A stretch of DNA of 64,000 nucleotides from Rikenellaceae bacterium (lineage in GTDB: Bacteria > Bacteroidota > Bacteroidia > Bacteroidales > Rikenellaceae): positions 1-64,000 of the forward strand of contig SUZG01000003.1 of assembly GCA_015060015.1 (NCBI GenBank), read 5' to 3'. The notes below the pieces were generated by a model. The model was not told where the DNA came from, did not search any database, and worked only from the letters and a program-made list of their open reading frames with translations. Positions 1-64,000 of the stretch are shown one piece after another; the stretch's first letter is position 1; each line of letters opens with the position of its first letter. A program made the position numbers and the translations under genes.

Positions 1-226
1 TGCGGCGGCGGTGGCTGACCTCTATTTGAGAATAACAGAGAGCGAGCCACAATGGTAAATCTTGGGGCATACGGGCGTGTGCCGAATGATAAAACTATTA
101 ATTAACCTTAAATTTTACTACTATAGCATATTGCGGAAAGAAAGTTGGATAACTGATTGATGACAAAATCCACTTGATACCCGAATGCGTATTTATACCG
201 TTCGGGTATTTTTTTGCTCTATAATC
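1..226. other. Window edge, no convincing gene
   Basis: The first bases read as an open frame on the plus strand (codons from position 2 to a TAA at 56-58), which could be the last 18 codons of a gene that enters from the left, but it is too short to recognise. The rest, to about position 175, is AT-rich and I see no ORF, tRNA or repeat in it. It ends in a clear terminator at 177-216, so some transcript probably comes through here. Confidence 0.3.
177..216 (+). terminator. Rho-independent terminator
   Basis: A 9-bp perfect stem (ATACCCGAA at 177-185 with TTCGGGTAT at 201-209) is followed by an uninterrupted T run. It ends whatever plus-strand transcript enters from the left edge. Confidence 0.8.
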
Positions 227-256
227 TTGGTGAATGAAAATAAATGGCTACCTTTG
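227..256 (+). promoter_or_regulatory. Bacteroidota-type promoter for the orphan gene
   Basis: TTG at 227-229 is followed after 19 bp by TACCTTTG at 249-256, which fits the Bacteroidota primary sigma consensus (-33 TTG, -7 TAnnTTTG). Transcription would start near 262, leaving a leader of about 125 nt (or 185 nt to the second start) that holds a small AGAC/GTCT hairpin at 271-282. Confidence 0.6.
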
Positions 257-385
257 AGGCGTTAAACGAAGCAGACCAAAGTCTGAATAGTAGCCAATCC
301 AGCCGTTCTTAATAAAAAAAACAGCTTGTGTCAAGAGTTGTCAAAAATATTTATTTGATTTGCACAAACTTTAATTAAGATTGAT

Positions 386-1189
386 ATGGGTGCGTGTGTG
401 ACTGTAATCATAAAAAATGATTTACAAGACAGAAAGGATGGCTATAAAATGGCCGAGTACGGACAATGGTTTTGTGCAAAATATAACAGACATTTTCACT
501 CTACTGTCAGCTATAACTGTCATACCTCTATTGATGACGATGGCTTTGAAGTCACAATCAATATTCCAGAAGGACTTGTGCGATTACACCCCGGTTTTTG
601 GGAGGTTTTTATTCCTTATCACTATGTGCAGCTATTCCTGCACGATGGCAATTGGTTTTGGATCCGTGATAAGGTCTTTAATTTGGTGCTGGCATTAGGA
701 GTCAAAGAGGCTTGGTATTGTGACGAGTACGCAATGGATCAACTTGATGAGGATAATAATTTTGAGGATTTTATCCAAATGATGATTGGCTGGGTTGGTG
801 AACCGCAAGAGTATAGTATAAAACAAGTGTTGGCCAACGAGGAGAGGACGGGCTCTTATATAAACGATTTGGAATATGGCCCATTTTATCACGACTCATT
901 TGATGAATATTTTGATACATATCAAACTCTTAGTAATCAAATATTTGACGCGAAAGGCGTTGTTCTTTTAGGATTGTCGCGATTTGGACAAAATTATCTT
1001 CTTGTAGAAGATCGTTGTGGAGTTAATCTTATTCATCGAGATACATTAGAGCTATTATTTAACACGCCAAAAGAAGAGATTGTTTGGTATAGCGGGATGC
1101 AATACTTTATTCGTTGTAATGAAAAATATGCACGCTTTGAAGGCGATGGAAAGCAAATATCTCCATACGAAGAGGAATATGTGTTTTGA
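386..1189 (+). CDS. Hypothetical acidic protein
   Basis: I do not recognise this 267-residue protein. It is acidic and aromatic-rich (many D/E, Y, W and F), with no signal peptide, membrane segment or familiar motif. The C-terminal third alternates hydrophobic strands with charged turns, like a beta-rich domain. A later ATG at 446 (protein starting MAEYGQWF) has a better purine-rich upstream stretch and may be the true start. The gene is clearly more AT-rich than the housekeeping genes around it and stands alone between a terminator and a tRNA-remnant element, which suggests horizontally acquired or accessory content. An immunity or anti-phage role is possible but the sequence does not show it. 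Confidence 0.65.
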   Translation: MGACVTVIIKNDLQDRKDGYKMAEYGQWFCAKYNRHFHSTVSYNCHTSIDDDGFEVTINIPEGLVRLHPGFWEVFIPYHYVQLFLHDGNWFWIRDKVFNLVLALGVKEAWYCDEYAMDQLDEDNNFEDFIQMMIGWVGEPQEYSIKQVLANEERTGSYINDLEYGPFYHDSFDEYFDTYQTLSNQIFDAKGVVLLGLSRFGQNYLLVEDRCGVNLIHRDTLELLFNTPKEEIVWYSGMQYFIRCNEKYARFEGDGKQISPYEEEYVF

Positions 1190-1213
1190 CGTGTAGTTCT
1201 CCTCACTCCTGCT

Positions 1214-1328
1214 CTCGCGAATTATATTTATACCCCCGACCCCTGAAAGGGGAGTTGCGGGGCAGAAAATATATATTTTTCAAAGGTGCCCCGCTTCGGC
1301 TTCGCCGTTCGAATCCAGTCATCCCGAC
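1214..1328 (+). repeat. Hairpin element joined to an orphan tRNA 3' remnant (locus A)
   Basis: A GC-rich nested hairpin (CCCCT...AGGGG inside CCCCG...CGGGG, 1232-1262) is preceded by CTCGCGAAT and a TATATTTATA motif. At 1307-1328 follows the 3' end of a tRNA: the T-loop GTTCGAATC, then the 3' T-stem and acceptor strand. The 5' T-stem strand does not pair with it, so the tRNA is truncated at the T-arm. No intact partner tRNA lies nearby. The hairpin motif recurs at 2469-2520. Confidence 0.7.
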
Positions 1329-1347
1329 AAACCCAATCGGAACAAAA

Positions 1348-1377
1348 AAGATGTCGAAAGACATCTTCTTGTTTTTT
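1348..1377 (+). terminator. Terminator after the tRNA remnant
   Basis: A perfect 8-bp stem, AAGATGTC (1348-1355) and GACATCTT (1360-1367), with a GAAA tetraloop, is followed by a T-rich tract. It sits where the terminator of a complete tRNA gene would be. From here to 1490 I see nothing beyond AT-rich sequence. Confidence 0.75.
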
Positions 1378-1490
1378 ATACCTCGGCTCAAGTTTACTTG
1401 AAAGTCGAAGGTGTGGAAAACAAAGGTAGATTTTTTGTCCCATTTTTGCATATCTTCTTTGTGCGGAGATAATTTGTTCCATAAAATTAT

Positions 1491-1498
1491 TATTTTTG
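1491..1498 (+). promoter_or_regulatory. Possible -7 box for the SDR gene
   Basis: TATTTTTG matches TAnnTTTG and lies 43 bp before the SDR start. No TTG sits at the usual distance upstream, so the -33 element is weak or absent. Confidence 0.35.
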
Positions 1499-1540
1499 AC
1501 GCATGATTAACCCAAGAAAAAATAACTAAAACAAATAGCT

Positions 1541-2302
1541 ATGAAACGATTAAATGGTAATGTTACGCTGATTACGGGAGGTGGCAAAGGTATCGGATTT
1601 GGCTTGGCTGAGGCGTTTGCTGAGGAGGGCTCAAACTTGGTTCTTACAGGTAGAACAGAGTCACGCCTTGTCGAGGCTAAAAAGAAATTGGAGGAGAAAT
1701 ATGGTGTCGAGGTGTTGCCTTTGGTGGCTGATGGTGCCGACGAGGAGGCTATAAAGATGGTCGTATCAAAGACCATTGAGAAGTTCGGCAAGCTAAATAC
1801 GCTGGTGAATAATGCGCAGGTCTCGAAGTCTGGTTTGCCGCTTGTTGAGCATACGAAGGAGGATTTCGACCTCGCCATCTATTCTGGATTGTATGCGGCA
1901 TTCTTCTATATGCGCGAATGTTTCCCCTACTTGAAGGCTTCGCGAGGCTCGGTGATAAATTTTGCATCGGGAGCAGGTTTGTTTGGCAAGTTGGGACAGG
2001 CGTCGTATGCTGCGGCTAAGGAGGGCATTCGAGGTATGTCGCGTGTGGCAGCGGCTGAATGGGGCCCTGATGGTGTAAGGGTGAATGTTATCTGCCCTCT
2101 TGCTATGACCGAGAGTCTGCAACAATGGAAAGAGCATTTCCCGGAGCTATATGAAAAGACAATTCAGGGTATTCCGTTGGGTCACTTCGCCGACCCCAAA
2201 GTTGATATTGGTCGTGTATGTGTATTCCTTGCTTCCGATGAGGCCTCGTATGTTACAGGAGAAACTATCACACTGCAAGGTGGTAGCGGCTTAAGACCAT
2301 AA
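1541..2302 (+). CDS. SDR-family NAD(P)-dependent oxidoreductase
   Basis: A classical short-chain dehydrogenase/reductase of 253 residues with a Rossmann fold. It has the TGGGKGIG cofactor loop at 12-19, NNAQ at 90-93, catalytic Ser143 and the YxxxK pair Tyr156/Lys160. The C-terminal ...GETITLQGG is typical of the family. The Gly-rich loop and Arg38 after beta-2 favour NADP(H), by family knowledge. Substrate unknown; FabG-like 3-oxoacyl reduction or sugar/alcohol oxidation are both possible. It is a single-gene unit with its own terminator, flanked on both sides by tRNA-remnant elements. Confidence 0.9.
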   Translation: MKRLNGNVTLITGGGKGIGFGLAEAFAEEGSNLVLTGRTESRLVEAKKKLEEKYGVEVLPLVADGADEEAIKMVVSKTIEKFGKLNTLVNNAQVSKSGLPLVEHTKEDFDLAIYSGLYAAFFYMRECFPYLKASRGSVINFASGAGLFGKLGQASYAAAKEGIRGMSRVAAAEWGPDGVRVNVICPLAMTESLQQWKEHFPELYEKTIQGIPLGHFADPKVDIGRVCVFLASDEASYVTGETITLQGGSGLRP

Positions 2303-2308
2303 ATAAAT

Positions 2309-2337
2309 CAGGCTCAGTTTTTACTGAGCTTTTTTGT
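2309..2337 (+). terminator. Terminator of the SDR gene
   Basis: The stem CTCAG/CTGAG around a T-rich loop is followed by TTTTTTG, directly after the SDR stop codon. Confidence 0.7.
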
Positions 2338-2385
2338 TTTTAGTTGGAGGGAATATAAAAATAGTTGCGGAGAATCCGCTCGCAA

Positions 2386-2416
2386 AACAAAAAAACGACA
2401 ACCAATTGTTGTCGTT
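2386..2416 (-). terminator. Minus-strand terminator after the tRNA-Gly remnant
   Basis: A 9-bp perfect stem, AACGACAAC (2394-2402) with GTTGTCGTT (2408-2416), has an A run on the plus strand at 2386-2393 that becomes the T run on the minus strand. It follows the duplicated tRNA-Gly 3' end, so the remnant copy has its own terminator. Confidence 0.75.
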
Positions 2417-2427
2417 TAATGTTTTGA

Positions 2428-2530
2428 GAGCGGAAAACGAGACTCGAGCCCACGCTTCGCGTAGGCATTTCTCGCGAACTATATTTACACCCCCGACCCC
2501 TGAGAGGGGAGATTTTGGGGTCGCTTCGTA
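2428..2530 (-). repeat. Hairpin element joined to a duplicated tRNA-Gly 3' end (locus B)
   Basis: At 2430-2451 (minus) the last part of tRNA-Gly is duplicated: half of the T-loop, the 3' T-stem and the whole acceptor strand. The rest of the tRNA is replaced by a short CTTCG-containing stretch and the hairpin element: CTCGCGAAC, TATATTTACA, then CCCCT...AGGGG nested in CCCC...GGGG (2470-2521). The intact tRNA-Gly lies about 160 bp upstream of the remnant in the direction of transcription. Relative to its tRNA remnant the hairpin is reversed compared with locus A. Confidence 0.75.
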
Positions 2531-2552
2531 AGAGCCCGATTATCCTAAAATC

Positions 2553-2576
2553 AAAAAGGCTGGCATATAGCCAACC
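2553..2576 (-). terminator. Terminator of tRNA-Gly
   Basis: The stem GGcTGGC/GCCAaCC (2558-2564, 2570-2576; one mismatch) has an A run on the plus strand just beyond it, so it terminates minus-strand transcription shortly after the tRNA. Confidence 0.7.
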
Positions 2577-2587
2577 TTTTGATTTTG

Positions 2588-2660
2588 AGCGGAAAACGAG
2601 ACTCGAACTCGCGACCCCAACCTTGGCAAGGTTGTGCTCTACCAACTGAGCTATTTCCGC
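2588..2660 (-). tRNA. tRNA-Gly (GCC)
   Basis: A complete 73-nt cloverleaf on the minus strand: acceptor GCGGAAA/TTTCCGC, D-arm GCTCAGTTGGTAGAGC, anticodon stem CAACC/GGTTG with loop TTGCCAA (anticodon GCC), and T-loop GTTCGAGTC. Discriminator U; CCA is not encoded. Confidence 0.95.
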
Positions 2661-2692
2661 AAATATGTCCCACTTGTCGTGGATTGCGAGTG

Positions 2693-2722
2693 CAAAGGTA
2701 AAGAAAAAATCTTATAATCCAA
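2693..2722 (-). promoter_or_regulatory. Promoter of tRNA-Gly
   Basis: On the minus strand, TTG (2720-2722) is 19 bp from TACCTTTG (2693-2700). The bases after the box, CACTCGCAATC, are identical to those after the tRNA-Asp promoter at 61339. Confidence 0.8.
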
Positions 2723-2731
2723 ATTTTTTCT

Positions 2732-2739
2732 TATCTTTG
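2732..2739 (+). promoter_or_regulatory. -7 box for the acyl-CoA reductase operon
   Basis: TATCTTTG matches TAnnTTTG and lies 40 bp before the start codon at 2779. It is divergent from, and close to, the tRNA-Gly promoter. Confidence 0.55.
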
Positions 2740-2778
2740 AACGTGATTTATCGAAATTAATGCCAAAATGGGTGCGAA

Positions 2779-3756
2779 ATGGATAGAATGGTAGATATAT
2801 TTGTCGCTTTGGGTCGCCGTCTGCGTGAGTTTGGGCGGTCGCAGCATACCGACGAGGTGCTGCGTATGGCTATGCAGGCCAACGAGTGGTTTTCGCGTGA
2901 GGATATCCTGATGGCCATAGATGCGATATGCGACGAGATGCTCGATGAACAGAAACTGCGTGCGTGGGCATCGCACTACCCTATGCCGTTGTCGTCACGT
3001 CGTGTGGCTGTAATTATGGCCGGCAACATTCCGCTTGTGGGATTTTTTGACCTGCTGTGCGTGCTTATGTGTGGGCATACAGCCGTGATAAAGCCTGCAG
3101 GCAAGGACTCTGTACTGATACGTTATGTGGTTGAGCAACTGCGAGATATATCCCACGACATTCCTATTGAAGATTACGCTGAACATTCGCCCGTCGATAT
3201 GGTGATTGCCACGGGAGGCGATGCGGCGGCACGTCATTTCCGTTCACGCTATGCCGATATCCCGTCGTTGATACGCGGCAGCCGTCACTCGGTGGCGGTG
3301 CTCGATGGCAGCGAGGGTGAGGAGCAGATGGAGGCACTACGCCGCGATATATACACCTACAACGGTTTAGGGTGCCGTAATGTGTCGTTGATATTTGTGC
3401 CGCGAGATTGGCAGGGAGAGATACCCCACCCCGATACGGTGCTTGAAATGAAACGTGGCAATTATGTGAGTGATAAGGCTCTGCTGACGATGCTCGGCGT
3501 TAAGTTTGAGGATTTGGGCGGTGCGTTGGCGATAGAATCTCTCTCGCTGCCCGACTCGTTGAGCCGCATACACTACTATCGCTACGACTCGCTGTCGGAG
3601 GTTGAAGCGTGGCTTGCGGAGAGGGATGATGCTCTGCAATGTGTCGTGTCGCAGTGTGTGGAGCATCCCCGAAGAGTAGATTTCGGCAGGGCTCAATACC
3701 CTACTCTCTGGGATTATGCTGATGGTATAGATGTTATGAATTTTTTAACCGCTTGA
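2779..3756 (+). CDS. LuxC-like acyl-CoA reductase
   Basis: A 325-residue protein resembling the LuxC/aldehyde dehydrogenase-fold acyl-CoA reductases common in Bacteroidota. The nucleotide-binding part shows AGNIP (81-85), IKPAGKDS (104-111) and ATGGD (144-148); Cys199 in NGLGCRN is the expected acyl-thioester nucleophile. LuxC reduces fatty acyl groups to aldehydes; there are no luciferase genes here, so the physiological substrate is unknown. It is followed after 3 nt by a PatB-type aminotransferase, so the two are surely co-transcribed. The pairing may hint at handling of thioester or thiol metabolites, but that is inference. Confidence 0.8.
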   Translation: MDRMVDIFVALGRRLREFGRSQHTDEVLRMAMQANEWFSREDILMAIDAICDEMLDEQKLRAWASHYPMPLSSRRVAVIMAGNIPLVGFFDLLCVLMCGHTAVIKPAGKDSVLIRYVVEQLRDISHDIPIEDYAEHSPVDMVIATGGDAAARHFRSRYADIPSLIRGSRHSVAVLDGSEGEEQMEALRRDIYTYNGLGCRNVSLIFVPRDWQGEIPHPDTVLEMKRGNYVSDKALLTMLGVKFEDLGGALAIESLSLPDSLSRIHYYRYDSLSEVEAWLAERDDALQCVVSQCVEHPRRVDFGRAQYPTLWDYADGIDVMNFLTA

Positions 3757-3759
3757 TAT

Positions 3760-4941
3760 ATGGCAACGATTTACGATTTTGATAAGGTTATTGACCGCCG
3801 AGGAACCAACTGCCTGAAATATGACTCATTGAAGGAGTTTTATGGTCGTGAGGACCTGATACCGTTATGGGTGGCAGATATGGATTTTGAGACTCCCGAT
3901 TTTATTATCGAGGCGTTGAAAGCCCGCTTGGAGCATCCTGTGCTGGGTTATACGCCTGCCTACGATAGTTATTGGCAGAGCATTGTCGATTGGTTGCAGA
4001 ATCGTCATTCGTGGTCGGTAAAACGCGAGTGGCTGCGATATATTCCGGGTGTAGTCAAAGGTATCGGTATGGCTATCAGCTGCTTTACAAAGCCCGGTGA
4101 TAAGGTGATTATCCAGCCTCCTGTATATCATCCGTTCCGCCTTGTGCCGGAGCATAATGGTCGTGAGGTGGTTTGTAATCCGTTGCGAGTGCTGCCAGAT
4201 GGCGGTTACGAGATGGATTTCGAGCATTTGGAGAGCATCATAGATGATGGTTGTCGGATGCTTATTCTCTCCAATCCGCACAATCCCGCCGGTCTGGTGT
4301 GGGATAAGGCGACGCTGCAACGCCTGGCGGAGGTGGCTGTACGACATAATCTTATAGTTATTTCAGATGAGATTCACTGCGATTTGCCGCTTTATGGAAA
4401 TGTGCATACGCCATTCGCTACGGTGTCGGAGGCGGCTGCGAGTTGCAGCATCACATTTGGAGCTCCGACAAAGACATTCAATGTTGCCGGCGTGGTCAGC
4501 TCCTATGCAGTGGTGGTGAATGACGAGTTGCGAGATAAGTTCTACACATGGCTGGCTGCCAATGAGATGGATATGCCGACTGTGTTCGCTATGGTAGCAA
4601 CCGAGGCGGCTTTCAATCGCGGAGATGAGTGGCGTCGTGAGCTGATTGGATATATCGAGGGTAATATCGACTTTGTAGCCGATTTTATGGCTAAATATAT
4701 ACCTGCAATCAAAGTGTTGAAGCCGCAGGCGTCGTATCTCGTATGGATAGACTGCTCGGCACTCGGCCTTACGCACGATGAACTTATCGACCTTGTGGTA
4801 AACAAGGCTCGTCTGGCGATGAATGATGGCGAGATGTTCGGCGTGGGTGGCGAGGCTCATCTGCGAATGAATGTAGGTATGCCTCGCAAGGTGCTTGGTG
4901 AGGCGTTGGAGAGGTTGCGTGAGGCGGTCGCTACGCTGTAA
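3760..4941 (+). CDS. PatB/MalY-type PLP aminotransferase (cystathionine beta-lyase-like)
   Basis: A 393-residue fold-type I PLP enzyme. Signature segments are WVADMDF (37-43), NPHNPAG (172-178), SDEIH (202-206) and the Schiff-base lysine Lys238 in APTKTFNVAG. This subgroup (MalY, PatB) usually cleaves the C-S bond of cystathionine or other cysteine conjugates, releasing ammonia, pyruvate and a thiol; some members are simple aminotransferases. It starts 3 nt after the acyl-CoA reductase stop. Length and motifs are complete. Confidence 0.88.
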   Translation: MATIYDFDKVIDRRGTNCLKYDSLKEFYGREDLIPLWVADMDFETPDFIIEALKARLEHPVLGYTPAYDSYWQSIVDWLQNRHSWSVKREWLRYIPGVVKGIGMAISCFTKPGDKVIIQPPVYHPFRLVPEHNGREVVCNPLRVLPDGGYEMDFEHLESIIDDGCRMLILSNPHNPAGLVWDKATLQRLAEVAVRHNLIVISDEIHCDLPLYGNVHTPFATVSEAAASCSITFGAPTKTFNVAGVVSSYAVVVNDELRDKFYTWLAANEMDMPTVFAMVATEAAFNRGDEWRRELIGYIEGNIDFVADFMAKYIPAIKVLKPQASYLVWIDCSALGLTHDELIDLVVNKARLAMNDGEMFGVGGEAHLRMNVGMPRKVLGEALERLREAVATL

Positions 4942-4973
4942 TTCAGTGTGAAAATCAAGTAGCCAATACACGA

Positions 4974-5005
4974 AAAGAAAAAGCCCAACCTACACGAGGT
5001 CGGGC
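4974..5005 (-). terminator. Terminator of rubrerythrin
   Basis: The 9-bp stem GCCCGACCT/AGGTTGGGC (one G-U pair, 4983-5005) is followed on the minus strand by a T-rich tract (4974-4982). It may also help end the convergent aminotransferase transcript. Confidence 0.8.
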
Positions 5006-5029
5006 CGAAAAATTCGTTGTAAGGGTGTA

Positions 5030-5605
5030 TTAATAATTCTCTTTCTTTGGCTCGAAGTATGCCTGTGCGTGAGCACAAGCGGGACACTTGATGGGAGCCT
5101 CCTTTGCGAGGATTACATAACCGCAGTTGCGGCACTGCCACCAAATCTCGTTGTCGCGGATGAAAACCTTACCCTCGGTTACTCTCTCCAAGAGTTTCAG
5201 GTAACGACGTTCGTGCTCGGCCTCAACCTTTGCAATCTGACGGAAGGTCTCGGCAATCTCTGCGAAGCCCTCTTCGTCGGCTGCGCGTGCGAAGTCTGCA
5301 TAGAGAACATCCCACTCCTCGTGCTCGCCCATAGCGGCAGCCAGGAGGTTCTCGCTTGTTGTGCCAATCTTGCCGGCAGGATAGGTCGCGGTAATCTCCA
5401 AGTCGCCGCCCTCCAAATACTTGAAGAATCGCTTTGCGTGCTCCTTCTCCTGCTCCGCTGTCTCCATAAATACGCCTGAAATCTGCTCGAAGCCCTCCTT
5501 CTTCGCTACGCTTGCGAAGAATGTGTAACGGTTACGAGCCTGGCTCTCGCCTGCAAATGATTTCAAAAGATTCTGCTCTGTCTTTGTGCCTTTTACGCTT
5601 TTCAT
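5030..5605 (-). CDS. Rubrerythrin
   Basis: A 191-residue rubrerythrin, a cytoplasmic non-haem iron peroxidase that reduces hydrogen peroxide in anaerobes. The N-terminal ferritin-like four-helix domain carries the di-iron ligands (Glu20; ExxH at 53-56; Glu94/97; ExxH around 128-131). The C-terminal rubredoxin-like domain has CxxC pairs at Cys158/161 and Cys174/177. It is a single-gene unit with a strong promoter and terminator, fitting an oxygen-stress defence gene of an anaerobe. Confidence 0.96.
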   Translation of the reverse strand: MKSVKGTKTEQNLLKSFAGESQARNRYTFFASVAKKEGFEQISGVFMETAEQEKEHAKRFFKYLEGGDLEITATYPAGKIGTTSENLLAAAMGEHEEWDVLYADFARAADEEGFAEIAETFRQIAKVEAEHERRYLKLLERVTEGKVFIRDNEIWWQCRNCGYVILAKEAPIKCPACAHAQAYFEPKKENY

Positions 5606-5651
5606 AGTTTTATTCTTTTTTAGGGTTGAAATTTCTGTTTTTTTTCTAATG

Positions 5652-5681
5652 CAAATTTAGTCGAAATAAGGTTGTGTGCAA
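5652..5681 (-). promoter_or_regulatory. Promoter of rubrerythrin
   Basis: Minus strand: TTG (5679-5681), 19 bp, TAAATTTG (5652-5659); start codon about 45 nt downstream. A very good match to the Bacteroidota consensus. Confidence 0.75.
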
Positions 5682-5723
5682 TAGTTTTGTGATTATAAAA
5701 ATTTATAGTGTTATAAAAACGCC

Positions 5724-6803
5724 TTATCGTATAAGCCGATAATCTTGCATAAAGGTGTTGTATGCTGCCCTGCTTGATGGACTCATTCTTAATGTGTCGC
5801 CCACTGCTGGCGGTAATAGCGTGTATGTTGGTCGCCATACCCATACGGGAATCAGTTCCAGCGAATAGTGAAGAGGCTCGTCGGCGATGCGTGTTACATC
5901 TATTACGGCTATCAATCCACCATCGGTGTAGCGTTTGCTCTGGTTAGAGACAAAATTTCCTAACGAGTAGAGAGTAATGCCCTGCTTCGGGTCGCACGTA
6001 GCGGGCTGGATGACGTGCGGATGGCTACCTATAATTATATCTACACCATTGCGTCGCATAAATTTTTCAAGGCGAAGCTGTGTGGAGTTGGGCTTGCGTT
6101 GATACTCCTCGCCCCAGTGTACGACGGCTATGACGCAATCGACATCGGCCTTCGCTATTTCGGCAAAATCTCTAGCCATAGCGATAGTGTCAATGCGATT
6201 GACAATCCTGCCTTTCGGCGTTGGAAGACCATTGGTGCCGTAGGTGTAGTTTACTATGGCAAAAGATATGTTGCAATGGTTTAGGTAGCAAATGTTATTG
6301 CTCTTATAATCAATGCTATCACGAAATACTCCAATGCGTCGCATTCCTAATGAATCTATTATGCTGGTCGTAGAGTTTATGCCGCGTGAAGAGTGGTCGC
6401 AACAGTGGTTGTTTGCCAATGCCACAACATCCACTCCCATATCTTTCATTGCCTCGGCTACCTGACGGGGAGAACGGAAGCAGGGATAGCCTTTGTATGG
6501 GCCTTCGTTGGAGAGTGTTGTTTCGAGATTTACGATGGCAATATCGGCATTGCGAAAATGGTGGGCAACGTGGCGGAATGTGGGCCTGTAATCGTATCCG
6601 TCGGCACATTTTGCAGCTTCAATTTGAGGTGTATGCTGCATCAAATCGCCCGCTGCGGCGATACGTACCCTGCTGTATAGCACTACCGAGTCAGATGTAA
6701 TCTCTTTGGCCGATGCAGCCGCAGTCGCTGCTCTTTGCTGTGCAAAGTATAGCGGAGTAAATGCGGTCAGGAGCATCAGTAGTATTGCACCAAAGGTTTT
6801 CAT
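5724..6803 (-). CDS. CapA-family protein (PGA_cap metallophosphoesterase fold)
   Basis: A 359-residue secreted protein with an N-terminal signal peptide (hydrophobic to about residue 20, then an Ala-rich stretch). The core matches the CapA/PgsA family: AAGDLMQH (about 49-56), NLETTLS, ALANNH, VVHWGEEY and IIGSHPHVIQ, with metal-site-type Asp, Asn and His residues. Family members are linked to poly-gamma-glutamate capsule, but many Bacteroidota homologues stand alone with unknown substrate. No capsule genes are nearby. A -7 box (CAAAGATA on the plus strand, 6809-6816) lies only 5 nt before the start codon, so the mRNA could be nearly leaderless. Confidence 0.85.
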   Translation of the reverse strand: MKTFGAILLMLLTAFTPLYFAQQRAATAAASAKEITSDSVVLYSRVRIAAAGDLMQHTPQIEAAKCADGYDYRPTFRHVAHHFRNADIAIVNLETTLSNEGPYKGYPCFRSPRQVAEAMKDMGVDVVALANNHCCDHSSRGINSTTSIIDSLGMRRIGVFRDSIDYKSNNICYLNHCNISFAIVNYTYGTNGLPTPKGRIVNRIDTIAMARDFAEIAKADVDCVIAVVHWGEEYQRKPNSTQLRLEKFMRRNGVDIIIGSHPHVIQPATCDPKQGITLYSLGNFVSNQSKRYTDGGLIAVIDVTRIADEPLHYSLELIPVWVWRPTYTLLPPAVGDTLRMSPSSRAAYNTFMQDYRLIR

Positions 6804-6949
6804 CAGGACAAAGATAGAAAAAATGTGGAATAAAAATCATTGCTGCCACTATTTTTATTTGGATGTGGTGGCGTGGCTAATTTTTATAGTTATAGTGAGG
6901 CTGTCGTGGCGGATAAATATGAATATTTATCAAATAAACCCATTTGGGG

Positions 6950-6980
6950 TTGGTAGTCTGCATTTAGTTTTGTAATTTTG
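6950..6980 (+). promoter_or_regulatory. Promoter of the ettA operon
   Basis: TTG (6950-6952), 20 bp, TAATTTTG (6973-6980). Predicted start about 6986, giving a leader of about 27 nt before the ettA ATG. Confidence 0.75.
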
Positions 6981-7012
6981 CCAAGATTATGAAATAACGT
7001 AAATACAATTAT

Positions 7013-8692
7013 ATGGCAGACGAGAAAATTATCTTTTCAATGGTGGGCGTCTCAAAGACCTTCACCAATCAAAAAAAAGTGCTTAACAACATCTACCTAT
7101 CATTCTTCTATGGTGCTAAAATCGGTATCATCGGTCTGAATGGTTCGGGTAAATCTACCCTGATGAAGATTATCGCCGGTATCGACAAGAATTATCAGGG
7201 CGAGGTTGTGTTTGCTCCGGGTTACTCAGTAGGTTACTTGGAACAGGAACCACAGCTGGACGACACAAAGACCGTAAAGGAGGTTGTCGAGGAGGGCTGT
7301 GCCGAGACTGTTGCCCTGCTGAAAGAGTACGAGGATATAAATGTGAAGTTGTGTGAGCCGATGTCGGATGACGAGATGAATCGTCTTATCGAACGTCAGG
7401 GCGAACTATACGAGAAGATTGACCACGTGAACGGCTGGGAGTTAGATAGCGTGCTGGAACGTGCTATGGACGCTTTGCGTTGCCCCGATGCCGACCAGAG
7501 TGTAAAGGTGTTGTCGGGCGGTGAACGTCGCCGCGTGGCGTTGTGTCGTCTGCTGTTGCAGCAGCCCGATGTATTGCTGCTTGACGAGCCTACCAACCAC
7601 CTCGACGCCGAGTCTATCGACTGGTTGGAGCAGCACTTGCAGCAGTATAAGGGTACGGTTATCGCCGTTACGCACGACCGTTACTTCCTCGATAATGTTG
7701 CCGGCTGGATTTTGGAGCTTGACCGTGGCGAGGGTATCCCCTGGAAGGGCAACTACTCTGGCTGGCTGGATCAGAATACCAAGCGTCTGGCAATGGAGGA
7801 GAAGCAGGAGTCGAAGCGTAGAAAGACCCTGGAGAGAGAGTTGGAATGGGTGCGTATGTCGCCTTCGGGCCGAAGAGCCAAGAGCAAGGCTCGTCTGTCG
7901 GCCTACGACAAGTTGATGAACGAGGATACAAAGCAGAAGGAGGAGAAACTCGAAATCTTTATCCCCAACGGTCCTCGCTTGGGTGATATCGTCATCGAGG
8001 CCAACGATGTGAAGAAGGCCTTTGGCGACCGCATCCTGTATGAGGGTCTGAACTTCAAACTGCCACCCGCAGGTATTGTGGGTGTGATTGGCCCTAACGG
8101 TACGGGTAAGACTACCCTATTCCGTATGATTATGGGTCTGGAGCAGCCTACCGAGGGAACTTTCACCGTGGGTCAGACCGTCAAGTTGGCGTATGTGGAT
8201 CAGCAGCATAAGTCTATCGACCCCGAGAAGACCGTTTATGAGGTTATCTCGCAGAATTCAGACCTTATTACTCTGGGCAACCGTCAGATTCCGTCGCGTG
8301 CCTATGTCGGTCGCTTCAATTTCAGCGGTGCCGACCAGGAGAAGAAGTGCGGTATGTTGTCGGGTGGAGAACGTAACCGCCTGCACCTTGCTCTGGCGTT
8401 GAAGGAGGAGGGAAATGTCCTGCTGCTCGACGAGCCTACCAACGATATCGATGTGAATACGCTGCGTGCGTTGGAGGAGGGTTTGGAGAACTTCGCCGGC
8501 TGTGCTGTGGTTATCTCGCACGACCGCTGGTTCCTCGACCGTATCGCTACGCATATTCTCTCGTTTGAGGGCGACTCGAAGGTTGTATTCTACGAGGGCT
8601 CTTACTCGGAGTATGAGGAGTGGAAGAAGGCACAGGGTCTGGATGTTGGCCCCAAGCGTGTAAAGTATCGCAAACTTACGGAAAACGAATAA
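7013..8692 (+). CDS. ettA: Energy-dependent translational throttle protein EttA (ABC-F)
   Basis: A soluble ABC-F ATPase of 559 residues with two ABC domains and no membrane segment. Walker A motifs are GLNGSGKST (41-49) and GPNGTGKTT (about 359-367); signature motifs are LSGGERRR (about 166) and LSGGERNR (about 449). A charged linker with the EttA-type arm separates them (QESKRRKTLEREL, about 263-275). EttA binds the ribosomal E site and gates the first elongation step according to ATP level. It heads an operon with hisS, an S41 protease and mnmA, which suits a translation role. Confidence 0.93.
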   Translation: MADEKIIFSMVGVSKTFTNQKKVLNNIYLSFFYGAKIGIIGLNGSGKSTLMKIIAGIDKNYQGEVVFAPGYSVGYLEQEPQLDDTKTVKEVVEEGCAETVALLKEYEDINVKLCEPMSDDEMNRLIERQGELYEKIDHVNGWELDSVLERAMDALRCPDADQSVKVLSGGERRRVALCRLLLQQPDVLLLDEPTNHLDAESIDWLEQHLQQYKGTVIAVTHDRYFLDNVAGWILELDRGEGIPWKGNYSGWLDQNTKRLAMEEKQESKRRKTLERELEWVRMSPSGRRAKSKARLSAYDKLMNEDTKQKEEKLEIFIPNGPRLGDIVIEANDVKKAFGDRILYEGLNFKLPPAGIVGVIGPNGTGKTTLFRMIMGLEQPTEGTFTVGQTVKLAYVDQQHKSIDPEKTVYEVISQNSDLITLGNRQIPSRAYVGRFNFSGADQEKKCGMLSGGERNRLHLALALKEEGNVLLLDEPTNDIDVNTLRALEEGLENFAGCAVVISHDRWFLDRIATHILSFEGDSKVVFYEGSYSEYEEWKKAQGLDVGPKRVKYRKLTENE

Positions 8693-8710
8693 AGAGAAAC
8701 AAAACAAAAT

Positions 8711-10054
8711 ATGGCACAGAAACCATCAATTCCAAAGGGTACGCGTGACTTCTCTCCGGCAGAGATGATGCGTCGTACATACATTTTCGACACTATTAAG
8801 AGCGTGTTCCGCACCTACGGATTTGCTCCGCTTGAAACACCCTCAATGGAGAACCTCTCTACCCTGCTGGGCAAGTACGGCGACGAGGGTGATAAACTGT
8901 TGTTTAAGATACTCAATTCGGGCGACTATGCTGCCGGTCTTGATGATGAGCAGGTGCGTCAGGCATCGAAGATTTGCGAGAAGGGTCTGCGTTACGATCT
9001 GACCGTTCCGTTTGCCCGCTATGTGGTGCAGCACCAGAACGAGATTTCGTTCCCCTTCAAACGTTATCAGGTGCAGCCCGTATGGCGTGCCGATCGTCCG
9101 CAGAAGGGTCGCTATCGCGAGTTCTATCAGTGTGATGTCGATGTTATCGGCTCGCGTTCATTGCTCAACGAGGTGGAACTCATCGAGATTGTGGAGAGAG
9201 TATTTGCCAAGTTGAAGATAAATGTTACGCTGAAGATGAACAACCGTAAGATTCTCTACGGTATTGCCGAGGCTATCGGTCACGCCGACAAGATGATGGA
9301 TATTACGGTTGCGATAGACAAGCTGGAGAAGATTGGTTTGGACAATGTCAAGGCGGAGCTTGCGGAACGAGGCTTGGAGGCCGAGGCTATTGCCAAGCTG
9401 CAACCCATTCTCGAACTCTGCGGAACAAATGCCGAGAAACTTGCGAAGCTGCGTGAGGTTATCGGTTGCTCGGAGACGGGTGTCAAGGGTATTGAGGAGA
9501 TGGAGGAGATTTTCGGCTATGTCGAGAAGCTCGGCCTGCAACTCCCTATCGAGTTGGACCTCTCGCTGGCACGCGGTTTGAACTACTATACAGGAGCTAT
9601 CTTCGAGGTTAAGGCTATGGATTATGCCATAGGCTCAATCTGTGGTGGTGGCCGTTATGACGACCTTACGGGTATCTTCGGCCTGCCCAACACATCGGGT
9701 GTGGGTATCTCGTTCGGAGCAGACCGAATTTATGATGTTATGACGGGTCTTGACCTCTTCCCCGAGGAGGTAAACTTCTCGACAAAGGTTATATTTGTAA
9801 ATCTTGGCGAGGAGGAGCAGCTGGCATCGTTGAAGATTATCCGCACGCTGCGTGACAAGGGCGTGGCTGCCGAGATTTACCCCGAGGCGGCGAAGATGAA
9901 GAAGCAGATGGAGTATGCCAACCGCCGTCAGATTCCCTATGTGGTGATTATCGGCTCAAACGAGCTTGCAGAACGCAAGGCTACGGTGAAGAATATGCGT
10001 TCGGGCGAGCAGTGCGTGGTTGATTTTGACGCTGTGGCTACTGTTATCGAGTAG
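8711..10054 (+). CDS. hisS: Histidyl-tRNA synthetase
   Basis: A 447-residue class II aminoacyl-tRNA synthetase that charges tRNA-His. The motif 2 region ([15 protein letters not shown]), the histidine-specific [12 protein letters not shown] and [11 protein letters not shown] segments and motif 3 [11 protein letters not shown] are all present, followed by the C-terminal anticodon-binding domain. It begins 18 nt after ettA and belongs to the same transcript. Confidence 0.97.
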
Positions 10055-10076
10055 TCTGAAATATATATTTATCGAG

Positions 10077-11666
10077 ATGAGCTTTTGTAGAATTTGTCTA
10101 TTTCTGTCCGCTGTGGTGCTGGCTTTGTGGCCAATGCCGAGCCAGGCACAACGCAGCAGGGAGGATTTGGAGCAGATACAGAAGCTCAATCGTTTTTATT
10201 CGCTGCTGAGTGCTTCGTATGTCGATAAGGTCGATATGGCTCCCATCGTGGAGTCGGCTATAAGGGCGTCGCTGGCGGAGCTGGATCCTCACTCCAACTA
10301 CTTCACGGCCGAGGAGATGAAGACCGAGATGGAGTCCTTTGCGGGCGAGTTCAGCGGTATCGGCGTGGAGTATAATCTGCTGCAAGACACTATCATTGTG
10401 ATAAATACCATAGCCGGAGGCCCTGCCGAGAATGTCGGCATAAGACCTAACGACCGCATCGTGGAGATTGAGGGGCGGAGTGCTGTGGGTTTGAGTCGTA
10501 CGGAGGTCCCTACACTGCTGCGTGGTGAGAAGGGAAGCCGCGTGAGTGTCGGCGTTGTGCGTCGTGGCGTGAAAGAGCCTCTGAACTTCACCATTACGCG
10601 TGACAAGATACCCATTACGACCATAGATGCCGCTTATCGGGCGGCTGACGATGTCGGTTACATTAAGGTCAATCGCTTTGGCCATACTACGATGCGGGAG
10701 TTTCGTGAGGCGATGACCTCGCTGGGCAAGGTCGATAAGCTCATCCTCGACTTGCGAGGCAATGGAGGCGGTCTGCTCGGGCAGGCGGTTGAGATGGCGG
10801 GATACTTCCTCCCCAAAGGCTCGTTGGTGGTCTATACCGAGGGGCGTTCAATGCCTTCGGAGAGCTTCTATGCTGATAAATACAACGAGTTCAAGGGTCG
10901 CGTTGTGGTGCTTATAGATGAGAGTTCCGCCTCGGCAAGCGAGATTGTGGCGGGTGCGTTGCAGGATTGGGACCGGGCCATTGTCGTTGGGCGAGAGAGC
11001 TTTGGCAAGGGCCTTGTGCAGCGACAGGTGGGGCTGGGTGATGGCTCGGCTGTGCGTCTGACCATTGCACGCTATCATACCCCTTCGGGACGAGTTATCC
11101 AGCGACCTTACACCAAGGGCGACAAGGAGGGCTATTACAAGGCCCATTACAGCCGAATTGCAGGTCTTACGGAGTCCTCGGCAGCGGATACCCTGCCAAA
11201 GTATAAGACGCTGAAATCAAAGCGTACGGTCTATGGCGGAGGTGGTATCAGACCCGATATTGTGGTACATAGCGATACGACGCGAGTAAGCGACTATATG
11301 ATAAAGCTGCTTTCGCAAGGGTTGTATCGCGACTTTGTGATGTCGTATCTTGATGATAATCGCAACACACTACTGTCGCACTACCCTGCGTATGAGTCGT
11401 TTGAAAAGGATTTTAATCTCTCTGATGCCGAGCTGGAGAGGCTTGTCGCTATGGCTGCGGCGGTTGGTGTGGAGTACGATGCCGAGGGCTTTACTCTCTC
11501 TCGTGAGATTATCCGAAACCAACTCACGGCGATGATAGCCCAATCGCTATATTCGCCGTCGGCCTTCTATCGCTGGATAAATCCGCGTCAGGTGGATAGC
11601 TATATCAAAGCGTTGGAGTTGTTAGCAGATTGGGAGAAGCAGGCTGCTCCATTGCTAAAACCTTAA
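10077..11666 (+). CDS. S41-family carboxy-terminal processing peptidase
   Basis: A 529-residue exported protease. I place the start at ATG 10077 because it gives a signal peptide (hydrophobic run ending ...MPSQAQ); the longer frame would begin with TTG inside hisS. A PDZ domain follows (about 70-155), then the S41 core, with the catalytic Ser in DESSASASEI (about residue 285) and Lys in GKGLVQ about 25 residues on. Such proteases cleave C-terminal tails of envelope proteins in the periplasm. Starts 22 nt after hisS and ends 12 nt before mnmA. Confidence 0.9.
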   Translation: MSFCRICLFLSAVVLALWPMPSQAQRSREDLEQIQKLNRFYSLLSASYVDKVDMAPIVESAIRASLAELDPHSNYFTAEEMKTEMESFAGEFSGIGVEYNLLQDTIIVINTIAGGPAENVGIRPNDRIVEIEGRSAVGLSRTEVPTLLRGEKGSRVSVGVVRRGVKEPLNFTITRDKIPITTIDAAYRAADDVGYIKVNRFGHTTMREFREAMTSLGKVDKLILDLRGNGGGLLGQAVEMAGYFLPKGSLVVYTEGRSMPSESFYADKYNEFKGRVVVLIDESSASASEIVAGALQDWDRAIVVGRESFGKGLVQRQVGLGDGSAVRLTIARYHTPSGRVIQRPYTKGDKEGYYKAHYSRIAGLTESSAADTLPKYKTLKSKRTVYGGGGIRPDIVVHSDTTRVSDYMIKLLSQGLYRDFVMSYLDDNRNTLLSHYPAYESFEKDFNLSDAELERLVAMAAAVGVEYDAEGFTLSREIIRNQLTAMIAQSLYSPSAFYRWINPRQVDSYIKALELLADWEKQAAPLLKP

Positions 11667-11678
11667 TCTTGAAGTCGT

Positions 11679-12701
11679 ATGGCGGAGAAGAGTGTGGTTT
11701 TGGGTTTTAGTGGCGGTATGGACAGCATTACGGCAGCCACGAAGTTAAAGCGTGAGGGCTGGCGTGTGGTGGCTGTTACGCTTGATACGGTGGGAGATGA
11801 TGCGATGATAGACAAGGCTCGCCAAAAGGCTTTGGAGCTGGGCGTAGAGCATCGCGTGGTGGATGTAAGAGAGGCTTTTAAGCAAGAGATAGTCTCTTAT
11901 TTTATTGATAGCTACTCCGCAGGACATACGCCTGCACCCTGTACCGTATGCAACTATGCGATTAAGTGGAAGTGGCTGGCGAGTGAGGCTGACGCTTTGG
12001 GTGTGGAGCATATCGCTACGGGGCACTACTTCAAAGTGGAGAGGGTTGGCGACAGGTGCTATGTTGCTCGTGCCCGAGATGCCGCGAAAGACCAGTCATA
12101 CTATCTTTGGGGTTTGAGTCAGGAGGTTCTGCGACGTATCCTGACGCCTATGGGCGATATGCTGAAAAGCGACGTAAGAGAGTGCTTCGCCGACAAACGC
12201 GAGAGTATGGGGCTATGCTTTCTGCAAGGTATGGCCTATCGCGATTTTCTGCAAGAGCACTGCCCCGAGACGGCTCGCAAGGGCGAGGTGGTGGATGCCG
12301 AGGGGCGTGTTGTTGGGCGGCACGATGGCGTGGCGTTCTATACCATTGGGCAGAAGCGTGGCTTTGAGTGCGAGTTGCCGGGCGTGGCGGTTGTAGAGAT
12401 AGATGCTGCGAGGAATAGACTGGTGGTTGGAGAGAATTTGTTGCTATATAAATCAACGCTTGAAGTAAGCAGGTGTAATATAGTTGATAGTGAGGAGTTT
12501 TTACACTCCGAAGATATATCGGTTATGGTGCGTGGCATAGGTCGCAATCCCGAGGGGTTTATCCGCCGTGTAGAGCCTGTGGCGGGAGGTTTTCGTGTTG
12601 AGCTGGAAAATCCTGCGTGGGCTCCGGCTGTTGGGCAACCGGTAGTCTTTTATCGTCAAAACAGGGTTATTGGTGGCGGTTTTGTGTCGCGGTATTATTA
12701 G
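11679..12701 (+). CDS. mnmA: tRNA 2-thiouridine(34) synthase MnmA
   Basis: A 340-residue PP-loop ATPase that thiolates U34 of tRNAs for Lys, Glu and Gln. The PP-loop is SGGMDS (11-16), with Met where Val is usual. The catalytic Cys88 (APCTVCN, with Cys91) and Cys180 (MGLCFLQG) give the two active cysteines. The GHY segment and C-terminal beta-barrel domain (GQKRGF...) are present. It closes the ettA operon. Bacteroidota often carry two mnmA-like genes, so this may be one of a pair. Confidence 0.92.
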   Translation: MAEKSVVLGFSGGMDSITAATKLKREGWRVVAVTLDTVGDDAMIDKARQKALELGVEHRVVDVREAFKQEIVSYFIDSYSAGHTPAPCTVCNYAIKWKWLASEADALGVEHIATGHYFKVERVGDRCYVARARDAAKDQSYYLWGLSQEVLRRILTPMGDMLKSDVRECFADKRESMGLCFLQGMAYRDFLQEHCPETARKGEVVDAEGRVVGRHDGVAFYTIGQKRGFECELPGVAVVEIDAARNRLVVGENLLLYKSTLEVSRCNIVDSEEFLHSEDISVMVRGIGRNPEGFIRRVEPVAGGFRVELENPAWAPAVGQPVVFYRQNRVIGGGFVSRYY

Positions 12702-12704
12702 GTT

Positions 12705-12737
12705 TTGTTAGAATTAGAGAGAACAGAGGTATCTTTG
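12705..12737 (+). promoter_or_regulatory. Promoter of the dedA-aroE pair
   Basis: TATCTTTG at 12730-12737 with a TTG at 12705-12707 (22-bp spacing, slightly long). The gene start is 18 nt after the box. Confidence 0.5.
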
Positions 12738-12755
12738 TAAATAAATTTTGTGAGG

Positions 12756-13364
12756 ATGAATATTGTTAAGAGATTATATGATTGGGTGCTGTCGTGGGGC
12801 GATTCTCGCTGGGGGTGGCTTGCTCTGTTTCTGCTCGCTTTTGCCGAGTCGAGTTTTTTTCCTATTCCGCCCGATGTGTTGCTTATAGCCTTGTGCCTGG
12901 GTGTGACGACTCGTTCATTCCGTTATGCGGGAATATGCCTTGCAGGCTCTGTCATAGGTGCTATGCTGGGCTATGCCATTGGCTTCTTCCTCTGGCAGAC
13001 CCCCGCAGGTGAATATACCGCATTGGCGGAGTTCTTCTTCAACCATGTCTTCTCGGTGGAGGGCTTCGAGGAGGTTGGAGCATTGTATGACAAGTATAAC
13101 TTCTGGATTGTCTTTACGGCGGGCTTTACCCCACTGCCTTATAAGCTCTTTACCATTGCCGGTGGCCTGTTCCATATCAACTTTGGAATGTTTGTGCTGG
13201 CTTCGGCAATCTCACGCGGTATGCGTTTCTTCCTGATTGCGTGGCTTATATGGAAGTTTGGAGCTCCGATAAAGCAGTTTATCGACAAATATTTCAATCT
13301 GCTGGCCATAGCATTTACCATATTGCTGATAGGCTCGTTTGTGCTGATTGGTAAATTGCTGTAA
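12756..13364 (+). CDS. YqaA/DedA-family membrane protein (VTT domain)
   Basis: An integral membrane protein of 202 residues. Start chosen at ATG 12756; a GTG two codons earlier is less likely. Hydrophobic segments lie at roughly 18-40, 45-75, 110-150 and 175-200. The segment FAESSFFPIPPDVLL (about 27-41) is the family hallmark with a reentrant Pro-rich turn, and FTPLPYKLFTIAGG with a conserved Arg later is typical of the SNARE-associated/VTT fold. DedA relatives act in lipid scrambling and envelope homeostasis. aroE follows after 47 nt. Confidence 0.88.
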   Translation: MNIVKRLYDWVLSWGDSRWGWLALFLLAFAESSFFPIPPDVLLIALCLGVTTRSFRYAGICLAGSVIGAMLGYAIGFFLWQTPAGEYTALAEFFFNHVFSVEGFEEVGALYDKYNFWIVFTAGFTPLPYKLFTIAGGLFHINFGMFVLASAISRGMRFFLIAWLIWKFGAPIKQFIDKYFNLLAIAFTILLIGSFVLIGKLL

Positions 13365-13411
13365 ATGATATAATCGTTATAATTGTTGTAACCGCTGTGA
13401 TTGTTGTGACT

Positions 13412-14155
13412 ATGAAGCGACTGGGGCTTATAGGTAAAAAGTTGGGGCACTCCTTCTCGGCTCGTTATTTTGCTGAAAAATTTGAGAGAGAGGGTCTTGC
13501 GGGCGAGTATGATTACTCGCTGTATGAGTTGCCGCAGATTAAGGCTGTCGAGGATTTTATCTCTTCGATGGACTCTTTGGTGGGTTTTAACGTGACCATT
13601 CCCTACAAGCAGCAGATTATCCCCTATCTCGATGAATTAAGTCAGGAGGCAGGTAATATTGGTGCGGTGAACTGCGTGAAGATTATGGCCGATGGTCGCC
13701 GCGTGGGCTATAATACCGATGTGGAGGGCATCCGTCTGTCGCTGAATAAGTTATTGGGCGAATATACCCCCGATGCAGCTCTGGTGCTGGGTACGGGCGG
13801 AGCATCGCAGGCGGTGCAGTATGTGCTTGCGGAGAGGGATATACCCTATCAGATTGTATCACGCGATATGGCGAAAGGAAACCTTACCTATGACGATATC
13901 TCGCCGGAGGTGATGGCTACACATCAGCTCATAATCAACACAACGCCCGTTGGAATGTATCCTAATGTGGAGGAGGCTCCGAGGTTGGACTACTCGTTGC
14001 TTACGCCAGCCCACTATCTCTTTGACCTTGTCTATAACCCCACCACGACCCGTTTTATGGAGTTGGGAGCAAAGCAGGGGGCACGCACTCTCTCGGGCCT
14101 CGATATGCTCTATGCACAGGCCGAGGCTGCGTGGGCAATATGGCAGGAGTCGTAG
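13412..14155 (+). CDS. aroE: Shikimate dehydrogenase
   Basis: A 247-residue NADP-dependent enzyme of the shikimate pathway converting 3-dehydroshikimate to shikimate. I use ATG 13412 (MKRLGLIGKKLGHSFS); the longer frame starts at a GTG. Shikimate-binding GHSFS, NVTIPYK with the catalytic Lys, NTD (about 103-105) and the Rossmann loop VLGTGGAS are intact, and NTTPVGMYP and SGLDML complete the family set. The shikimate pathway feeds aromatic amino acid synthesis. Confidence 0.95.
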   Translation: MKRLGLIGKKLGHSFSARYFAEKFEREGLAGEYDYSLYELPQIKAVEDFISSMDSLVGFNVTIPYKQQIIPYLDELSQEAGNIGAVNCVKIMADGRRVGYNTDVEGIRLSLNKLLGEYTPDAALVLGTGGASQAVQYVLAERDIPYQIVSRDMAKGNLTYDDISPEVMATHQLIINTTPVGMYPNVEEAPRLDYSLLTPAHYLFDLVYNPTTTRFMELGAKQGARTLSGLDMLYAQAEAAWAIWQES

Positions 14156-14172
14156 ATTGGCTCTTCGTACAC

Positions 14173-14391
14173 CTATCTCTCGGCATAGGCCGACAAAAGC
14201 TCCTGTGCTCTTGCGATGTCACTCTTGCGGACAACCAGCTGTGCCGGCATCACATTTGCAACATATACTGCCGACATAATCTCATTGCGAACAGTTGAGT
14301 AGATACCCTCACTCTCCAAGAGGGATTGATCCCATAATGCGTCGTTTACCGAGTCATATTCGCGTAAAACAACCAGATTATTCTCATTCAT
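14173..14391 (-). CDS. DUF2007-type small protein
   Basis: A 72-residue protein with the look of DUF2007 (putative signal-transducing proteins): an N-terminal LREYDSVNDALWDQSLLESEGI helix-strand unit and a C-terminal LVVRKSDIARAQELL segment. I use ATG 14391 (MNENNLVV), because the promoter box at 14416-14423 overlaps the longer frame's first codons. Function unknown. It is convergent with aroE, only 17 nt from its stop. Confidence 0.75.
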   Translation of the reverse strand: MNENNLVVLREYDSVNDALWDQSLLESEGIYSTVRNEIMSAVYVANVMPAQLVVRKSDIARAQELLSAYAER

Positions 14392-14415
14392 AGACGGTTG
14401 TGTTTTGGTCTTTAA

Positions 14416-14446
14416 CAAAGTTAATTATTTTGTTGATAACTTGCAA
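14416..14446 (-). promoter_or_regulatory. Promoter of the DUF2007 gene
   Basis: Minus strand: TTG (14444-14446), 20 bp, TAACTTTG (14416-14423). It sets the start codon at 14391, about 20 nt below the predicted transcription start. Confidence 0.75.
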
Positions 14447-14478
14447 TGAACAAACCAAAATATTTTGTTTTTTAATCG

Positions 14479-14486
14479 TATATTTG
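14479..14486 (+). promoter_or_regulatory. -7 box for the serine hydrolase gene
   Basis: TATATTTG lies 52 bp before the start codon at 14538. No well-placed TTG upstream. Confidence 0.45.
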
Positions 14487-14537
14487 TATGGATTTCCGCC
14501 GTATGGATTTTGTGCAGGCGTAAACGATTGATAGTGA

Positions 14538-15905
14538 ATGAAAAAGACGCTTTACATACTTGCTGTGATAGTGACTTTGGGCTATGTGGTTTGGAGTCTG
14601 TGTGTTATGTCGCACAATGGTATGTTCGGCCATAGAGAGGGGCTTGATATGCAGCGGATGGAGAGGGCCGACAGTGCCATCTATCGGGCCATAGCCGATG
14701 GAGAGTTCCCCGGTGCGGTGCTGTGTGTCGTGAGGCGTTCGGCCGATGGCGAGTCGATGGGCGAGATAGAGTATTTGAAGGCCTATGGTCATCGTGCTGT
14801 TCTCGCAGCTGACGGCAGGAGGGATAGCGTTGAGATGACAGAGGATGCTGTCTTTGACCTTGCATCGTTGAGCAAGTGTGTGGGTACTACCCTTGCGTTT
14901 ATGCGTCTGGTGGAGGATGGCAAGATAAGGCTTACGGACAAGGTAAATCGCTATATAGAGGATTTCAAGGCGTGGGACAGCATTGCCGAGCCTGAAAAGA
15001 GCAAACGTCGCATTGCGAAGAAGCCGAAGGTGGTCGAGAGTGAGGATATCACGATTCAGCACCTCCTGACCCATACATCGGGTTTGCCGGCATTTATCAA
15101 TGTGCAGAAGTTCGTGCAGCAATGCACGGAGAATGGAGCTACGCAGGATGTGTTGCGTGATTCGCTGGTGCGTTACATCGCCTGTGAGTCGAAGCGACTC
15201 TCGCGTCCGGGCGACAAGGTGCGATACAGCTGTCTTAACTTTGTCGTTCTGCAAGCCATAATAGAGAGGGTTGCGGCGTGTGGCTTGGATGTTTTTGCGG
15301 CGGCCGAGGTATTCGAGCCGTTAGGACTGAAAAACACTTGGTATAACGCGTTGGATGCCACGACGAGGCCTTTTGATGCCACTACGCTTATTGTGCCTAC
15401 GGAGAGGCAGGCCGACGGCAAGGTGCTCTATGGTGAGGTACACGACCCTATTGCACGCGTGATTAACCGCGGAGTGTCGGGTAATGCAGGGCTCTTCTCT
15501 ACGGCAGAGGATTTGGCTGTTGTGGCCTCGATGCTGATGAATGGAGGCGTTGTGCGTCAGCCGATGGCGGGCGTGCTGGGAAAGATGGGTTTTACGACAC
15601 CCGTAAGGCTCTATTCCGAGCAGACCATTGAGAGGTTTTTCCAGATACCGGAGATTTATGTCGGACAGCATACGAGGGCTCTGGGCTGGGATGCAGCATA
15701 CGACAAGGGAGGCTGCTATGGCGATTTGATGACTGCCGACAGCGTGGCGAGCCATACGGGTTATACGGGTACTTCGATGGCGATAGATACGGCCGAGGGC
15801 GTGGCCGTCATACTATTGACCAACCGGGTACACCCCACCGATACGGGCTCACTGTCGCGTACGCGTGCTGTGGTGTCGAACATTGTTATGTCGGCGTTGG
15901 AATAA
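14538..15905 (+). CDS. Serine hydrolase, beta-lactamase/class C PBP fold
   Basis: A 455-residue envelope protein with an N-terminal membrane anchor or signal (about 5-24). It carries the SxxK active-site motif SLSK (Ser110-Lys113), the LLTHTSGLPAF segment typical of class C-like serine hydrolases, and a late GYTGTS that stands for the KTG-type third motif. At the YxN motif position the sequence reads YSCLNF, with Cys where Asn is usual. Possible activities are D-alanyl peptide hydrolysis or esterase; this cannot be decided. dnaE follows 62 nt downstream. Confidence 0.85.
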   Translation: MKKTLYILAVIVTLGYVVWSLCVMSHNGMFGHREGLDMQRMERADSAIYRAIADGEFPGAVLCVVRRSADGESMGEIEYLKAYGHRAVLAADGRRDSVEMTEDAVFDLASLSKCVGTTLAFMRLVEDGKIRLTDKVNRYIEDFKAWDSIAEPEKSKRRIAKKPKVVESEDITIQHLLTHTSGLPAFINVQKFVQQCTENGATQDVLRDSLVRYIACESKRLSRPGDKVRYSCLNFVVLQAIIERVAACGLDVFAAAEVFEPLGLKNTWYNALDATTRPFDATTLIVPTERQADGKVLYGEVHDPIARVINRGVSGNAGLFSTAEDLAVVASMLMNGGVVRQPMAGVLGKMGFTTPVRLYSEQTIERFFQIPEIYVGQHTRALGWDAAYDKGGCYGDLMTADSVASHTGYTGTSMAIDTAEGVAVILLTNRVHPTDTGSLSRTRAVVSNIVMSALE

Positions 15906-15967
15906 AAATTTCAGTGTGTCAGAATTTGACATTCGGGCGGAGTAGCTTTGCTGAAAAATTCTGACTT

Positions 15968-18900
15968 ATGGAGATAAAAGAGAGAAAAAAGATTATGCAG
16001 GATTTTGTTCATCTTCACGTACATTCACAGTACTCTATTTTGGATGGTCAGGCGAGTATTCAACGTCTGGTCGATAAGGCTATTGCCGATGGTCAGCGTG
16101 GTATTGCACTCACCGACCACGGTAATATGTTTGGCGTGAAGGAGTTCTGGAACTATGTAAAGAAGAAGAACGGAGCCCGTCGCGACAAGGTCAAGGAGGT
16201 GAGCAAGGCGATTGCCAAGTTGCAAGAGGAGGTGGATGCCGAGCAGAGTACTTCGGAGGAGAAACTGACCGAGTTGGCACGCCTGAAAGCCGAGTTGGAT
16301 GCCCTGCCCAAAGAGGAGTTCAAGGGTATAATCGGCTGCGAGGTCTATGTTGCTCGCCGAGGCCTGCACTTCAAGGAGGGTAAGCCCGACCAGAGTGGTT
16401 ATCACCTTATATTGTTAGCGAAGAACAGCAAAGGCTACCACAACCTCATAAAGATAGTCTCGAAGGCGTGGACCGAGGGCTTCTATATGCGTCCCCGTAC
16501 CGACCGAGCAGAGCTGGAAAAGTATCACGAGGGGTTGATATGCTGCTCGGCCTGTCTGGGTGGTGAGATACCTCGCAAGATACAGGCTGGCGATATGGAG
16601 GCTGTGGAGGAGGCTATACAGTGGCATAAAAACCTCTTTAAGGAGGATTACTACCTCGAATTGCAGCTGCATAAGGCTACCGTTGAGAGGGCCAACCACG
16701 ACACCTACAAGGAGCAGCGGGCAGTGAATGAGCAGCTCATAGCGTTGGCTGCGAAGCATAACATCAAGCTCATCTGCACCAACGACGTTCACTTTGTGGA
16801 TGAGGAGCACGCCGAGGCTCACGACCGTCTGATTTGCCTCTCGACGAGCAAGGACCTTGACGACCCGAAGCGAATGCTCTACTCGAAGCAGGAGTGGATG
16901 AAGACGCGTCAGGAGATGAACGCCATATTTGAGGATATCCCCGAGGCGTTGAGCAACACGATTGAGATATGTAACAAGGTGGAGAGCTACTCCATCGACC
17001 ACTCCCCTATTATGCCCAACTTTGAGATTCCGGCAGAGTTCGGCACCGAGGAGGAGTATCGTGCCCGCCTCTCGAAGGAGGACCTCTTCAACGAGTTTAC
17101 GCGTGACGAGAATGGCAATGTGGTGATGGAGGAGGCCGAGGCCCACAAGAAGATTGAGAAGCTGGGAGGCTACGATAAGCTCTATCGCATTAAGTTTGAG
17201 GCCGACTACTTGGCACACCTCACGATGATAGGAGCCCGAAAACGCTACGGCGACCCGCTGTCGCAGGAGGTCGAGGAGAGATTGAGGTTCGAGCTTCATA
17301 TTATGAAGACGATGGGTTTTCCGGGTTACTTCCTTATCGTGCAGGACTTCATTGCGGCGGCACGCGAGCAGCTGGATGTGTCGGTAGGCCCGGGTCGTGG
17401 TTCGGCAGCCGGCTCGGCTGTGGCATATTGCTTGGGTATCACGCAGATAGACCCTATAAAGTACGATTTGCTGTTTGAGAGATTCCTGAACCCTGACCGT
17501 ATCTCGCTGCCCGATATCGACATCGACTTCGACGATGATGGTCGCGGTCGCGTGCTTAACTGGGTGACGCAGAAGTATGGCAAGGAGAAGGTTGCCCACA
17601 TCATCACCTATGGCACAATGGCGACGAAGATGGCATTGAAGGATGTTGCCCGCGTGCAGAAGTTGCCACTGGCGGAGTCTGACCGCCTGTGTAAGTTGGT
17701 ACCCGACCGTATTCAGGACCCCAACGACAAGGATAAAACGCTGAAAATAAACCTCAAAAACGCTATCTCGGCCGTGCCGGAGTTGAAGGCTGCCGAGGAG
17801 TCGGCTGACCCCATAATGCACGATACTATCAAGTATGCCAAGATGTTGGAGGGTAACGTGCGAGGTACGGGAGTACACGCCTGCGGTACGATTATATGTC
17901 GTGACGACATCACCGACTGGGTACCTGTCAGCACCGCTGACGACAAGGAGACGGGCGAGAAGATGCTCGTGACGCAGTATGAGGGTGCTGTGATTGAGGA
18001 TACGGGACTTATCAAGATGGACTTCCTCGGCTTGAAGACCCTCTCGATTATCAAGGATGCCGTAGCCAACGTCAAGGCTACAAGAGGCATAGATATCGAC
18101 ATCGACACCATCGATATTAATGACCCTGCGACCTATAAGCTCTATTGCGAGGGCCGCACCTCGGGTACGTTCCAGTTTGAGTCGGCGGGTATGCAGAAGT
18201 ACCTGCGTGAGTTGAAGCCCTCGACCTTCGAGGATTTGATTGCGATGAATGCCCTCTATCGTCCGGGCCCGATGGACTACATCCCCGACTTTATCGACCG
18301 CAAGCACGGCCGTAAGCCTATCGTCTACGATATCCCCATTATGGAGCAGTATCTGAAAGATACCTATGGCATTACGGTCTATCAGGAGCAGGTGATGCTT
18401 CTGTCGCGTCTGCTGGGTGGCTTCACGCGAGGCGAGAGTGATACGCTGCGTAAGGCTATGGGTAAGAAGATTAAGTCGAAGCTGGACGAGTTGAAGCCCA
18501 AGTTCATCGCAGGCGGACAGGCCAATGGCCACGATGCGAAGGTGTTGGAGAAGATTTGGGCCGACTGGGAGAAGTTCGCTTCGTATGCCTTCAATAAGTC
18601 GCACGCAACATGCTACTCGTGGGTGGCCTATCAGACGGCCTACTTGAAGGCGAACTATCCGTCAGAGTATATGGCGGCGGTGTTGAGCCGAAACCTTGCC
18701 GACATAAAGACCATCACACTCTATATGACCGAGTGCAAGCAGATGGGTATCAAGGTTGCGGGTCCCGATGTGAATGAGTCGGTTGTGAACTTCTCGGCAA
18801 ACAAGGCGGGCGACATACGCTTCGGTCTGGCGGCCATAAAGGGTGTCGGCGAGGCTGCCGTGCAGGCTATCATCGACGAGAGAGAACGCGGCGGAGAGTT

Positions 18901-19837
18901 CAAGAGCATCTACGACTTTGTGCAGCGTGTCAATTTCAATGTCGTGAACCGCAAGTGTATGGAGAACATCGCCTATGCGGGTGGTTTTGACTCCATTACC
19001 GACTTCCCTCGCTGTAAGTTCTTCGCCGAAGACCTACGCAATGCAGGTGCGGCGACCTACCTCGAACAGCTCGTACACTATGGTCAGCGAGTGCAGCAGG
19101 AGAAGATGAACGCCCAGCAGAGCCTCTTTGGTGGTGGCGGTATGGTTGATATTCAGCCCCCTACCTTGCCCGTTGTCGAGGAGTGGAATCCGTTGCAGGT
19201 GTTGAAGAAGGAGAGAGAGATGATTGGCCTCTATCTGTCGGCACACCCGCTGGACGAGTATAAGATGATTCTCAACCATATGTGCCGCACCAAGCTGTCA
19301 GATTTGGACCGCTTGGAGGAGCTTAATGGTCAGGAGATTGCCGTTGCGGGCGTTGTTACGTCGGTGCAGAACCTCACCTCGAAGACGGGTCGCAACTGGG
19401 GTCGCTTCACGTTGGAGGACTACGAGGGCACCTCACGCGAGTTCTCACTCTTTGGCAAGGATTATGAGAACCTCCGCACGTTCCTCTATCAGGACTATTT
19501 CCTTATGGTCAAGGGTAAGGTGCAGCCGCGACCTTATCGTGAGCCTGCCGAGTTGGAGTTCAAGATTTTGTCGATGGTGCAGCTCGCGGAGCTACGCGAC
19601 AATATGATTAAGGAGTTGCACATCACACTGCCCGTGAATGAGCTTGTGGATAGCTTCTTGGAGGAGTTTGTCGGCAAGATTAAGGCCAATAAGGGCAATA
19701 CGCTGCTGCGTATGTCGGTTGTGAGCCGCGAGAATGGTGTCAATGTGAATCTCTACTCACGCCGCTACAAGGTGGCACTGACGACCGACTTGGTAGAGTT
19801 CTTGGATAGAAACGAGATAAAATATTCATTATCATAA
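15968..19837 (+). CDS. dnaE: DNA polymerase III alpha subunit
   Basis: The replicative polymerase, up to 1289 residues. The PHP domain starts at HLHVHSQYS; a later ATG at 15995 (MQDFVHLH) with a purine-rich upstream stretch is at least as likely a start. A charged helical insertion in the PHP domain (about 70-115) looks normal for Bacteroidota. The catalytic PDIDIDFDDDGRG lies near 515-527, with GPGRGSAAGS before it. The helix-hairpin-helix, OB-fold (about 1110-1190) and C-terminal part are complete. trxA follows after 21 nt. Confidence 0.96.
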   Translation: MEIKERKKIMQDFVHLHVHSQYSILDGQASIQRLVDKAIADGQRGIALTDHGNMFGVKEFWNYVKKKNGARRDKVKEVSKAIAKLQEEVDAEQSTSEEKLTELARLKAELDALPKEEFKGIIGCEVYVARRGLHFKEGKPDQSGYHLILLAKNSKGYHNLIKIVSKAWTEGFYMRPRTDRAELEKYHEGLICCSACLGGEIPRKIQAGDMEAVEEAIQWHKNLFKEDYYLELQLHKATVERANHDTYKEQRAVNEQLIALAAKHNIKLICTNDVHFVDEEHAEAHDRLICLSTSKDLDDPKRMLYSKQEWMKTRQEMNAIFEDIPEALSNTIEICNKVESYSIDHSPIMPNFEIPAEFGTEEEYRARLSKEDLFNEFTRDENGNVVMEEAEAHKKIEKLGGYDKLYRIKFEADYLAHLTMIGARKRYGDPLSQEVEERLRFELHIMKTMGFPGYFLIVQDFIAAAREQLDVSVGPGRGSAAGSAVAYCLGITQIDPIKYDLLFERFLNPDRISLPDIDIDFDDDGRGRVLNWVTQKYGKEKVAHIITYGTMATKMALKDVARVQKLPLAESDRLCKLVPDRIQDPNDKDKTLKINLKNAISAVPELKAAEESADPIMHDTIKYAKMLEGNVRGTGVHACGTIICRDDITDWVPVSTADDKETGEKMLVTQYEGAVIEDTGLIKMDFLGLKTLSIIKDAVANVKATRGIDIDIDTIDINDPATYKLYCEGRTSGTFQFESAGMQKYLRELKPSTFEDLIAMNALYRPGPMDYIPDFIDRKHGRKPIVYDIPIMEQYLKDTYGITVYQEQVMLLSRLLGGFTRGESDTLRKAMGKKIKSKLDELKPKFIAGGQANGHDAKVLEKIWADWEKFASYAFNKSHATCYSWVAYQTAYLKANYPSEYMAAVLSRNLADIKTITLYMTECKQMGIKVAGPDVNESVVNFSANKAGDIRFGLAAIKGVGEAAVQAIIDERERGGEFKSIYDFVQRVNFNVVNRKCMENIAYAGGFDSITDFPRCKFFAEDLRNAGAATYLEQLVHYGQRVQQEKMNAQQSLFGGGGMVDIQPPTLPVVEEWNPLQVLKKEREMIGLYLSAHPLDEYKMILNHMCRTKLSDLDRLEELNGQEIAVAGVVTSVQNLTSKTGRNWGRFTLEDYEGTSREFSLFGKDYENLRTFLYQDYFLMVKGKVQPRPYREPAELEFKILSMVQLAELRDNMIKELHITLPVNELVDSFLEEFVGKIKANKGNTLLRMSVVSRENGVNVNLYSRRYKVALTTDLVEFLDRNEIKYSLS

Positions 19838-19858
19838 ACAATTAAAACATTAAGAGTT

Positions 19859-20173
19859 ATGGCATTAGCAATTACAAACGAGAATTATGAGGCTTTGATG
19901 GCCTCTGGTCAGCCCGTAGTTATCGACTTCTGGGCAGAATGGTGTGGTCCCTGTCGTATGGTTGGCCCAATCATCGACGAGTTGGCAGCAGAGTATGAGG
20001 GTAAGGTCGTAATCGGCAAGTGTGATGTCGATTCTTGCGACGATATCGTGTCGCAGTATCGCGTCCGCAACATCCCTACCATTGTCTTTATCAAGGGTGG
20101 CGAGGTTGTCGATAAGGTGGTAGGTGCTACCAGCAAGGATACCTTGAAGGCAAAGGTCGAGGCCCTGCTGTAA
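19859..20173 (+). CDS. trxA: Thioredoxin
   Basis: A 104-residue cytoplasmic thioredoxin with active site WCGPC (about 28-32) and the cis-proline region NIPTIVFIKGG. It reduces disulfides of many targets, including ribonucleotide reductase in most bacteria. It ends the dnaE transcript and is followed by a strong terminator. Confidence 0.96.
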   Translation: MALAITNENYEALMASGQPVVIDFWAEWCGPCRMVGPIIDELAAEYEGKVVIGKCDVDSCDDIVSQYRVRNIPTIVFIKGGEVVDKVVGATSKDTLKAKVEALL

Positions 20174-20192
20174 GAGATTGGAAAATCTGAAT

Positions 20193-20230
20193 AAATAAGA
20201 CGGAGTCCAAATGTGGGTTCCGTCTTATTT
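20193..20230 (+). terminator. Terminator of dnaE-trxA
   Basis: A 12-bp perfect stem AAATAAGACGGA (20193-20204) with TCCGTCTTATTT (20219-20230). Confidence 0.8.
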
Positions 20231-20259
20231 GTTGCATCTATATTGTAAGTAATGCGGGT

Positions 20260-20393
20260 TACCTTTGCGAGGTGGATGTGTTAGTGAATTTAGGGAAGAT
20301 AGTGAATTTAAGGAGGTATTGGGCTATTTATCCCTAAATTCTCTAATCTCACTAAACTCCCTAAATAGTTACAAGCGTTACATGGGTGTAACG
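20260..20393 (+). repeat. Intergenic inverted-repeat block, possible small RNA
   Basis: Two near-identical units, TTAGTGAATTTAGGGA (20281-20296) and ATAGTGAATTTAAGGA (20299-20314), are mirrored by inverted copies at 20331-20346 and 20349-20368, so the block can fold into a long imperfect hairpin with a short loop. A second perfect hairpin, CGTTACA tggg TGTAACG, sits at 20376-20393. A -7-like box TACCTTTG lies just upstream at 20260-20267. No convincing ORF spans it. It could be a small RNA or the relic of a miniature transposable element. Confidence 0.5.
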
Positions 20394-20415
20394 GCTGTAA
20401 ACTCCTTGCAGGCAA

Positions 20416-20445
20416 CAAAAAAGGAGTCAGGCAAAGCCCAACTCC
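20416..20445 (-). terminator. Terminator of htpG
   Basis: GGAGT-GGC/GCC-ACTCC interrupted stem (20423-20445), followed on the minus strand by a T run (20416-20422), 28 nt beyond the htpG stop. Confidence 0.7.
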
Positions 20446-20472
20446 CCTACTATTAACTCCTCGCTTCGGTCG

Positions 20473-22533
20473 TTACTTCTCAATCAGCGTGATGCTGCGT
20501 TGGATGAAGTCCGAGAGCATCTTGCCTTTGAGCATACCATTCGAGAGCAACGCAAGGTCGATAATCTGACGCACCAGCTTGTTCTGTGTGCCTATCTCTC
20601 GCAGGCGGGTGTTGCGTTCGTCACGCAGCAGGACAACCTTTCGTGACAGCTCCTCACGCATCGTCTTCTCCTCCGCAGTGAGTTCCTCCTCCTTCTTATC
20701 CTTCACAACCTCCTCGAAGCGGCGTTCCTCAGCCTCGGCGGCGTCAATCTTCTTTGTTATAGACTTCAACTTATCGCCGTACTCCGCCTCGACGCTGCCC
20801 AGAATGTCGATAACAATAGGATGGTTGCCATTCACTGCGATAGTGAAGTTGTCGGGCATCTGCCCATAGAACTGGCTCATACCGCCACCGCTGACCTTCG
20901 CCATCTCCTTCATACGACGCATAAACTCGTTCTGTGTGATAACCACAGGTGCATCGTCTGCGGCCATAGGCTCAAACGATATGGTGTATGTAATCTTCTC
21001 ATCCTGCGGCATCTGACTCTCAAAGACGGGACGCATCAAATCCTGCTGTGCCTCGCTGAGTGACATCGACATCTGCTCTCGCTTCTGTATGAGCTTATCT
21101 ATCACGTCGCTATCGACACGCACGAAACGCACCGCTTCGTTCTTCGACTCATAGTAGTTGATGTAGTGGTTATCCAGCGGGCCGTTCATCTCCAGCACAT
21201 CGTAGCCCTTCGCCTTGGCAGACTCCACAAACGGATGCTTGTCGATGGGGTCATCCACATAGAGGAGTATGATTTTATCGTTCTTGTCGGTCTGGTTAGC
21301 CTTGACCATCTCGACATACTCTGCGGGCGTGAAGTACTTCTCGGAGGTCGATTTCAGCAGCATAAAGTCCTGTGCCTTCTCGGCGAACTTCTCGTCGGTG
21401 AGTATTCCGTACTGTATGAAGACCTTCAAGTCGTCCCACTTCTGCTCGTACTCCGCACGCATAGTCGTAAAGAGCTCCTTCAAGCGGTCAGCCACCTTGC
21501 GGGTGATGTAACCCGAAATCTTCTTCACGTTAGAGTCACTCTGCAAGTAACTGCGTGATACGTTCAGCGGGATGTCTGGCGAGTCAATCACGCCGTGCAG
21601 CAGCGTGAGATACTCCGGCACGATGCCCTCCACCTGGTCGGTCACGAAGACCTGATTGCAGTAGAGCTGAATCTTGTTCTTCTGCAGCTCGAAGCTCTGG
21701 TTAATCTTCGGGAAGTAGAGGATACCCGTCAGGTTGAACGGATAGTCGATATTCATATGGATATAGAACAGCGGCTCGTCACTCATTGGGTATAGCTCGC
21801 TGTAAAAGGCCTTGTACTGCTCCTCGGTGATGTCTGTGGGCTTGCGGGTCCACAAGGGGTTGGTGTCGTTGATGATGTTGTCCTTGTCGGTCGCGACATA
21901 CTTGCCATCCTTCCACTCCTTGACCTTGCCGAAGGCTATGGCTACGGGCAGGAAGTGGCAATACTTCTTCAACAGCTCATCCACCTTCTGCTCCTCGCAG
22001 TACTCGTTGCACTCCTCCGAGATGTGCAGCACGATGGATGTACCTCGCTGACGCTTCTCCTCTAACTCCTCCATCTCGTACTCCGGTGAGCCGTCACACA
22101 CCCAATGCACCGAGGGGGCATCCTCCTTGTATGACTGGGTGAAAATTTCCACCTTGTCGGCAACCATAAACGATGAGTAGAAGCCCAGACCGAAGTGACC
22201 GATGATAGCCTGGTCCTTATACTTGGCCAGAAACTCCTCGGCTCCCGAGAAGGCTATCTGGTTGATGTAACGTTCAATCTCGTCGGCGGTCATACCTATA
22301 CCTCGGTCGGTGATTGTGAGGGTCTTTTTGTCGGTATCTACCGCAATGTGAATGGTCATATCGCCCAGCTCGCCCGTTGCTTCACCCTTCGATGAGAGTG
22401 TCGTGAGCTTCTGCGTGGCATCCACAGCGTTTGACACCAGCTCACGCAGGAAGATTTCGTGGTCCGAGTAGAGGAATTTCTTAATCACGGGGAAGATATT
22501 CTCCGTTGTTACTCCAATTTTTCCGTTTTTCAT
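20473..22533 (-). CDS. htpG: Molecular chaperone HtpG (Hsp90)
   Basis: A 686-residue cytoplasmic Hsp90 homologue. The GHKL ATPase domain shows ELVSNAVDA, DRGIGMT and GHFGLGFYS; the middle domain includes the catalytic-loop Arg region NVSRSYLQ; the C-terminal dimerisation domain is full length. It is a single-gene unit with its own terminator. No clear promoter box of the consensus type is visible upstream, which would fit a heat-shock or otherwise regulated promoter, but this is inference. Confidence 0.96.
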   Translation of the reverse strand: MKNGKIGVTTENIFPVIKKFLYSDHEIFLRELVSNAVDATQKLTTLSSKGEATGELGDMTIHIAVDTDKKTLTITDRGIGMTADEIERYINQIAFSGAEEFLAKYKDQAIIGHFGLGFYSSFMVADKVEIFTQSYKEDAPSVHWVCDGSPEYEMEELEEKRQRGTSIVLHISEECNEYCEEQKVDELLKKYCHFLPVAIAFGKVKEWKDGKYVATDKDNIINDTNPLWTRKPTDITEEQYKAFYSELYPMSDEPLFYIHMNIDYPFNLTGILYFPKINQSFELQKNKIQLYCNQVFVTDQVEGIVPEYLTLLHGVIDSPDIPLNVSRSYLQSDSNVKKISGYITRKVADRLKELFTTMRAEYEQKWDDLKVFIQYGILTDEKFAEKAQDFMLLKSTSEKYFTPAEYVEMVKANQTDKNDKIILLYVDDPIDKHPFVESAKAKGYDVLEMNGPLDNHYINYYESKNEAVRFVRVDSDVIDKLIQKREQMSMSLSEAQQDLMRPVFESQMPQDEKITYTISFEPMAADDAPVVITQNEFMRRMKEMAKVSGGGMSQFYGQMPDNFTIAVNGNHPIVIDILGSVEAEYGDKLKSITKKIDAAEAEERRFEEVVKDKKEEELTAEEKTMREELSRKVVLLRDERNTRLREIGTQNKLVRQIIDLALLSNGMLKGKMLSDFIQRSITLIEK

Positions 22534-22660
22534 AGTCGTATATTGTTTTGTTTATTTCGTTTCCCGACATAGACACAAACCCTATGCCAGCGACTGCAAT
22601 GTGTCATTTTGTCAGTCACCGGAGGCGGCGTGTCATAAAAAAGATGAAAAGCTGTCAGCC

Positions 22661-23305
22661 CTATGACTCCTTACGCTGCATATATAGCACCGTAAAGATG
22701 GCTTGTGCGGCGTAGTAGGTGGGCATAATCAGAGCTGTGGCATAAGGTAGCTTTTGGACAAAGCCGTAGGCTATCACCCCGTCGGAGAAGATGAAAAGCA
22801 GTGCCGCTGCGATATACCAGCCGCTGTGCCTACGCTGTTGGAGTATGGCCGATGCAGCCATAAGCCAGATGATGATACCATATATAATAATAGCTCGGCT
22901 GAACGTAGGCTCTGCGATGTGTGATGCGACAAACCTCAAATAGAAGCCAACAGCAACGCCTATGCCCACGATGGCTACTATCTTCGCCGGAGAGAATTTT
23001 CGCTTGGGCAGGAAGTCGCAAATGAAGAATATGTGAGCAACGGCAAACATCGACACTTGCAGCAGGAAGTCATCAACCGCACCGGCATAGTCGCCAAGTG
23101 TGGAGAATGCCAATGCCAGCGGTATAGACCAGCCGCCGTGACGACGACGCATAAAGCAGAGTGTGGCGGCAAAGAGTGTGGGCAAGGCAATGACGATGCC
23201 GAAAATATTGTCCCAGCAATAGTGCTGGACAAAGTATATGGCCGCAAGGATGGTGTATGCCACCATTGCCAATGTGATAAACCCTTTACTGCTGAATTGT
23301 CGCAT
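22661..23305 (-). CDS. YhhN-family (lysoplasmalogenase-like) membrane protein
   Basis: A 214-residue protein with about seven or eight hydrophobic segments covering nearly its whole length. FSTLGDY near 68-74 and LLFIFSDGVIA near 171-181 match the conserved acidic motifs of the YhhN/TMEM86 family, whose characterised members hydrolyse lysoplasmalogen. Last gene of the dnaN run, 11 nt after the thioesterase; both could act on lipids, but that is inference. Confidence 0.8.
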   Translation of the reverse strand: MRQFSSKGFITLAMVAYTILAAIYFVQHYCWDNIFGIVIALPTLFAATLCFMRRRHGGWSIPLALAFSTLGDYAGAVDDFLLQVSMFAVAHIFFICDFLPKRKFSPAKIVAIVGIGVAVGFYLRFVASHIAEPTFSRAIIIYGIIIWLMAASAILQQRRHSGWYIAAALLFIFSDGVIAYGFVQKLPYATALIMPTYYAAQAIFTVLYMQRKES

Positions 23306-23316
23306 ATTCTCTCTCT

Positions 23317-23742
23317 TTACACATTACATCTCGTGATATACTCCTCCAAAGTCGATACAAACCACTCCGGAGCACGACACGGACGACGACTCTCGGCGTG
23401 CATAAAGCCAAGCGTTACGGAGCCTTGGTTTATCAGTCTGCCGGCCTCGTTATAGACCTCGCTGCGAATCACCAGACGAGCCGAAGGCATCTCGTCAAGC
23501 GAGACCCTGATGGTCAGCACCTCGTCATAGAGTGCCGGCCACAGATACTTGGAGTGTACCTCAATGATGGGCGACATAATGCCCCGCCTCTCTATCTCGG
23601 CGTATGTGAGCCCCATATCGCGAAGCCACTCGGTGCGAGCCTTCTCGTAGAGTACAATGTAGTTCGAGTGGTGCATAATACCCATCTGGTCGGTATCCTT
23701 ATAGGCTACACGCACCTTATGCTCGTATGTGATTAAAGCCAT
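23317..23742 (-). CDS. Acyl-CoA thioesterase, YbgC/4HBT family
   Basis: A 141-residue single hotdog-fold protein. The motif DTDQMGIMHHSNY (about 16-28), with the catalytic Asp and the HHSNY segment, is diagnostic of the YbgC/FadM type. These hydrolyse acyl-CoA thioesters in the cytoplasm. It starts 16 nt after the RibF-like gene. Substrate chain length cannot be read from the sequence. Confidence 0.88.
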   Translation of the reverse strand: MALITYEHKVRVAYKDTDQMGIMHHSNYIVLYEKARTEWLRDMGLTYAEIERRGIMSPIIEVHSKYLWPALYDEVLTIRVSLDEMPSARLVIRSEVYNEAGRLINQGSVTLGFMHAESRRPCRAPEWFVSTLEEYITRCNV

Positions 23743-23758
23743 ATAATCAGTCGTTTAG

Positions 23759-24496
23759 CTATATTATCTCAATTGTTGCTTTACCTCGTGGTGTGATATC
23801 CTTCGGTAAAGACAATCCTCGTGCCGAGGCTATCGTCAGCGTTGTTGTGCAATCTCCAATCCTTACATCATAAACACCTTCGGGCGGCAGTAGCTTATGA
23901 GGGCCCACATCTGTAACCGTGCCATCGTCCTGAATAGTGCCTACGACGATGTAGGGGTGTGCGAGCAACTGCGTGGCCTTCTCAATCATACCCAGCGATA
24001 TGGCCTGACGGATGATTGTCGAGCTCACCTTGCTCTGGGCAACCTGCTGTTGCTCAACCATATAAATCTCCATCTCGTCACGCGATTCGAGGTAGTTGTA
24101 ATCACCCTCCTTCTTATGCCCAAAGCGGTGATTATACCCTACCACCATACACTTGATGCCCCACTGGGCTATGTCGGCGAGGAACTCCTGTGGCGACTTC
24201 TGGCTGAACTCGGTAGTGAACGGGATTATAATGACATTGTCTATGCCGAACTGCTCCAACAGCAACAGCTTCTCCTCCAAGCTCGTTATCAGCTGCATCC
24301 TCTCGCCCGTACCCAGCACATAACGCGGATGTGGCTCAAAGGTCAGCACAACACTCTCGCCCGACCTCTCGCCTGCCAGCGAGCATACTCTTCGCAGCAG
24401 CTCCTGATGACCGCTATGCAGGCCGTCAAACGAGCCCATCGTGGCTACGGCGTTGTGAAACGTCGGTATATTCTCTAAATCTCTATATATCTGCAT
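23759..24496 (-). CDS. ribF: RibF-like FAD synthetase with shortened C-terminus
   Basis: A 245-residue protein whose first 190 residues match the FMN adenylyltransferase domain of bifunctional RibF: MGSFDGLHSGHQ (20-31), GYNHRFGHKKEGD and the SSTIIR substrate loop (about 158-163). Typical RibF has about 310 residues and a riboflavin kinase domain that includes a GFPTAN segment; here only some 60 residues remain after the adenylyltransferase domain and that motif is missing. So either only FAD synthesis is kept, or this is a diverged paralogue of a complete RibF elsewhere. Sits 12 nt after rex. Confidence 0.8.
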   Translation of the reverse strand: MQIYRDLENIPTFHNAVATMGSFDGLHSGHQELLRRVCSLAGERSGESVVLTFEPHPRYVLGTGERMQLITSLEEKLLLLEQFGIDNVIIIPFTTEFSQKSPQEFLADIAQWGIKCMVVGYNHRFGHKKEGDYNYLESRDEMEIYMVEQQQVAQSKVSSTIIRQAISLGMIEKATQLLAHPYIVVGTIQDDGTVTDVGPHKLLPPEGVYDVRIGDCTTTLTIASARGLSLPKDITPRGKATIEII

Positions 24497-24508
24497 AATG
24501 CGGGATTA

Positions 24509-25159
24509 CTAATTTTTGTCGCCCATATCATCACTCTCCTTGACAAAGTAGGCTACCTTTTCGAATATTGTCGTGATGTCGTAGTTCTCTGCCGCGATGC
24601 CCTGCGGGAAGTGTAACGGCGTAGATGTGAAGTTAAGCACGCCCTTTATACCTGCATTGATAATCGGCACGACTAACGAAGGTGCCACGCGTGAGGGCGA
24701 TGATATAACCACGATGCTTATGTCCGAAGCCTCGACAATCTCCTCAAAGCGATCCATATGGTAGCACGGTATGCCGTCAATGTCGCAATCCACCTTATCG
24801 GGTGCAATGTCAAAGGCGGCCGTAACACGCAGTTTCAGCCCCTTGCCATTGAGATATTTGGCGATAGCCCTGCCCAGATGACCCATACCTATAACGGCAA
24901 TATTCATTGCACTCTCGCTGTCGAGAATGCCATTGATGAAATCTATGAGAGTCTTTACGTCATAACCCTTCTTCGTGTCGCTGGAAAAGCCTATGAGCAT
25001 CAGGTCGCGACGCACCTGCACAGCCGTAATGCCGTGAATGCCAGCCAGAACGTGCGAGAAGATATGCGTGATGCCCCGCTTATGGCACGACAGCAGCGTG
25101 CGGCGGTACTCACTCAACCTCTCGATGGTCTTTTCGGGTATGCTGTTTATGCTCGCCAT
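24509..25159 (-). CDS. rex: Redox-sensing transcriptional repressor Rex
   Basis: A 216-residue repressor with an N-terminal winged-helix domain (IPEKTIERLSEYRR at 7-20; VQVRRDLMLIG) and a Rossmann domain binding NADH (IGMGHLGRA, 90-98), with the C-terminal domain-swap helix. Rex senses the NADH/NAD ratio and represses fermentation and respiration genes in many bacteria. Here it lies inside a seven-gene run between a LysM protein (1-nt gap) and the RibF-like FAD synthetase (12-nt gap). No Rex operator palindrome was obvious nearby. Confidence 0.95.
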   Translation of the reverse strand: MASINSIPEKTIERLSEYRRTLLSCHKRGITHIFSHVLAGIHGITAVQVRRDLMLIGFSSDTKKGYDVKTLIDFINGILDSESAMNIAVIGMGHLGRAIAKYLNGKGLKLRVTAAFDIAPDKVDCDIDGIPCYHMDRFEEIVEASDISIVVISSPSRVAPSLVVPIINAGIKGVLNFTSTPLHFPQGIAAENYDITTIFEKVAYFVKESDDMGDKN

Positions 25160-25160
25160 A

Positions 25161-26987
25161 TTACTGCAGGGTTATGGTGTAGTTGTTGTTGTACTTAATA
25201 AGCATCCACTCCTGATTGATGTATCGCTGGCCTGTGGCCGCCTGACTGAACTTATATGTCGTCTGCAACGGAGTATAGCGTTTGTCGAGCATACTGTAAT
25301 CTATGTCGGCACGCATACCCTGACCGAAGATTATCGCCGCATCATAACCACGATAGGCATAAAGCGACGGCAGCGTCTTGTAGGAACGTATGTAACGGCT
25401 GTCGAAGGCCCTCACTGCAGCGTTGTCACGCTTGGCGTGGTAGGTGGATACCATCATCACATTGTTGTTGAAGAATGTGGTATTGTCTATGTTGTTGAAG
25501 CGGCTCCAACGCGAAGAGCCTAAAACGGCATACTCCGCCACCTTTATACTGCGTTCTGTGTTGGATACCTTCACCGATGCAAACGTGCCGAGAATACGGT
25601 CCACGTCGGTCTCGCGGTTGGCAAAGACGATAAAGAGAATATCCTTGTCGGTGTTCAGAATGTCGATAGTCTCTTCCAAACGGCGTGTCGAGGCTGTACG
25701 GGGCGTGAAGATTGACTCCTTGTTGAAGGTGTAGGTGTAGGCATTGTAGCTCTTACCCTCCAAACGGGCAAGTACCTCCTGCTCAAACTCTGTGTCGTTC
25801 GATGCGGCATAGATAAGGCAAATCTCCTTGTTGCCGTCTATCAGGCTCTCTATCTTATCATACTTCTTCGCGGGCTCGGGTGCCAGCTGATAAATCACCG
25901 GCGACTGAATAGTGTCGATGCTGGCCAATGGCGATACTATGGGGACCGAGTTCCTCTCCGCATATCGAACAACAGGTTCCAACTCGTCCTCATATACAGG
26001 CCCTACGATGAGGTTTGTCCCCTCAAAGAGTTGTCCCGATACGATACTGTCGATGCGAACAGAGTCGTGAGCCGTATTATACAGCGTGAGTGATGTCTCG
26101 CCGCGACCTCTGCTCTTCAACTCCTCCAAGCCGAGCAGAAAACCCTGATAGAACTCCACATAGTTGGCATTGGGACGATTACCCACACTCAAAGGCAACA
26201 TAAGAGCTATTTTGAGTGGCTGTTCTGCTGTCAAAGACCGGAAAACGACATTCTCGCCCTCTTTCAGGCCCTCCTCCTTCTGCTCTGCCGCTGCAACCTC
26301 TTCGGCATCCTGCGGCTTGGGAACGCGAATCATAGCACCCGCCTTCAAGCCCATAGAGATATCGTTCAGCGTAGCAAACTCCTCCTCTGTGATGCCGTAG
26401 CGACGCGACAGCGAGTAGATAGTCTCGCCCGCCTGCACGACGTGGTAGATGTAGGCATCGTCATCCTCCACCTTGTTGAGATTGTCGGCATACTCCTGCA
26501 ACTCCTGCTGTGCCTCCTGCTCCGATGATTGTCCTATGTCGGCACGGCGTATCCACAACGACTGCCCTATCGATAGCTCCTGCGGGTTGATGTTGGGATT
26601 ATCCTCGCGAAGCGTCTCAACCGAGATGTCATACAGACGAGCAATGGCATAAAGCGTCTCGCCCGCCTTTACCTTGTGTGTGATGAAGTCCTTCTTGCGT
26701 CTCTTTGCAGCCTTCTCTTTTTCGCTTACGGGAATCTTTATCGTCTGGTCAATCTTTATGCCGTCGGCAGCATTGGGGTTATTCTCCCTGATGATATCGA
26801 CCGTAGTATTGTACTCGCCGGCAATGGAGAAGAGTGTGTCGCCAGCCTTGACCGTATGGACATAGAACTTCTTGCCGTTGATAAAGACTATGACCTGCGA
26901 CTTCTCAACCGCAGGCATTGTAGATGCATAGCCCGTCGTCACAGAGAGGGCTATGATAAGCGTGAAAAAAAGTTTTACCAATCTCAT
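25161..26987 (-). CDS. LysM-repeat protein with periplasmic-binding-like domain
   Basis: A 608-residue secreted protein: signal peptide (to about residue 21), three LysM peptidoglycan-binding modules at roughly 37-82, 102-147 and 180-223 (each with a KAGDTL/KAGETL/QAGETI start), then a 350-residue domain resembling type 1 periplasmic-binding proteins (LPLSVGNRPNANYVEFYQGFLLGLEEL...). That architecture resembles LpoA/LivJ-like folds that regulate peptidoglycan synthases rather than carry ligands, but this is inference. Located between the exonuclease and rex. Confidence 0.82.
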   Translation of the reverse strand: MRLVKLFFTLIIALSVTTGYASTMPAVEKSQVIVFINGKKFYVHTVKAGDTLFSIAGEYNTTVDIIRENNPNAADGIKIDQTIKIPVSEKEKAAKRRKKDFITHKVKAGETLYAIARLYDISVETLREDNPNINPQELSIGQSLWIRRADIGQSSEQEAQQELQEYADNLNKVEDDDAYIYHVVQAGETIYSLSRRYGITEEEFATLNDISMGLKAGAMIRVPKPQDAEEVAAAEQKEEGLKEGENVVFRSLTAEQPLKIALMLPLSVGNRPNANYVEFYQGFLLGLEELKSRGRGETSLTLYNTAHDSVRIDSIVSGQLFEGTNLIVGPVYEDELEPVVRYAERNSVPIVSPLASIDTIQSPVIYQLAPEPAKKYDKIESLIDGNKEICLIYAASNDTEFEQEVLARLEGKSYNAYTYTFNKESIFTPRTASTRRLEETIDILNTDKDILFIVFANRETDVDRILGTFASVKVSNTERSIKVAEYAVLGSSRWSRFNNIDNTTFFNNNVMMVSTYHAKRDNAAVRAFDSRYIRSYKTLPSLYAYRGYDAAIIFGQGMRADIDYSMLDKRYTPLQTTYKFSQAATGQRYINQEWMLIKYNNNYTITLQ

Positions 26988-27024
26988 ACTATAAAATTAA
27001 CGTAATCCTCGCAGATTATCGTAT

Positions 27025-27792
27025 TCAGCTCTTCTTCGTTTTGAGGTATATCTCGGTGATTACCTTCTTTGTAGCCAATGGGAAATCGCCGTTCATCATC
27101 CAAGAGTAGTAGCTCGGCTCCATCTCGAAAATCTCCGCCACGCTGCGACCCTTATACTTTCCGAAGCCAAAGACCTCAACGCCCTTGTCGTCGTAGTAGA
27201 TGCGGCCGGCAAAGTCGGCAACCTCACCGCGAGAAGAGAACTCCGCCAGCGATGCTATGTCGTTCTGCAACTCCGGATAGCGGTCGAGCTGTGCTTTCAG
27301 CACTTCGTAGGTGGCACGCGTATCGGCCTCTGCCGAGTGAGCATCAACGAGCTCCTTGTCGCAATAGAACTTATAGGCCGCAACGAGTGTTCGCTGCTCC
27401 ATCTTGTGGAAGATGTTCTGCACATCGATAAACTTGCGGCTCTTGAAATCCACATCGACATTGGCACGCAGGAACTCCTCGACCAGCATAGGCAAATCAA
27501 AGCGGTTGGAGTTGAAGCCTCCGAAGTCGCACCCCTCGATGAACTGGCTCAACGACTTTGCTATCTGGGCAAAGGTGGGAGCATCCTTCACATCCTCGTC
27601 GGTAATTCCGTGTATGGCCGTAGCACTCTCCGGAATGTGCATCAGAGGGTTTATGCGGCGTGTCTTGACAATCTCCTCGCCATTGGGCATAACCTTTATC
27701 ATCGAAATCTCGATGATGCGGTCCTTGGTGGTATCAACGCCCGTTGTCTCCAGGTCAAAGAAGACAATCGGGCGTTTAAGATTCAAATTCAT
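27025..27792 (-). CDS. DnaQ-like 3'-5' exonuclease
   Basis: A 255-residue DEDDh exonuclease. FFDLETTG with Asp13 and Glu15 is ExoI; FNSNRFDLPML contains the ExoII Asp; HSAEADTRAT has the catalytic His and final Asp. A C-terminal extension (FGFGKYKGRSVAEI...YYSWMMNGDFP) resembles the small C-terminal domain of exodeoxyribonuclease X-type proteins. It may serve as a proofreading subunit or a repair nuclease; the position 10 nt after dnaN supports a replication link. Confidence 0.88.
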   Translation of the reverse strand: MNLNLKRPIVFFDLETTGVDTTKDRIIEISMIKVMPNGEEIVKTRRINPLMHIPESATAIHGITDEDVKDAPTFAQIAKSLSQFIEGCDFGGFNSNRFDLPMLVEEFLRANVDVDFKSRKFIDVQNIFHKMEQRTLVAAYKFYCDKELVDAHSAEADTRATYEVLKAQLDRYPELQNDIASLAEFSSRGEVADFAGRIYYDDKGVEVFGFGKYKGRSVAEIFEMEPSYYSWMMNGDFPLATKKVITEIYLKTKKS

Positions 27793-27802
27793 CGTAAAGC
27801 AG

Positions 27803-28927
27803 TTATGCGTTAATCATCATCGGCATAAGCAACATAAGCGTCTCGCTGCTCTGCTTGTCATCGTAGACGGGCTTGAACACACCGGCACGGGTAGAGTCTG
27901 CCAGCTCAATCACTACGGTAGGAGTCTCAATGTTAGAGAGAATCTCCACCAGGAATGTTGATTTGAAGCCGATAGTTACGGGCTGACCCTCGTAGCTGCA
28001 AGAGATGGTCTCGTTAGCCGATACAGAGAAGTCTATATCCTGTGCTGTAAGATTAACCTTGTTGTTGGCAATATCCATGCGGATAAGGTTTGTTGTGGGG
28101 TTAGAACATACCGCCACACGCTTGATACCGTTTACGAACTCCACACGGTCGATAAGCACTCGGTTGGGGTTGCTTGCAGGAATAACGGCGTTATAGTTGG
28201 GATAGTTACCCTCGATAAGACGACAAACGAGCTTGAAGTTCTTCAACTGGAATGTCGCATTCTTGGCATCGAATTGCACCTCAACAGGCTCCTCCTCCTT
28301 CAACAGAAGGTTTTTGAGCAGGTTAGCGGGCTTCTTGGGCAGGATGAACGCCGCTGTAAAATTGGCAGTATGCTCTGCTGCATACTTAACCAGCTTGTGT
28401 GCGTCGGTAGCAACGAAGGTCAAAGCATCGGTCGTGAAGTCGAAATATACACCATTCATCACGGGACGCAACTCGTCATCAGCCGTAGCGAAGATAGTCT
28501 TGTTGATACCACTCACAAGCATATCCACATCGAGAGTGATGTTCTTGCTGCCTACACCCAAAGTCTGTGTTGCAGGATAGCTTACGGCACTTGCTCCGGG
28601 GATAGAGAGGTGACCGCTGCTCCAGGTAATCTGAATCTCCCAGGTAGTGTCATTTACCTCAATCACCAGAGGAATCTCCGGAAACTCCTTCAATGAGTCC
28701 AACATCAGCTTTGCGGGGGCTGCAATGACGCCCTCTCTCTCGACATTATCAACGGCGATAGAACCTATAAGTGTTGTCTCCAAATCAGAGGTTGTAACTG
28801 TCAATTGACCATCTTTAAGCTCCATAAGGAAGTTCTCCAGAATGGGAAGCGAGCTCTTGTTGCTGATAACTTTGCCTGTGGTTGCCAACAATGACAACAA
28901 CGCAGAACTTGATACTGTAAATTTCAT
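27803..28927 (-). CDS. dnaN: DNA polymerase III beta sliding clamp
   Basis: A 374-residue ring-forming processivity factor. N-terminal MKFTVSSSALLSLLA, the internal LPILENFL and SSGHLSIPG segments and the C-terminal tail that ends ...LMLLMPMMINA follow the family pattern of three similar domains. It is the first gene of the run dnaN-exonuclease-LysM-rex-ribF-thioesterase-yhhN, whose gaps are 1-37 nt. No dnaA or origin-like DnaA-box cluster is next to it. Confidence 0.97.
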   Translation of the reverse strand: MKFTVSSSALLSLLATTGKVISNKSSLPILENFLMELKDGQLTVTTSDLETTLIGSIAVDNVEREGVIAAPAKLMLDSLKEFPEIPLVIEVNDTTWEIQITWSSGHLSIPGASAVSYPATQTLGVGSKNITLDVDMLVSGINKTIFATADDELRPVMNGVYFDFTTDALTFVATDAHKLVKYAAEHTANFTAAFILPKKPANLLKNLLLKEEEPVEVQFDAKNATFQLKNFKLVCRLIEGNYPNYNAVIPASNPNRVLIDRVEFVNGIKRVAVCSNPTTNLIRMDIANNKVNLTAQDIDFSVSANETISCSYEGQPVTIGFKSTFLVEILSNIETPTVVIELADSTRAGVFKPVYDDKQSSETLMLLMPMMINA

Positions 28928-29001
28928 CTCTTGTAATCTATTTTGTTATAATTATTTTCCTGTTGTTTGTGTGCTTGCGTTATAGTGCCGTCCTTATAGC
29001 C

Positions 29002-29883
29002 TTATAGCGTTGAGAGCTTGTCCAGAGCCATACGAATCATCTCCTTGACGAATGGCTTGTAGTCGGTGCAGGCATCCTTTGCGATACGCTGTGCGATGAT
29101 TGTGCAGATTGTTGTGGCACGGTGTCCCATCAATGCTGCCATACCCGCAAGAGCCGAACTCTCCATCTCGAAGTTGGTTATGCGGCGACCGCCATAGCGG
29201 AACGACTCAATCTTGCTGTTTAAGTCGGGATCCAGCGGACGCAGACGCACCCAGCGACCCTGCGGAGCATAGAATCCGGGAGCAGCGATAGTTATACCCT
29301 CGGTTGTAGAGTCTTTGAATAGCTCCCACAACGAGTCATCAGAGTTGATGAAGTATGGTTTCGGGAGAAGTTCATCCCACGCCGTATGCTCAACGAAGGC
29401 CTTCTCAATATCCAAATCACAAACCTCGTTACGGCCTGCGTAGTAGTTCAAAAGGCCATCGAAGCCTACCGATGTGCGGGCAAACACAAAGTCGCCGACC
29501 TTGATATCTGCCTGCAAAGCACCCGAAGTGCCGAGGCGTACGAGAGTCAGCTGTCGCTTCTGCTCCTTCACCTTGCGTGTGGCAAAGTCGATATTAGCCA
29601 AAGCATCCAGCTCGGTAACCGAGATGTCGATATTTCCAATACCGATACCCGTTGACATTACGGTCATACGCTTGCCTTTATAGCTTCCGGTAACGGTATT
29701 AAACTCGCGATTTGATACACGACACTCAACAGTGTCAAAGAAGTCGGCCACCATAGCAACGCGGCCCGGGTCGCCGACCAGCAATACGATGTCGGCTAAC
29801 TGCTCCGGCAACAGATGAAGATGGAAAATTGAGCCATCCTCATTGATAATCAGCTCGGAAGAGGGAATAATTCTGTCTTGCAT
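29002..29883 (-). CDS. Nucleoside phosphorylase (uridine phosphorylase-like)
   Basis: A 293-residue enzyme of the PNP/UDP phosphorylase family that cleaves nucleosides with phosphate. VLLVGDPGRV (phosphate-binding Gly/Arg), MSTGIGIGN and the FEMESSALAGMA ribose-site motif are present. I choose the start at 29883 (MQDRIIPSSELI), which lines up with the family; two upstream ATGs would add 12 or 26 residues with poor sequence. Base specificity is not certain. It lies 74 nt upstream of dnaN on the same strand but probably has its own transcript. Confidence 0.88.
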   Translation of the reverse strand: MQDRIIPSSELIINEDGSIFHLHLLPEQLADIVLLVGDPGRVAMVADFFDTVECRVSNREFNTVTGSYKGKRMTVMSTGIGIGNIDISVTELDALANIDFATRKVKEQKRQLTLVRLGTSGALQADIKVGDFVFARTSVGFDGLLNYYAGRNEVCDLDIEKAFVEHTAWDELLPKPYFINSDDSLWELFKDSTTEGITIAAPGFYAPQGRWVRLRPLDPDLNSKIESFRYGGRRITNFEMESSALAGMAALMGHRATTICTIIAQRIAKDACTDYKPFVKEMIRMALDKLSTL

Positions 29884-30001
29884 TATTTTTTTTGTTTGTT
29901 TATCTTTTTTATGTGGCATAAAAGTAATATATTTACATCGAATTACAAAATAAATTGACATTTTTTTACATAGGTATTACTACAATTTAGGTATTTCATA
30001 T

Positions 30002-31390
30002 ATGGCACTTATCAAATCTATTTCGGGTATCCGTGGCACTATTGGCGGATATCAGGGTGATAATCTCACACCGATAGATGTAGTGAAATTCACTACGGCT
30101 TATGTCCGCTTTATGCAGGAGAAGCATAACGGCAAAAAACTTACCATTGTTTTGGGTCGCGATGCTCGTCTCTCGGGTGAGATGGTCGGAGGTATTATTG
30201 AGGGTACATTGCTCGGCTGCGGAGCCGATGTTATCAATGTCGGATTATGTACCACTCCCGGAACGGAGATGGCTGTGATTACGCATAAGGCCGACGGTGG
30301 AATAATAGTTACTGCCTCGCATAATCCAAAGCAGTGGAATGCCTTGAAGTTATTGAACGAAAAGGGAGAGTTTTTGAATGATTCCGAGGGTCGCAGAGTG
30401 CTGGCTTTTGCAGAGGATGAGCAGTTCGCTTTCCCACAGATAGATGCTATTGGTAAAGTCATTCTGCGAGAAGACTTTAACCCTGTTCACATAAAGCAGG
30501 TTTTAGGTCTTGAAAGAGTCAATACAGAGGCCGTCAAAAAGCGTCATTTCAAGGTCGTTGTCGATGCCGTAAATTCGGTTGGAGGAGTTGTAATTCCTGC
30601 CCTGCTTCGCGAGCTCGGATGTGAGGTTGTCGAGCTGAATTGTACGCCCAATGGAGAGTTCGCACACAACCCCGAGCCACTGCCCGAAAACCTGACTGAA
30701 ATATCGGAGGTCATTCGCCGCGAGGGGGCCGATTTGGGCGTTGTTGTCGATCCCGATGTTGATAGACTTGCCCTCGTATGCGAGGATGGTACGATGTTTG
30801 GCGAGGAGTACACTCTGGTAGCCGTTGCGGACTATATACTATCTCATAATATAGGTAATACGGTATCGAATTTAAGCTCTTCGCGTGCCCTGCGTGATGT
30901 TACTGTGGGCAGAGGCGGCGAGTATGCTGCTTCGGCCGTTGGCGAGGTAAATGTTGTGGCGAAGATGAAGGAGGTTGGAGCCGTTATCGGTGGCGAGGGT
31001 AATGGCGGAGTGATATATCCGGAGCTTCACTATGGTCGCGATGCTCTGGTGGGCGTGGCTCTGTTTTTAAGTCTGCTTGCTGCAAAAGAGTGCAAGATGA
31101 CCGAGCTGAAAGCTACCTACCCCGCTTACTTTGCATCGAAGAATAAAATAGCTCTCACACCGGCTATCAATGTGGATGAGGTGTTGCGTGAAATGAAAAG
31201 TCGCTATGCCGGCGAAAATGTGAATGATATAGATGGTGTAAAGATTGATTTTGCCGATAATTGGGTGCATCTGCGAAAGTCCAACACCGAGCCTATTATC
31301 CGCATCTACACCGAGGCAAAGTCGCAGGCAGAGGCTGATGCTCTGGCACAGCGTTTTATCGCAGAGATTAGCTCACTTTGCAACCTATAA
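30002..31390 (+). CDS. glmM: Phosphoglucosamine mutase
   Basis: A 462-residue phosphohexomutase making glucosamine-1-phosphate for UDP-GlcNAc, hence peptidoglycan and LPS. It has the phosphoserine loop TASHNP (Ser106), the metal loop DPDVDRLAL, the sugar-binding GEGNGGVI and the phosphate-binding RKSNTEPIIRIY. The Bacteroidota branch is close to phosphomannomutases, so some ambiguity over the substrate remains. The M20 peptidase follows after 44 nt. Confidence 0.88.
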   Translation: MALIKSISGIRGTIGGYQGDNLTPIDVVKFTTAYVRFMQEKHNGKKLTIVLGRDARLSGEMVGGIIEGTLLGCGADVINVGLCTTPGTEMAVITHKADGGIIVTASHNPKQWNALKLLNEKGEFLNDSEGRRVLAFAEDEQFAFPQIDAIGKVILREDFNPVHIKQVLGLERVNTEAVKKRHFKVVVDAVNSVGGVVIPALLRELGCEVVELNCTPNGEFAHNPEPLPENLTEISEVIRREGADLGVVVDPDVDRLALVCEDGTMFGEEYTLVAVADYILSHNIGNTVSNLSSSRALRDVTVGRGGEYAASAVGEVNVVAKMKEVGAVIGGEGNGGVIYPELHYGRDALVGVALFLSLLAAKECKMTELKATYPAYFASKNKIALTPAINVDEVLREMKSRYAGENVNDIDGVKIDFADNWVHLRKSNTEPIIRIYTEAKSQAEADALAQRFIAEISSLCNL

Positions 31391-31434
31391 CGAGTTTGGA
31401 ACGAATGAAAAAATTATAAAAACAGACTTAAAAT

Positions 31435-32802
31435 ATGAAAGCAGTACACAATTACATCGCAGAGAATAAGGATAGATTCCTTGAAGAGTTGTTCGACCTG
31501 TTGCGTATTCCTTCAATCAGTGCACAATCGGAGCATAAGCCCGATATGGTGCGTTGTGCCGAGTGGCTGGCAGCAGCATTGGTTAAGGCGGGTGCTGATA
31601 GTGCCGAGGTTATGCCTACCGATGGTAACCCCGTTGTCTATGCCGAGAAGATTATCGACCCGAAGGCAAAGACCGTTCTGGTGTATGGTCACTACGACGT
31701 TATGCCCGTAGATCCTCGTGCAGAGTGGAATACCGAGCCCTTTGAACCTGTTATCAAGAATGGCAGAATATGGGGTCGCGGAGCCGATGACGACAAGGGT
31801 CAGCTCTTTATGCACGCCAAAGCCTTTGAGGCGATGTGTGCAACCGATAACCTCCCCTGCAACGTGAAGTTTATGCTGGAAGGCGAGGAGGAGATTGGCT
31901 CGCCAAGCCTTTACAAGTTCTGCGAGGAGAACAAGAAGATGTTGAAGGCCGATATTATACTGGTATCCGATACATCGATGATTTCACTCAATACTCCCTC
32001 CATTACCTGCGGCCTGCGAGGCCTTACATATATGGAGGTAGAGGTTACAGGCCCAAATAAAGACCTCCATTCAGGTCTGTTTGGCGGTGCTGTGGCAAAC
32101 CCTGCAAATGTTCTCACACGCCTCGTTGCATCGCTTGTTGATGAGAATGGTCGCGTGACTATCCCCGGCTTCTATGATGATGTCCGCGAATTGACACCTG
32201 CCGAGCGTAAGGCTTTCAACAAAGCTCCGTTCTGCCTGCGTGATTACAAGAAGGCGTTGGAGATTGGCGACGTGGAGGGCGAGGCCGGCTACACCACTAT
32301 CGAACGTACAGGCGTGCGTCCATCGCTGGATGTGAACGGTATCTGGGGTGGCTATATCGAGGAGGGAACAAAGACCGTCATCCCTTCAAAGGCTTATGCC
32401 AAGATATCTATGCGACTGGTGCCAAATCAGGATTATAAGAAGATTGGAAAACTCTTTGAGAAACACTTCAAGGCGATTGCTCCGAAGAGTGTTAAGGTGA
32501 AGGTCAAGTTCCTGCACGGTGGTGCTCCCTATGTTGCTCCGACCGATATGCCGGCATACAAGGCTGCCGAGAAGGCTATTGTGGATACATTCGGCAAGAA
32601 GCCGTTGCCGTTCTATTCGGGTGGCTCGATACCTATCATCAGTGGTTTTGAACGCATCTTGGGCATCAAGTCGCTGCTTATAGGCTTCGGACTGTCGGAG
32701 GATGCAATCCACTCTCCCAACGAGAGCTATGGTTTGGAGCAGTTTGATAAGGGCGTGAATACCATTCCTTTGTTCTACAAGTATTTTGCCGAGAGCAAAT
32801 AG
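31435..32802 (+). CDS. M20-family metallopeptidase (dipeptidase)
   Basis: A 455-residue zinc peptidase of the M20/ArgE-DapE-CNDP group. Metal ligands and catalytic residues are visible in YGHYDVMPVDP, GADDDKGQ and EGEEEIGSPS, and a dimerisation domain with LHSGLFGG sits in the middle. No signal peptide, so cytoplasmic. It likely cleaves dipeptides taken up from protein degradation; exact specificity is unknown. Ends at a strong terminator. Confidence 0.92.
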   Translation: MKAVHNYIAENKDRFLEELFDLLRIPSISAQSEHKPDMVRCAEWLAAALVKAGADSAEVMPTDGNPVVYAEKIIDPKAKTVLVYGHYDVMPVDPRAEWNTEPFEPVIKNGRIWGRGADDDKGQLFMHAKAFEAMCATDNLPCNVKFMLEGEEEIGSPSLYKFCEENKKMLKADIILVSDTSMISLNTPSITCGLRGLTYMEVEVTGPNKDLHSGLFGGAVANPANVLTRLVASLVDENGRVTIPGFYDDVRELTPAERKAFNKAPFCLRDYKKALEIGDVEGEAGYTTIERTGVRPSLDVNGIWGGYIEEGTKTVIPSKAYAKISMRLVPNQDYKKIGKLFEKHFKAIAPKSVKVKVKFLHGGAPYVAPTDMPAYKAAEKAIVDTFGKKPLPFYSGGSIPIISGFERILGIKSLLIGFGLSEDAIHSPNESYGLEQFDKGVNTIPLFYKYFAESK

Positions 32803-32825
32803 TCGCTTGCAAGAGTAGTTTTAAC

Positions 32826-32860
32826 GATATCCCGACTTCCGAGTTGGGATATCTTTTTTT
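32826..32860 (+). terminator. Terminator of glmM-peptidase
   Basis: GATATCCC (32826-32833) pairs with GGGATATC (32846-32853), extended by an imperfect inner stem, followed by eight T. Confidence 0.85.
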
Positions 32861-32889
32861 TGTGGAGTTTTGAATTTTTCGTATATTTG
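32860..32889 (+). promoter_or_regulatory. Promoter of the DUF4294 gene
   Basis: TTG (32860-32862), 19 bp, TATATTTG (32882-32889). The T run of the preceding terminator supplies the -33 TTG. Confidence 0.7.
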
Positions 32890-32907
32890 TCATAAATAGC
32901 ATTGTTT

Positions 32908-33483
32908 ATGAAACGCACACTGCTGACCATATTGCTGCTGCTTATGCTCTTTACGCCTGCTTCGTCACAGCGGCGGCGTATGCGTGGTGTGAAGTTTCAG
33001 GGCAGCAGCGTCTATAAAGGCGATACGATTGACCATTTCAGTATTGTGCCTGTATATATCTCCAACAAACCCGTAAACATGCGTCGCTACCAGCGATTGG
33101 TGGATGCTGTCAAGAAGGTCTATCCGCTGGCACAGGTGGCACGTGCGAAGATGGAGGGCATGGAGCAGCACCTGCTGACACTCAGCAAGAAAGAGCAGCG
33201 AGCATATATCAAAAATTGCTATAAGGAGATTCTTGACGAATATACGCCAGTTGCCAAGAGGATGACGCGTACGCAGGGTCGAGTCCTGATAAAGTTGATT
33301 GACCGACAAACGGAATATACCGCCTTTGAGATAATCAAGGAGTTTCGCGGAGGCTTTGTTGCAACATTCTGGCAAGGCATAGGAAAATTGTTTGGTCACA
33401 ATCTTAAAACCGAGTATGGCATTGCAGACGAGGATCAGATATTGGAGCAGATAGTTGTCTATTATGAGGCCGGACTGCTGTAA
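32908..33483 (+). CDS. DUF4294 domain protein, secreted
   Basis: A 191-residue exported protein of unknown function. Start at ATG 32908, 18 nt after the promoter box; the longer frame uses TTG. A signal peptide ends near ...PASSQ, then a basic stretch. The central part RYQRLVDAVKKVYPLAQVAR and the C-terminal RVLIKLIDRQT...FWQGIGKLFGHNLKTEYG match my memory of DUF4294, a Bacteroidota-restricted family. No catalytic motif recognised. Confidence 0.78.
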   Translation: MKRTLLTILLLLMLFTPASSQRRRMRGVKFQGSSVYKGDTIDHFSIVPVYISNKPVNMRRYQRLVDAVKKVYPLAQVARAKMEGMEQHLLTLSKKEQRAYIKNCYKEILDEYTPVAKRMTRTQGRVLIKLIDRQTEYTAFEIIKEFRGGFVATFWQGIGKLFGHNLKTEYGIADEDQILEQIVVYYEAGLL

Positions 33484-33531
33484 TGGAGGTGATTTTTTCT
33501 CTTTGAGTGAGCATATATCGTAATATTTTAG

Positions 33532-33539
33532 TATATTTG
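33532..33539 (+). promoter_or_regulatory. -7 box for the GH35 gene
   Basis: TATATTTG lies 30 bp before the true start codon at 33569. The longer GTG frame would begin on the last base of this box. No TTG at the proper distance. Confidence 0.5.
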
Positions 33540-33568
33540 TGTTGCCAAACAACAAACTCATTACTACT

Positions 33569-35923
33569 ATGAATTTCCTTTTGAAAGCTACTATATCGGC
33601 AATCTTTGCCATATCACTGCTTATCTCGTCAGCATCGGCACAAACCACTCGCAAGCACACCTTTGAAGTTGGTGACGGTGCTTTTCTGCTTGACGGCAAA
33701 CCCTTTGTGATAAAGGCTGCGGAATTGCACTATCCTCGCATACCACGCCCCTATTGGGAGCAGCGAATAAAATTGTGCAAATCGCTGGGAATGAATGCAG
33801 TCTGCCTGTATGTCTTTTGGAATGCACACGAGCAGCGTCCCGACAGTTTTGACTTCTCCGAGCAATTGGATCTGGCGGCTTTTTGCCGTCTTTGTCAGAA
33901 GAATGGACTCTATGTGATACTCCGCCCCGGCCCTTATGTGTGTGCCGAGTGGGAGATGGGAGGCCTGCCGTGGTGGCTACTGAAAAAGCAGGATATTCGT
34001 CTGCGAGAGTCGGATGATTACTTCATCGAGAGGGTCGATCGGTTTGAAAAGGCTGTTGCTGGCGAGGTGAAGGATCTGCTTATAGAGAATGGCGGCCCGA
34101 TAATTATGGTGCAGGTCGAGAACGAATATGGCTCTTATGGCGAGGATAAACGATATGTGTCACAGATTCGCGACATCATCCGCAAGCACTTTGGCGAGAA
34201 TATAACGCTTTTCCAGTGCGACTGGTCATCAAACTTCACACTCAACGGCCTTGATGACCTGGTATGGACTATTAACTTCGGTGCTGGAGCAGATGTCGAG
34301 CAGCAGTTTGCTCACTTGAAGAGTCTGCGACCCAATTCGCCGCTTATGTGCAGTGAGTATTGGAGTGGCTGGTTTGACAAGTGGGGAGCCAACCACGAAA
34401 CGCGTTCGGCTGATGTTATGGTGGCCGGCATTGACGCTATGCTGTCGCGTGGGATATCTTTCAGCCTCTATATGACCCACGGAGGTACCAATTGGGGACA
34501 CTGGGCAGGTGCCAACTCTCCGGGCTTTGCACCCGATGTAACGTCGTATGACTATGATGCCCCTATCAACGAGTCGGGACAGCCAACGCCTAAATATTGG
34601 CTGCTACGCAAGACTTTGGCGAAATATAATGGCGGCAAGCGATTGCCCTCGTTGCCCGACCTTGTCAATCCCATCGCTATTCCGCAATTTGAGTTCAAGT
34701 ATGTGGCTCCGCTGTTCTGGAATCTGCCCGATACGAAAAAGGATTTCGGCATAAAGAGTATGGAGCAGTACGATCAGGGCTTCGGAACGATACTCTATCG
34801 CACCGCCCTGCCCCGTCTTGATATTCCATCTCGTCTTATCGTGAGCAACGCACACGACTACGCACAGATATTCCTCAATGGCGAGTTTATAGGCAAGCTG
34901 GATAGACGCAATCACGAGAAGGAGATTGTTCTGCCAGCGTGTGAGGAGGGCTCACAACTCGATATTCTGGTGGAGGCTATGGGTCGTATCAACTTTGGTC
35001 GTGCCATAAAGGATTTTAAGGGCATAACCGAGAAGGTGGAGATAGAGACAAAACTCTACGGCAAGCCGTTTGTCTATGACTTGAAAGGCTGGGAGGTGTA
35101 TAACATAGAGGACGAGTATGCCACCTATGCCGATAAGAAATTTATGCCGATAGACGAGGTATCACACCGAGCATCGCAGCGTCTGCCGGGATATTATCGT
35201 GCAACATTCAATGTCGATTATCCGAGTGATACATTCCTTGACTTCTCTACTTGGGGCAAGGGCTTGGTATATGTGAATGGCCACGCTTTGGGCCGTTTCT
35301 GGGAGATTGGCCCGCAGCAAACACTCTATATGCCGGGTTGCTGGCTGCGTCGTGGCGAGAATGAGATTATAGTCTTCGATGTTGTCGGACCGCATAAGGC
35401 TGTTGTGGAGGGTCTGAAAGAGCCTATTATCGACAAACTGCAAGAGTATCATCCTGCAAGGCGTCGCAATCTGAGCCTTGACAAGGAGAGAGTTTCCTTT
35501 GCCGGCGAGTTTGGTGCGGGCAATGGCTGGCAGGAGGTCAGATTTGACAAATCTGCTACGGGACGATATGTGTGTCTTGTCTTTGAGGATGCCCACGCGG
35601 CTGACGATATTGCAAGTGTGGCGGAGATATATCTGCTTGACGGCGACGGCGAACGCCTGCCTCGTGAGGAGTGGAGTGTTGTCTATGCCGACAGCGAGGC
35701 TCGCAGTCACGAAAATCACACTGCGGACAAACTGTTTGACTTGCAGGAATCGACCTATTGGAGCTCTGACGAGGGGGATAAGTTCCCACACGCAGTGGTT
35801 ATTGATATGGGCGAGGAGCATACCGTTGGTGGCGTGCAGTACTTGCCTCGAATGGAGCAGGGAGCACCGGGTAGCGTGAAGCATTTCAAGGTGTATGTCA
35901 AGAGTGAACAATTTATGTTTTAG
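33569..35923 (+). CDS. Glycoside hydrolase family 35 beta-galactosidase
   Basis: A 784-residue exported beta-galactosidase removing terminal beta-linked galactose. The start at 33569 gives a clean signal peptide (cut near ...SASA-QTT). The TIM barrel includes PGPYVCAEWEMGGLPWWL, the acid/base Glu186 in QVENEYGSYG and the nucleophile Glu263 in CSEYWSGW. Beta domains follow, and the last 140 residues resemble a discoidin (F5/8 type C) module. The nitroreductase starts 5 nt after it. Likely targets are host or plant glycans; specificity not shown. Confidence 0.93.
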   Translation: MNFLLKATISAIFAISLLISSASAQTTRKHTFEVGDGAFLLDGKPFVIKAAELHYPRIPRPYWEQRIKLCKSLGMNAVCLYVFWNAHEQRPDSFDFSEQLDLAAFCRLCQKNGLYVILRPGPYVCAEWEMGGLPWWLLKKQDIRLRESDDYFIERVDRFEKAVAGEVKDLLIENGGPIIMVQVENEYGSYGEDKRYVSQIRDIIRKHFGENITLFQCDWSSNFTLNGLDDLVWTINFGAGADVEQQFAHLKSLRPNSPLMCSEYWSGWFDKWGANHETRSADVMVAGIDAMLSRGISFSLYMTHGGTNWGHWAGANSPGFAPDVTSYDYDAPINESGQPTPKYWLLRKTLAKYNGGKRLPSLPDLVNPIAIPQFEFKYVAPLFWNLPDTKKDFGIKSMEQYDQGFGTILYRTALPRLDIPSRLIVSNAHDYAQIFLNGEFIGKLDRRNHEKEIVLPACEEGSQLDILVEAMGRINFGRAIKDFKGITEKVEIETKLYGKPFVYDLKGWEVYNIEDEYATYADKKFMPIDEVSHRASQRLPGYYRATFNVDYPSDTFLDFSTWGKGLVYVNGHALGRFWEIGPQQTLYMPGCWLRRGENEIIVFDVVGPHKAVVEGLKEPIIDKLQEYHPARRRNLSLDKERVSFAGEFGAGNGWQEVRFDKSATGRYVCLVFEDAHAADDIASVAEIYLLDGDGERLPREEWSVVYADSEARSHENHTADKLFDLQESTYWSSDEGDKFPHAVVIDMGEEHTVGGVQYLPRMEQGAPGSVKHFKVYVKSEQFMF

Positions 35924-35928
35924 ACTGT

Positions 35929-36561
35929 ATGGCAGATAACTATTTGGGAAAGAAGATGGAGGATTATATGGCCTCGCGTCAGACCTCTGCGACAAAGAGG
36001 GGCGTAACCCTTGACAAACTGTTGCGAAAGAATCGCAGCCATAGAGGATACGACTCATCGTATGAGGTGCGTGAGGATCAGCTCCGCCGCATTATAGAGG
36101 TCAATACAAAGACGCCTTCGGCTATGAATCAGCAGGTATTGCGTTTTCGCCCCGTGCTGAAAGACGAGGCTCACAAGCTGCTACCCCACATCCGTCTTGG
36201 CGGTGCTTTGCCCGAATTGAAGCTGCCTTTGGCAGGAGAGGAGCCTAATGCCTTTATTGTAGTTTGCAGCGATGTGACGGGCCGCTATGTGGATATAGAT
36301 TTGGGAATATCGGCACAGAGTATGCTGTTGAAGGCTGCCGAGATAGGTCTGAACGGAATTTGTATTGCGGCATTCAATCACGAAGCTGTGAAAGAGGCTC
36401 TGCGTCTGAATATTGAGCCTGTGCTAATCATTGCCATAGGTCGTGGAAAGGAGAAGATAGAGTTGATTGAGATTTCGGCCGACGAACCACACACCTACTA
36501 TCGCCGCGATGGCGTTCATTATGTGCCAAAGGTAAAGCTCGACGATTTGATTATAGGGTAA
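35929..36561 (+). CDS. Nitroreductase-family flavoprotein
   Basis: A 210-residue FMN-binding oxidoreductase. The FMN phosphate region RKNRSHRGYDSSYEVRED (about 33-50), TPSAMNQQ (about 63-70) and the GISAQSMLLKAAEIGLNGICI helix and strand are typical. These enzymes reduce nitro compounds or quinones with NAD(P)H; the natural substrate is unknown. Joined to the GH35 gene by a 5-nt gap, an unrelated-looking pair. Confidence 0.88.
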   Translation: MADNYLGKKMEDYMASRQTSATKRGVTLDKLLRKNRSHRGYDSSYEVREDQLRRIIEVNTKTPSAMNQQVLRFRPVLKDEAHKLLPHIRLGGALPELKLPLAGEEPNAFIVVCSDVTGRYVDIDLGISAQSMLLKAAEIGLNGICIAAFNHEAVKEALRLNIEPVLIIAIGRGKEKIELIEISADEPHTYYRRDGVHYVPKVKLDDLIIG

Positions 36562-36600
36562 AAAAACAAGCCTCCGAAGCGATTTCGGAGGCTGTTTTTA
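36560..36600. terminator. Bidirectional terminator
   Basis: A 9-bp perfect stem GCCTCCGAA/TTCGGAGGC (36570-36592) with an A run before and a T run after. It separates the convergent nitroreductase and isomerase genes. Confidence 0.88.
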
Positions 36601-36616
36601 TTAGTAAAACGCAACA

Positions 36617-37795
36617 CTACTTGCAGTCGGCACAGTTGCCATCGCAAACAGTCTTGTGCTGATCGTCGCACTTCTGCTCATCCTTCGGGCAACCATCTTT
36701 CTTATCACAGCAACCCTCACTGTGCTTGCTGCACTCCTCTTCCTTATCACAGCACTCTTTGTCGTGCTTATCACAATCAGCCTTGTCACAGCAACCCTCG
36801 TGGGTCTTATCGCAATTCTCTTTCTTGTCGCATGCAGCACACTTCTCCTCGCTGCACTTATTCTCGTGGCAGTCGCCCTTGCAGCACATTGTGTTGAGAT
36901 ACTCAATGCTCATAGCAACGCACTCCATAGCACTCTTGCCGAGGCTCGGGTTATCCTGCTCCACTACGATCCACTTGCTACCGGCCTTCTTCGCAGCGTG
37001 CAGCAGGGCGTGAATATCCTGAACGCCACAACCCAAAGGACGGAACTCGAATGCGGTATTCTCACTCTTCTCACCCTCATTAACGCCAATCAATGCGTAT
37101 GGATCCTCGGTCTGCTCACCGGCAGCATAATAGTCCTTGAAATGAACTACGGGAGCACGGCCTGCATACTTCTCCACATACGCTACGGGGCACTGACCCG
37201 CGTACTTCACCCAGCACAAATCCAGCTCGGTCTGCAAAAGGTCGGCGGGAACAGCCTCATAAAGAGCATCAAGACCAATCTTGCCCTCCGGAGTGAGCTT
37301 GAACTCAAAGTCGTGGTTGTGATAGAGCAAAGTCATACCGGCAGCCTTTACCTTCTCGCCGATTGATCGAATCTCCTCAATCATCTGTGCGAACAACTCG
37401 CCGTCGGGGTGGCGTTCTGCCGACACGTGAGGAACAACGATATACTCGCAACCGATAGCCTTGTAGTCAGCAATAACCTTGTCAATGTCGGCCAGCATCT
37501 CGGTCAGGGGAACGTGTGCAGAGATAGGATTCAAGCCAAGCTCGTCGCACCACGCCTTGATCTGTGCGGGCTCATTGCCATATAAACCGGCAAACTCAAC
37601 GCCCTCGTAGCCCATCTCCTTTACAGCCTTCATCGTGCCGTAGAAGTCCTGTGCCATATTATCGCGGAGGCTGTAAAGCTGCAATGCAACGGGAATTTTC
37701 TCGCAATCACTGCACTCCTTTTTCTCCTCGCCACAGCAAGATGCCAATGTAGCCACCATAGCTACGGATAGCAAAATAGAAAAGATTTTCTTCAT
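36617..37795 (-). CDS. Lipoprotein sugar isomerase/epimerase-like TIM barrel with Cys-rich tail
   Basis: A 392-residue protein in three parts. Residues 1-20 form a lipoprotein signal (lipobox LASC, Cys20), so it is anchored in the envelope. Residues about 34-300 resemble the xylose-isomerase-like/AP-endonuclease-2 TIM barrel of sugar phosphate isomerases, with GYEGVEFAG, HVPL, YHNHDFEF, ELDLCW, VHFKDYY and VVEQD carrying likely metal ligands. Residues 303-392 are a metallothionein-like tail: 20 Cys and 5 His in 90 residues, with three units of the form H-x(2-3)-CCDK-x(2-3)-C among Lys/Asp/Glu. The frame is intact to the stop. The tail probably binds metal, by inference. Confidence 0.82.
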   Translation of the reverse strand: MKKIFSILLSVAMVATLASCCGEEKKECSDCEKIPVALQLYSLRDNMAQDFYGTMKAVKEMGYEGVEFAGLYGNEPAQIKAWCDELGLNPISAHVPLTEMLADIDKVIADYKAIGCEYIVVPHVSAERHPDGELFAQMIEEIRSIGEKVKAAGMTLLYHNHDFEFKLTPEGKIGLDALYEAVPADLLQTELDLCWVKYAGQCPVAYVEKYAGRAPVVHFKDYYAAGEQTEDPYALIGVNEGEKSENTAFEFRPLGCGVQDIHALLHAAKKAGSKWIVVEQDNPSLGKSAMECVAMSIEYLNTMCCKGDCHENKCSEEKCAACDKKENCDKTHEGCCDKADCDKHDKECCDKEEECSKHSEGCCDKKDGCPKDEQKCDDQHKTVCDGNCADCK

Positions 37796-37836
37796 AGTTA
37801 TTAAGATTTATAGGTTAAAAATCAGTTACACTGATA

Positions 37837-37844
37837 CAAATGTA
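37837..37844 (-). promoter_or_regulatory. -7 box for the isomerase lipoprotein
   Basis: Minus-strand TACATTTG, 41 nt upstream of the start codon. No matching -33 TTG; the box lies just after the antiporter's stop. Confidence 0.45.
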
Positions 37845-37853
37845 ATAATAATT

Positions 37854-39143
37854 TTATTTATAGTAGCGTGGTCGCTGAATTATAATCGCAATCATTGCAC
37901 ATAGACCCATAATCAGCGGGTAATAGAGATACGAGATAATCTCAATGGGCGATATTGCCGCCAGACCCGCAGCCATAAGCAACTGTGCTCCATAAGGCAG
38001 CAGACCCTGAACAAAGCAGGAGAAAGTATCCATCACACTGGCGGCACGGCGGGGCGAGATGTTAAATCTCTCGGCAATCTGCTTTACAATCGGGCCAACC
38101 GAGATGATGGCTACGGTGTTGTTAGCCGTACATACATCGGCAAAAGCCACCAGCGAGGCGATAGACACCTCGGCACCGCGACGAGAGTTTATGCGGGTCG
38201 TGAGACGTGAGATTATCCAGTCCACGCCGCCATTCACCCTTATCATCTCGAGCATACCGCCCGCCATCATCGTAATAATTATCAACTCACCCATAGAGCC
38301 TATGCCCTCGCCCATTGTGGTAAACCAGCCGATAAGGGAGAGTTTTCCGCACGCAATGCCAATGATGCCCGACGAGAAGATTCCCAAGACGAGCACCAGC
38401 AGGACATTCATACCCAGAAACGCCGCCACAAGGACCAACAGATATGGCAGTATGGTGTACCACGCAGTATCAGCGACCTGATGCGTATAGGTTATCTCCT
38501 GACTATTGGAGAATATGTATATCGCCAGCGTGATGAGTGCGGCGGGTGCGACGATAAGGAAGTTGGTACGGAATTTATCCCTCATAGAGCAACCCTGCGT
38601 GCGTGTTGCGGCGATTGTCGTATCCGAAATAAACGACATATTGTCGCCAAACAGAGCACCACCAACCACTATGGCGGCAATCCACGGCGTACTGCATCCC
38701 GTCTGCTCGGCTACGGCTGATGCAATCGGTGTGAGTGCCACAATTGTTCCTACCGATGTTCCTATGGATAGCGATGTGAAGCAGGCTGCGATGAAGATGC
38801 CCGCAGGAAGAAATTTTTCGGGAACGACTTGCAGTGTCAGGGTTACGGTGGCATCTACGGCTCCCATAGCTTTGGTTGATGCAGCGAAGGCACCTGCCAG
38901 AACGAATATCCATATCATCAGCATTATATTGACATCGGTGGCTCCGCGAGAATAATCTCCTATGCTCTCCGAAAGAGTTCGCTTACGAGTCATACCGACG
39001 GCACATATCGAGGCAATCATAGCAGCCACAACGATAGGCATCTGGTAAAAGTCGCCGGCAAGTATAGCACCTAAAAGATATACGCCCAAGAATATAACGA
39101 GTGGCAGCAATGCCACGAAATTTCCCTTCGATTGGTTCTCCAT
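37854..39143 (-). CDS. NhaC-family Na+/H+ antiporter
   Basis: A 429-residue polytopic membrane protein with about 11 hydrophobic segments and the two-fold Na_H_antiporter (NhaC) pattern: GTSVGTIVALTPIA, FGDNMSFISDTTIAATRTQG and CTANNTVAIISVGP. Exchanges cations or, in some relatives, amino acids; the substrate cannot be read out. I use the start at 39143 (MENQSKGN); the longer frame begins upstream of the promoter box at 39169-39176. Confidence 0.85.
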   Translation of the reverse strand: MENQSKGNFVALLPLVIFLGVYLLGAILAGDFYQMPIVVAAMIASICAVGMTRKRTLSESIGDYSRGATDVNIMLMIWIFVLAGAFAASTKAMGAVDATVTLTLQVVPEKFLPAGIFIAACFTSLSIGTSVGTIVALTPIASAVAEQTGCSTPWIAAIVVGGALFGDNMSFISDTTIAATRTQGCSMRDKFRTNFLIVAPAALITLAIYIFSNSQEITYTHQVADTAWYTILPYLLVLVAAFLGMNVLLVLVLGIFSSGIIGIACGKLSLIGWFTTMGEGIGSMGELIIITMMAGGMLEMIRVNGGVDWIISRLTTRINSRRGAEVSIASLVAFADVCTANNTVAIISVGPIVKQIAERFNISPRRAASVMDTFSCFVQGLLPYGAQLLMAAGLAAISPIEIISYLYYPLIMGLCAMIAIIIQRPRYYK

Positions 39144-39168
39144 ATCGCTTGAATTACATTTTACGGGG

Positions 39169-39176
39169 CAAAAATA
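39169..39176 (-). promoter_or_regulatory. -7 box for the antiporter
   Basis: Minus-strand TATTTTTG, 25 nt before the start codon chosen at 39143. It argues against the longer open frame. Confidence 0.5.
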
Positions 39177-39306
39177 CACTTTATTGGGCAAAATACCATA
39201 AAAATAGAGCCGTATTATTGCCGCGTGGCTTGTTCAAAGGTCATTTCAATTCCAAAAATGGAACTGTTTTTGATTGATGTGAAATAAAAATTAAATGGTT
39301 TTATAA

Positions 39307-40599
<1,293 letters not shown>

Positions 40600-40633
40600 G
40601 TTTTTGAGGCCTTTCGTTCAAGGCATATACTAA

Positions 40634-40967
40634 TACAAAAAAAACAAGCGTCACCATCTTGGCAACGCTTGCTTTGAGCTGTTGACGAGGATTGAACTCG
40701 TGGGTGCTGATGCGCCCAAAGGGTTATATTTACATTCCCTCTAAATCCCCCTTTGACAAAGGGGGACTTCGGAGGTCACGAGTTCAAGTGTATGCTAATA
40801 CAAAAAAACAAGCGTCACCGTCTGGCAATACTTGTTCTCTTTGAGCTGTTGACGAGGATTGAACTCGTGGGTGCTGATGCACCCAAAGGGTTATATTTAC
40901 ATTCCCTCTAAATCCCCCTTTGACAAAGGGGGACTTCGGAGGTCACTCGTTCAAGTATATGCTTTAA
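40634..40967 (-). repeat. Two tandem tRNA-Thr 3'-end/hairpin units (locus C)
   Basis: Two units, about 40634-40800 and 40801-40967, nearly identical, with 167- and 163-bp steps to the intact gene. In minus-strand order each has a hairpin CCCCCTTT/AAAGGGGG, an AGGGAATGTAAATATA stretch, a GGGTGC/GCACCC hairpin, then the entire T-arm and 3' acceptor strand of tRNA-Thr, then a copy of the tRNA terminator. The unit also begins with an inverted partial T-arm (TTGAAC...), so each insert is bracketed by TTGAACTCGTG-like inverted repeats. A degenerate further end sits at 40600-40633. Confidence 0.85.
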
Positions 40968-41001
40968 CAAAAAACAAGCGTCACCATCTTGGCAACGCTT
41001 G
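40968..41001 (-). terminator. Terminator of tRNA-Thr
   Basis: CAAGCGT (40975-40981) pairs with ACGCTTG (40995-41001), followed on the minus strand by a T run. Copies of this terminator recur in both repeat units. Confidence 0.75.
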
Positions 41002-41006
41002 CTTTG

Positions 41007-41078
<72 letters not shown>

Positions 41079-41099
41079 ATTCAGCTCTCAAAAGCGTTG

Positions 41100-41129
41100 C
41101 AAAAGTATGAAACAATTTTGAATTAGCAA
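41100..41129 (-). promoter_or_regulatory. Promoter of tRNA-Thr
   Basis: Minus strand: TTG (41127-41129), 19 bp, TACTTTTG (41100-41107). The mature tRNA begins about 22 nt after the box. Confidence 0.75.
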
Positions 41130-41161
41130 AACATTTTTACATTTTTTATTGTTTCATAACA

Positions 41162-41189
41162 AAAAAGGTGAGGGAAAACCTCACCTTTT
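41162..41189. terminator. Terminator of rpoD
   Basis: Perfect GGTGAGG/CCTCACC stem (41167-41185) with A and T runs on both sides; 20 nt beyond the rpoD stop. Confidence 0.85.
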
Positions 41190-41208
41190 CGTTTATAGAC
41201 AATGCTCT

Positions 41209-42069
41209 TTATCCCAAATATGATTTCAGTAATTTTGAACGTGATGAGTGACGCAGGCGGCGGATAGCCTTCTCCTTAATCTGACGCACGCGTTCACGCG
41301 TAAGGTCGAACTTCTCGCCAATCTCCTCCAATGTCATCTCCGAGCAACCGATGCCGAAGAAATACTTGATGATATCGCGTTCTCTCTCGGTCAGGGTCTC
41401 CAAAGCACGATCCACCTCCGTTGCGAGTGACTCATTGATAAGGCCACGGTCGGCATTGGGAGAGTCAGTATTTACCAAAACATCCAGAAGGCTGTTGTCC
41501 TCGCCGTCAGCGAAAGGTGCATCTACCGAGATATGACGACCTGCAACACGCAATGTGTCGGTAACCTTCTCGCGAGGCAACTCCAGTTCGTTGGCCAACT
41601 CCTCGGGCGACGGAGTACGTTCGTGCTCCTGCTCGAAACGCTGTGACGCCTTGTTGATCTTATTCAATGAGCCTACCTGATTCAGAGGAAGACGCACGAT
41701 ACGCGACTGCTCGGCCAGAGCTTGCAGAATAGACTGACGAATCCACCATACGGCATAAGAGATAAACTTAAAACCGCGTGTCTCATCAAACTTCTCGGCT
41801 GCCTTGATAAGTCCGAGGTTACCCTCGTTGATAAGGTCAGGCAGACTCAAACCCTGATTCTGATACTGCTTGGCTACTGAAACCACGAAACGCAGGTTAG
41901 CCTTGGTCAGCTTATCGAGAGCTTCCTGATCGCCCTTGCGGATACGCTGGGCCAATTCAACCTCTTCCTCAACCGTGATAAGATCCTCCTTGCCAATCTC
42001 CTGCAAGTATTTATCCAATGAGGCACTCTCACGATTTGTAATAGACTTTGTAATCTTTAATTGACGCAT
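41209..42069 (-). CDS. rpoD: Primary RNA polymerase sigma factor (Bacteroidota RpoD/SigA)
   Basis: A 286-residue sigma-70 factor, short because region 1.1 and the nonconserved insert are absent, as usual for Bacteroidota. Region 1.2 ([16 protein letters not shown]), 2.1-2.4 ([47 protein letters not shown]), 3 ([12 protein letters not shown]) and 4.2 ([27 protein letters not shown]) are in order. It recognises the TAnnTTTG promoters seen across this window. A possible -7 box on the minus strand (42251-42258) lies within a small hairpin upstream. Confidence 0.97.
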
Positions 42070-42245
42070 ATTTTTACGTTTTATTATTTCTCCAAAAGTT
42101 CGGATGGTGTAAAGGCAATATTTTGCAATTAAACCTTATCGACATAGAATACGAATTTTGTACGGTTTTTGTTTCGCTTCTATGTTATTTTTTTTACGAA
42201 TTGTTCTCCAAACCGATATGCTAACGTATGCTGTTTGCGAAAAAT

Positions 42246-42268
42246 TCTATCAAAGATAGATTTTTTTT
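42246..42268. other. Small hairpin with T run, or rpoD promoter box
   Basis: TCTATC aaa GATAGA plus eight T reads as a plus-strand terminator with no plus-strand gene before it. On the minus strand the same bases contain TATCTTTG, a -7 box that would serve rpoD with a leader of about 175 nt. The remaining 200 bp between rpoD and glyA show nothing else. Confidence 0.4.
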
Positions 42269-42281
42269 GCATATCGACAGA

Positions 42282-42318
42282 AAATAAAAAAGCCCGCCAC
42301 CGAAAGCGTGACAGGCTT
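42282..42318 (-). terminator. Terminator of glyA
   Basis: AAGCC...CAC/GTG...GGCTT interrupted stem (42290-42318) with a T-rich minus-strand tail, 23 nt after the glyA stop. Confidence 0.65.
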
Positions 42319-42340
42319 AAAACAAAGATTGATTACCCTA

Positions 42341-43621
42341 CTACCACGCAAACAGAGGATACTCTGCCATCATTGCATTCACATCCTTGCGAACAGCGGC
42401 GATATTCTCCTCGTTCTCGGGATCCTGCAATACGCGGTCGATAAGTTCTACGATATAATCCATCTTATCCTCCTTCACGCCACGGGTTGTGATTGCGGGC
42501 GTACCGAAACGCAAACCAGAGGTCAAGAATGGAGAACGAGAGTCAAACGGTACCATATTCTTATTGGTAGTGATGTCGGCTGCAACCAGACACTTCTCGG
42601 CCAGCTTACCCGTAAGGTCGGGGAACTTGGTACGAAGGTCAATCAACATAAGGTGATTATCAGTACCGCCCGACACAACCTTGTAACCACGCTTTGCGAA
42701 GGCCTCGGCCATGGCGTTGGCGTTCTTCTGCACCTGCTTCTGATACTCCTTGTATTCGGGTTGCAAAGCCTCGCCGAAAGCGACAGCCTTTGCTGCGATA
42801 ACGTGTTCCAGAGGACCGCCCTGAATACCGGGGAACACAGCCGAATTGAGAATCTGTGACATCATCTTCACAACGCCCTTCGGAGTTGTCAGACCCCAAG
42901 GATTCTCGAAGTCCTTACCCATAAGAATAATACCACCGCGAGGGCCACGCAGAGTCTTGTGGGTTGTAGAGGTTACTATGTGTGCATACTTTACGGGGTT
43001 GTCCAGAATGCCCGCAGCAATAAGGCCTGCTGTGTGAGCCATATCAATCATCAGCAGAGCACCGCACTTATCGGCAATCTCACGCATACGCTTGTAGTCC
43101 CACTCGCGAGAGTAAGCCGAAGCACCACCGACAATAAGTTTAGGCTTATGCTCCATTGCCTTGCGTTCCATATCCTCGTAATCAACCGTGCCGGTCTGCT
43201 CATTGAGCTGATAGCCGATAGCGTTGAAATATTTTCCCGACATATTCACCGGCGAGCCGTGTGAAAGGTGACCTCCGTGAGCCAAGTCAAGACCCATAAA
43301 GGTATCGCCGGGCTTCAGTACAGCGAAGAATACCGCCATATTGGCCTGTGCTCCCGAATGAGGCTGTACGTTGGCATACTCCGCACCATAAAGCTCGCAA
43401 AGGCGTTCAATGGCTAGTCTTTCAACCTTATCCACCACCTCGCAACCGCCATAGTAACGTGCTGCGGGATAGCCCTCGGCATACTTGTTGGTCAAAACAG
43501 AGCCCATAGCCGCCATAACCTGGTCGCTGACAAAATTTTCAGACGCAATCAACTCTATGCCATGCATCTGACGAGCCTTCTCCTCCGAGATAAGGCCGAA
43601 AATCTGTTCGTCGTTTCTCAT
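42341..43621 (-). CDS. glyA: Serine hydroxymethyltransferase
   Basis: A 426-residue PLP enzyme interconverting serine and glycine with tetrahydrofolate. [35 protein letters not shown] and the PLP lysine in [14 protein letters not shown] are present. I choose the start at 43621 (MRNDEQIF), which aligns with family starts; the longer frame would begin at the promoter box 43663-43670. Single-gene unit. Confidence 0.96.
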
Positions 43622-43662
43622 TGTTGTATAATTTGTTTCGTATAAAATCGGGTTTATCACTA

Positions 43663-43670
43663 CAAAGATA
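43663..43670 (-). promoter_or_regulatory. -7 box of glyA
   Basis: Minus-strand TATCTTTG, 41 nt before the start codon at 43621. Confidence 0.55.
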
Positions 43671-44053
43671 AAAAACTTTTCTGTTCAATAGCGGAAAATC
43701 GCAAATATTTTTTAGTTCGCTGAAAAGCATCGGGACAAATGACGAATAAGTCACCGCTTTCAGCACGAAAACATATTTCTCACAGGACATCACACAGTGC
43801 CATTTTAGGAGATGAAATAATCCTTAAAATAAACCAAAAAATGGCAGAAAAAGAGGATTTACTTTTTTATTTGACATTAGGTCATTTTCGATAATTTTAA
43901 TATCAAAACAAATAGTAAAATTGTCCGTTTTTCGATATTTTTACCACATTTCTACACCCATAAAGTCAAATTATTAAAAAAAATCTAAATCAAAATAATA
44001 AGTAATTAAATCATAAACGCCAATAATTACTATAAAATAAGTTTGTAACTTTG
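43671..44053 (+). promoter_or_regulatory. Long AT-rich control region of the rha operon
   Basis: About 380 bp without a gene. The -7 box TAACTTTG is at 44046-44053, 31 bp before rhaB, and lacks a -33 TTG, as expected for an activator-dependent promoter. Two similar 15-mers, TTTTCGATAATTTTA (43885-43899) and TTTTCGATATTTTTA (43929-43943), lie 44 bp apart, four helical turns, and are candidate regulator sites. I see nothing else. Confidence 0.5.
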
Positions 44054-44084
44054 TTACCAAAGAAAATAATAACCCTATTACGTA

Positions 44085-45554
44085 ATGGCTACAACTCATT
44101 TCGCAGCGGTCGATTTAGGAGCCACCAGCGGCCGTGTCATTCTATCAACCATTTCTGATGGCAAAATCGCTTTGGAGGAGATATATCGTTTCCCCGACCC
44201 GATTATCGAGATGCAGGGGCATTTCTACTGGGATCTGCCCGCTATATATCAATCAGTTATCAAAGGCTTGTCAAAAATAGCCGAACGAGGCGTTAAGATT
44301 GAGTCTGTCGGTATCGATACCTGGGGCGTCGATTTTGCCTTCTTCGGCAAGGATGGCGGTTTGCTGCGTCTGCCCTATTGCTATCGCGACCCCCATACGG
44401 TAGGTGCTCCCGAGAAGTTCTTCGAGAAGATGCCCCGTGAGAAGTTGTATCAGAAGACCGGTATTCAGATTATGAACTTCAATTCGGTCTTCCAGTTCGA
44501 CACATTGCGTCGTAATGGTTGTTCTGCATTGGAGGCGGCTGATAAGATTCTGTTTATTCCCGATGCGTTGGCTTACCTTCTGACAGGCGAGAAGGTAACC
44601 GAATACACCATCGCTTCAACGGCACAGATGATTGACCCTCGCACAAAGCAGTGGGATGCCGACATTTTGAATGTTCTGGGTCTTACGCCGGAGCATTTCG
44701 GTCGTATGATTCAGCCGGGCGAGCAGATTGGTGTGCTGACAAAGGAGGTGCAGCGTCTTACCGGTCTGGGAGAGATTCCCGTCGTTGCTGTTGCCAGCCA
44801 TGACACAGGTTCTGCTGTTGCGGCCGTACCTGCTGCCGACGAGGAGTATGCCTATTTGAGTTCGGGAACGTGGTCGCTGATGGGTATTGAGTCAAAGGAA
44901 CCTATCATCTCGGAGGAGAGTTTTGCAATGAACTTTACAAATGAGGGAGGTATTGAGGGTACTATCCGCGTTTTGAAGAATATCTGCGGTATGTGGCTTC
45001 TGGAACGCTGTCGAGCCGAGTGGCCGGAGATGGATTACCCCACGCTTATCGCCGAGGCGGAGGCTGCCGAGCCATTCCGTTCGCTTATTAACCCCGATGC
45101 ACCCTGCTTTGCCAATCCTGCCTCTATGACAGAGGCTATTGCAGCTTATTGTCGTGCCACATCGCAGCCCGTACCCGAGAGTATCGGCCAATATACACGT
45201 TGCATATTTGAGTCGCTGGCATTGCGTTATCGTCAGGTTGTGTCGATGTTGCGAGAGTTATCGCCCGTAGCAATCAATCGTCTTTATGTGATTGGTGGCG
45301 GTGCGAGAAACAATACGCTTAATCAATTTACTGCAAACGCAATCGGTATTCCCGTTGAGACCGGCTCGTCGGAATCTACCGCTATCGGTAATGTTATGAT
45401 GCAGGCCAAGTGGGCAGGCGTAGTAGATTCCATTGGCGATATGCGTCGTATGATTCGCGAGTCGCTTGACGAAAAGCAGTGCTTCGCAGCACAGGATTCC
45501 GCTGTGTGGGATGCAGCATACGCAAAATATTTGAAGATATATATAAATATGTAA
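44085..45554 (+). CDS. rhaB: Rhamnulokinase
   Basis: A 489-residue FGGY sugar kinase phosphorylating L-rhamnulose. The N-terminal DLGATSGRVIL phosphate loop, the GIDTWGVDFAF region, SHDTGSAVAAVP and YLSSGTWSLMG segments and the adenosine motif IGGGARNNTLNQ are in place. First gene of the rhamnose operon; the next gene starts 18 nt later. Confidence 0.95.
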   Translation: MATTHFAAVDLGATSGRVILSTISDGKIALEEIYRFPDPIIEMQGHFYWDLPAIYQSVIKGLSKIAERGVKIESVGIDTWGVDFAFFGKDGGLLRLPYCYRDPHTVGAPEKFFEKMPREKLYQKTGIQIMNFNSVFQFDTLRRNGCSALEAADKILFIPDALAYLLTGEKVTEYTIASTAQMIDPRTKQWDADILNVLGLTPEHFGRMIQPGEQIGVLTKEVQRLTGLGEIPVVAVASHDTGSAVAAVPAADEEYAYLSSGTWSLMGIESKEPIISEESFAMNFTNEGGIEGTIRVLKNICGMWLLERCRAEWPEMDYPTLIAEAEAAEPFRSLINPDAPCFANPASMTEAIAAYCRATSQPVPESIGQYTRCIFESLALRYRQVVSMLRELSPVAINRLYVIGGGARNNTLNQFTANAIGIPVETGSSESTAIGNVMMQAKWAGVVDSIGDMRRMIRESLDEKQCFAAQDSAVWDAAYAKYLKIYINM

Positions 45555-45572
45555 ATTAAATAAACTACAACT

Positions 45573-46829
45573 ATGAAAAAGGAGATTATTGAAAAGGCCT
45601 ATGAGTTGGCCAAAGAGCGCTATGCGGCTATCGGTGTTGATGTAGATGCTGCATTGGAGACCTTGCAGAAGGTTCAGTTGTCATTACACTGCTGGCAGGC
45701 AGATGACGTCAAGGGTTTTGAGGATGCCGGAGCTTTGACTGGCGGTATTCAGACAACGGGTAACTACCCCGGTCGTGCCCGTAATATCGAGGAGTTGCGT
45801 CAGGATATCGAGATGGCAACATCTCTCATTCCCGGCAAGCACCGTTTGAGCCTTCACGCAAGCTATGCTGACTTCCGCGAGACAGGTATCGTTGATCGTG
45901 ACCAGCTGGAGCCCAAGCACTTCGAGAGCTGGATGCAGTGGGCTGCCGAGCAGGGTATGAAGCTCGACTTCAACTCTACATCATTCTCTCATCCCAAGTC
46001 AGAGGACCTCACTTTGGCAAGCCCCAAGGAGGATATCCGCAAGTTCTGGGTTGAGCATACAAAGCGTTGCCGTGCTATCGCCGAGGAGATGGGACGTCGT
46101 CAGGGCGACCCCGCTATCCTGAACATCTGGGTACACGATGGTTCGAAGGATATCACTGTTAATCGTATGCAGTATCGTGCTATCCTGAAGAAGTCTTTGG
46201 ACGAGATTTTGGAGCAGAAGTACGATAACATGAAGGACTGCGTTGAGTCAAAGGTATTCGGTATCGGTTTGGAGAGCTACACTGTCGGCAGCAACGATTT
46301 CTATATCGCTTATGCAGCACAGAATAATAAGATTGTAACTCTCGACACAGGTCACTTCCACCCCACAGAGTCTATCGCTGACAAGATGTCATCGTTGTTG
46401 CTCTTTACGCCCGAAGTAATGCTTCATGTAAGCCGTCCAGTACGCTGGGACTCAGATCATGTAACAATCATCAATGACGAGACACTGGACCTCACAAAGG
46501 AGATCGTTCGCTGCGATGCTTTGAATAAGGTACATATCGGTTTGGATTATTTCGATGCTTCTATCAACCGCATCGGTGCTTATGTAATTGGTGCTCGTGC
46601 TACACAGAAGTGCTTGTTGCAGGCTTTGCTGGAGCCTTTGAAGACTCTCCGCGAGTATGAGGCTAATGGTCAGGGCTTCGAACGTCTGGCTTTGCTGGAG
46701 GAGTGCAAGTCACTTCCTTGGAACGCAGTTTGGGATATGTTCTGCCTGCGTAACAATGTTCCCGTAGGTGAGGAGTTTATCGCCGACATTCAGAAGTATG
46801 AGAATGAAGTAACATCTAAACGCTGCTAA
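45573..46829 (+). CDS. rhaA: L-rhamnose isomerase
   Basis: A 418-residue metal-dependent isomerase converting L-rhamnose to L-rhamnulose. LHCWQADDVKGFE, GGIQTTGNYPG, LDFNSTSFSHPK, NIWVHDGSKD and LDTGHFHPTE carry the metal and substrate residues. fucO starts 2 nt after it. Confidence 0.96.
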   Translation: MKKEIIEKAYELAKERYAAIGVDVDAALETLQKVQLSLHCWQADDVKGFEDAGALTGGIQTTGNYPGRARNIEELRQDIEMATSLIPGKHRLSLHASYADFRETGIVDRDQLEPKHFESWMQWAAEQGMKLDFNSTSFSHPKSEDLTLASPKEDIRKFWVEHTKRCRAIAEEMGRRQGDPAILNIWVHDGSKDITVNRMQYRAILKKSLDEILEQKYDNMKDCVESKVFGIGLESYTVGSNDFYIAYAAQNNKIVTLDTGHFHPTESIADKMSSLLLFTPEVMLHVSRPVRWDSDHVTIINDETLDLTKEIVRCDALNKVHIGLDYFDASINRIGAYVIGARATQKCLLQALLEPLKTLREYEANGQGFERLALLEECKSLPWNAVWDMFCLRNNVPVGEEFIADIQKYENEVTSKRC

Positions 46830-46831
46830 TT

Positions 46832-47989
46832 ATGTATCGTATAGTTCTTAACGAGACATCGTATTTCGGTGCAGGCTGCCGTTCAGTGATTGCTGACGAG
46901 GTAGCCAAGAGAGGCTTCAAGAAGGCTTTCTTCGTAACTGATAAGGATTTGATTAAGTTCGGTGTAGCCGAGAAGATTGAGGAGGTTTTGAAGGGTGCAG
47001 GCATTCCTTACGAGATTTACAGCGATGTGAAGGCTAACCCCACTATCGGTAATGTTCAGCGTGGTGTCGAGGCTTACAAGGCTTCGGGTGCCGACTTTAT
47101 CATCGCACTTGGTGGCGGCTCGTCAATCGACACTGCGAAGGCTGTGGGTATTATCGTAAATAACCCCGAATTTGCTGATGTAAAGTCGTTGGAGGGCGTT
47201 GCTCCTACAAAGCATCGTGCCGTACCTACATTTGCTATCCCCACAACAGCAGGCACTGCTGCCGAGGTGACTATCAACTATGTTATCACCGACGAGGAGG
47301 CAAAGAAGAAGATGGTATGTGTCGATCCTAACGATATTCCTATGTGCTCAATTATCGACTGCGAGTTGATGTACTCTATGCCAAAGGGACTCACTGCCGC
47401 AACGGGTATGGATGCACTTACTCACGCTATCGAGAGCTTCATCACTCCGGGTGCATGGACAATGAGTGATATGTTTGAGTATAAGGCCATTGAGCTTATC
47501 GCAAAGCATTTGAAAAATGCTGTTGAGAATGGCAAGGACGAGGTTGCTCGTTCAGGTATGGCCGAGGCACAGTATATCGCAGGTATGGGCTTCTCAAACG
47601 TAGGCTTGGGTATCGTTCACTCGATGGCTCACCCATTGGGAGCATTCTACGACACTCCTCATGGTGTGGCTAATGCCCTGCTTTTGCCATACATTATGGA
47701 GTATAACGCCGACTCTCCATCGCGTGCAAAGTATCTGGATATCGCCAAGGCTATGGGCGTCAATACCGAGGGTATGAGTGTTGATGAGGGCGTTAAGGCT
47801 GCTATTGATGCAGTGCGTTCACTCTCTCTCAGCATCGGTATTCCGCAGCACCTCTGCGAGATTGGCGTGAAGAAGGAGGATATCCCCGCTTTGGCCGTTG
47901 CTGCATTCAACGATGTATGTACCGGTGGCAACCCTCGCCCCACATCGGTAGAGGATATTGCCAAGTTGTATGAAATTGCTTACGAATAG
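46832..47989 (+). CDS. fucO: Lactaldehyde reductase (iron-dependent alcohol dehydrogenase)
   Basis: A 385-residue group III alcohol dehydrogenase reducing L-lactaldehyde, the by-product of rhamnulose-1-phosphate cleavage, to 1,2-propanediol with NADH. GGGSSIDTAKA binds NAD; HAIESFITPGAW, HSMAHPLGAFYDTPHG hold the iron ligands. Located between rhaA and rhaT, which fixes its role. Confidence 0.94.
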   Translation: MYRIVLNETSYFGAGCRSVIADEVAKRGFKKAFFVTDKDLIKFGVAEKIEEVLKGAGIPYEIYSDVKANPTIGNVQRGVEAYKASGADFIIALGGGSSIDTAKAVGIIVNNPEFADVKSLEGVAPTKHRAVPTFAIPTTAGTAAEVTINYVITDEEAKKKMVCVDPNDIPMCSIIDCELMYSMPKGLTAATGMDALTHAIESFITPGAWTMSDMFEYKAIELIAKHLKNAVENGKDEVARSGMAEAQYIAGMGFSNVGLGIVHSMAHPLGAFYDTPHGVANALLLPYIMEYNADSPSRAKYLDIAKAMGVNTEGMSVDEGVKAAIDAVRSLSLSIGIPQHLCEIGVKKEDIPALAVAAFNDVCTGGNPRPTSVEDIAKLYEIAYE

Positions 47990-47997
47990 TCTGTATT

Positions 47998-49035
47998 ATG
48001 GATATTTTAATCGGTTTGCTGATTATTGCCATAGGTGCATTCTGCCAGTCAAGTAGTTATGTACCTATCAATAAGATAAAGAGTTGGAGCTGGGAGTCGT
48101 ATTGGCTTATTCAGGGTGTCTTTGCGTGGCTGGTGTTCCCTATTCTGGGTGCTTTGCTGGCTGTTCCCGCAGGTCACAGCCTTATGGAGCTGTTCACTTC
48201 GGCAAACAGTTTCAATGTATGGATGACAATACTCTTTGGCGTATTGTGGGGTGTGGGAGGCTTGACCTTCGGCCTTTCGATGCGTTATCTGGGCGTTGCT
48301 CTCGGTCAGAGTATCGCACTCGGAACATGTGCTGCAGGCGGTACTATTCTCGGCCCCGTGTTGCTTAATGCTTTCTTCCCGGAAATCAATGCGTTGGAGT
48401 CGCTTACCTTCTCTGTTATTTCAGGTGTGGTTGTGACTCTGCTGGGTATCGCCATTATCGGCGTTGCCGGTATGATGAAGGCGAACTCTCTGCCCGAGGA
48501 GGAGAAGAAGGCTGCCGTAAAGGATTTCAACTTTCCGAAGGGCATCGCTATCGCATTGTTGGCTGGCGTTATGAGTGGCTGTTTTAATGTAGGTTTGGAG
48601 TTCGGTAAGGATATCAACTTCGGCGATCTTACGCCCGATATGTTCAAGACCCTGCCCGCCACACTGCTTGTAACAATCGGTGGTTTCCTGACAAACGCAG
48701 TCTATTGTCTCTATCAGAATGCAAAGAACAAGAGCTTCAGCGACTATGGCAAGGGCAGCCTGTGGCTTAACAATGCTCTGTTCTGTGCGTTGGCCGGTGC
48801 CTTGTGGTACAGCCAGTTCTTCGGATTGAGCCTTGGCAAGGGATTCCTTACGGAGTCGCCAACGCTGATGACCCTGTCATTCTGTATCCTGATGGCTCTC
48901 AATGTTACTTTTGCTAACGTTTGGGGTATCATACTCAAAGAGTGGAAGGGTTGCTCAAAGAAGACTATTGCGGTGCTTATTACAGGTATCTGTATTCTGG
49001 TATTGAGTTCGTTCCTTCCTGAATTGTTAAAATAA
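47998..49035 (+). CDS. rhaT: L-rhamnose/proton symporter
   Basis: A 345-residue inner membrane protein with ten hydrophobic segments spread over the full length. SSYVPINKIKSWSWESYWLIQG, LFGVLWGVGGLTFGLSMRYLG and GVMSGCFNVGLEFG are characteristic of RhaT. Takes up rhamnose with protons. Its gaps to its neighbours are 8 nt on each side. Confidence 0.94.
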   Translation: MDILIGLLIIAIGAFCQSSSYVPINKIKSWSWESYWLIQGVFAWLVFPILGALLAVPAGHSLMELFTSANSFNVWMTILFGVLWGVGGLTFGLSMRYLGVALGQSIALGTCAAGGTILGPVLLNAFFPEINALESLTFSVISGVVVTLLGIAIIGVAGMMKANSLPEEEKKAAVKDFNFPKGIAIALLAGVMSGCFNVGLEFGKDINFGDLTPDMFKTLPATLLVTIGGFLTNAVYCLYQNAKNKSFSDYGKGSLWLNNALFCALAGALWYSQFFGLSLGKGFLTESPTLMTLSFCILMALNVTFANVWGIILKEWKGCSKKTIAVLITGICILVLSSFLPELLK

Positions 49036-49043
49036 TTAAAGAG

Positions 49044-49853
49044 ATGAAATCTGTACTTGATGGCCGTCCCGCACTGGCTTACGAGGTTGAGCAGGTGGCT
49101 GAAGTTGCCGGATATTTGTGGCAAAAGGGATGGGCTGAACGTAATGGTGGAAATATTACGGTCAATGTAACCGAGCATATCGACGACGAGATTCGTCAGA
49201 TGCCGGCCATTGCCGAGAAGGTGGCTATGGGTACTGCCCTGCCCCACCTGAAGGGTTGTTACTTCTTCTGCAAGGGTACAAACAAGCGTATGCGTGATTT
49301 GGCTCGCCGTCCTATGGAGAATGGCTCATTGATTCGCATAACGGATGATTGTGCTCACTATGAGATTATTGCCGACAATCCCGTAAAACCTACATCGGAG
49401 TTGCCTTCGCACCTCGCTATGCACAATTATCTGCTCGGCAAGGGCGTTAATTATAAGGCAGCATTGCACACTCATCCCATTGAGCTCGTTGCAATGTCGC
49501 ATACCGACAAGTTCCTGGAGAAGGATGTGCTGACAAACCTATTGTGGAGTATGATTCCCGAAACAAAGGCATTTTGTCCGCGTGGTCTGGGAATTGTACG
49601 CTACGAGTTGCCAGGGTCGCAGAAGCTGGCAGAGGCTACTCTGGCACAGCTGGACGACTATGACGTAACATTGTGGGAGAAGCACGGTGTATGTGCCGTA
49701 GGATGCGATATTATGGAGGCATTTGACCAGGTGGACGTGCTGAATAAGTCGGCTCAAATCTATATCAACGCCAAGTGTATGGGTTATGAGCCTGACGGAA
49801 TGTCGCTGGCACAGATGCAGGAGATGACAAAAGCTTTTAACCTGCCCAAATAA
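49044..49853 (+). CDS. rhaD: Rhamnulose-1-phosphate aldolase
   Basis: A 269-residue class II (zinc) aldolase splitting rhamnulose-1-phosphate to DHAP and L-lactaldehyde. The zinc ligands are in ALHTHPIELVAMSHT and WEKHGVCAVG, and GGNITVN is the phosphate loop. Completes the catabolic set. Confidence 0.95.
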   Translation: MKSVLDGRPALAYEVEQVAEVAGYLWQKGWAERNGGNITVNVTEHIDDEIRQMPAIAEKVAMGTALPHLKGCYFFCKGTNKRMRDLARRPMENGSLIRITDDCAHYEIIADNPVKPTSELPSHLAMHNYLLGKGVNYKAALHTHPIELVAMSHTDKFLEKDVLTNLLWSMIPETKAFCPRGLGIVRYELPGSQKLAEATLAQLDDYDVTLWEKHGVCAVGCDIMEAFDQVDVLNKSAQIYINAKCMGYEPDGMSLAQMQEMTKAFNLPK

Positions 49854-49907
49854 GTTAATAACCTGCTTGTGTCGATTAACACAAGTGTAGAATTGAAAAA
49901 TACAATA

Positions 49908-50819
49908 ATGAACGGAAATCAAAACCCCGATGCTCGTTTTCATTACCTTATCCCCAATAAGGTCGATGAACTATATGGATGCACTGTAAGTACCGCCGGA
50001 ATGCAGACGATTGCCCCCGATTCGGATTATCCGTCTGCCGACCACCCCGTTGGGTATATGTTTAACCCTTCGCGAGGTCGTGTTCTGCGAGAATATCAGT
50101 TGCTCTATATAGTTAATGGCAAGGGTGTCTTTTCAAATGCCGGAGGTAATCACGAGGTTATGAAGGGTTCGGTTATCCTTCTGCGTCCGGGTGAGTGGCA
50201 CACCTACAAACCCGTGCGTGAGATTGGCTGGACCGAATATTTCATCGGCTTCAACGGCAAGATGGCAGAGAGAGCTATTGATATGATGTTTGACAAGGAT
50301 GAGACCGTCTTTAACATCGGCCTTAATCGCGAATTGGTAAACCTCTATCAACACGCTATCGACGTAGCAGCCACCGACCGTCCCGCAGCACAGCAGTTGT
50401 TGTGCGGTATGGTGCTGCATATGCTTGGTATGGTGAACTTCACCGTACGCAACGACTCTGTTGCCACCGACCGTCTTGACGAGATTATCGAGCAGGCGAA
50501 GGCTATTATGCAGGAGCACGTCTTGCAGAACATCGATCTGGAGCAGCTCGCTGACCAGCTCAATATCAGCTACTCGTGGTTCCGTAAGATATTCCGCGAC
50601 TATACGGGTCATCCGCCCGCAAAATACTTTATGCTCGTGAAGCTGCGTCACGCACAGTATCTGCTGGCCAATACGCAGGAGTCTATCAAGGAGATAGCCT
50701 TCTCGTTGGGATTCAAATCAACGGAGCATTTCTATACGACGTTCAAGCGTGTGACAGGATATACGCCTAATCTTTATCGCAAGTTATCCACACCCGAAAA
50801 GCGTATAGTATTGAAATAG
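49908..50819 (+). CDS. AraC-family regulator of the rha operon
   Basis: A 303-residue activator with an N-terminal cupin-like sensor (GYMFNPSRGRVLREYQLLYIVNGKG, GSVILLRPGEWHTYKP) and a C-terminal pair of helix-turn-helix motifs (about 205-300: IDLEQLADQLNISYSWFRKIF, IKEIAFSLGFKSTEHFYTTFKR). I use ATG 49908; the longer frame needs a GTG. It lies 54 nt after rhaD, so it is probably part of the operon and binds the region at 43671-44053 in response to rhamnose, by analogy with RhaR of Bacteroides. Confidence 0.9.
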   Translation: MNGNQNPDARFHYLIPNKVDELYGCTVSTAGMQTIAPDSDYPSADHPVGYMFNPSRGRVLREYQLLYIVNGKGVFSNAGGNHEVMKGSVILLRPGEWHTYKPVREIGWTEYFIGFNGKMAERAIDMMFDKDETVFNIGLNRELVNLYQHAIDVAATDRPAAQQLLCGMVLHMLGMVNFTVRNDSVATDRLDEIIEQAKAIMQEHVLQNIDLEQLADQLNISYSWFRKIFRDYTGHPPAKYFMLVKLRHAQYLLANTQESIKEIAFSLGFKSTEHFYTTFKRVTGYTPNLYRKLSTPEKRIVLK

Positions 50820-50828
50820 TCGCGATTT

Positions 50829-50901
50829 AAGAATCTGTTTTGAATTTTATTAAAAGAGTTAGACCTCAAATAATCTCAAAATAAAATTCAAACAGATTCT
50901 T
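50829..50901. repeat. Large intergenic hairpin
   Basis: A 23-nt arm at 50829-50851 pairs with a 22-nt arm at 50880-50901 with only one bulged base; the loop is 28 nt. There is no T run right after it, so it is not an ordinary terminator. It could be a miniature mobile element or an mRNA-protecting 3' structure of the rha operon. Confidence 0.75.
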
Positions 50902-50912
50902 ATTACCAAAGA

Positions 50913-50946
50913 GTGTCTGGCAAGATGTTGTCAGGCACTTTTTTTA
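50913..50946 (+). terminator. Terminator of the rha operon
   Basis: GTGTCTG/CAGGCAC stem with one wobble pair, followed by a T run (about 50938-50945). Confidence 0.75.
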
Positions 50947-50999
50947 TCTCTATTTGCGATTTTTCGCAGCTTTTAAGCCGCTTTTAATATAAATATTAG

Positions 51000-51007
51000 T
51001 ATATTTG
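51000..51007 (+). promoter_or_regulatory. -7 box of ftsE
   Basis: TATATTTG lies 24 bp before ATG 51032. A TTG-initiated longer frame would start inside this box, so it is ruled out as the start. Confidence 0.55.
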
Positions 51008-51031
51008 TATGTTTGGATTAAAACTCTTTAT

Positions 51032-51763
51032 ATGGAGACAAAACGCAATGTTGTAGAGCTCAAAGATGTGGCCATATATCACACTGACGGCCGTTCCCGC
51101 AAGATTAAAGCCGACGACGAACTTGTCTTGTCGGATGTAAATCTCTCGGTGCGTGAGGGCGAGATGGTATATTTCATAGGTCGTGTCGGAAGCGGCAAGA
51201 GTACGCTACTCAAAACACTCTATGCAGAGGTGCCACTTCTGGAAGGAGAAGGCTGTGTTGCAGGCATCGATTTGAGAAAAATTCATCGCCGCGACATACC
51301 CTACCTGCGTCGTCGTATGGGTATCGTTTTTCAAGATTATCAACTGCTTGACGACAGAAATGTATTCCTCAATCTGTACGACGTAATGAAGGCCACTGGC
51401 TGGAAGAAAGATGTCGATATACGTCATCGCATAGACGAGGTTTTGCGAATCGTAGGATTGGAAAATAAAGCCTATAAAATGCCATTCGAACTGTCGGGTG
51501 GCGAGCAGCAGCGTCTGACCATTGCACGAGCCTTGGTAAATTCGCCACGCCTGTTGCTGGCCGATGAGCCTACGGGTAACCTTGACCCCGTTACAGCCGA
51601 TGGTATTATGCGTCTGTTTCAGGAGATTACGGCAAAGGGATGTGCTATCATTATGTCCACCCACAACACCGCCCTCATAGAGCAATATCCGGCCCGGACA
51701 CTGCTATTTTCGAAGGGTAAAATCCGCGAAATTGACGTTGAAAAAAGTTTTGCCGAAGAATAG
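51032..51763 (+). CDS. ftsE: Cell-division ATP-binding protein FtsE
   Basis: A 243-residue ABC ATPase. Walker [10 protein letters not shown] (about 50-58), Q-loop [18 protein letters not shown], signature LSGGEQQR and Walker [17 protein letters not shown] are all present. FtsE works with the membrane protein FtsX to regulate septal peptidoglycan hydrolases. No ftsX is adjacent, so it would have to be elsewhere. Monocistronic. Confidence 0.85.
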
Positions 51764-51794
51764 TCGATTTATTACAACAAATCATAGATTTGTA

Positions 51795-51826
51795 TTTGGA
51801 AAAAAGAATAAAAAATACTATTTTTG
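51795..51826 (+). promoter_or_regulatory. Promoter of gyrB
   Basis: TTTG (51795-51798), 20 bp, TATTTTTG (51819-51826). Strong consensus match; leader of about 54 nt. Confidence 0.78.
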
Positions 51827-51879
51827 TACGATTTAATCGCCATATTCGGCAAGAAGCAAATTTTGAACGAAATTTATAG

Positions 51880-53847
<1,968 letters not shown>

Positions 53848-53861
53848 GAACGATTATCTTT

Positions 53862-53890
53862 GGGCTGTCAGCAATTGGCAGCCCTTTTTT
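53862..53890 (+). terminator. Terminator of gyrB
   Basis: GGGCTG/CAGCCC stem (53862-53884) with an inner CA/TG pair, then six T. Only 24 nt before the udk start. Confidence 0.8.
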
Positions 53891-53913
53891 ATTATACTTT
53901 AACACCCAAGATT

Positions 53914-54534
53914 ATGAAGGTAACAGTAATTGGCGTAGCAGGTGGTAGCGGCTCGGGTAAGAGTACGCTTGTCAGCAAATTGCAAGAGGCTTTTCTCGGC
54001 GAGGATGTGACTATGTTGTGTCACGACTTCTATTACAAGGAACGTTCGGAGCTAACCTATGAAGAACGCACACGCCTTAACTATGACCATCCGCAGGCTT
54101 TTGATACCGAGATGCTCGTGGAACATATCAAATCGTTGAAGAACAATCTCCCCATCGAGCACCCCGTATATTCGTTTGTTGAGCATAATCGTACAAGCGA
54201 GACCGTTACGGTGATGCCTTCAAAGGTGGTTATCGTTGATGGCATTCTCATCTTCGAGAATAAGGAGTTACGTGACTTGATGGATATAAAGGTCTATGTC
54301 GATACCGATGCCGATGTTCGTCTGGCTCGCCGCGTGTTGCGTGACGTTAAGGACAGAGGCCGCAGTATGGAGTCGGTTATTGAGCAGTATATCACAACCG
54401 TCAAGCCTATGCACGAGGAGTTTGTCGAGCCGTCGAAGAAGTATGCCGATGTTATCATCCCCGAGGGTGGTTTCAACTCGGTTGCGGTAAGGATGTTGAT
54501 TCAGAACATTCGTTCGCTGATTGACGCAAAATAG
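53914..54534 (+). CDS. udk: Uridine kinase
   Basis: A 206-residue P-loop kinase phosphorylating uridine and cytidine in pyrimidine salvage. GVAGGSGSGKST is the Walker A loop; CHDFYYKE and NYDHPQAFDTE bind the nucleoside; RRVLRDVKDRGRS is the lid. Start at ATG 53914, since the longer frame starts upstream of the gyrB terminator. Followed by a strong terminator. Confidence 0.94.
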   Translation: MKVTVIGVAGGSGSGKSTLVSKLQEAFLGEDVTMLCHDFYYKERSELTYEERTRLNYDHPQAFDTEMLVEHIKSLKNNLPIEHPVYSFVEHNRTSETVTVMPSKVVIVDGILIFENKELRDLMDIKVYVDTDADVRLARRVLRDVKDRGRSMESVIEQYITTVKPMHEEFVEPSKKYADVIIPEGGFNSVAVRMLIQNIRSLIDAK

Positions 54535-54556
54535 GCTCTCGGCAAGAGCAAAATAT

Positions 54557-54590
54557 AAGGGCGAGAAGACAGATTCTCGCCCTTTGTTTT
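54557..54590. terminator. Terminator of udk
   Basis: An 11-bp perfect stem AAGGGCGAGAA/TTCTCGCCCTT (54557-54584) followed by a T-rich tract. Also suited to stop the convergent TlpA-like transcript. Confidence 0.85.
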
Positions 54591-54606
54591 TCGGATAGGT
54601 TATCCT

Positions 54607-55779
54607 CTACTTAATATGCTCTGCCATCTTTTGCAGGAGAGAACCCTCGCCATAACCTTCCCACTGGTCAAGAACGATGCCGTCGGGAGATATAAGCGTG
54701 TAGCACGGGATAGCACCTCGAAAATAGCTGGCGCATATTCCCGCTTCTGCTTTGCCGTCACTCCAATTATTCCATGTCATCGGGTGATGCTCCGCTGCTT
54801 TACGCCAACCGGAATCTACATCCGAGGTAATGCTGACCACCTGCAAGCGACCTTTGTATTTTTCGGCAATCTGTTTCATTTCGGGAAACGCCGCAATGCA
54901 AGGCCCACAACCTCTACTCCATATATCAATCAGAATATATTCTCCTTTCAGTTCGCCAAGCGTATGCTTGTTGCCATCCAAATCATAGAGTTCGCCATCA
55001 ATCAGAGGTTGGCCAATTTCAGCCTGTCGGGGCGGAAAGAGTGATGCTCGTATAACATCTGCTTCAGGGTGCTGCAACCACTCTTCGCTGAGTGAATTGA
55101 ACGCCTCCACAACAGCATCACGCAAAGGATAACTATCAGCATAATAATGACACATCATAGCCATCTCCGATATCTTTTCCATTCCGACAATATCCATCTT
55201 GCGACGCTTTATCAATTCCAAATCTCGCTTATGAATATCCACCATAAGCTGGCTTTCAACATTGTTTAAGCTATCGTATCGGGCTTTAAGTTGCTGCATA
55301 TCAGCATCGGGTTGCTGACGCTGATTCAACAAATAGTTATGTTCAATGCTTATGCGTTGCATATCGTCATACAAATCGCGAGAGTTCTGGATATACGCCT
55401 GCCACGATGCAATCTCCTCGGCTGGGCCTTTCACTCGCCATGTGTATGAGAGATTATTGTCGCCTTTTACGCGAATCTTATCGCCGGCAGATGCCCAGAT
55501 ATTGACGCCCATCATAGGGAAGTCATCCCCTAAACATATAAAATGCAATCTCTCTTTCTCTGCCGATTCAGGGGTTACGCGAAAATAGAATTGCCCGTTA
55601 GTAATTGTGTCGATAGCAATACCCTGCCCAACGTCGCCACTAACGCGAAATAGTTCAACAGGGACACCATCTTCTACGCCCTTGACCTCTCCTACGATTT
55701 CATAATAATCGGTTGGAGTAGTGTTGCAAGCAACAAATGTCGCCGCAAACAGCACAAACGCTAAAATTAACTTCTTCAT
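54607..55779 (-). CDS. TlpA-like thioredoxin-fold lipoprotein with DUF4369
   Basis: A 390-residue envelope protein: lipoprotein signal (VAC at about 16-18), an N-terminal DUF4369-like beta domain (about 25-125), a helical middle, and a C-terminal thioredoxin/AhpC-TSA domain with redox CGPC in WSRGCGPCI and the cis-Pro in GAIPCYTLI. The residue before the first Cys is Gly where Trp is usual. Such proteins reduce or isomerise disulfides in the periplasm; common in Bacteroidota with unknown partners. Confidence 0.87.
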   Translation of the reverse strand: MKKLILAFVLFAATFVACNTTPTDYYEIVGEVKGVEDGVPVELFRVSGDVGQGIAIDTITNGQFYFRVTPESAEKERLHFICLGDDFPMMGVNIWASAGDKIRVKGDNNLSYTWRVKGPAEEIASWQAYIQNSRDLYDDMQRISIEHNYLLNQRQQPDADMQQLKARYDSLNNVESQLMVDIHKRDLELIKRRKMDIVGMEKISEMAMMCHYYADSYPLRDAVVEAFNSLSEEWLQHPEADVIRASLFPPRQAEIGQPLIDGELYDLDGNKHTLGELKGEYILIDIWSRGCGPCIAAFPEMKQIAEKYKGRLQVVSITSDVDSGWRKAAEHHPMTWNNWSDGKAEAGICASYFRGAIPCYTLISPDGIVLDQWEGYGEGSLLQKMAEHIK

Positions 55780-55808
55780 ATCTTCTTTGGATTAAAGTAT
55801 TATGAATA

Positions 55809-55837
55809 CAAAGGTAATACCCCCCCCAGAAATGCAA
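55809..55837 (-). promoter_or_regulatory. Promoter of the TlpA-like gene
   Basis: Minus strand: TTG (55835-55837), 18 bp, TACCTTTG (55809-55816). The start codon is 30 nt below. Confidence 0.65.
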
Positions 55838-55854
55838 ACATTTTGGGCAAAAAA

Positions 55855-58530
55855 TTATATTCCCGTAATCTTCTTTATCTCGTTGAGTTTATTGAGTGCT
55901 TCAAGCGGAGTGAGAGAATTGATATCAAGACCCTTGATCTGGTCGCGTATCTGAATCAATACGGGGTCGTCAAGCTGGAACATCGAGAGTTGCAGACTAC
56001 CCTGCCCCGCCACATCGGCCACCTGCTTTGACGAAGGCTGACCGCGACGCTTGCGTTGCGGTGTAGCGACTCCGGCTGCCACATCGTTATTGCCATAGAC
56101 CGTTTCCAGATTACCCAAAATCTCCGTTGCTCGCTTTACGATACTCTGCGGCATACCCGCCATACGGGCAACGTGGATACCGAAGGAGTGTTCTGTGCCG
56201 CCACGGGCCAGCTTGCGAAGGAATACAATCGTCTTATCCACCTCCTTCACCGAGACGTGATAGTTCTTGATGCGGGGGAACAATTGCTCCATCTCATTCA
56301 GCTCGTGGTAGTGCGTCGCAAAGAGAGTCTTGGCGTGCCCCGAAGGATAGTTATGTATATACTCCACCATCGCCCAAGCGATAGATATACCGTCGTAGGT
56401 GCTTGTGCCGCGACCAATCTCGTCCAGAAGGATAAGGCTACGGTTGGAGATGTTGTTCAGAATACTTGCCGACTCCAGCATCTCGACCATAAACGTAGAT
56501 TCGCCCTGCGAGATATTGTCCGAAGCACCCACGCGGGTAAAAATCTTATCCACAATGCCTATATGAGCCGATGATGCCGGCACGAATGAGCCCATCTGTG
56601 CCATAAGGATAATGAGGGCTGTCTGACGCAGCAGAGCCGACTTACCCGACATATTGGGGCCCGTAATCATCATAATCTGCTGGTCGGTGTTGTTCAGCAG
56701 CACATCGTTGGGGATATACTCCTCGCCTACCGCCATAAGATGCTCTATGACGGGATGACGGCCATCGCGGATATCAATCACATCGCCATTATCCAGCACG
56801 GGACGCACATAACGGCACTCGCACGCCATACGGGCAAACGATTGCAGACAGTCGATGCGGGCGATGGCGGCTGCATCACGCAGAATGGGCTTTAAGTGTT
56901 CGGCAATGTATTGCACAAGAGAGGTATAGAGTTCCTGCTCGATAGCGAGTATTCTATCCTGTGCTCCGAGAATCTTCTCCTCATACTCCTTCAACTCCTC
57001 GGTAATATATCGTTCAGCAGCCGTAAGCGTCTGCTTGCGAATCCAACTCTCGGGGACCTTATCCTTGTGAGTATTGCGTACCTCAATATAGTAACCAAAG
57101 ACATTGTTATAACTGATTTTCAGCGACGGGATGCCCGTAGCCTCACTCTCACGCTGCTGAATCATCTGCAACACATCCTTGCCGTGAAGTGCTATGCGAC
57201 GCAGGTCGTCAAGCTCCGAAGATACGCCATCGGCTATGATGCCGCCCTTGGCGATATTGTTATTAGCCGGATCGGGGAAAATCTCGCGTGCAAGGCGGTC
57301 ACGCACCTCGGTCAGAGGATTAATCTCGGCAGCAAGTTCGTGCATACGGTCATCGTCCGACGACTCCAACAGAGCTTTAAGCGTTTCGGTTGCCGTAAGA
57401 GAGTTTTTCAACTGCACCAGCTCACGAGGCAGCACGCGACCCGCAGCAATACGGGCCGAGAGGCGTTCCAGATCGCCCACCAGCGAGATATGTTCACGCA
57501 GAGCAGCACTGAAATCGGCATCCGTAGCGAACTTCTCAACCACATCCTGACGGCGGCGAATAGCCTCGACATCCACCAGCGGCATAGCAATCCAGCGTTT
57601 CAGCAATCTGCCACCCATCGACGTCAATGTGCGGTCAATAACATCGGCAAACGAGCATTTATCCTGCGAGCCATTCGAAGAGAAGAGTTCAAGGTTGCGG
57701 ATTGTAAACTTATCAATCCAGACAAATTCGTTCTTGTCAATTCGCGAGATAGAGTTGATATGCCCCACCTGACGGTGCTCGGTGAATTCCAGATAGTAGA
57801 GAATAGCTCCCGCAGCAGCTATGCCTGAACGCAGTTTCTCAATACCGAAGCCTTTGAGGGTCTTTGTGCCGAACTGCTTGCACAACTTGTCATAGTTGAT
57901 ATCCGCCGAGAATACCCACTCCTCCAATCGATAGGTATAGTAGCGATTGCCGAAAGCCGACTCAAAGCGATCCTCATAGCCTCGCTGATAGAGCACCTCC
58001 TTGGGAGCAAAGCTCGACATGAGCTTGTCGATATATTTGTCATCGCCCTCGGCTGTAAAGAACTCACCTGTAGATACATCCAGAAAAGCCACGCCCGTCT
58101 CCTTGCTTCCGAAATATATGGCTGCGAGGAATGAATTCTCCTTGTTGGGCAGGATATTGTCGCCCAGCACCACCCCCGGAGTGACTAATTCAATCACACC
58201 ACGCTTGACAATCTGATTACCCTTGACAGTTTTGGGATCCTCCAACTGCTCACAAATGGCAACTCTCTCGCCTGCTCTCACCAATTTAGGCAGATATGAG
58301 TCAATGGCGTGATGCGGGAAGCCTGCCAACTCCACATGCGAGGCAGAGCCATTTGCCCGGCGTGTAAGGGTTATGCCCAATATAGAGCTTGTTTTGATGG
58401 CATCGGCACCGAATGTTTCATAAAAGTCACCCATGCGAAATAGCAATATCGCATCAGGGTGCTGTGCCTTGACCTTATTGTATTGCTCCATCAAAGGAGT
58501 CTCTTTCTTTTTCTTCTCTTCTGCCATCAT
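55855..58530 (-). CDS. mutS: DNA mismatch repair protein MutS
   Basis: An 891-residue mismatch sensor. N-terminal [27 protein letters not shown] contains the mismatch-wedge Phe-x-Glu region; the ATPase domain has [13 protein letters not shown], the STFMVEM motif, [13 protein letters not shown] and ATHYHEL; a C-terminal tail follows. Two adjacent ATGs could serve as start. The RecD-like gene lies 42 nt upstream on the same strand, so the pair may be co-transcribed. Confidence 0.97.
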
Positions 58531-58572
58531 TAAAAAAATTAATAGACAAAGATAGCTTTTTGACCGAGAATA

Positions 58573-59985
58573 TCAAAAAAATCTCTCGTCAAAATTCACC
58601 AAATAGACCTTGTCGGTAGCACGGGTTATGGCGGTATATAGCCAACGCAACATATCGCGACTCATAGGCTCATCGCCAAAGAGACATTTATCGATGAACA
58701 CGACCCGCCACTGGCCGCCCTGTGCCTTGTGACAGGTAACCGCATAGGCGAATTTCACCTGCACGGCGTTATAGTGCGGATTCTCACGTATCTCTCTGAA
58801 ACGCTTTATCTTACTCTTTACATCAAGGTAGTCTTTTTCCACCTCGTCAAACAGTTTGCGGCTCTCCTCCTGTGTCAATGATGGCGACTCCGATGAGATG
58901 GTGTCAAGCAGAATCTTGCACTCTATCTCCATATCGTCGTAGTCGGCAAACGACAGCACCGCCTCGGCGAAGTGGAAGCCGTAGAAATCCTCAAAACGAC
59001 GAATCTTTTTCAGTAGTGCAATATCGCCATTGGCAATAAAACTCATCGGACAATCCTTTATTCTTTCGGTGTAGTGATAGTTATTCTTCACCACCATCAG
59101 CATATCTCCACTCTCGATAGCCTCCTCGGCCGAGAGATTATAGCGGCGAATACCCTCATTGAAGCGATTTGCACGCTTGTTGGAACGGGTAACCACGATG
59201 ACCTCTTCGCGACCATATCTGTCGTAGGCGTCCTGCAACCTTTCCAATATATCCACACCGCTGATAGCCTCAAAATCGGGGTGTTGCATATCAAACTGCG
59301 GCACTTCGTAGAGGCCATTCTCCAGCATGCATCTCAACATCGTGGCGTTGAACAATATACCCGACTCGGCACTCTGTCGTACCACATCATCCATCGAGGC
59401 ATAGACCACATCGCCATAACCCTGCATAACCGACTCATCCAACGCCGGGCTGTAATCTGCACCCACGGGTGGCAGCTGGGCATCATCGCCGACCAAAAGC
59501 AGACGGCACTCCTTGCCGCTGCGAACATATTTTACAAGATCTTCCAACAGTGAGCCACTGCCGAAAATCTGGCCATCGCCCGCCCTGTCCGAGAGCATTG
59601 ATGCCTCATCCACGATAAACACCGCACCCTTGTCTTTATTGATATCAAGCGAAAATTTCGATTCGTAATCGGCATTTGTTCTCTCACGATATATATGTTT
59701 GTGAATTGTGCGGGCCGTTTGTCCTGAATAGTGCGACAACACCTTTGCCGCACGACCTGTCGGTGCCAGCAGAACACTCTTGATTCCCAAATCTTTCAAT
59801 ACGGCAACAACAGCAGCCACAAGAGTCGTCTTTCCGGTACCCGCATAGCCGTTTAATACGAATATAGAGGAGTAATTTGGCGAAATTAACCAATCAGATA
59901 ACTTTTCTACAACTTTTTTCTGGCTAAAAGTTGCTTCAAAAGAGAATTTTGCGTAAATTTGGCCTGCGATATGGGTTTTAAGCAT
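58573..59985 (-). CDS. RecD-like superfamily 1 DNA helicase
   Basis: A 470-residue SF1B-type helicase without nuclease domain. Walker A NGYAGTGKTT, motif Ia LLAPTGRAAKVL, motif II FIVDEASML, motif III LVGDDAQLPPVG, and the C-terminal UvrD_C_2 segment VTCHKAQGGQW...YTAITRATDKVYLV are in order. I use the start at 59985 because the promoter (60016-60046) would lie inside the longer frame. Role probably in recombination or repair. Confidence 0.88.
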   Translation of the reverse strand: MLKTHIAGQIYAKFSFEATFSQKKVVEKLSDWLISPNYSSIFVLNGYAGTGKTTLVAAVVAVLKDLGIKSVLLAPTGRAAKVLSHYSGQTARTIHKHIYRERTNADYESKFSLDINKDKGAVFIVDEASMLSDRAGDGQIFGSGSLLEDLVKYVRSGKECRLLLVGDDAQLPPVGADYSPALDESVMQGYGDVVYASMDDVVRQSAESGILFNATMLRCMLENGLYEVPQFDMQHPDFEAISGVDILERLQDAYDRYGREEVIVVTRSNKRANRFNEGIRRYNLSAEEAIESGDMLMVVKNNYHYTERIKDCPMSFIANGDIALLKKIRRFEDFYGFHFAEAVLSFADYDDMEIECKILLDTISSESPSLTQEESRKLFDEVEKDYLDVKSKIKRFREIRENPHYNAVQVKFAYAVTCHKAQGGQWRVVFIDKCLFGDEPMSRDMLRWLYTAITRATDKVYLVNFDERFF

Positions 59986-60003
59986 CCGTTTCGTAATTTT
60001 AGT

Positions 60004-60011
60004 TAAGTTTG
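60004..60011 (+). promoter_or_regulatory. -7 box for the unknown membrane-anchored protein
   Basis: TAAGTTTG lies 36 bp before ATG 60048 and faces the opposing promoter box at 60016. No good -33 TTG. Confidence 0.45.
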
Positions 60012-60015
60012 GATA

Positions 60016-60046
60016 CAAAATTAATAACAAATAACTAATAACACAA
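60016..60046 (-). promoter_or_regulatory. Promoter of the RecD-like gene
   Basis: Minus strand: TTG (60044-60046), 20 bp, TAATTTTG (60016-60023). Start codon 30 nt below. Confidence 0.7.
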
Positions 60047-60047
60047 A

Positions 60048-60686
60048 ATGAAAAAAGCAGTACAAATTATTCTTGGCATTGTAATCATTGCCTTGATATG
60101 GTGGATTGCATCGCTTATTGCACAACCATTGAGTTTTGAGAAGCAGCTCAAAGAGCGTAATGCAGTTGTTATCGAGAAGTTGAAGGACATTCGTACAGCA
60201 GAGCGTGCTTACAAGAGCAAGTACAAGAAGTTTACTGACAACTTCGACACTTTGGCTCACTTCATCCTTCATGACTCTTTGCAGATGGAACGTAAGCTGG
60301 TGGATGAGGATGACTCTGTTGCAATGGCAAGATTGAAGCGTTTGAAGAAGAAGAACGTTGAGACTTACTATATCCACGTTATCGACACTATCTTCAACCC
60401 TCGTAAGTTCACAGCAGAGGATGTACACAACTTGCGTTACATTCCTTTCACAAACAACACCGTTGAGTTTATCCTGGAGGCAGGTGAGGCTGCTACTGGT
60501 TCAACAATGGTATTGCCCGTTGTAGAGTGCCGTGCTCCTTACAAGGCTTACCTCGACACTATTGAGTACCGTCAGAACATCATCAACCTTATCGACGACC
60601 GTGTAAATAACTTCGGTCAGTACGCAGGCTTGAAGTTCGGTTCTATGGAGGGTAGCAACAACGAGGCTGGTAACTGGGGTGAGTAA
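60048..60686 (+). CDS. Conserved-looking membrane-anchored protein of unknown function
   Basis: A 212-residue protein I cannot name. One N-terminal membrane segment (about 5-25) is followed by a lysine-rich amphipathic helix (KQLKERNAVVIEKLKDIRTAERAY, about 32-55, described by its heptad-like pattern), then a globular part with FTAEDVHNLRYIPF and an acidic C-terminus. The membrane helix plus RTAERAYKSKYKKFTDN loosely recall pilin-like or periplasmic scaffold proteins, but no pilin peptidase site is seen. Codon use is like that of highly expressed genes here. Confidence 0.7.
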   Translation: MKKAVQIILGIVIIALIWWIASLIAQPLSFEKQLKERNAVVIEKLKDIRTAERAYKSKYKKFTDNFDTLAHFILHDSLQMERKLVDEDDSVAMARLKRLKKKNVETYYIHVIDTIFNPRKFTAEDVHNLRYIPFTNNTVEFILEAGEAATGSTMVLPVVECRAPYKAYLDTIEYRQNIINLIDDRVNNFGQYAGLKFGSMEGSNNEAGNWGE

Positions 60687-60705
60687 TCACGCTTGACGTA
60701 GATTT

Positions 60706-60742
60706 AGAGGCTGTCCAACAAAAAGTGGCAGCCTCTTTTTTG
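60706..60742 (+). terminator. Terminator of the unknown membrane-anchored gene
   Basis: AGAGGCTG (60706-60713) pairs with CAGCCTCT (60729-60736), then a T run. Confidence 0.82.
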
Positions 60743-60767
60743 TAGCACTATTAATATAAGGTATAGA

Positions 60768-61298
60768 ATGAGAATTATCAGCGGTAGTTGCGGAGGTCGC
60801 ACTATTACCCCTCCCAAGAATCTGCGAGCTCGTCCCACGACAGACTTCGCCAAGGAGAACCTGTTTAATGTACTGGGCAATATGCTCGACTTCGAGGGTT
60901 TGGAGGTGCTGGATCTGTTTGCCGGCACTGGCTCCATAAGCTATGAGTTTGCGTCACGCGGTGCGGCATCGGTCACATCGGTTGAAATCAATGCTGTGCA
61001 TTACAACTTTATCCGCACCACTGCTCAAGGCTTTGGCTTGAAGGCTATACACCCTACGAAGGCGAATGTGTTCCTCTATTTGAAAAATTGTGCAAAGCAG
61101 TTTGACCTTATATTCTCCGATGCTCCCTACGACCTTGAAGGTAGCGAGCAGGTTATAGAGTTGGTATTCGCAAATAACTTGCTACGCGAGGGTGGCATAC
61201 TCATCTTCGAGCACTCCAAATCACAAAATTTCAGCGAGCATCCGCGATTTACTAAAACGAAAAGTTACGGTAGTGTACAATTTTCGTTTTTTGAATAA
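60768..61298 (+). CDS. rsmD: 16S rRNA (guanine(966)-N2)-methyltransferase RsmD
   Basis: A 176-residue SAM-dependent methyltransferase. MRIISGSCGGRTI and RPTTDFAKENLFNVL are the RsmD N-terminal signature; VLDLFAGTGSISYEFASRG is the SAM loop; the catalytic motif reads SDAPYDL rather than the usual DPPY. It modifies 16S rRNA G966. Ends 66 nt before tRNA-Asp. Confidence 0.9.
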   Translation: MRIISGSCGGRTITPPKNLRARPTTDFAKENLFNVLGNMLDFEGLEVLDLFAGTGSISYEFASRGAASVTSVEINAVHYNFIRTTAQGFGLKAIHPTKANVFLYLKNCAKQFDLIFSDAPYDLEGSEQVIELVFANNLLREGGILIFEHSKSQNFSEHPRFTKTKSYGSVQFSFFE

Positions 61299-61316
61299 TA
61301 TTTTTTCTACAATTGA

Positions 61317-61346
61317 TTGCGATTTACATTTTTTGTATTATATTTG
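61317..61346 (+). promoter_or_regulatory. Promoter of tRNA-Asp
   Basis: TTG (61317-61319), 19 bp, TATATTTG (61339-61346). The next bases CACTCGCAATC match those after the tRNA-Gly promoter. Confidence 0.82.
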
Positions 61347-61363
61347 CACTCGCAATCAGCAAT

Positions 61364-61437
61364 GGTGCGTTAGTTCAGCTGGTTAGAATACGTGCCTGTC
61401 ACGCACGGGGTCAGGGGTTCGAGTCCCCTACGCACCG
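61364..61437 (+). tRNA. tRNA-Asp (GUC)
   Basis: A complete 74-nt cloverleaf: acceptor GGTGCGT/ACGCACC, D-arm GTTCAGCTGGTTAGAAT, anticodon stem CGTGC/GCACG with loop CTGTCAC (anticodon GUC), T-loop GTTCGAGTC. Discriminator G; CCA not encoded. Confidence 0.96.
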
Positions 61438-61462
61438 CAAAGTTTGTTTAAGAATAAGCAGA

Positions 61463-61490
61463 AGACAATCTTTCGAGATTGTCTTTTTTT
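61463..61490 (+). terminator. Terminator of tRNA-Asp
   Basis: AGACAATCT ttcg AGATTGTCT with a UUCG tetraloop, followed by seven T. Confidence 0.88.
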
Positions 61491-61499
61491 GTTGGGTTA

Positions 61500-61735
61500 T
61501 AGTCCTTGCGAGTAAACTCGCAGTTCTATCCCCCACCAAAAACATCGACGATGTATCTGCTTATTCTCCGCTTCTGCATAGCGAATCTCGAAATATTGTA
61601 GGGGTTGAGCCGATAAAATTATATATATTGCTCGGCTCAGCCTGCGCTTAAAGGTATCGGCTCTTCGCCTATCGGCGGTCGAGTCCCCCATATTTCATCT
61701 TCGCCGTTCAAAGCCTTACAATTCTTTTTCTCGTA
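61500..61735 (+). repeat. Degenerate hairpin/tRNA-remnant region after tRNA-Asp (locus D)
   Basis: No gene. TGCGAGT aa ACTCGCA (61507-61522) is a perfect small hairpin. A weak inverted copy of the tRNA-Asp 3' flank (TCTGCTTATTCT and GAATCTCGAAATATTGT) follows. At 61614-61690 the order TATATATAT, AAAGGT, CTTCG, then GTCGAGTCCCC resembles locus A, with GTCGAGTCCCC matching the 3' half of the tRNA-Asp T-arm. I read it as an eroded member of the same element family. Confidence 0.5.
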
Positions 61736-61749
61736 TCGGGTCCAATAGA

Positions 61750-61780
61750 CAAAAAAAATGCGGAGCAAATACTCCGCATT
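61750..61780 (-). terminator. Terminator of the GH110-like gene
   Basis: AATGCGGAG/CTCCGCATT stem (61757-61780) with an A run on the plus strand at 61751-61758; 23 nt past the stop codon. Confidence 0.85.
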
Positions 61781-61803
61781 TATTGTTTATAGTAGGTAGG
61801 CAA

Positions 61804-63498
61804 CTACTCCACTACCAGATTCTCAACACTGCGTGTTTCAAGTGTCAGACCACAACCTTCAACCCTGTTACGCAACACCTCGATATTCTTTGCATTGCGA
61901 ACAGAGATACCGCAGGTTGTGGTGTCGCCCGTACCAATGATTGTGTTATCAATAATCTTCACGCCATCGTGCAGGGTTGTACCCTCGGTGTCGGGTGTGC
62001 CAATCACAACCGCAATACCCGCTGCACCATACTGGCAACCTGCACCCAAGCCACAATTCACCATCACATTACGCTGGATAACCAGATCCTTGGCGTGAGT
62101 ACCCTCCTTCCAGACTGACTCCGCACCGACGTGGATAGCTGTACCGGTACTGCCTCGGAAGATATTATCCTCAATAACAACGCCACGGGTCTTTGCCAAT
62201 ACACAGCGTGCAAGGTTGCCCCAAACCGTAGAACGACGGAACTCCAGACGTGGCAGCTTTGTTACATTAAAAAGGTAGTACTCCTCGAACTTCTCCGGGA
62301 GGTCGCAGTTAAGACGCACCTTTACATCCACCTGTGGAGCTTCGTGCTGAACATCCACAACCTCGGCCTCGCCGACAACCTCCAAAGTAGAAATCTTCAC
62401 AATCTCCATCTTGTCGCCCACGCGAGGAACATCAGCCACCTGAATATGAGTATAGGTAGGAGCCTTCAATGTAAGGGTCGCCCAGCCATCCTCCACAGAG
62501 GCGATGTCGTGATAATAGCCATGCACATTGGTTGCGTCGTCGCCCTGACCGCGGAACATACAACCGTCAAACGAGATTGTACCCTCGCAGCAGGCGAAGT
62601 GTGTAGCATCGGTATTGGTTGAGAAGGTATAACCCTCCGAAGGGATGATATTCAAGCCCTTGATGGTTACATCGCGGCTATCGAAGCCCACGATACCCAT
62701 ACCGCACTGCGAATGGATGGTTACATTCTCAATCGTGGTGTTTGTTGAACGCCACACCAAAATAGCGGGTCGGAAGTGGAATGAGTGAGGCGTTGCAACG
62801 GGAGCATCCATCATATATTCCGGAAGCTTACCCTTGAATACCACCTTGTTACCCTCCAATACCTCCTGACGGGCAAAGTAGAAGGGAGAACGATAGATTC
62901 CGCTAATCTTGTTATCCCACAACATAACTCGGGGGAATGGAGTATCCATAGTCAAAGTGCGTTCAGGACCGAACTGTACGGTAAAGGTCTTCTCGTCAAT
63001 AGCACATACTCTACCCTCCGAGAAGGGCTTACGCTTATAATCAATAGTAAGACCACGCACCGTAAAATCCTGACTGCCGACAATAGAGAGAGGTTCCATC
63101 CAGCCCTCGCACATAAGCACAGCTCCGCGTGCGTCTATCGTTGTTGAAACACTACCCTCAAAGTCCAGACCGCGGACATAGGGGTAGTATGGCTTGAAGA
63201 TAGTTCCCTCGGGATTCTGCCCCATCTTTCCCGACATAACCTCCTGCTCCAAGCGTTCTGCCTCGGCATCACGCAGACGATACACTCCGGCGGGCATATA
63301 GAGTGTCGTACCGGCATTCTCGCGGCAATACTCCGCAGCACGACGCAATGCACGGGTGTCATCCTTGCCATCGTCGGGCTTGGCTCCGAAATCTACAACA
63401 GAGATGGTTTGTCCCTTGCTCTCCGGCTCGGCAGCAGCAGCTATGCCAACGGCCGAGAGGAGCATAGCACACAACAGGAAAAGTGTTTTTTTAATCAT
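61804..63498 (-). CDS. GH110-like alpha-1,3-galactosidase (beta-helix)
   Basis: A 564-residue exported right-handed beta-helix hydrolase. Start at 63498 gives a signal peptide (MIKKTLFLLCAMLLSAVGIAAAA); the longer frame would span an upstream terminator. ISVVDFGAKPDDGKDDT is a typical beta-helix opening. VLMCEGWMEP, GLTIDYKRKPFSEG, STNTDATHF and especially FRGQGDDATNVHGYYHD correspond, from memory, to family 110, which removes terminal alpha-1,3-galactose as in blood group B antigens. A pectate-lyase-like enzyme of another family is the alternative. Confidence 0.8.
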   Translation of the reverse strand: MIKKTLFLLCAMLLSAVGIAAAAEPESKGQTISVVDFGAKPDDGKDDTRALRRAAEYCRENAGTTLYMPAGVYRLRDAEAERLEQEVMSGKMGQNPEGTIFKPYYPYVRGLDFEGSVSTTIDARGAVLMCEGWMEPLSIVGSQDFTVRGLTIDYKRKPFSEGRVCAIDEKTFTVQFGPERTLTMDTPFPRVMLWDNKISGIYRSPFYFARQEVLEGNKVVFKGKLPEYMMDAPVATPHSFHFRPAILVWRSTNTTIENVTIHSQCGMGIVGFDSRDVTIKGLNIIPSEGYTFSTNTDATHFACCEGTISFDGCMFRGQGDDATNVHGYYHDIASVEDGWATLTLKAPTYTHIQVADVPRVGDKMEIVKISTLEVVGEAEVVDVQHEAPQVDVKVRLNCDLPEKFEEYYLFNVTKLPRLEFRRSTVWGNLARCVLAKTRGVVIEDNIFRGSTGTAIHVGAESVWKEGTHAKDLVIQRNVMVNCGLGAGCQYGAAGIAVVIGTPDTEGTTLHDGVKIIDNTIIGTGDTTTCGISVRNAKNIEVLRNRVEGCGLTLETRSVENLVVE

Positions 63499-63523
63499 AA
63501 TCAGTATCTTTTTATTTGGGTTT

Positions 63524-63560
63524 TTCTTAAAAAAGCAGCCATCACACATTGATAGCTGCT
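63524..63560 (-). terminator. Terminator of the lytic transglycosylase gene
   Basis: AGCAGCTATCA/TGATGGCTGCT on the minus strand (63534-63560; one mismatch), followed by a T run; 20 nt past the stop. Confidence 0.8.
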
Positions 63561-63579
63561 TATGGGTTGGCAAAGGATG

Positions 63580-64000
63580 TTACGCACCCTGTGCTATACG
63601 ACGATACATCTCGTATCGTTTCATCACCTCGCGGACATAAGCCTCGGTTTGCTTGCTACCCGTAAATTTACCATAACGGACTACCTCACTCTCGTAAATC
63701 TCAGGGTTGGCCTTTTGTTGGAGATAGTGGGATACAACACTCCACGAGTTGTAATCCTCTCCATTGCTTCGTGCCAAACGACGAGCATCCGACACGTGGC
63801 CGATACCGCCATTATAACAGGCAAGAATAATACTTAAACGATCACTCTGCGATGTAGAAGGTGCAAGTTTCAATGTGCTCTCAATCTTCGAAAGGAGCTT
63901 TCCGGCTAAACGGATATTGGTCTCCGTGTCGGCAATATCCTCCTTCGCCACATTAAACTGCTTTCCCACAATAGGCATAATCTGCATCAGTCCTATTGCA
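63580..64000 (-). CDS. Lytic murein transglycosylase, C-terminal part
   Basis: The gene runs off the right edge, so only the last 139 codons are present (starting AIGLMQIMP). GLMQIMP, DTETNIRLAGKLL and ACYNGGIGHV are SLT-domain motifs of the MltF/Slt type that cleave the glycan strand of peptidoglycan. The catalytic Glu lies outside the window. The C-terminal helix with YVREVMKRYEMYR is typical for MltF-like proteins. Confidence 0.88.
   Translation of the reverse strand, partial: AIGLMQIMPIVGKQFNVAKEDIADTETNIRLAGKLLSKIESTLKLAPSTSQSDRLSIILACYNGGIGHVSDARRLARSNGEDYNSWSVVSHYLQQKANPEIYESEVVRYGKFTGSKQTEAYVREVMKRYEMYRRIAQGA

Follow-up and report, generated by a model that had tools for sequence, protein, structure and literature searches.

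Why are several tRNA genes of a Rikenellaceae bacterium followed by a second copy of their own 3' end, with a small hairpin lodged beside it? The window, the whole 64,000-nucleotide stretch that we analysed, belongs to a 1.88-Mb genome, and Alistipes/Rikenellaceae MAGs served as its relatives. A preliminary description of the window had read the copies as halves of att sites left by non-autonomous mini-elements, and had named slippage followed by hairpin insertion as the alternative.

Displaced tRNA ends and hairpins in the window

The three intact tRNAs (Gly, Thr and Asp) lie where they had been described. Behind each of them a copy of its own 3' end with a hairpin cassette had been reported; this stood for Gly, with one copy, and for Thr, with two, each preceded by a hairpin cassette, and proved weaker for Asp, where the copy is only about 11 nt long. 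A fourth remnant had been described as lacking an intact tRNA. Positions 1308-1328 are identical, over 21 nt, to the 3' end and the following base of a tRNA-Pro that lies on a different contig (C28:113752-113826), and the remnant therefore has an intact partner. The parts of the four loci are as follows.

1219..1258, - strand: class A-like hairpin stretch with TATATTTATA (by eye; similar sequence in L003/L029)
1252..1294, + strand: class B hairpin (P5); R1 match, 51.5 bits; training copy
1295..1307, + strand: small hairpin P6 (TTCGGCTTCGCCG), of the P6 series (by reading)
1308..1328, + strand: displaced tRNA-Pro 3' end, T-loop to one base beyond the tRNA
2587..2660, - strand: intact tRNA-Gly(GCC)
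2547..2586 (ends approximate), - strand: T1, terminator-like hairpin immediately 3' of tRNA-Gly (by reading)
2515..2524, - strand: partial antisense of the Gly variable loop / T-stem (GCGACCCCAA; by eye, unscored)
2478..2518, - strand: class A hairpin at Gly; R2 match, 40.1 bits; training copy
2448..2466, - strand: small hairpin preceding the Gly copy (by reading)
2428..2447, - strand: displaced copy of the tRNA-Gly 3' end
41006..41078, - strand: intact tRNA-Thr(GGT)
40939..40952, - strand: Thr unit 1, antisense copy of variable loop / T-stem (by reading)
40891..40938, - strand: Thr unit 1, class A hairpin; R2 match, 61.9 bits; training copy
40869..40884, - strand: Thr unit 1, small hairpin (by reading)
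40843..40868, - strand: Thr unit 1, displaced tRNA-Thr 3' end
40772..40785, - strand: Thr unit 2, antisense copy (GAACTCGTGACCTC; by reading)
40724..40771, - strand: Thr unit 2, class A hairpin; R2 match, 61.9 bits
40676..40701, - strand: Thr unit 2, displaced tRNA-Thr 3' end
61364..61438, + strand: intact tRNA-Asp(GTC)
61602..61663, + strand: class B hairpin (P5), stem GAGCCGAT/ATCGGCTC; R1 match, 58.2 bits; training copy
61664..61677, + strand: small hairpin P6 at Asp (TTCGCCTATCGGCG; by reading)
61679..61689, + strand: 11-nt copy of the tRNA-Asp T-loop region (9/22 mismatches, not scored as full)

The motif TATATTTA(C/T)A, put forward as the common hallmark of the cassettes, occurs at 20 sites in the genome, against 21 for its reversed control. 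The motif, also written TATATTTAYA, was dropped as a family mark; it belongs to one (class A) of at least three hairpin classes, and class A hairpins are found away from tRNAs too. The Asp cassette and the Pro-remnant cassette at 1214 have in common a different hairpin, class B. The class A-like stretch at 1219..1258 is inverted relative to the Pro remnant, overlaps the class B stem and is absent among the R2 matches. In the window, only the tRNAs exceeded the Rfam 15 gathering score. Throughout the source genome, the last 20 nt of 11 of the 40 tRNA genes recur, with at most 4 mismatches, within 500 nt downstream of the same gene, one of these 11 recurrences being a tandem second tRNA-Pro gene and no remnant; with the 3' ends of other tRNAs as control, 15 of 1394 pairings gave a copy.

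The hairpin family across the genus

A covariance model of the class B hairpin (R1) matched 126 copies; they come from 40 of the 61 genomes of the genus, and the other 21 had no match. Of these copies, 110 have a same-strand tRNA gene no more than 650 bp upstream, with 15 isotypes represented; 13 of the remaining 16 have less than 750 bp of contig upstream. For class C, we fetched 29 of the 106 matches outside the source genome, and 25 of these loci lie within 700 bp behind a tRNA gene. The clustering of covariance-model matches behind tRNA genes that the preliminary description anticipated was thus seen for both classes. The class B stem covaries, with 157 double changes versus 43.9 in shuffles and 99.9% of cells paired, a signal that collapses when the stem is slid (884 cells from 111 distinct sequences, in an alignment fitted to the model).

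The 78 class B units that we measured are 212-389 bp long (median 258), not 100-170 bp as originally estimated. Their longest ATG-initiated ORF has a median of 26.5 aa and a maximum of 87 aa (at least 50 aa in 13 of 78 units), lengths that could not accommodate an integrase. At E 0.1, Rfam gave no match to the elements in 7 loci, apart from a sub-threshold match antisense to tRNA. Carriage by phages was also considered, and the class B pattern had 0 matches in viral_contigs.

Upstream of the hairpin, 50 of 93 class B units carry an imperfect, isotype-matched antisense of the tRNA end, the own isotype ranking in the top 5% of controls, a rank that the sense control reached in 5 of 93; in the other 43 the match fell outside the top 5%. 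Mismatches in the 50 best-ranked units comprise 154 transversions versus 31 transitions. At Thr, both the antisense and the sense copies track, by eye, the T-arm changes of the tRNA itself in two genomes (G033 and G015). The class C antisense match showed no isotype-specificity, being present in 11 of 14 Ser units and in none of the 13 others. Where the tRNA end (Y) and its displaced copy (Y') differ, the antisense showed no clear preference, fitting Y better in 14 cases and Y' in 9, with 12 ties (n=35). A count of 53 versus 5 of 69 positions in favor of the intact tRNA was discarded because its loci had been picked by that same fit; the unselected count is the 14 versus 9. We also predicted how the DNA folds, requiring 8 or more pairs between Y' and the 40 nt preceding P5. 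Such a fold was predicted for 28 of 71 units on the top strand (13% with the Y of another isotype) and for 40 of 71 on the bottom strand (15%).

Junction, insertion and recombinases

A displaced tRNA 3' end was found in 85 of the 110 class B matches. Among the 76 with a good copy, the copy starts between T54-1 and T54+2 in 60 and at +4 in 12. PMC4383910 describes the T-loop, where the copies begin, as a crossover subsite used by integrases that target tRNA genes. Identity between Y and Y' ends 0-3 nt beyond the tRNA end in 43 of 76 matches, and therefore different sequence follows there. In 24 of 58 cases a difference in the acceptor strand of the displaced copy leaves pairing with the tRNA 5' strand intact, which is not decisive.

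The clean empty site that a mini-element should leave in a relative was found at tRNA-Arg, in one strong pair of genomes: G038 carries a 263-bp insert exactly after the tRNA and G000 is empty, the flank being 93.7% identical over 207 nt and a further stretch 83% over 326 nt. Precise loss would give the same picture. A second occupied/empty pair (G030/G031) is weaker. Units at different tRNAs of one genome resemble each other: P5 identity is 0.749 for the same genome and different isotypes versus 0.691 for the same isotype in other genomes, and shuffling of genome labels gave 0.649, with 0 of 2000 shuffles reaching 0.749. The 5' domains are homologous between isotypes in 35 pairs (for instance, Cys and Ser in G031, 86% over 121 nt). 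Several loci are plain tandem repeats; at Thr, Lys and several loci of relatives the repeats have the same or a similar terminator.

Which enzyme could act here? The tyrosine-recombinase step was not supported in its original form. In G040 (98% complete), which has 8 class B copies, no more than two tyrosine recombinases were matched at E 1e-6 or better, one XerD-like and one XerC-like; G048 has 12 tyrosine recombinases and no class B copy. At a displaced tRNA-Met end, a tyrosine-recombinase gene and a class B unit are neighbors. In none of the 61 genomes did the integron integrase IntI (TIGR02249) exceed its cut-off; matches below it occur in all 61, as they do to other tyrosine recombinases. 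In three element-bearing genomes a xerC-like gene sits beside tRNA-Leu and comes after an lspA-like neighbor, which is probably plain gene order.

The explanation that we favor, tentatively and at a little short of an even chance, is that these are short elements with no evident gene, inserted site-specifically at tRNA 3' ends through a folded hairpin site by a trans-acting tyrosine recombinase. The class B unit would be ordered as the tRNA 3' end Y, T1 (a terminator-like hairpin) in a branched domain, the imperfect antisense of Y, P5, P6, Y' starting at about T54 of the T-loop, and the next terminator. The antisense copy, P5, P6 and Y may fold into one recombination site, as in integron attC; the newest unit would enter next to the tRNA, whose new 3' end would come from the unit. 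As the recombinase we predict either one of the host's Xer proteins or an integrase supplied by a larger element. What was observed, and what lends support to the mini-element idea, is the near-exclusive tRNA location, the T-loop junction, the exact insertion behind tRNA-Arg that is absent in a relative and the tandem units, together with the similarity across isotypes within genomes and, in roughly half of the units, an antisense arm that matches the isotype. Crossover in the T-loop by a simple integrase would give the tRNA the acceptor strand of the element, and jumps between isotypes are then hard to explain. Also counting against the explanation are the two Xer-type enzymes of G040 beside the 12 tyrosine recombinases of G048, the lack of IntI over cut-off, the 43 units outside the top 5%, the class C antisense result, the unclear preference between Y and Y', the plain tandem repeats and the single strong occupied/empty pair.

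Other explanations

Could the units be by-products of replication? Slippage and template switching at terminator-bearing tRNA ends would produce sense and antisense copies alike, hairpins would settle later and no dedicated element would be involved. The Thr tandem repeats fit the slippage proposed earlier, as do the Lys and relatives' repeats with their recurring terminator, and inverted upstream copies lie, by eye, behind the terminators of tRNA-fMet, one tRNA-Leu and a CoA-transferase-like gene. A new terminator plus hairpin at many sites does not fit, nor does a stem that covaries across the genus sample and is almost confined to tRNA ends. Copy identity that stops so close to the tRNA end, an exact tRNA-Arg insertion whose 263-bp sequence is not in the relative, and antisense mismatches that are mainly transversions, unlike ordinary decay, also argue against it, and we consider this explanation unlikely. 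We give no better prospects to a structured RNA, in which read-through tRNA transcripts fold antisense-P5-P6-Y' to control 3' processing or termination and gene conversion spreads the units. The covarying stem, the position of the units behind tRNAs on the transcribed strand and the Thr copies that follow T-arm changes would suit such an RNA. However, few tRNAs per genome have a unit, the isotypes vary among species and 21 of 61 genomes have no R1 match; the units sit, by eye, after a terminator-like hairpin, pairing in the bottom DNA strand is no poorer than in the top strand, and the Rfam searches of the window and the 7 loci gave the elements no match.

Two further explanations invoke known mobile DNA. 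Units could be attL and attR remaining after large integrative elements collapsed by deletion, and integrase genes do occur near the same tRNA ends (L337); PF00589 was matched downstream of tRNAs on contigs C18 and C24, and a truncated match lies where C28 ends. Island scars are nevertheless hard to reconcile with the same folded units at 15 isotypes and in tandem, with the covarying P5 or with the short ORFs, and the one integrase element seen adjoining a unit shows, by eye, no P5 at its own end; we regard this origin as very unlikely. REP/MITE elements mobilized by a Y1 (RAYT or IS200/IS605) transposase are scarcely credible: P5 looks REP-like in its short invariant foot GGTT and imperfect hairpin, but Y1_Tnp (PF01797) was found in 0 of 61 genomes, many of them incomplete, with a control search positive in 5 of 14 known genomes.

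Comparison with known systems

Bacterial islands often dock at tRNA genes. In E. coli, the tyrT operon contains 178-bp tandem noncoding repeats (rtT RNA), each of which includes ~19 nt from the 3' end of the tRNA; these are known to us from one operon, and they are not known to have a cross-isotype family, a covarying hairpin or empty sites. REP/BIME elements with RAYT, short palindromic repeats with an invariant foot, resemble these units, but the Y1 transposase is absent in the genus sample and the target here is strictly tRNA. We know of no short elements that lack a recombinase gene, are nearly confined to tRNAs and leave the tRNA restored while bearing an antisense matched to it. Islander-type tRNA/tmRNA islands share the restored tRNA, displaced 3' fragment, T-loop junction and tandem arrays, as presented in the part of PMC4383910 cited here. 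Unlike them, our units are ~210-390 bp long and without integrase, and have conserved hairpins and an antisense tRNA end. PINSR, a 188-bp intergenic repeat of Prevotella intermedia with 177 and 184 copies in two strains, is likewise a lineage-specific noncoding repeat in Bacteroidales (PMC4755523, relevant section). We did not adopt it as the same element; that section of PMC4755523 states no tRNA link. The portion of the open-access literature searched reported no matching elements. Even as a structured RNA, the units would be a genus-wide tRNA-3'-end motif new to Rfam 15 as searched.

Integron cassettes form tandem units and are inserted at one fixed end; the units described here are likewise in tandem and would also enter at one fixed end. 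The arms of the attC site are inverted and imperfect, leave some bases unpaired and flank a hairpin top that varies (section of PMC2727003 cited), and the folded site of the units may be similar. Unlike integrons, the units have no evident gene or IntI over cut-off, dock in the tRNA T-loop, and possess an arm matched to the host tRNA and a conserved P5. A bolder proposal, which we consider rather doubtful, is a gene-less, tRNA-anchored counterpart of the integron: 200-400-bp tandem units docking in the T-loop through a single-stranded fold, with a deliberately mismatched antisense arm as their own address, worked by the cell's Xer recombinases, which were the sole tyrosine recombinases found in one element-rich genome. 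If the folded-site reading is true, we would know of no smaller site-specific passengers, and the units would offer a natural set of per-tRNA target addresses for comparison. They would also add, besides integrons, a further case of recombination at a hairpin site, which filamentous phages use as well.

Displaced tRNA 3' ends and cassette classes in the genome

The window covers positions 1-64000 of contig C17 in a genome of 1.88 Mb and 31 contigs. This genome holds 40 tRNA genes over the Rfam cut-off. For all 40, up to 1.5 kb downstream was scanned for copies of the tRNA 3' end and 400-560 nt was read by eye. Eleven of the 40 are followed within 500 nt by a copy of their own 3' end (at most 4 mismatches in 20), versus 15 of 1394 pairings with the ends of other tRNAs; one of the eleven cases is a second tRNA-Pro gene in tandem. 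The displaced 3' ends in the window are:

tRNA-Gly: one clear copy
tRNA-Thr: two clear copies
tRNA-Asp: a copy of about 11 nt
1308-1328: exact tRNA-Pro 3' end; intact tRNA-Pro on contig C28

Positions 1-1250 and the Pro remnant behind them, the window's first 1.3 kb, may represent the distal end of an island that began at the C28 tRNA-Pro and was split by the assembly. The preliminary description had credited each tRNA of the window with a copy of its own 3' end, which holds for Gly and Thr and is weak for Asp, given the shortness of that copy; the Pro remnant, there thought to have no intact partner, does have one. Beyond its tRNA-Pro, C28 carries mobile-element-like ORFs (C28:113752-121502, L333), named by eye as KAP-NTPase-like, helix-turn-helix and replication-like, and a cut integrase match lies at the contig's end.

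Reading of the downstream regions distinguished three hairpin cassettes: class A, a CCCCY-TTTGNCAAA-type hairpin with TATAYTTACA; class B, GGTTG plus a stem followed by TATTTAT...AAGG plus a stem; and class C, GGGAAAGGCGTTAAGC...GCCAATCC. Models were trained on nine, six and seven own-genome copies, respectively. In the same genome the class A model gave 19 matches below E 0.001, assigned by reading to tRNAs (12), tmRNA (2) and elsewhere (5, including the end of an aldolase-like gene). Class B gave seven matches, six of them training copies, and class C nine, seven of them training copies and all behind tRNAs. Displaced copies of the gene's own 3' end also accompany the tmRNA and the aldolase-like gene, both named by reading. 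By eye, two class A hairpins precede the displaced tmRNA end (L083, C16:~23.9k). The aldolase-like gene (L084, C3:~1465) has the tRNA-like order terminator, inverted copy, class A, direct copy, the last with three differences from the gene, all synonymous by eye. A ~90-bp repeat (..TTGTCTGCTCCTGCTCGGCATAG..) was seen by eye nested in class A hairpin loops at loci L022, L043, L046/L095 and L084.

A genus-wide family of tRNA-end elements

Searching with R1, the class B covariance model, we found 126 matches in 40 of 61 same-genus genomes, 110 of them with a same-strand tRNA at most 650 bp upstream (Leu 18, Ser 17, Lys 13, Asp 12, Cys 10, Pro 9, His 8, Val 5; Glu, Gln, Met and Thr 3 each; Gly, Arg and Ala 2 each). 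Thirteen of the other 16 have less than 750 bp of sequence upstream; the remaining three are the window's Pro remnant, C7:81023 and G021:C46. In this last contig the class B unit is preceded by a displaced tRNA-Met end, to the left of which sits a tyrosine-recombinase gene; this order is expected if a larger element entered the same site later. A 3'-end copy (at most 6 mismatches in 22) is present in 85 of the 110 tRNA-associated matches, and 22 of the other 25 still show a T-loop-like beginning, TTCGA or a close variant, after the hairpin. Class C occurs in 41 of the 61 genomes, with 106 matches outside the own genome; when the best match of each of 29 genomes was taken from these, 25 of the 29 loci lay behind a tRNA and the other four had less than 330 nt upstream. 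Class B and class C model matches cluster downstream of tRNAs, and this check, proposed in the preliminary description, comes out in its favour.

A class B pattern scan of genome_contigs (257 billion bases, overlapping the 61 genomes) returned 84 matches in 78 stretches. A tRNA lies within 650 bp in 69 of the 84; 13 of the other 15 are at most 480 nt from the stretch start, and the last two are one chance-like match and, apparently, G021:C46 again. The records are labelled as MAGs of Alistipes, Rikenellaceae or Tidjanibacter, most of them from the gut of ruminants; one match in a Clostridia-labelled record looks like chance, and the scan of viral contigs gave 0 matches. In a family sample, 17 of 120 genomes had class B matches, 13 of them in the same genus. 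The genus-wide family is real. Two arrays were also seen: class B hairpins head to tail, minisatellite-like (G051:C44, L129), and tRNA-Leu-like 3' ends at C7:79-82k (L130), where the 6.8 kb of upstream sequence examined showed no tRNA.

For 78 class B units that have both a tRNA no more than 330 nt away and a good copy, length was 212-389 bp (median 258; 200-300 bp in 62), larger than the 100-170 bp first proposed. The longest ATG ORF per unit measures 26.5 aa at the median and 87 aa at most (at least 50 aa in 13 of 78), so there is no room for a recombinase gene. In 115 matches (100 loci, 111 distinct sequences), whose alignment to the model favours the stem, 99.9% of 884 cells were paired, with 157 double changes vs 43.9 in shuffles (reached in 0 of 500); pairing dropped to 30-49% when the stem was slid. 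The small hairpin P6 folds below -3 kcal/mol with TTCG appended in 75 of 90 sequences. Among 76 matches with a copy at most 4 mismatches in 22, the copy starts, relative to the T-loop base T54, at -12 (3), -8 (1), -1 (14), 0 (30), +1 (9), +2 (7) and +4 (12), and tRNA/copy identity extends 0-3 nt beyond the tRNA end in 43. Islander places the T-loop among three crossover subsites (PMC4383910).

Occupied and empty sites

In G038 the order is tRNA-Arg, class B unit, copy of the tRNA 3' end, class C-like unit; in G000, tRNA-Arg is followed directly by the class C-like unit and the class B unit is missing. The ends of the extra 263 bp in G038 coincide exactly with the ends of tRNA-Arg and its copy. 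Flank identity is 93.7% over 207 nt; farther along, a 326-nt stretch is 83% identical. TRNA-Val-like loci in G030 and G031 repeat this order (80% flank), the G031 tRNA being an odd variant, and the class B unit adjoins the tRNA in both pairs. That variant (G031:C30, L186) has an altered anticodon loop and is called tRNA-Leu by ARAGORN. The empty site in a relative that the preliminary description looked for is thus found at tRNA-Arg; in either pair, a precise deletion from the genome without the unit would look the same.

We compared 98 copies of the class B hairpin P5, one per tRNA gene. Identity within a genome between different isotypes was 0.749 (119 pairs) vs 0.649 with shuffled genome labels (reached in 0 of 2000). 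It was 0.691 for the same isotype in different genomes (428 pairs) and 0.646 when both differed (4199 pairs). BLAST at E 1e-4 matched 93 pairs of 5' domains, 35 of which link different isotypes. This likeness is compatible with recent spread within genomes, but it could equally result from gene conversion or from a binding factor shared by the copies.

Antisense arm and candidate mechanism

P5 is preceded by an imperfect copy of the tRNA end in antisense orientation, at a distance of 7-17 nt in 38 of 40 units inspected. With tRNAs of other isotypes as the comparison, the unit's own tRNA reached the top 5% for 50 of 93 units and the top 1% for 32, versus 5 and 0 of 93 in the sense control; a broader test that took in the whole 5' domain yielded 25% vs 5%. 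Among the mismatches of the 50 best-ranked units, which were chosen by fit, transversions (154) outnumber transitions (31); 14 bases are missing and 12 are extra at one place. This transversion excess points to retained mispairs rather than decay. In DNA folding, the antisense stretch and the displaced copy formed at least 8 pairs in 28 of 71 top strands (13% with other-isotype ends) and 40 of 71 bottom strands (15%). Class A units at tRNA-Thr have an antisense spanning the variable loop and T-stem; by eye it tracks tRNA changes in G033 and G015 and not in the G006 array. For class C, isotype specificity of the antisense match was not found.

Class B matches / tyrosine recombinases (PF00589, E 1e-6)
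Genomes with class B: G000 7/6, G040 8/2, G059 8/5, G030 8/5, G041 5/8, G044 5/3, G015 6/7
Genomes with no class B: G019 0/4, G024 0/4, G048 0/12, G039 0/7

The two tyrosine recombinases of G040 fall below the curated equivalog cut-offs, the XerD-like one slightly and the XerC-like one clearly. Xer may be at work, the G040 elements may be relics, or a tyrosine recombinase may play no part. In G059, G040 and G004 (L192, L214, L239) the tRNA-Leu that bears class B units has a xerC-like gene upstream, next to an lspA-like gene, probably as plain gene order. Across the 61 same-genus genomes, no integron integrase IntI scored over the cut-off and no Y1 transposase was found.

Location, junction, occupied/empty difference, structure and antisense arm are direct observations, and mobility is their best reading. 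The candidate mechanism is recombination at a single folded site that would resemble integron attC. Integron sites cross over at G|TT. The tRNA-end elements may be likened to attC as folded sites, for which arms, extra-helical bases and a variable top have been described (PMC2727003).
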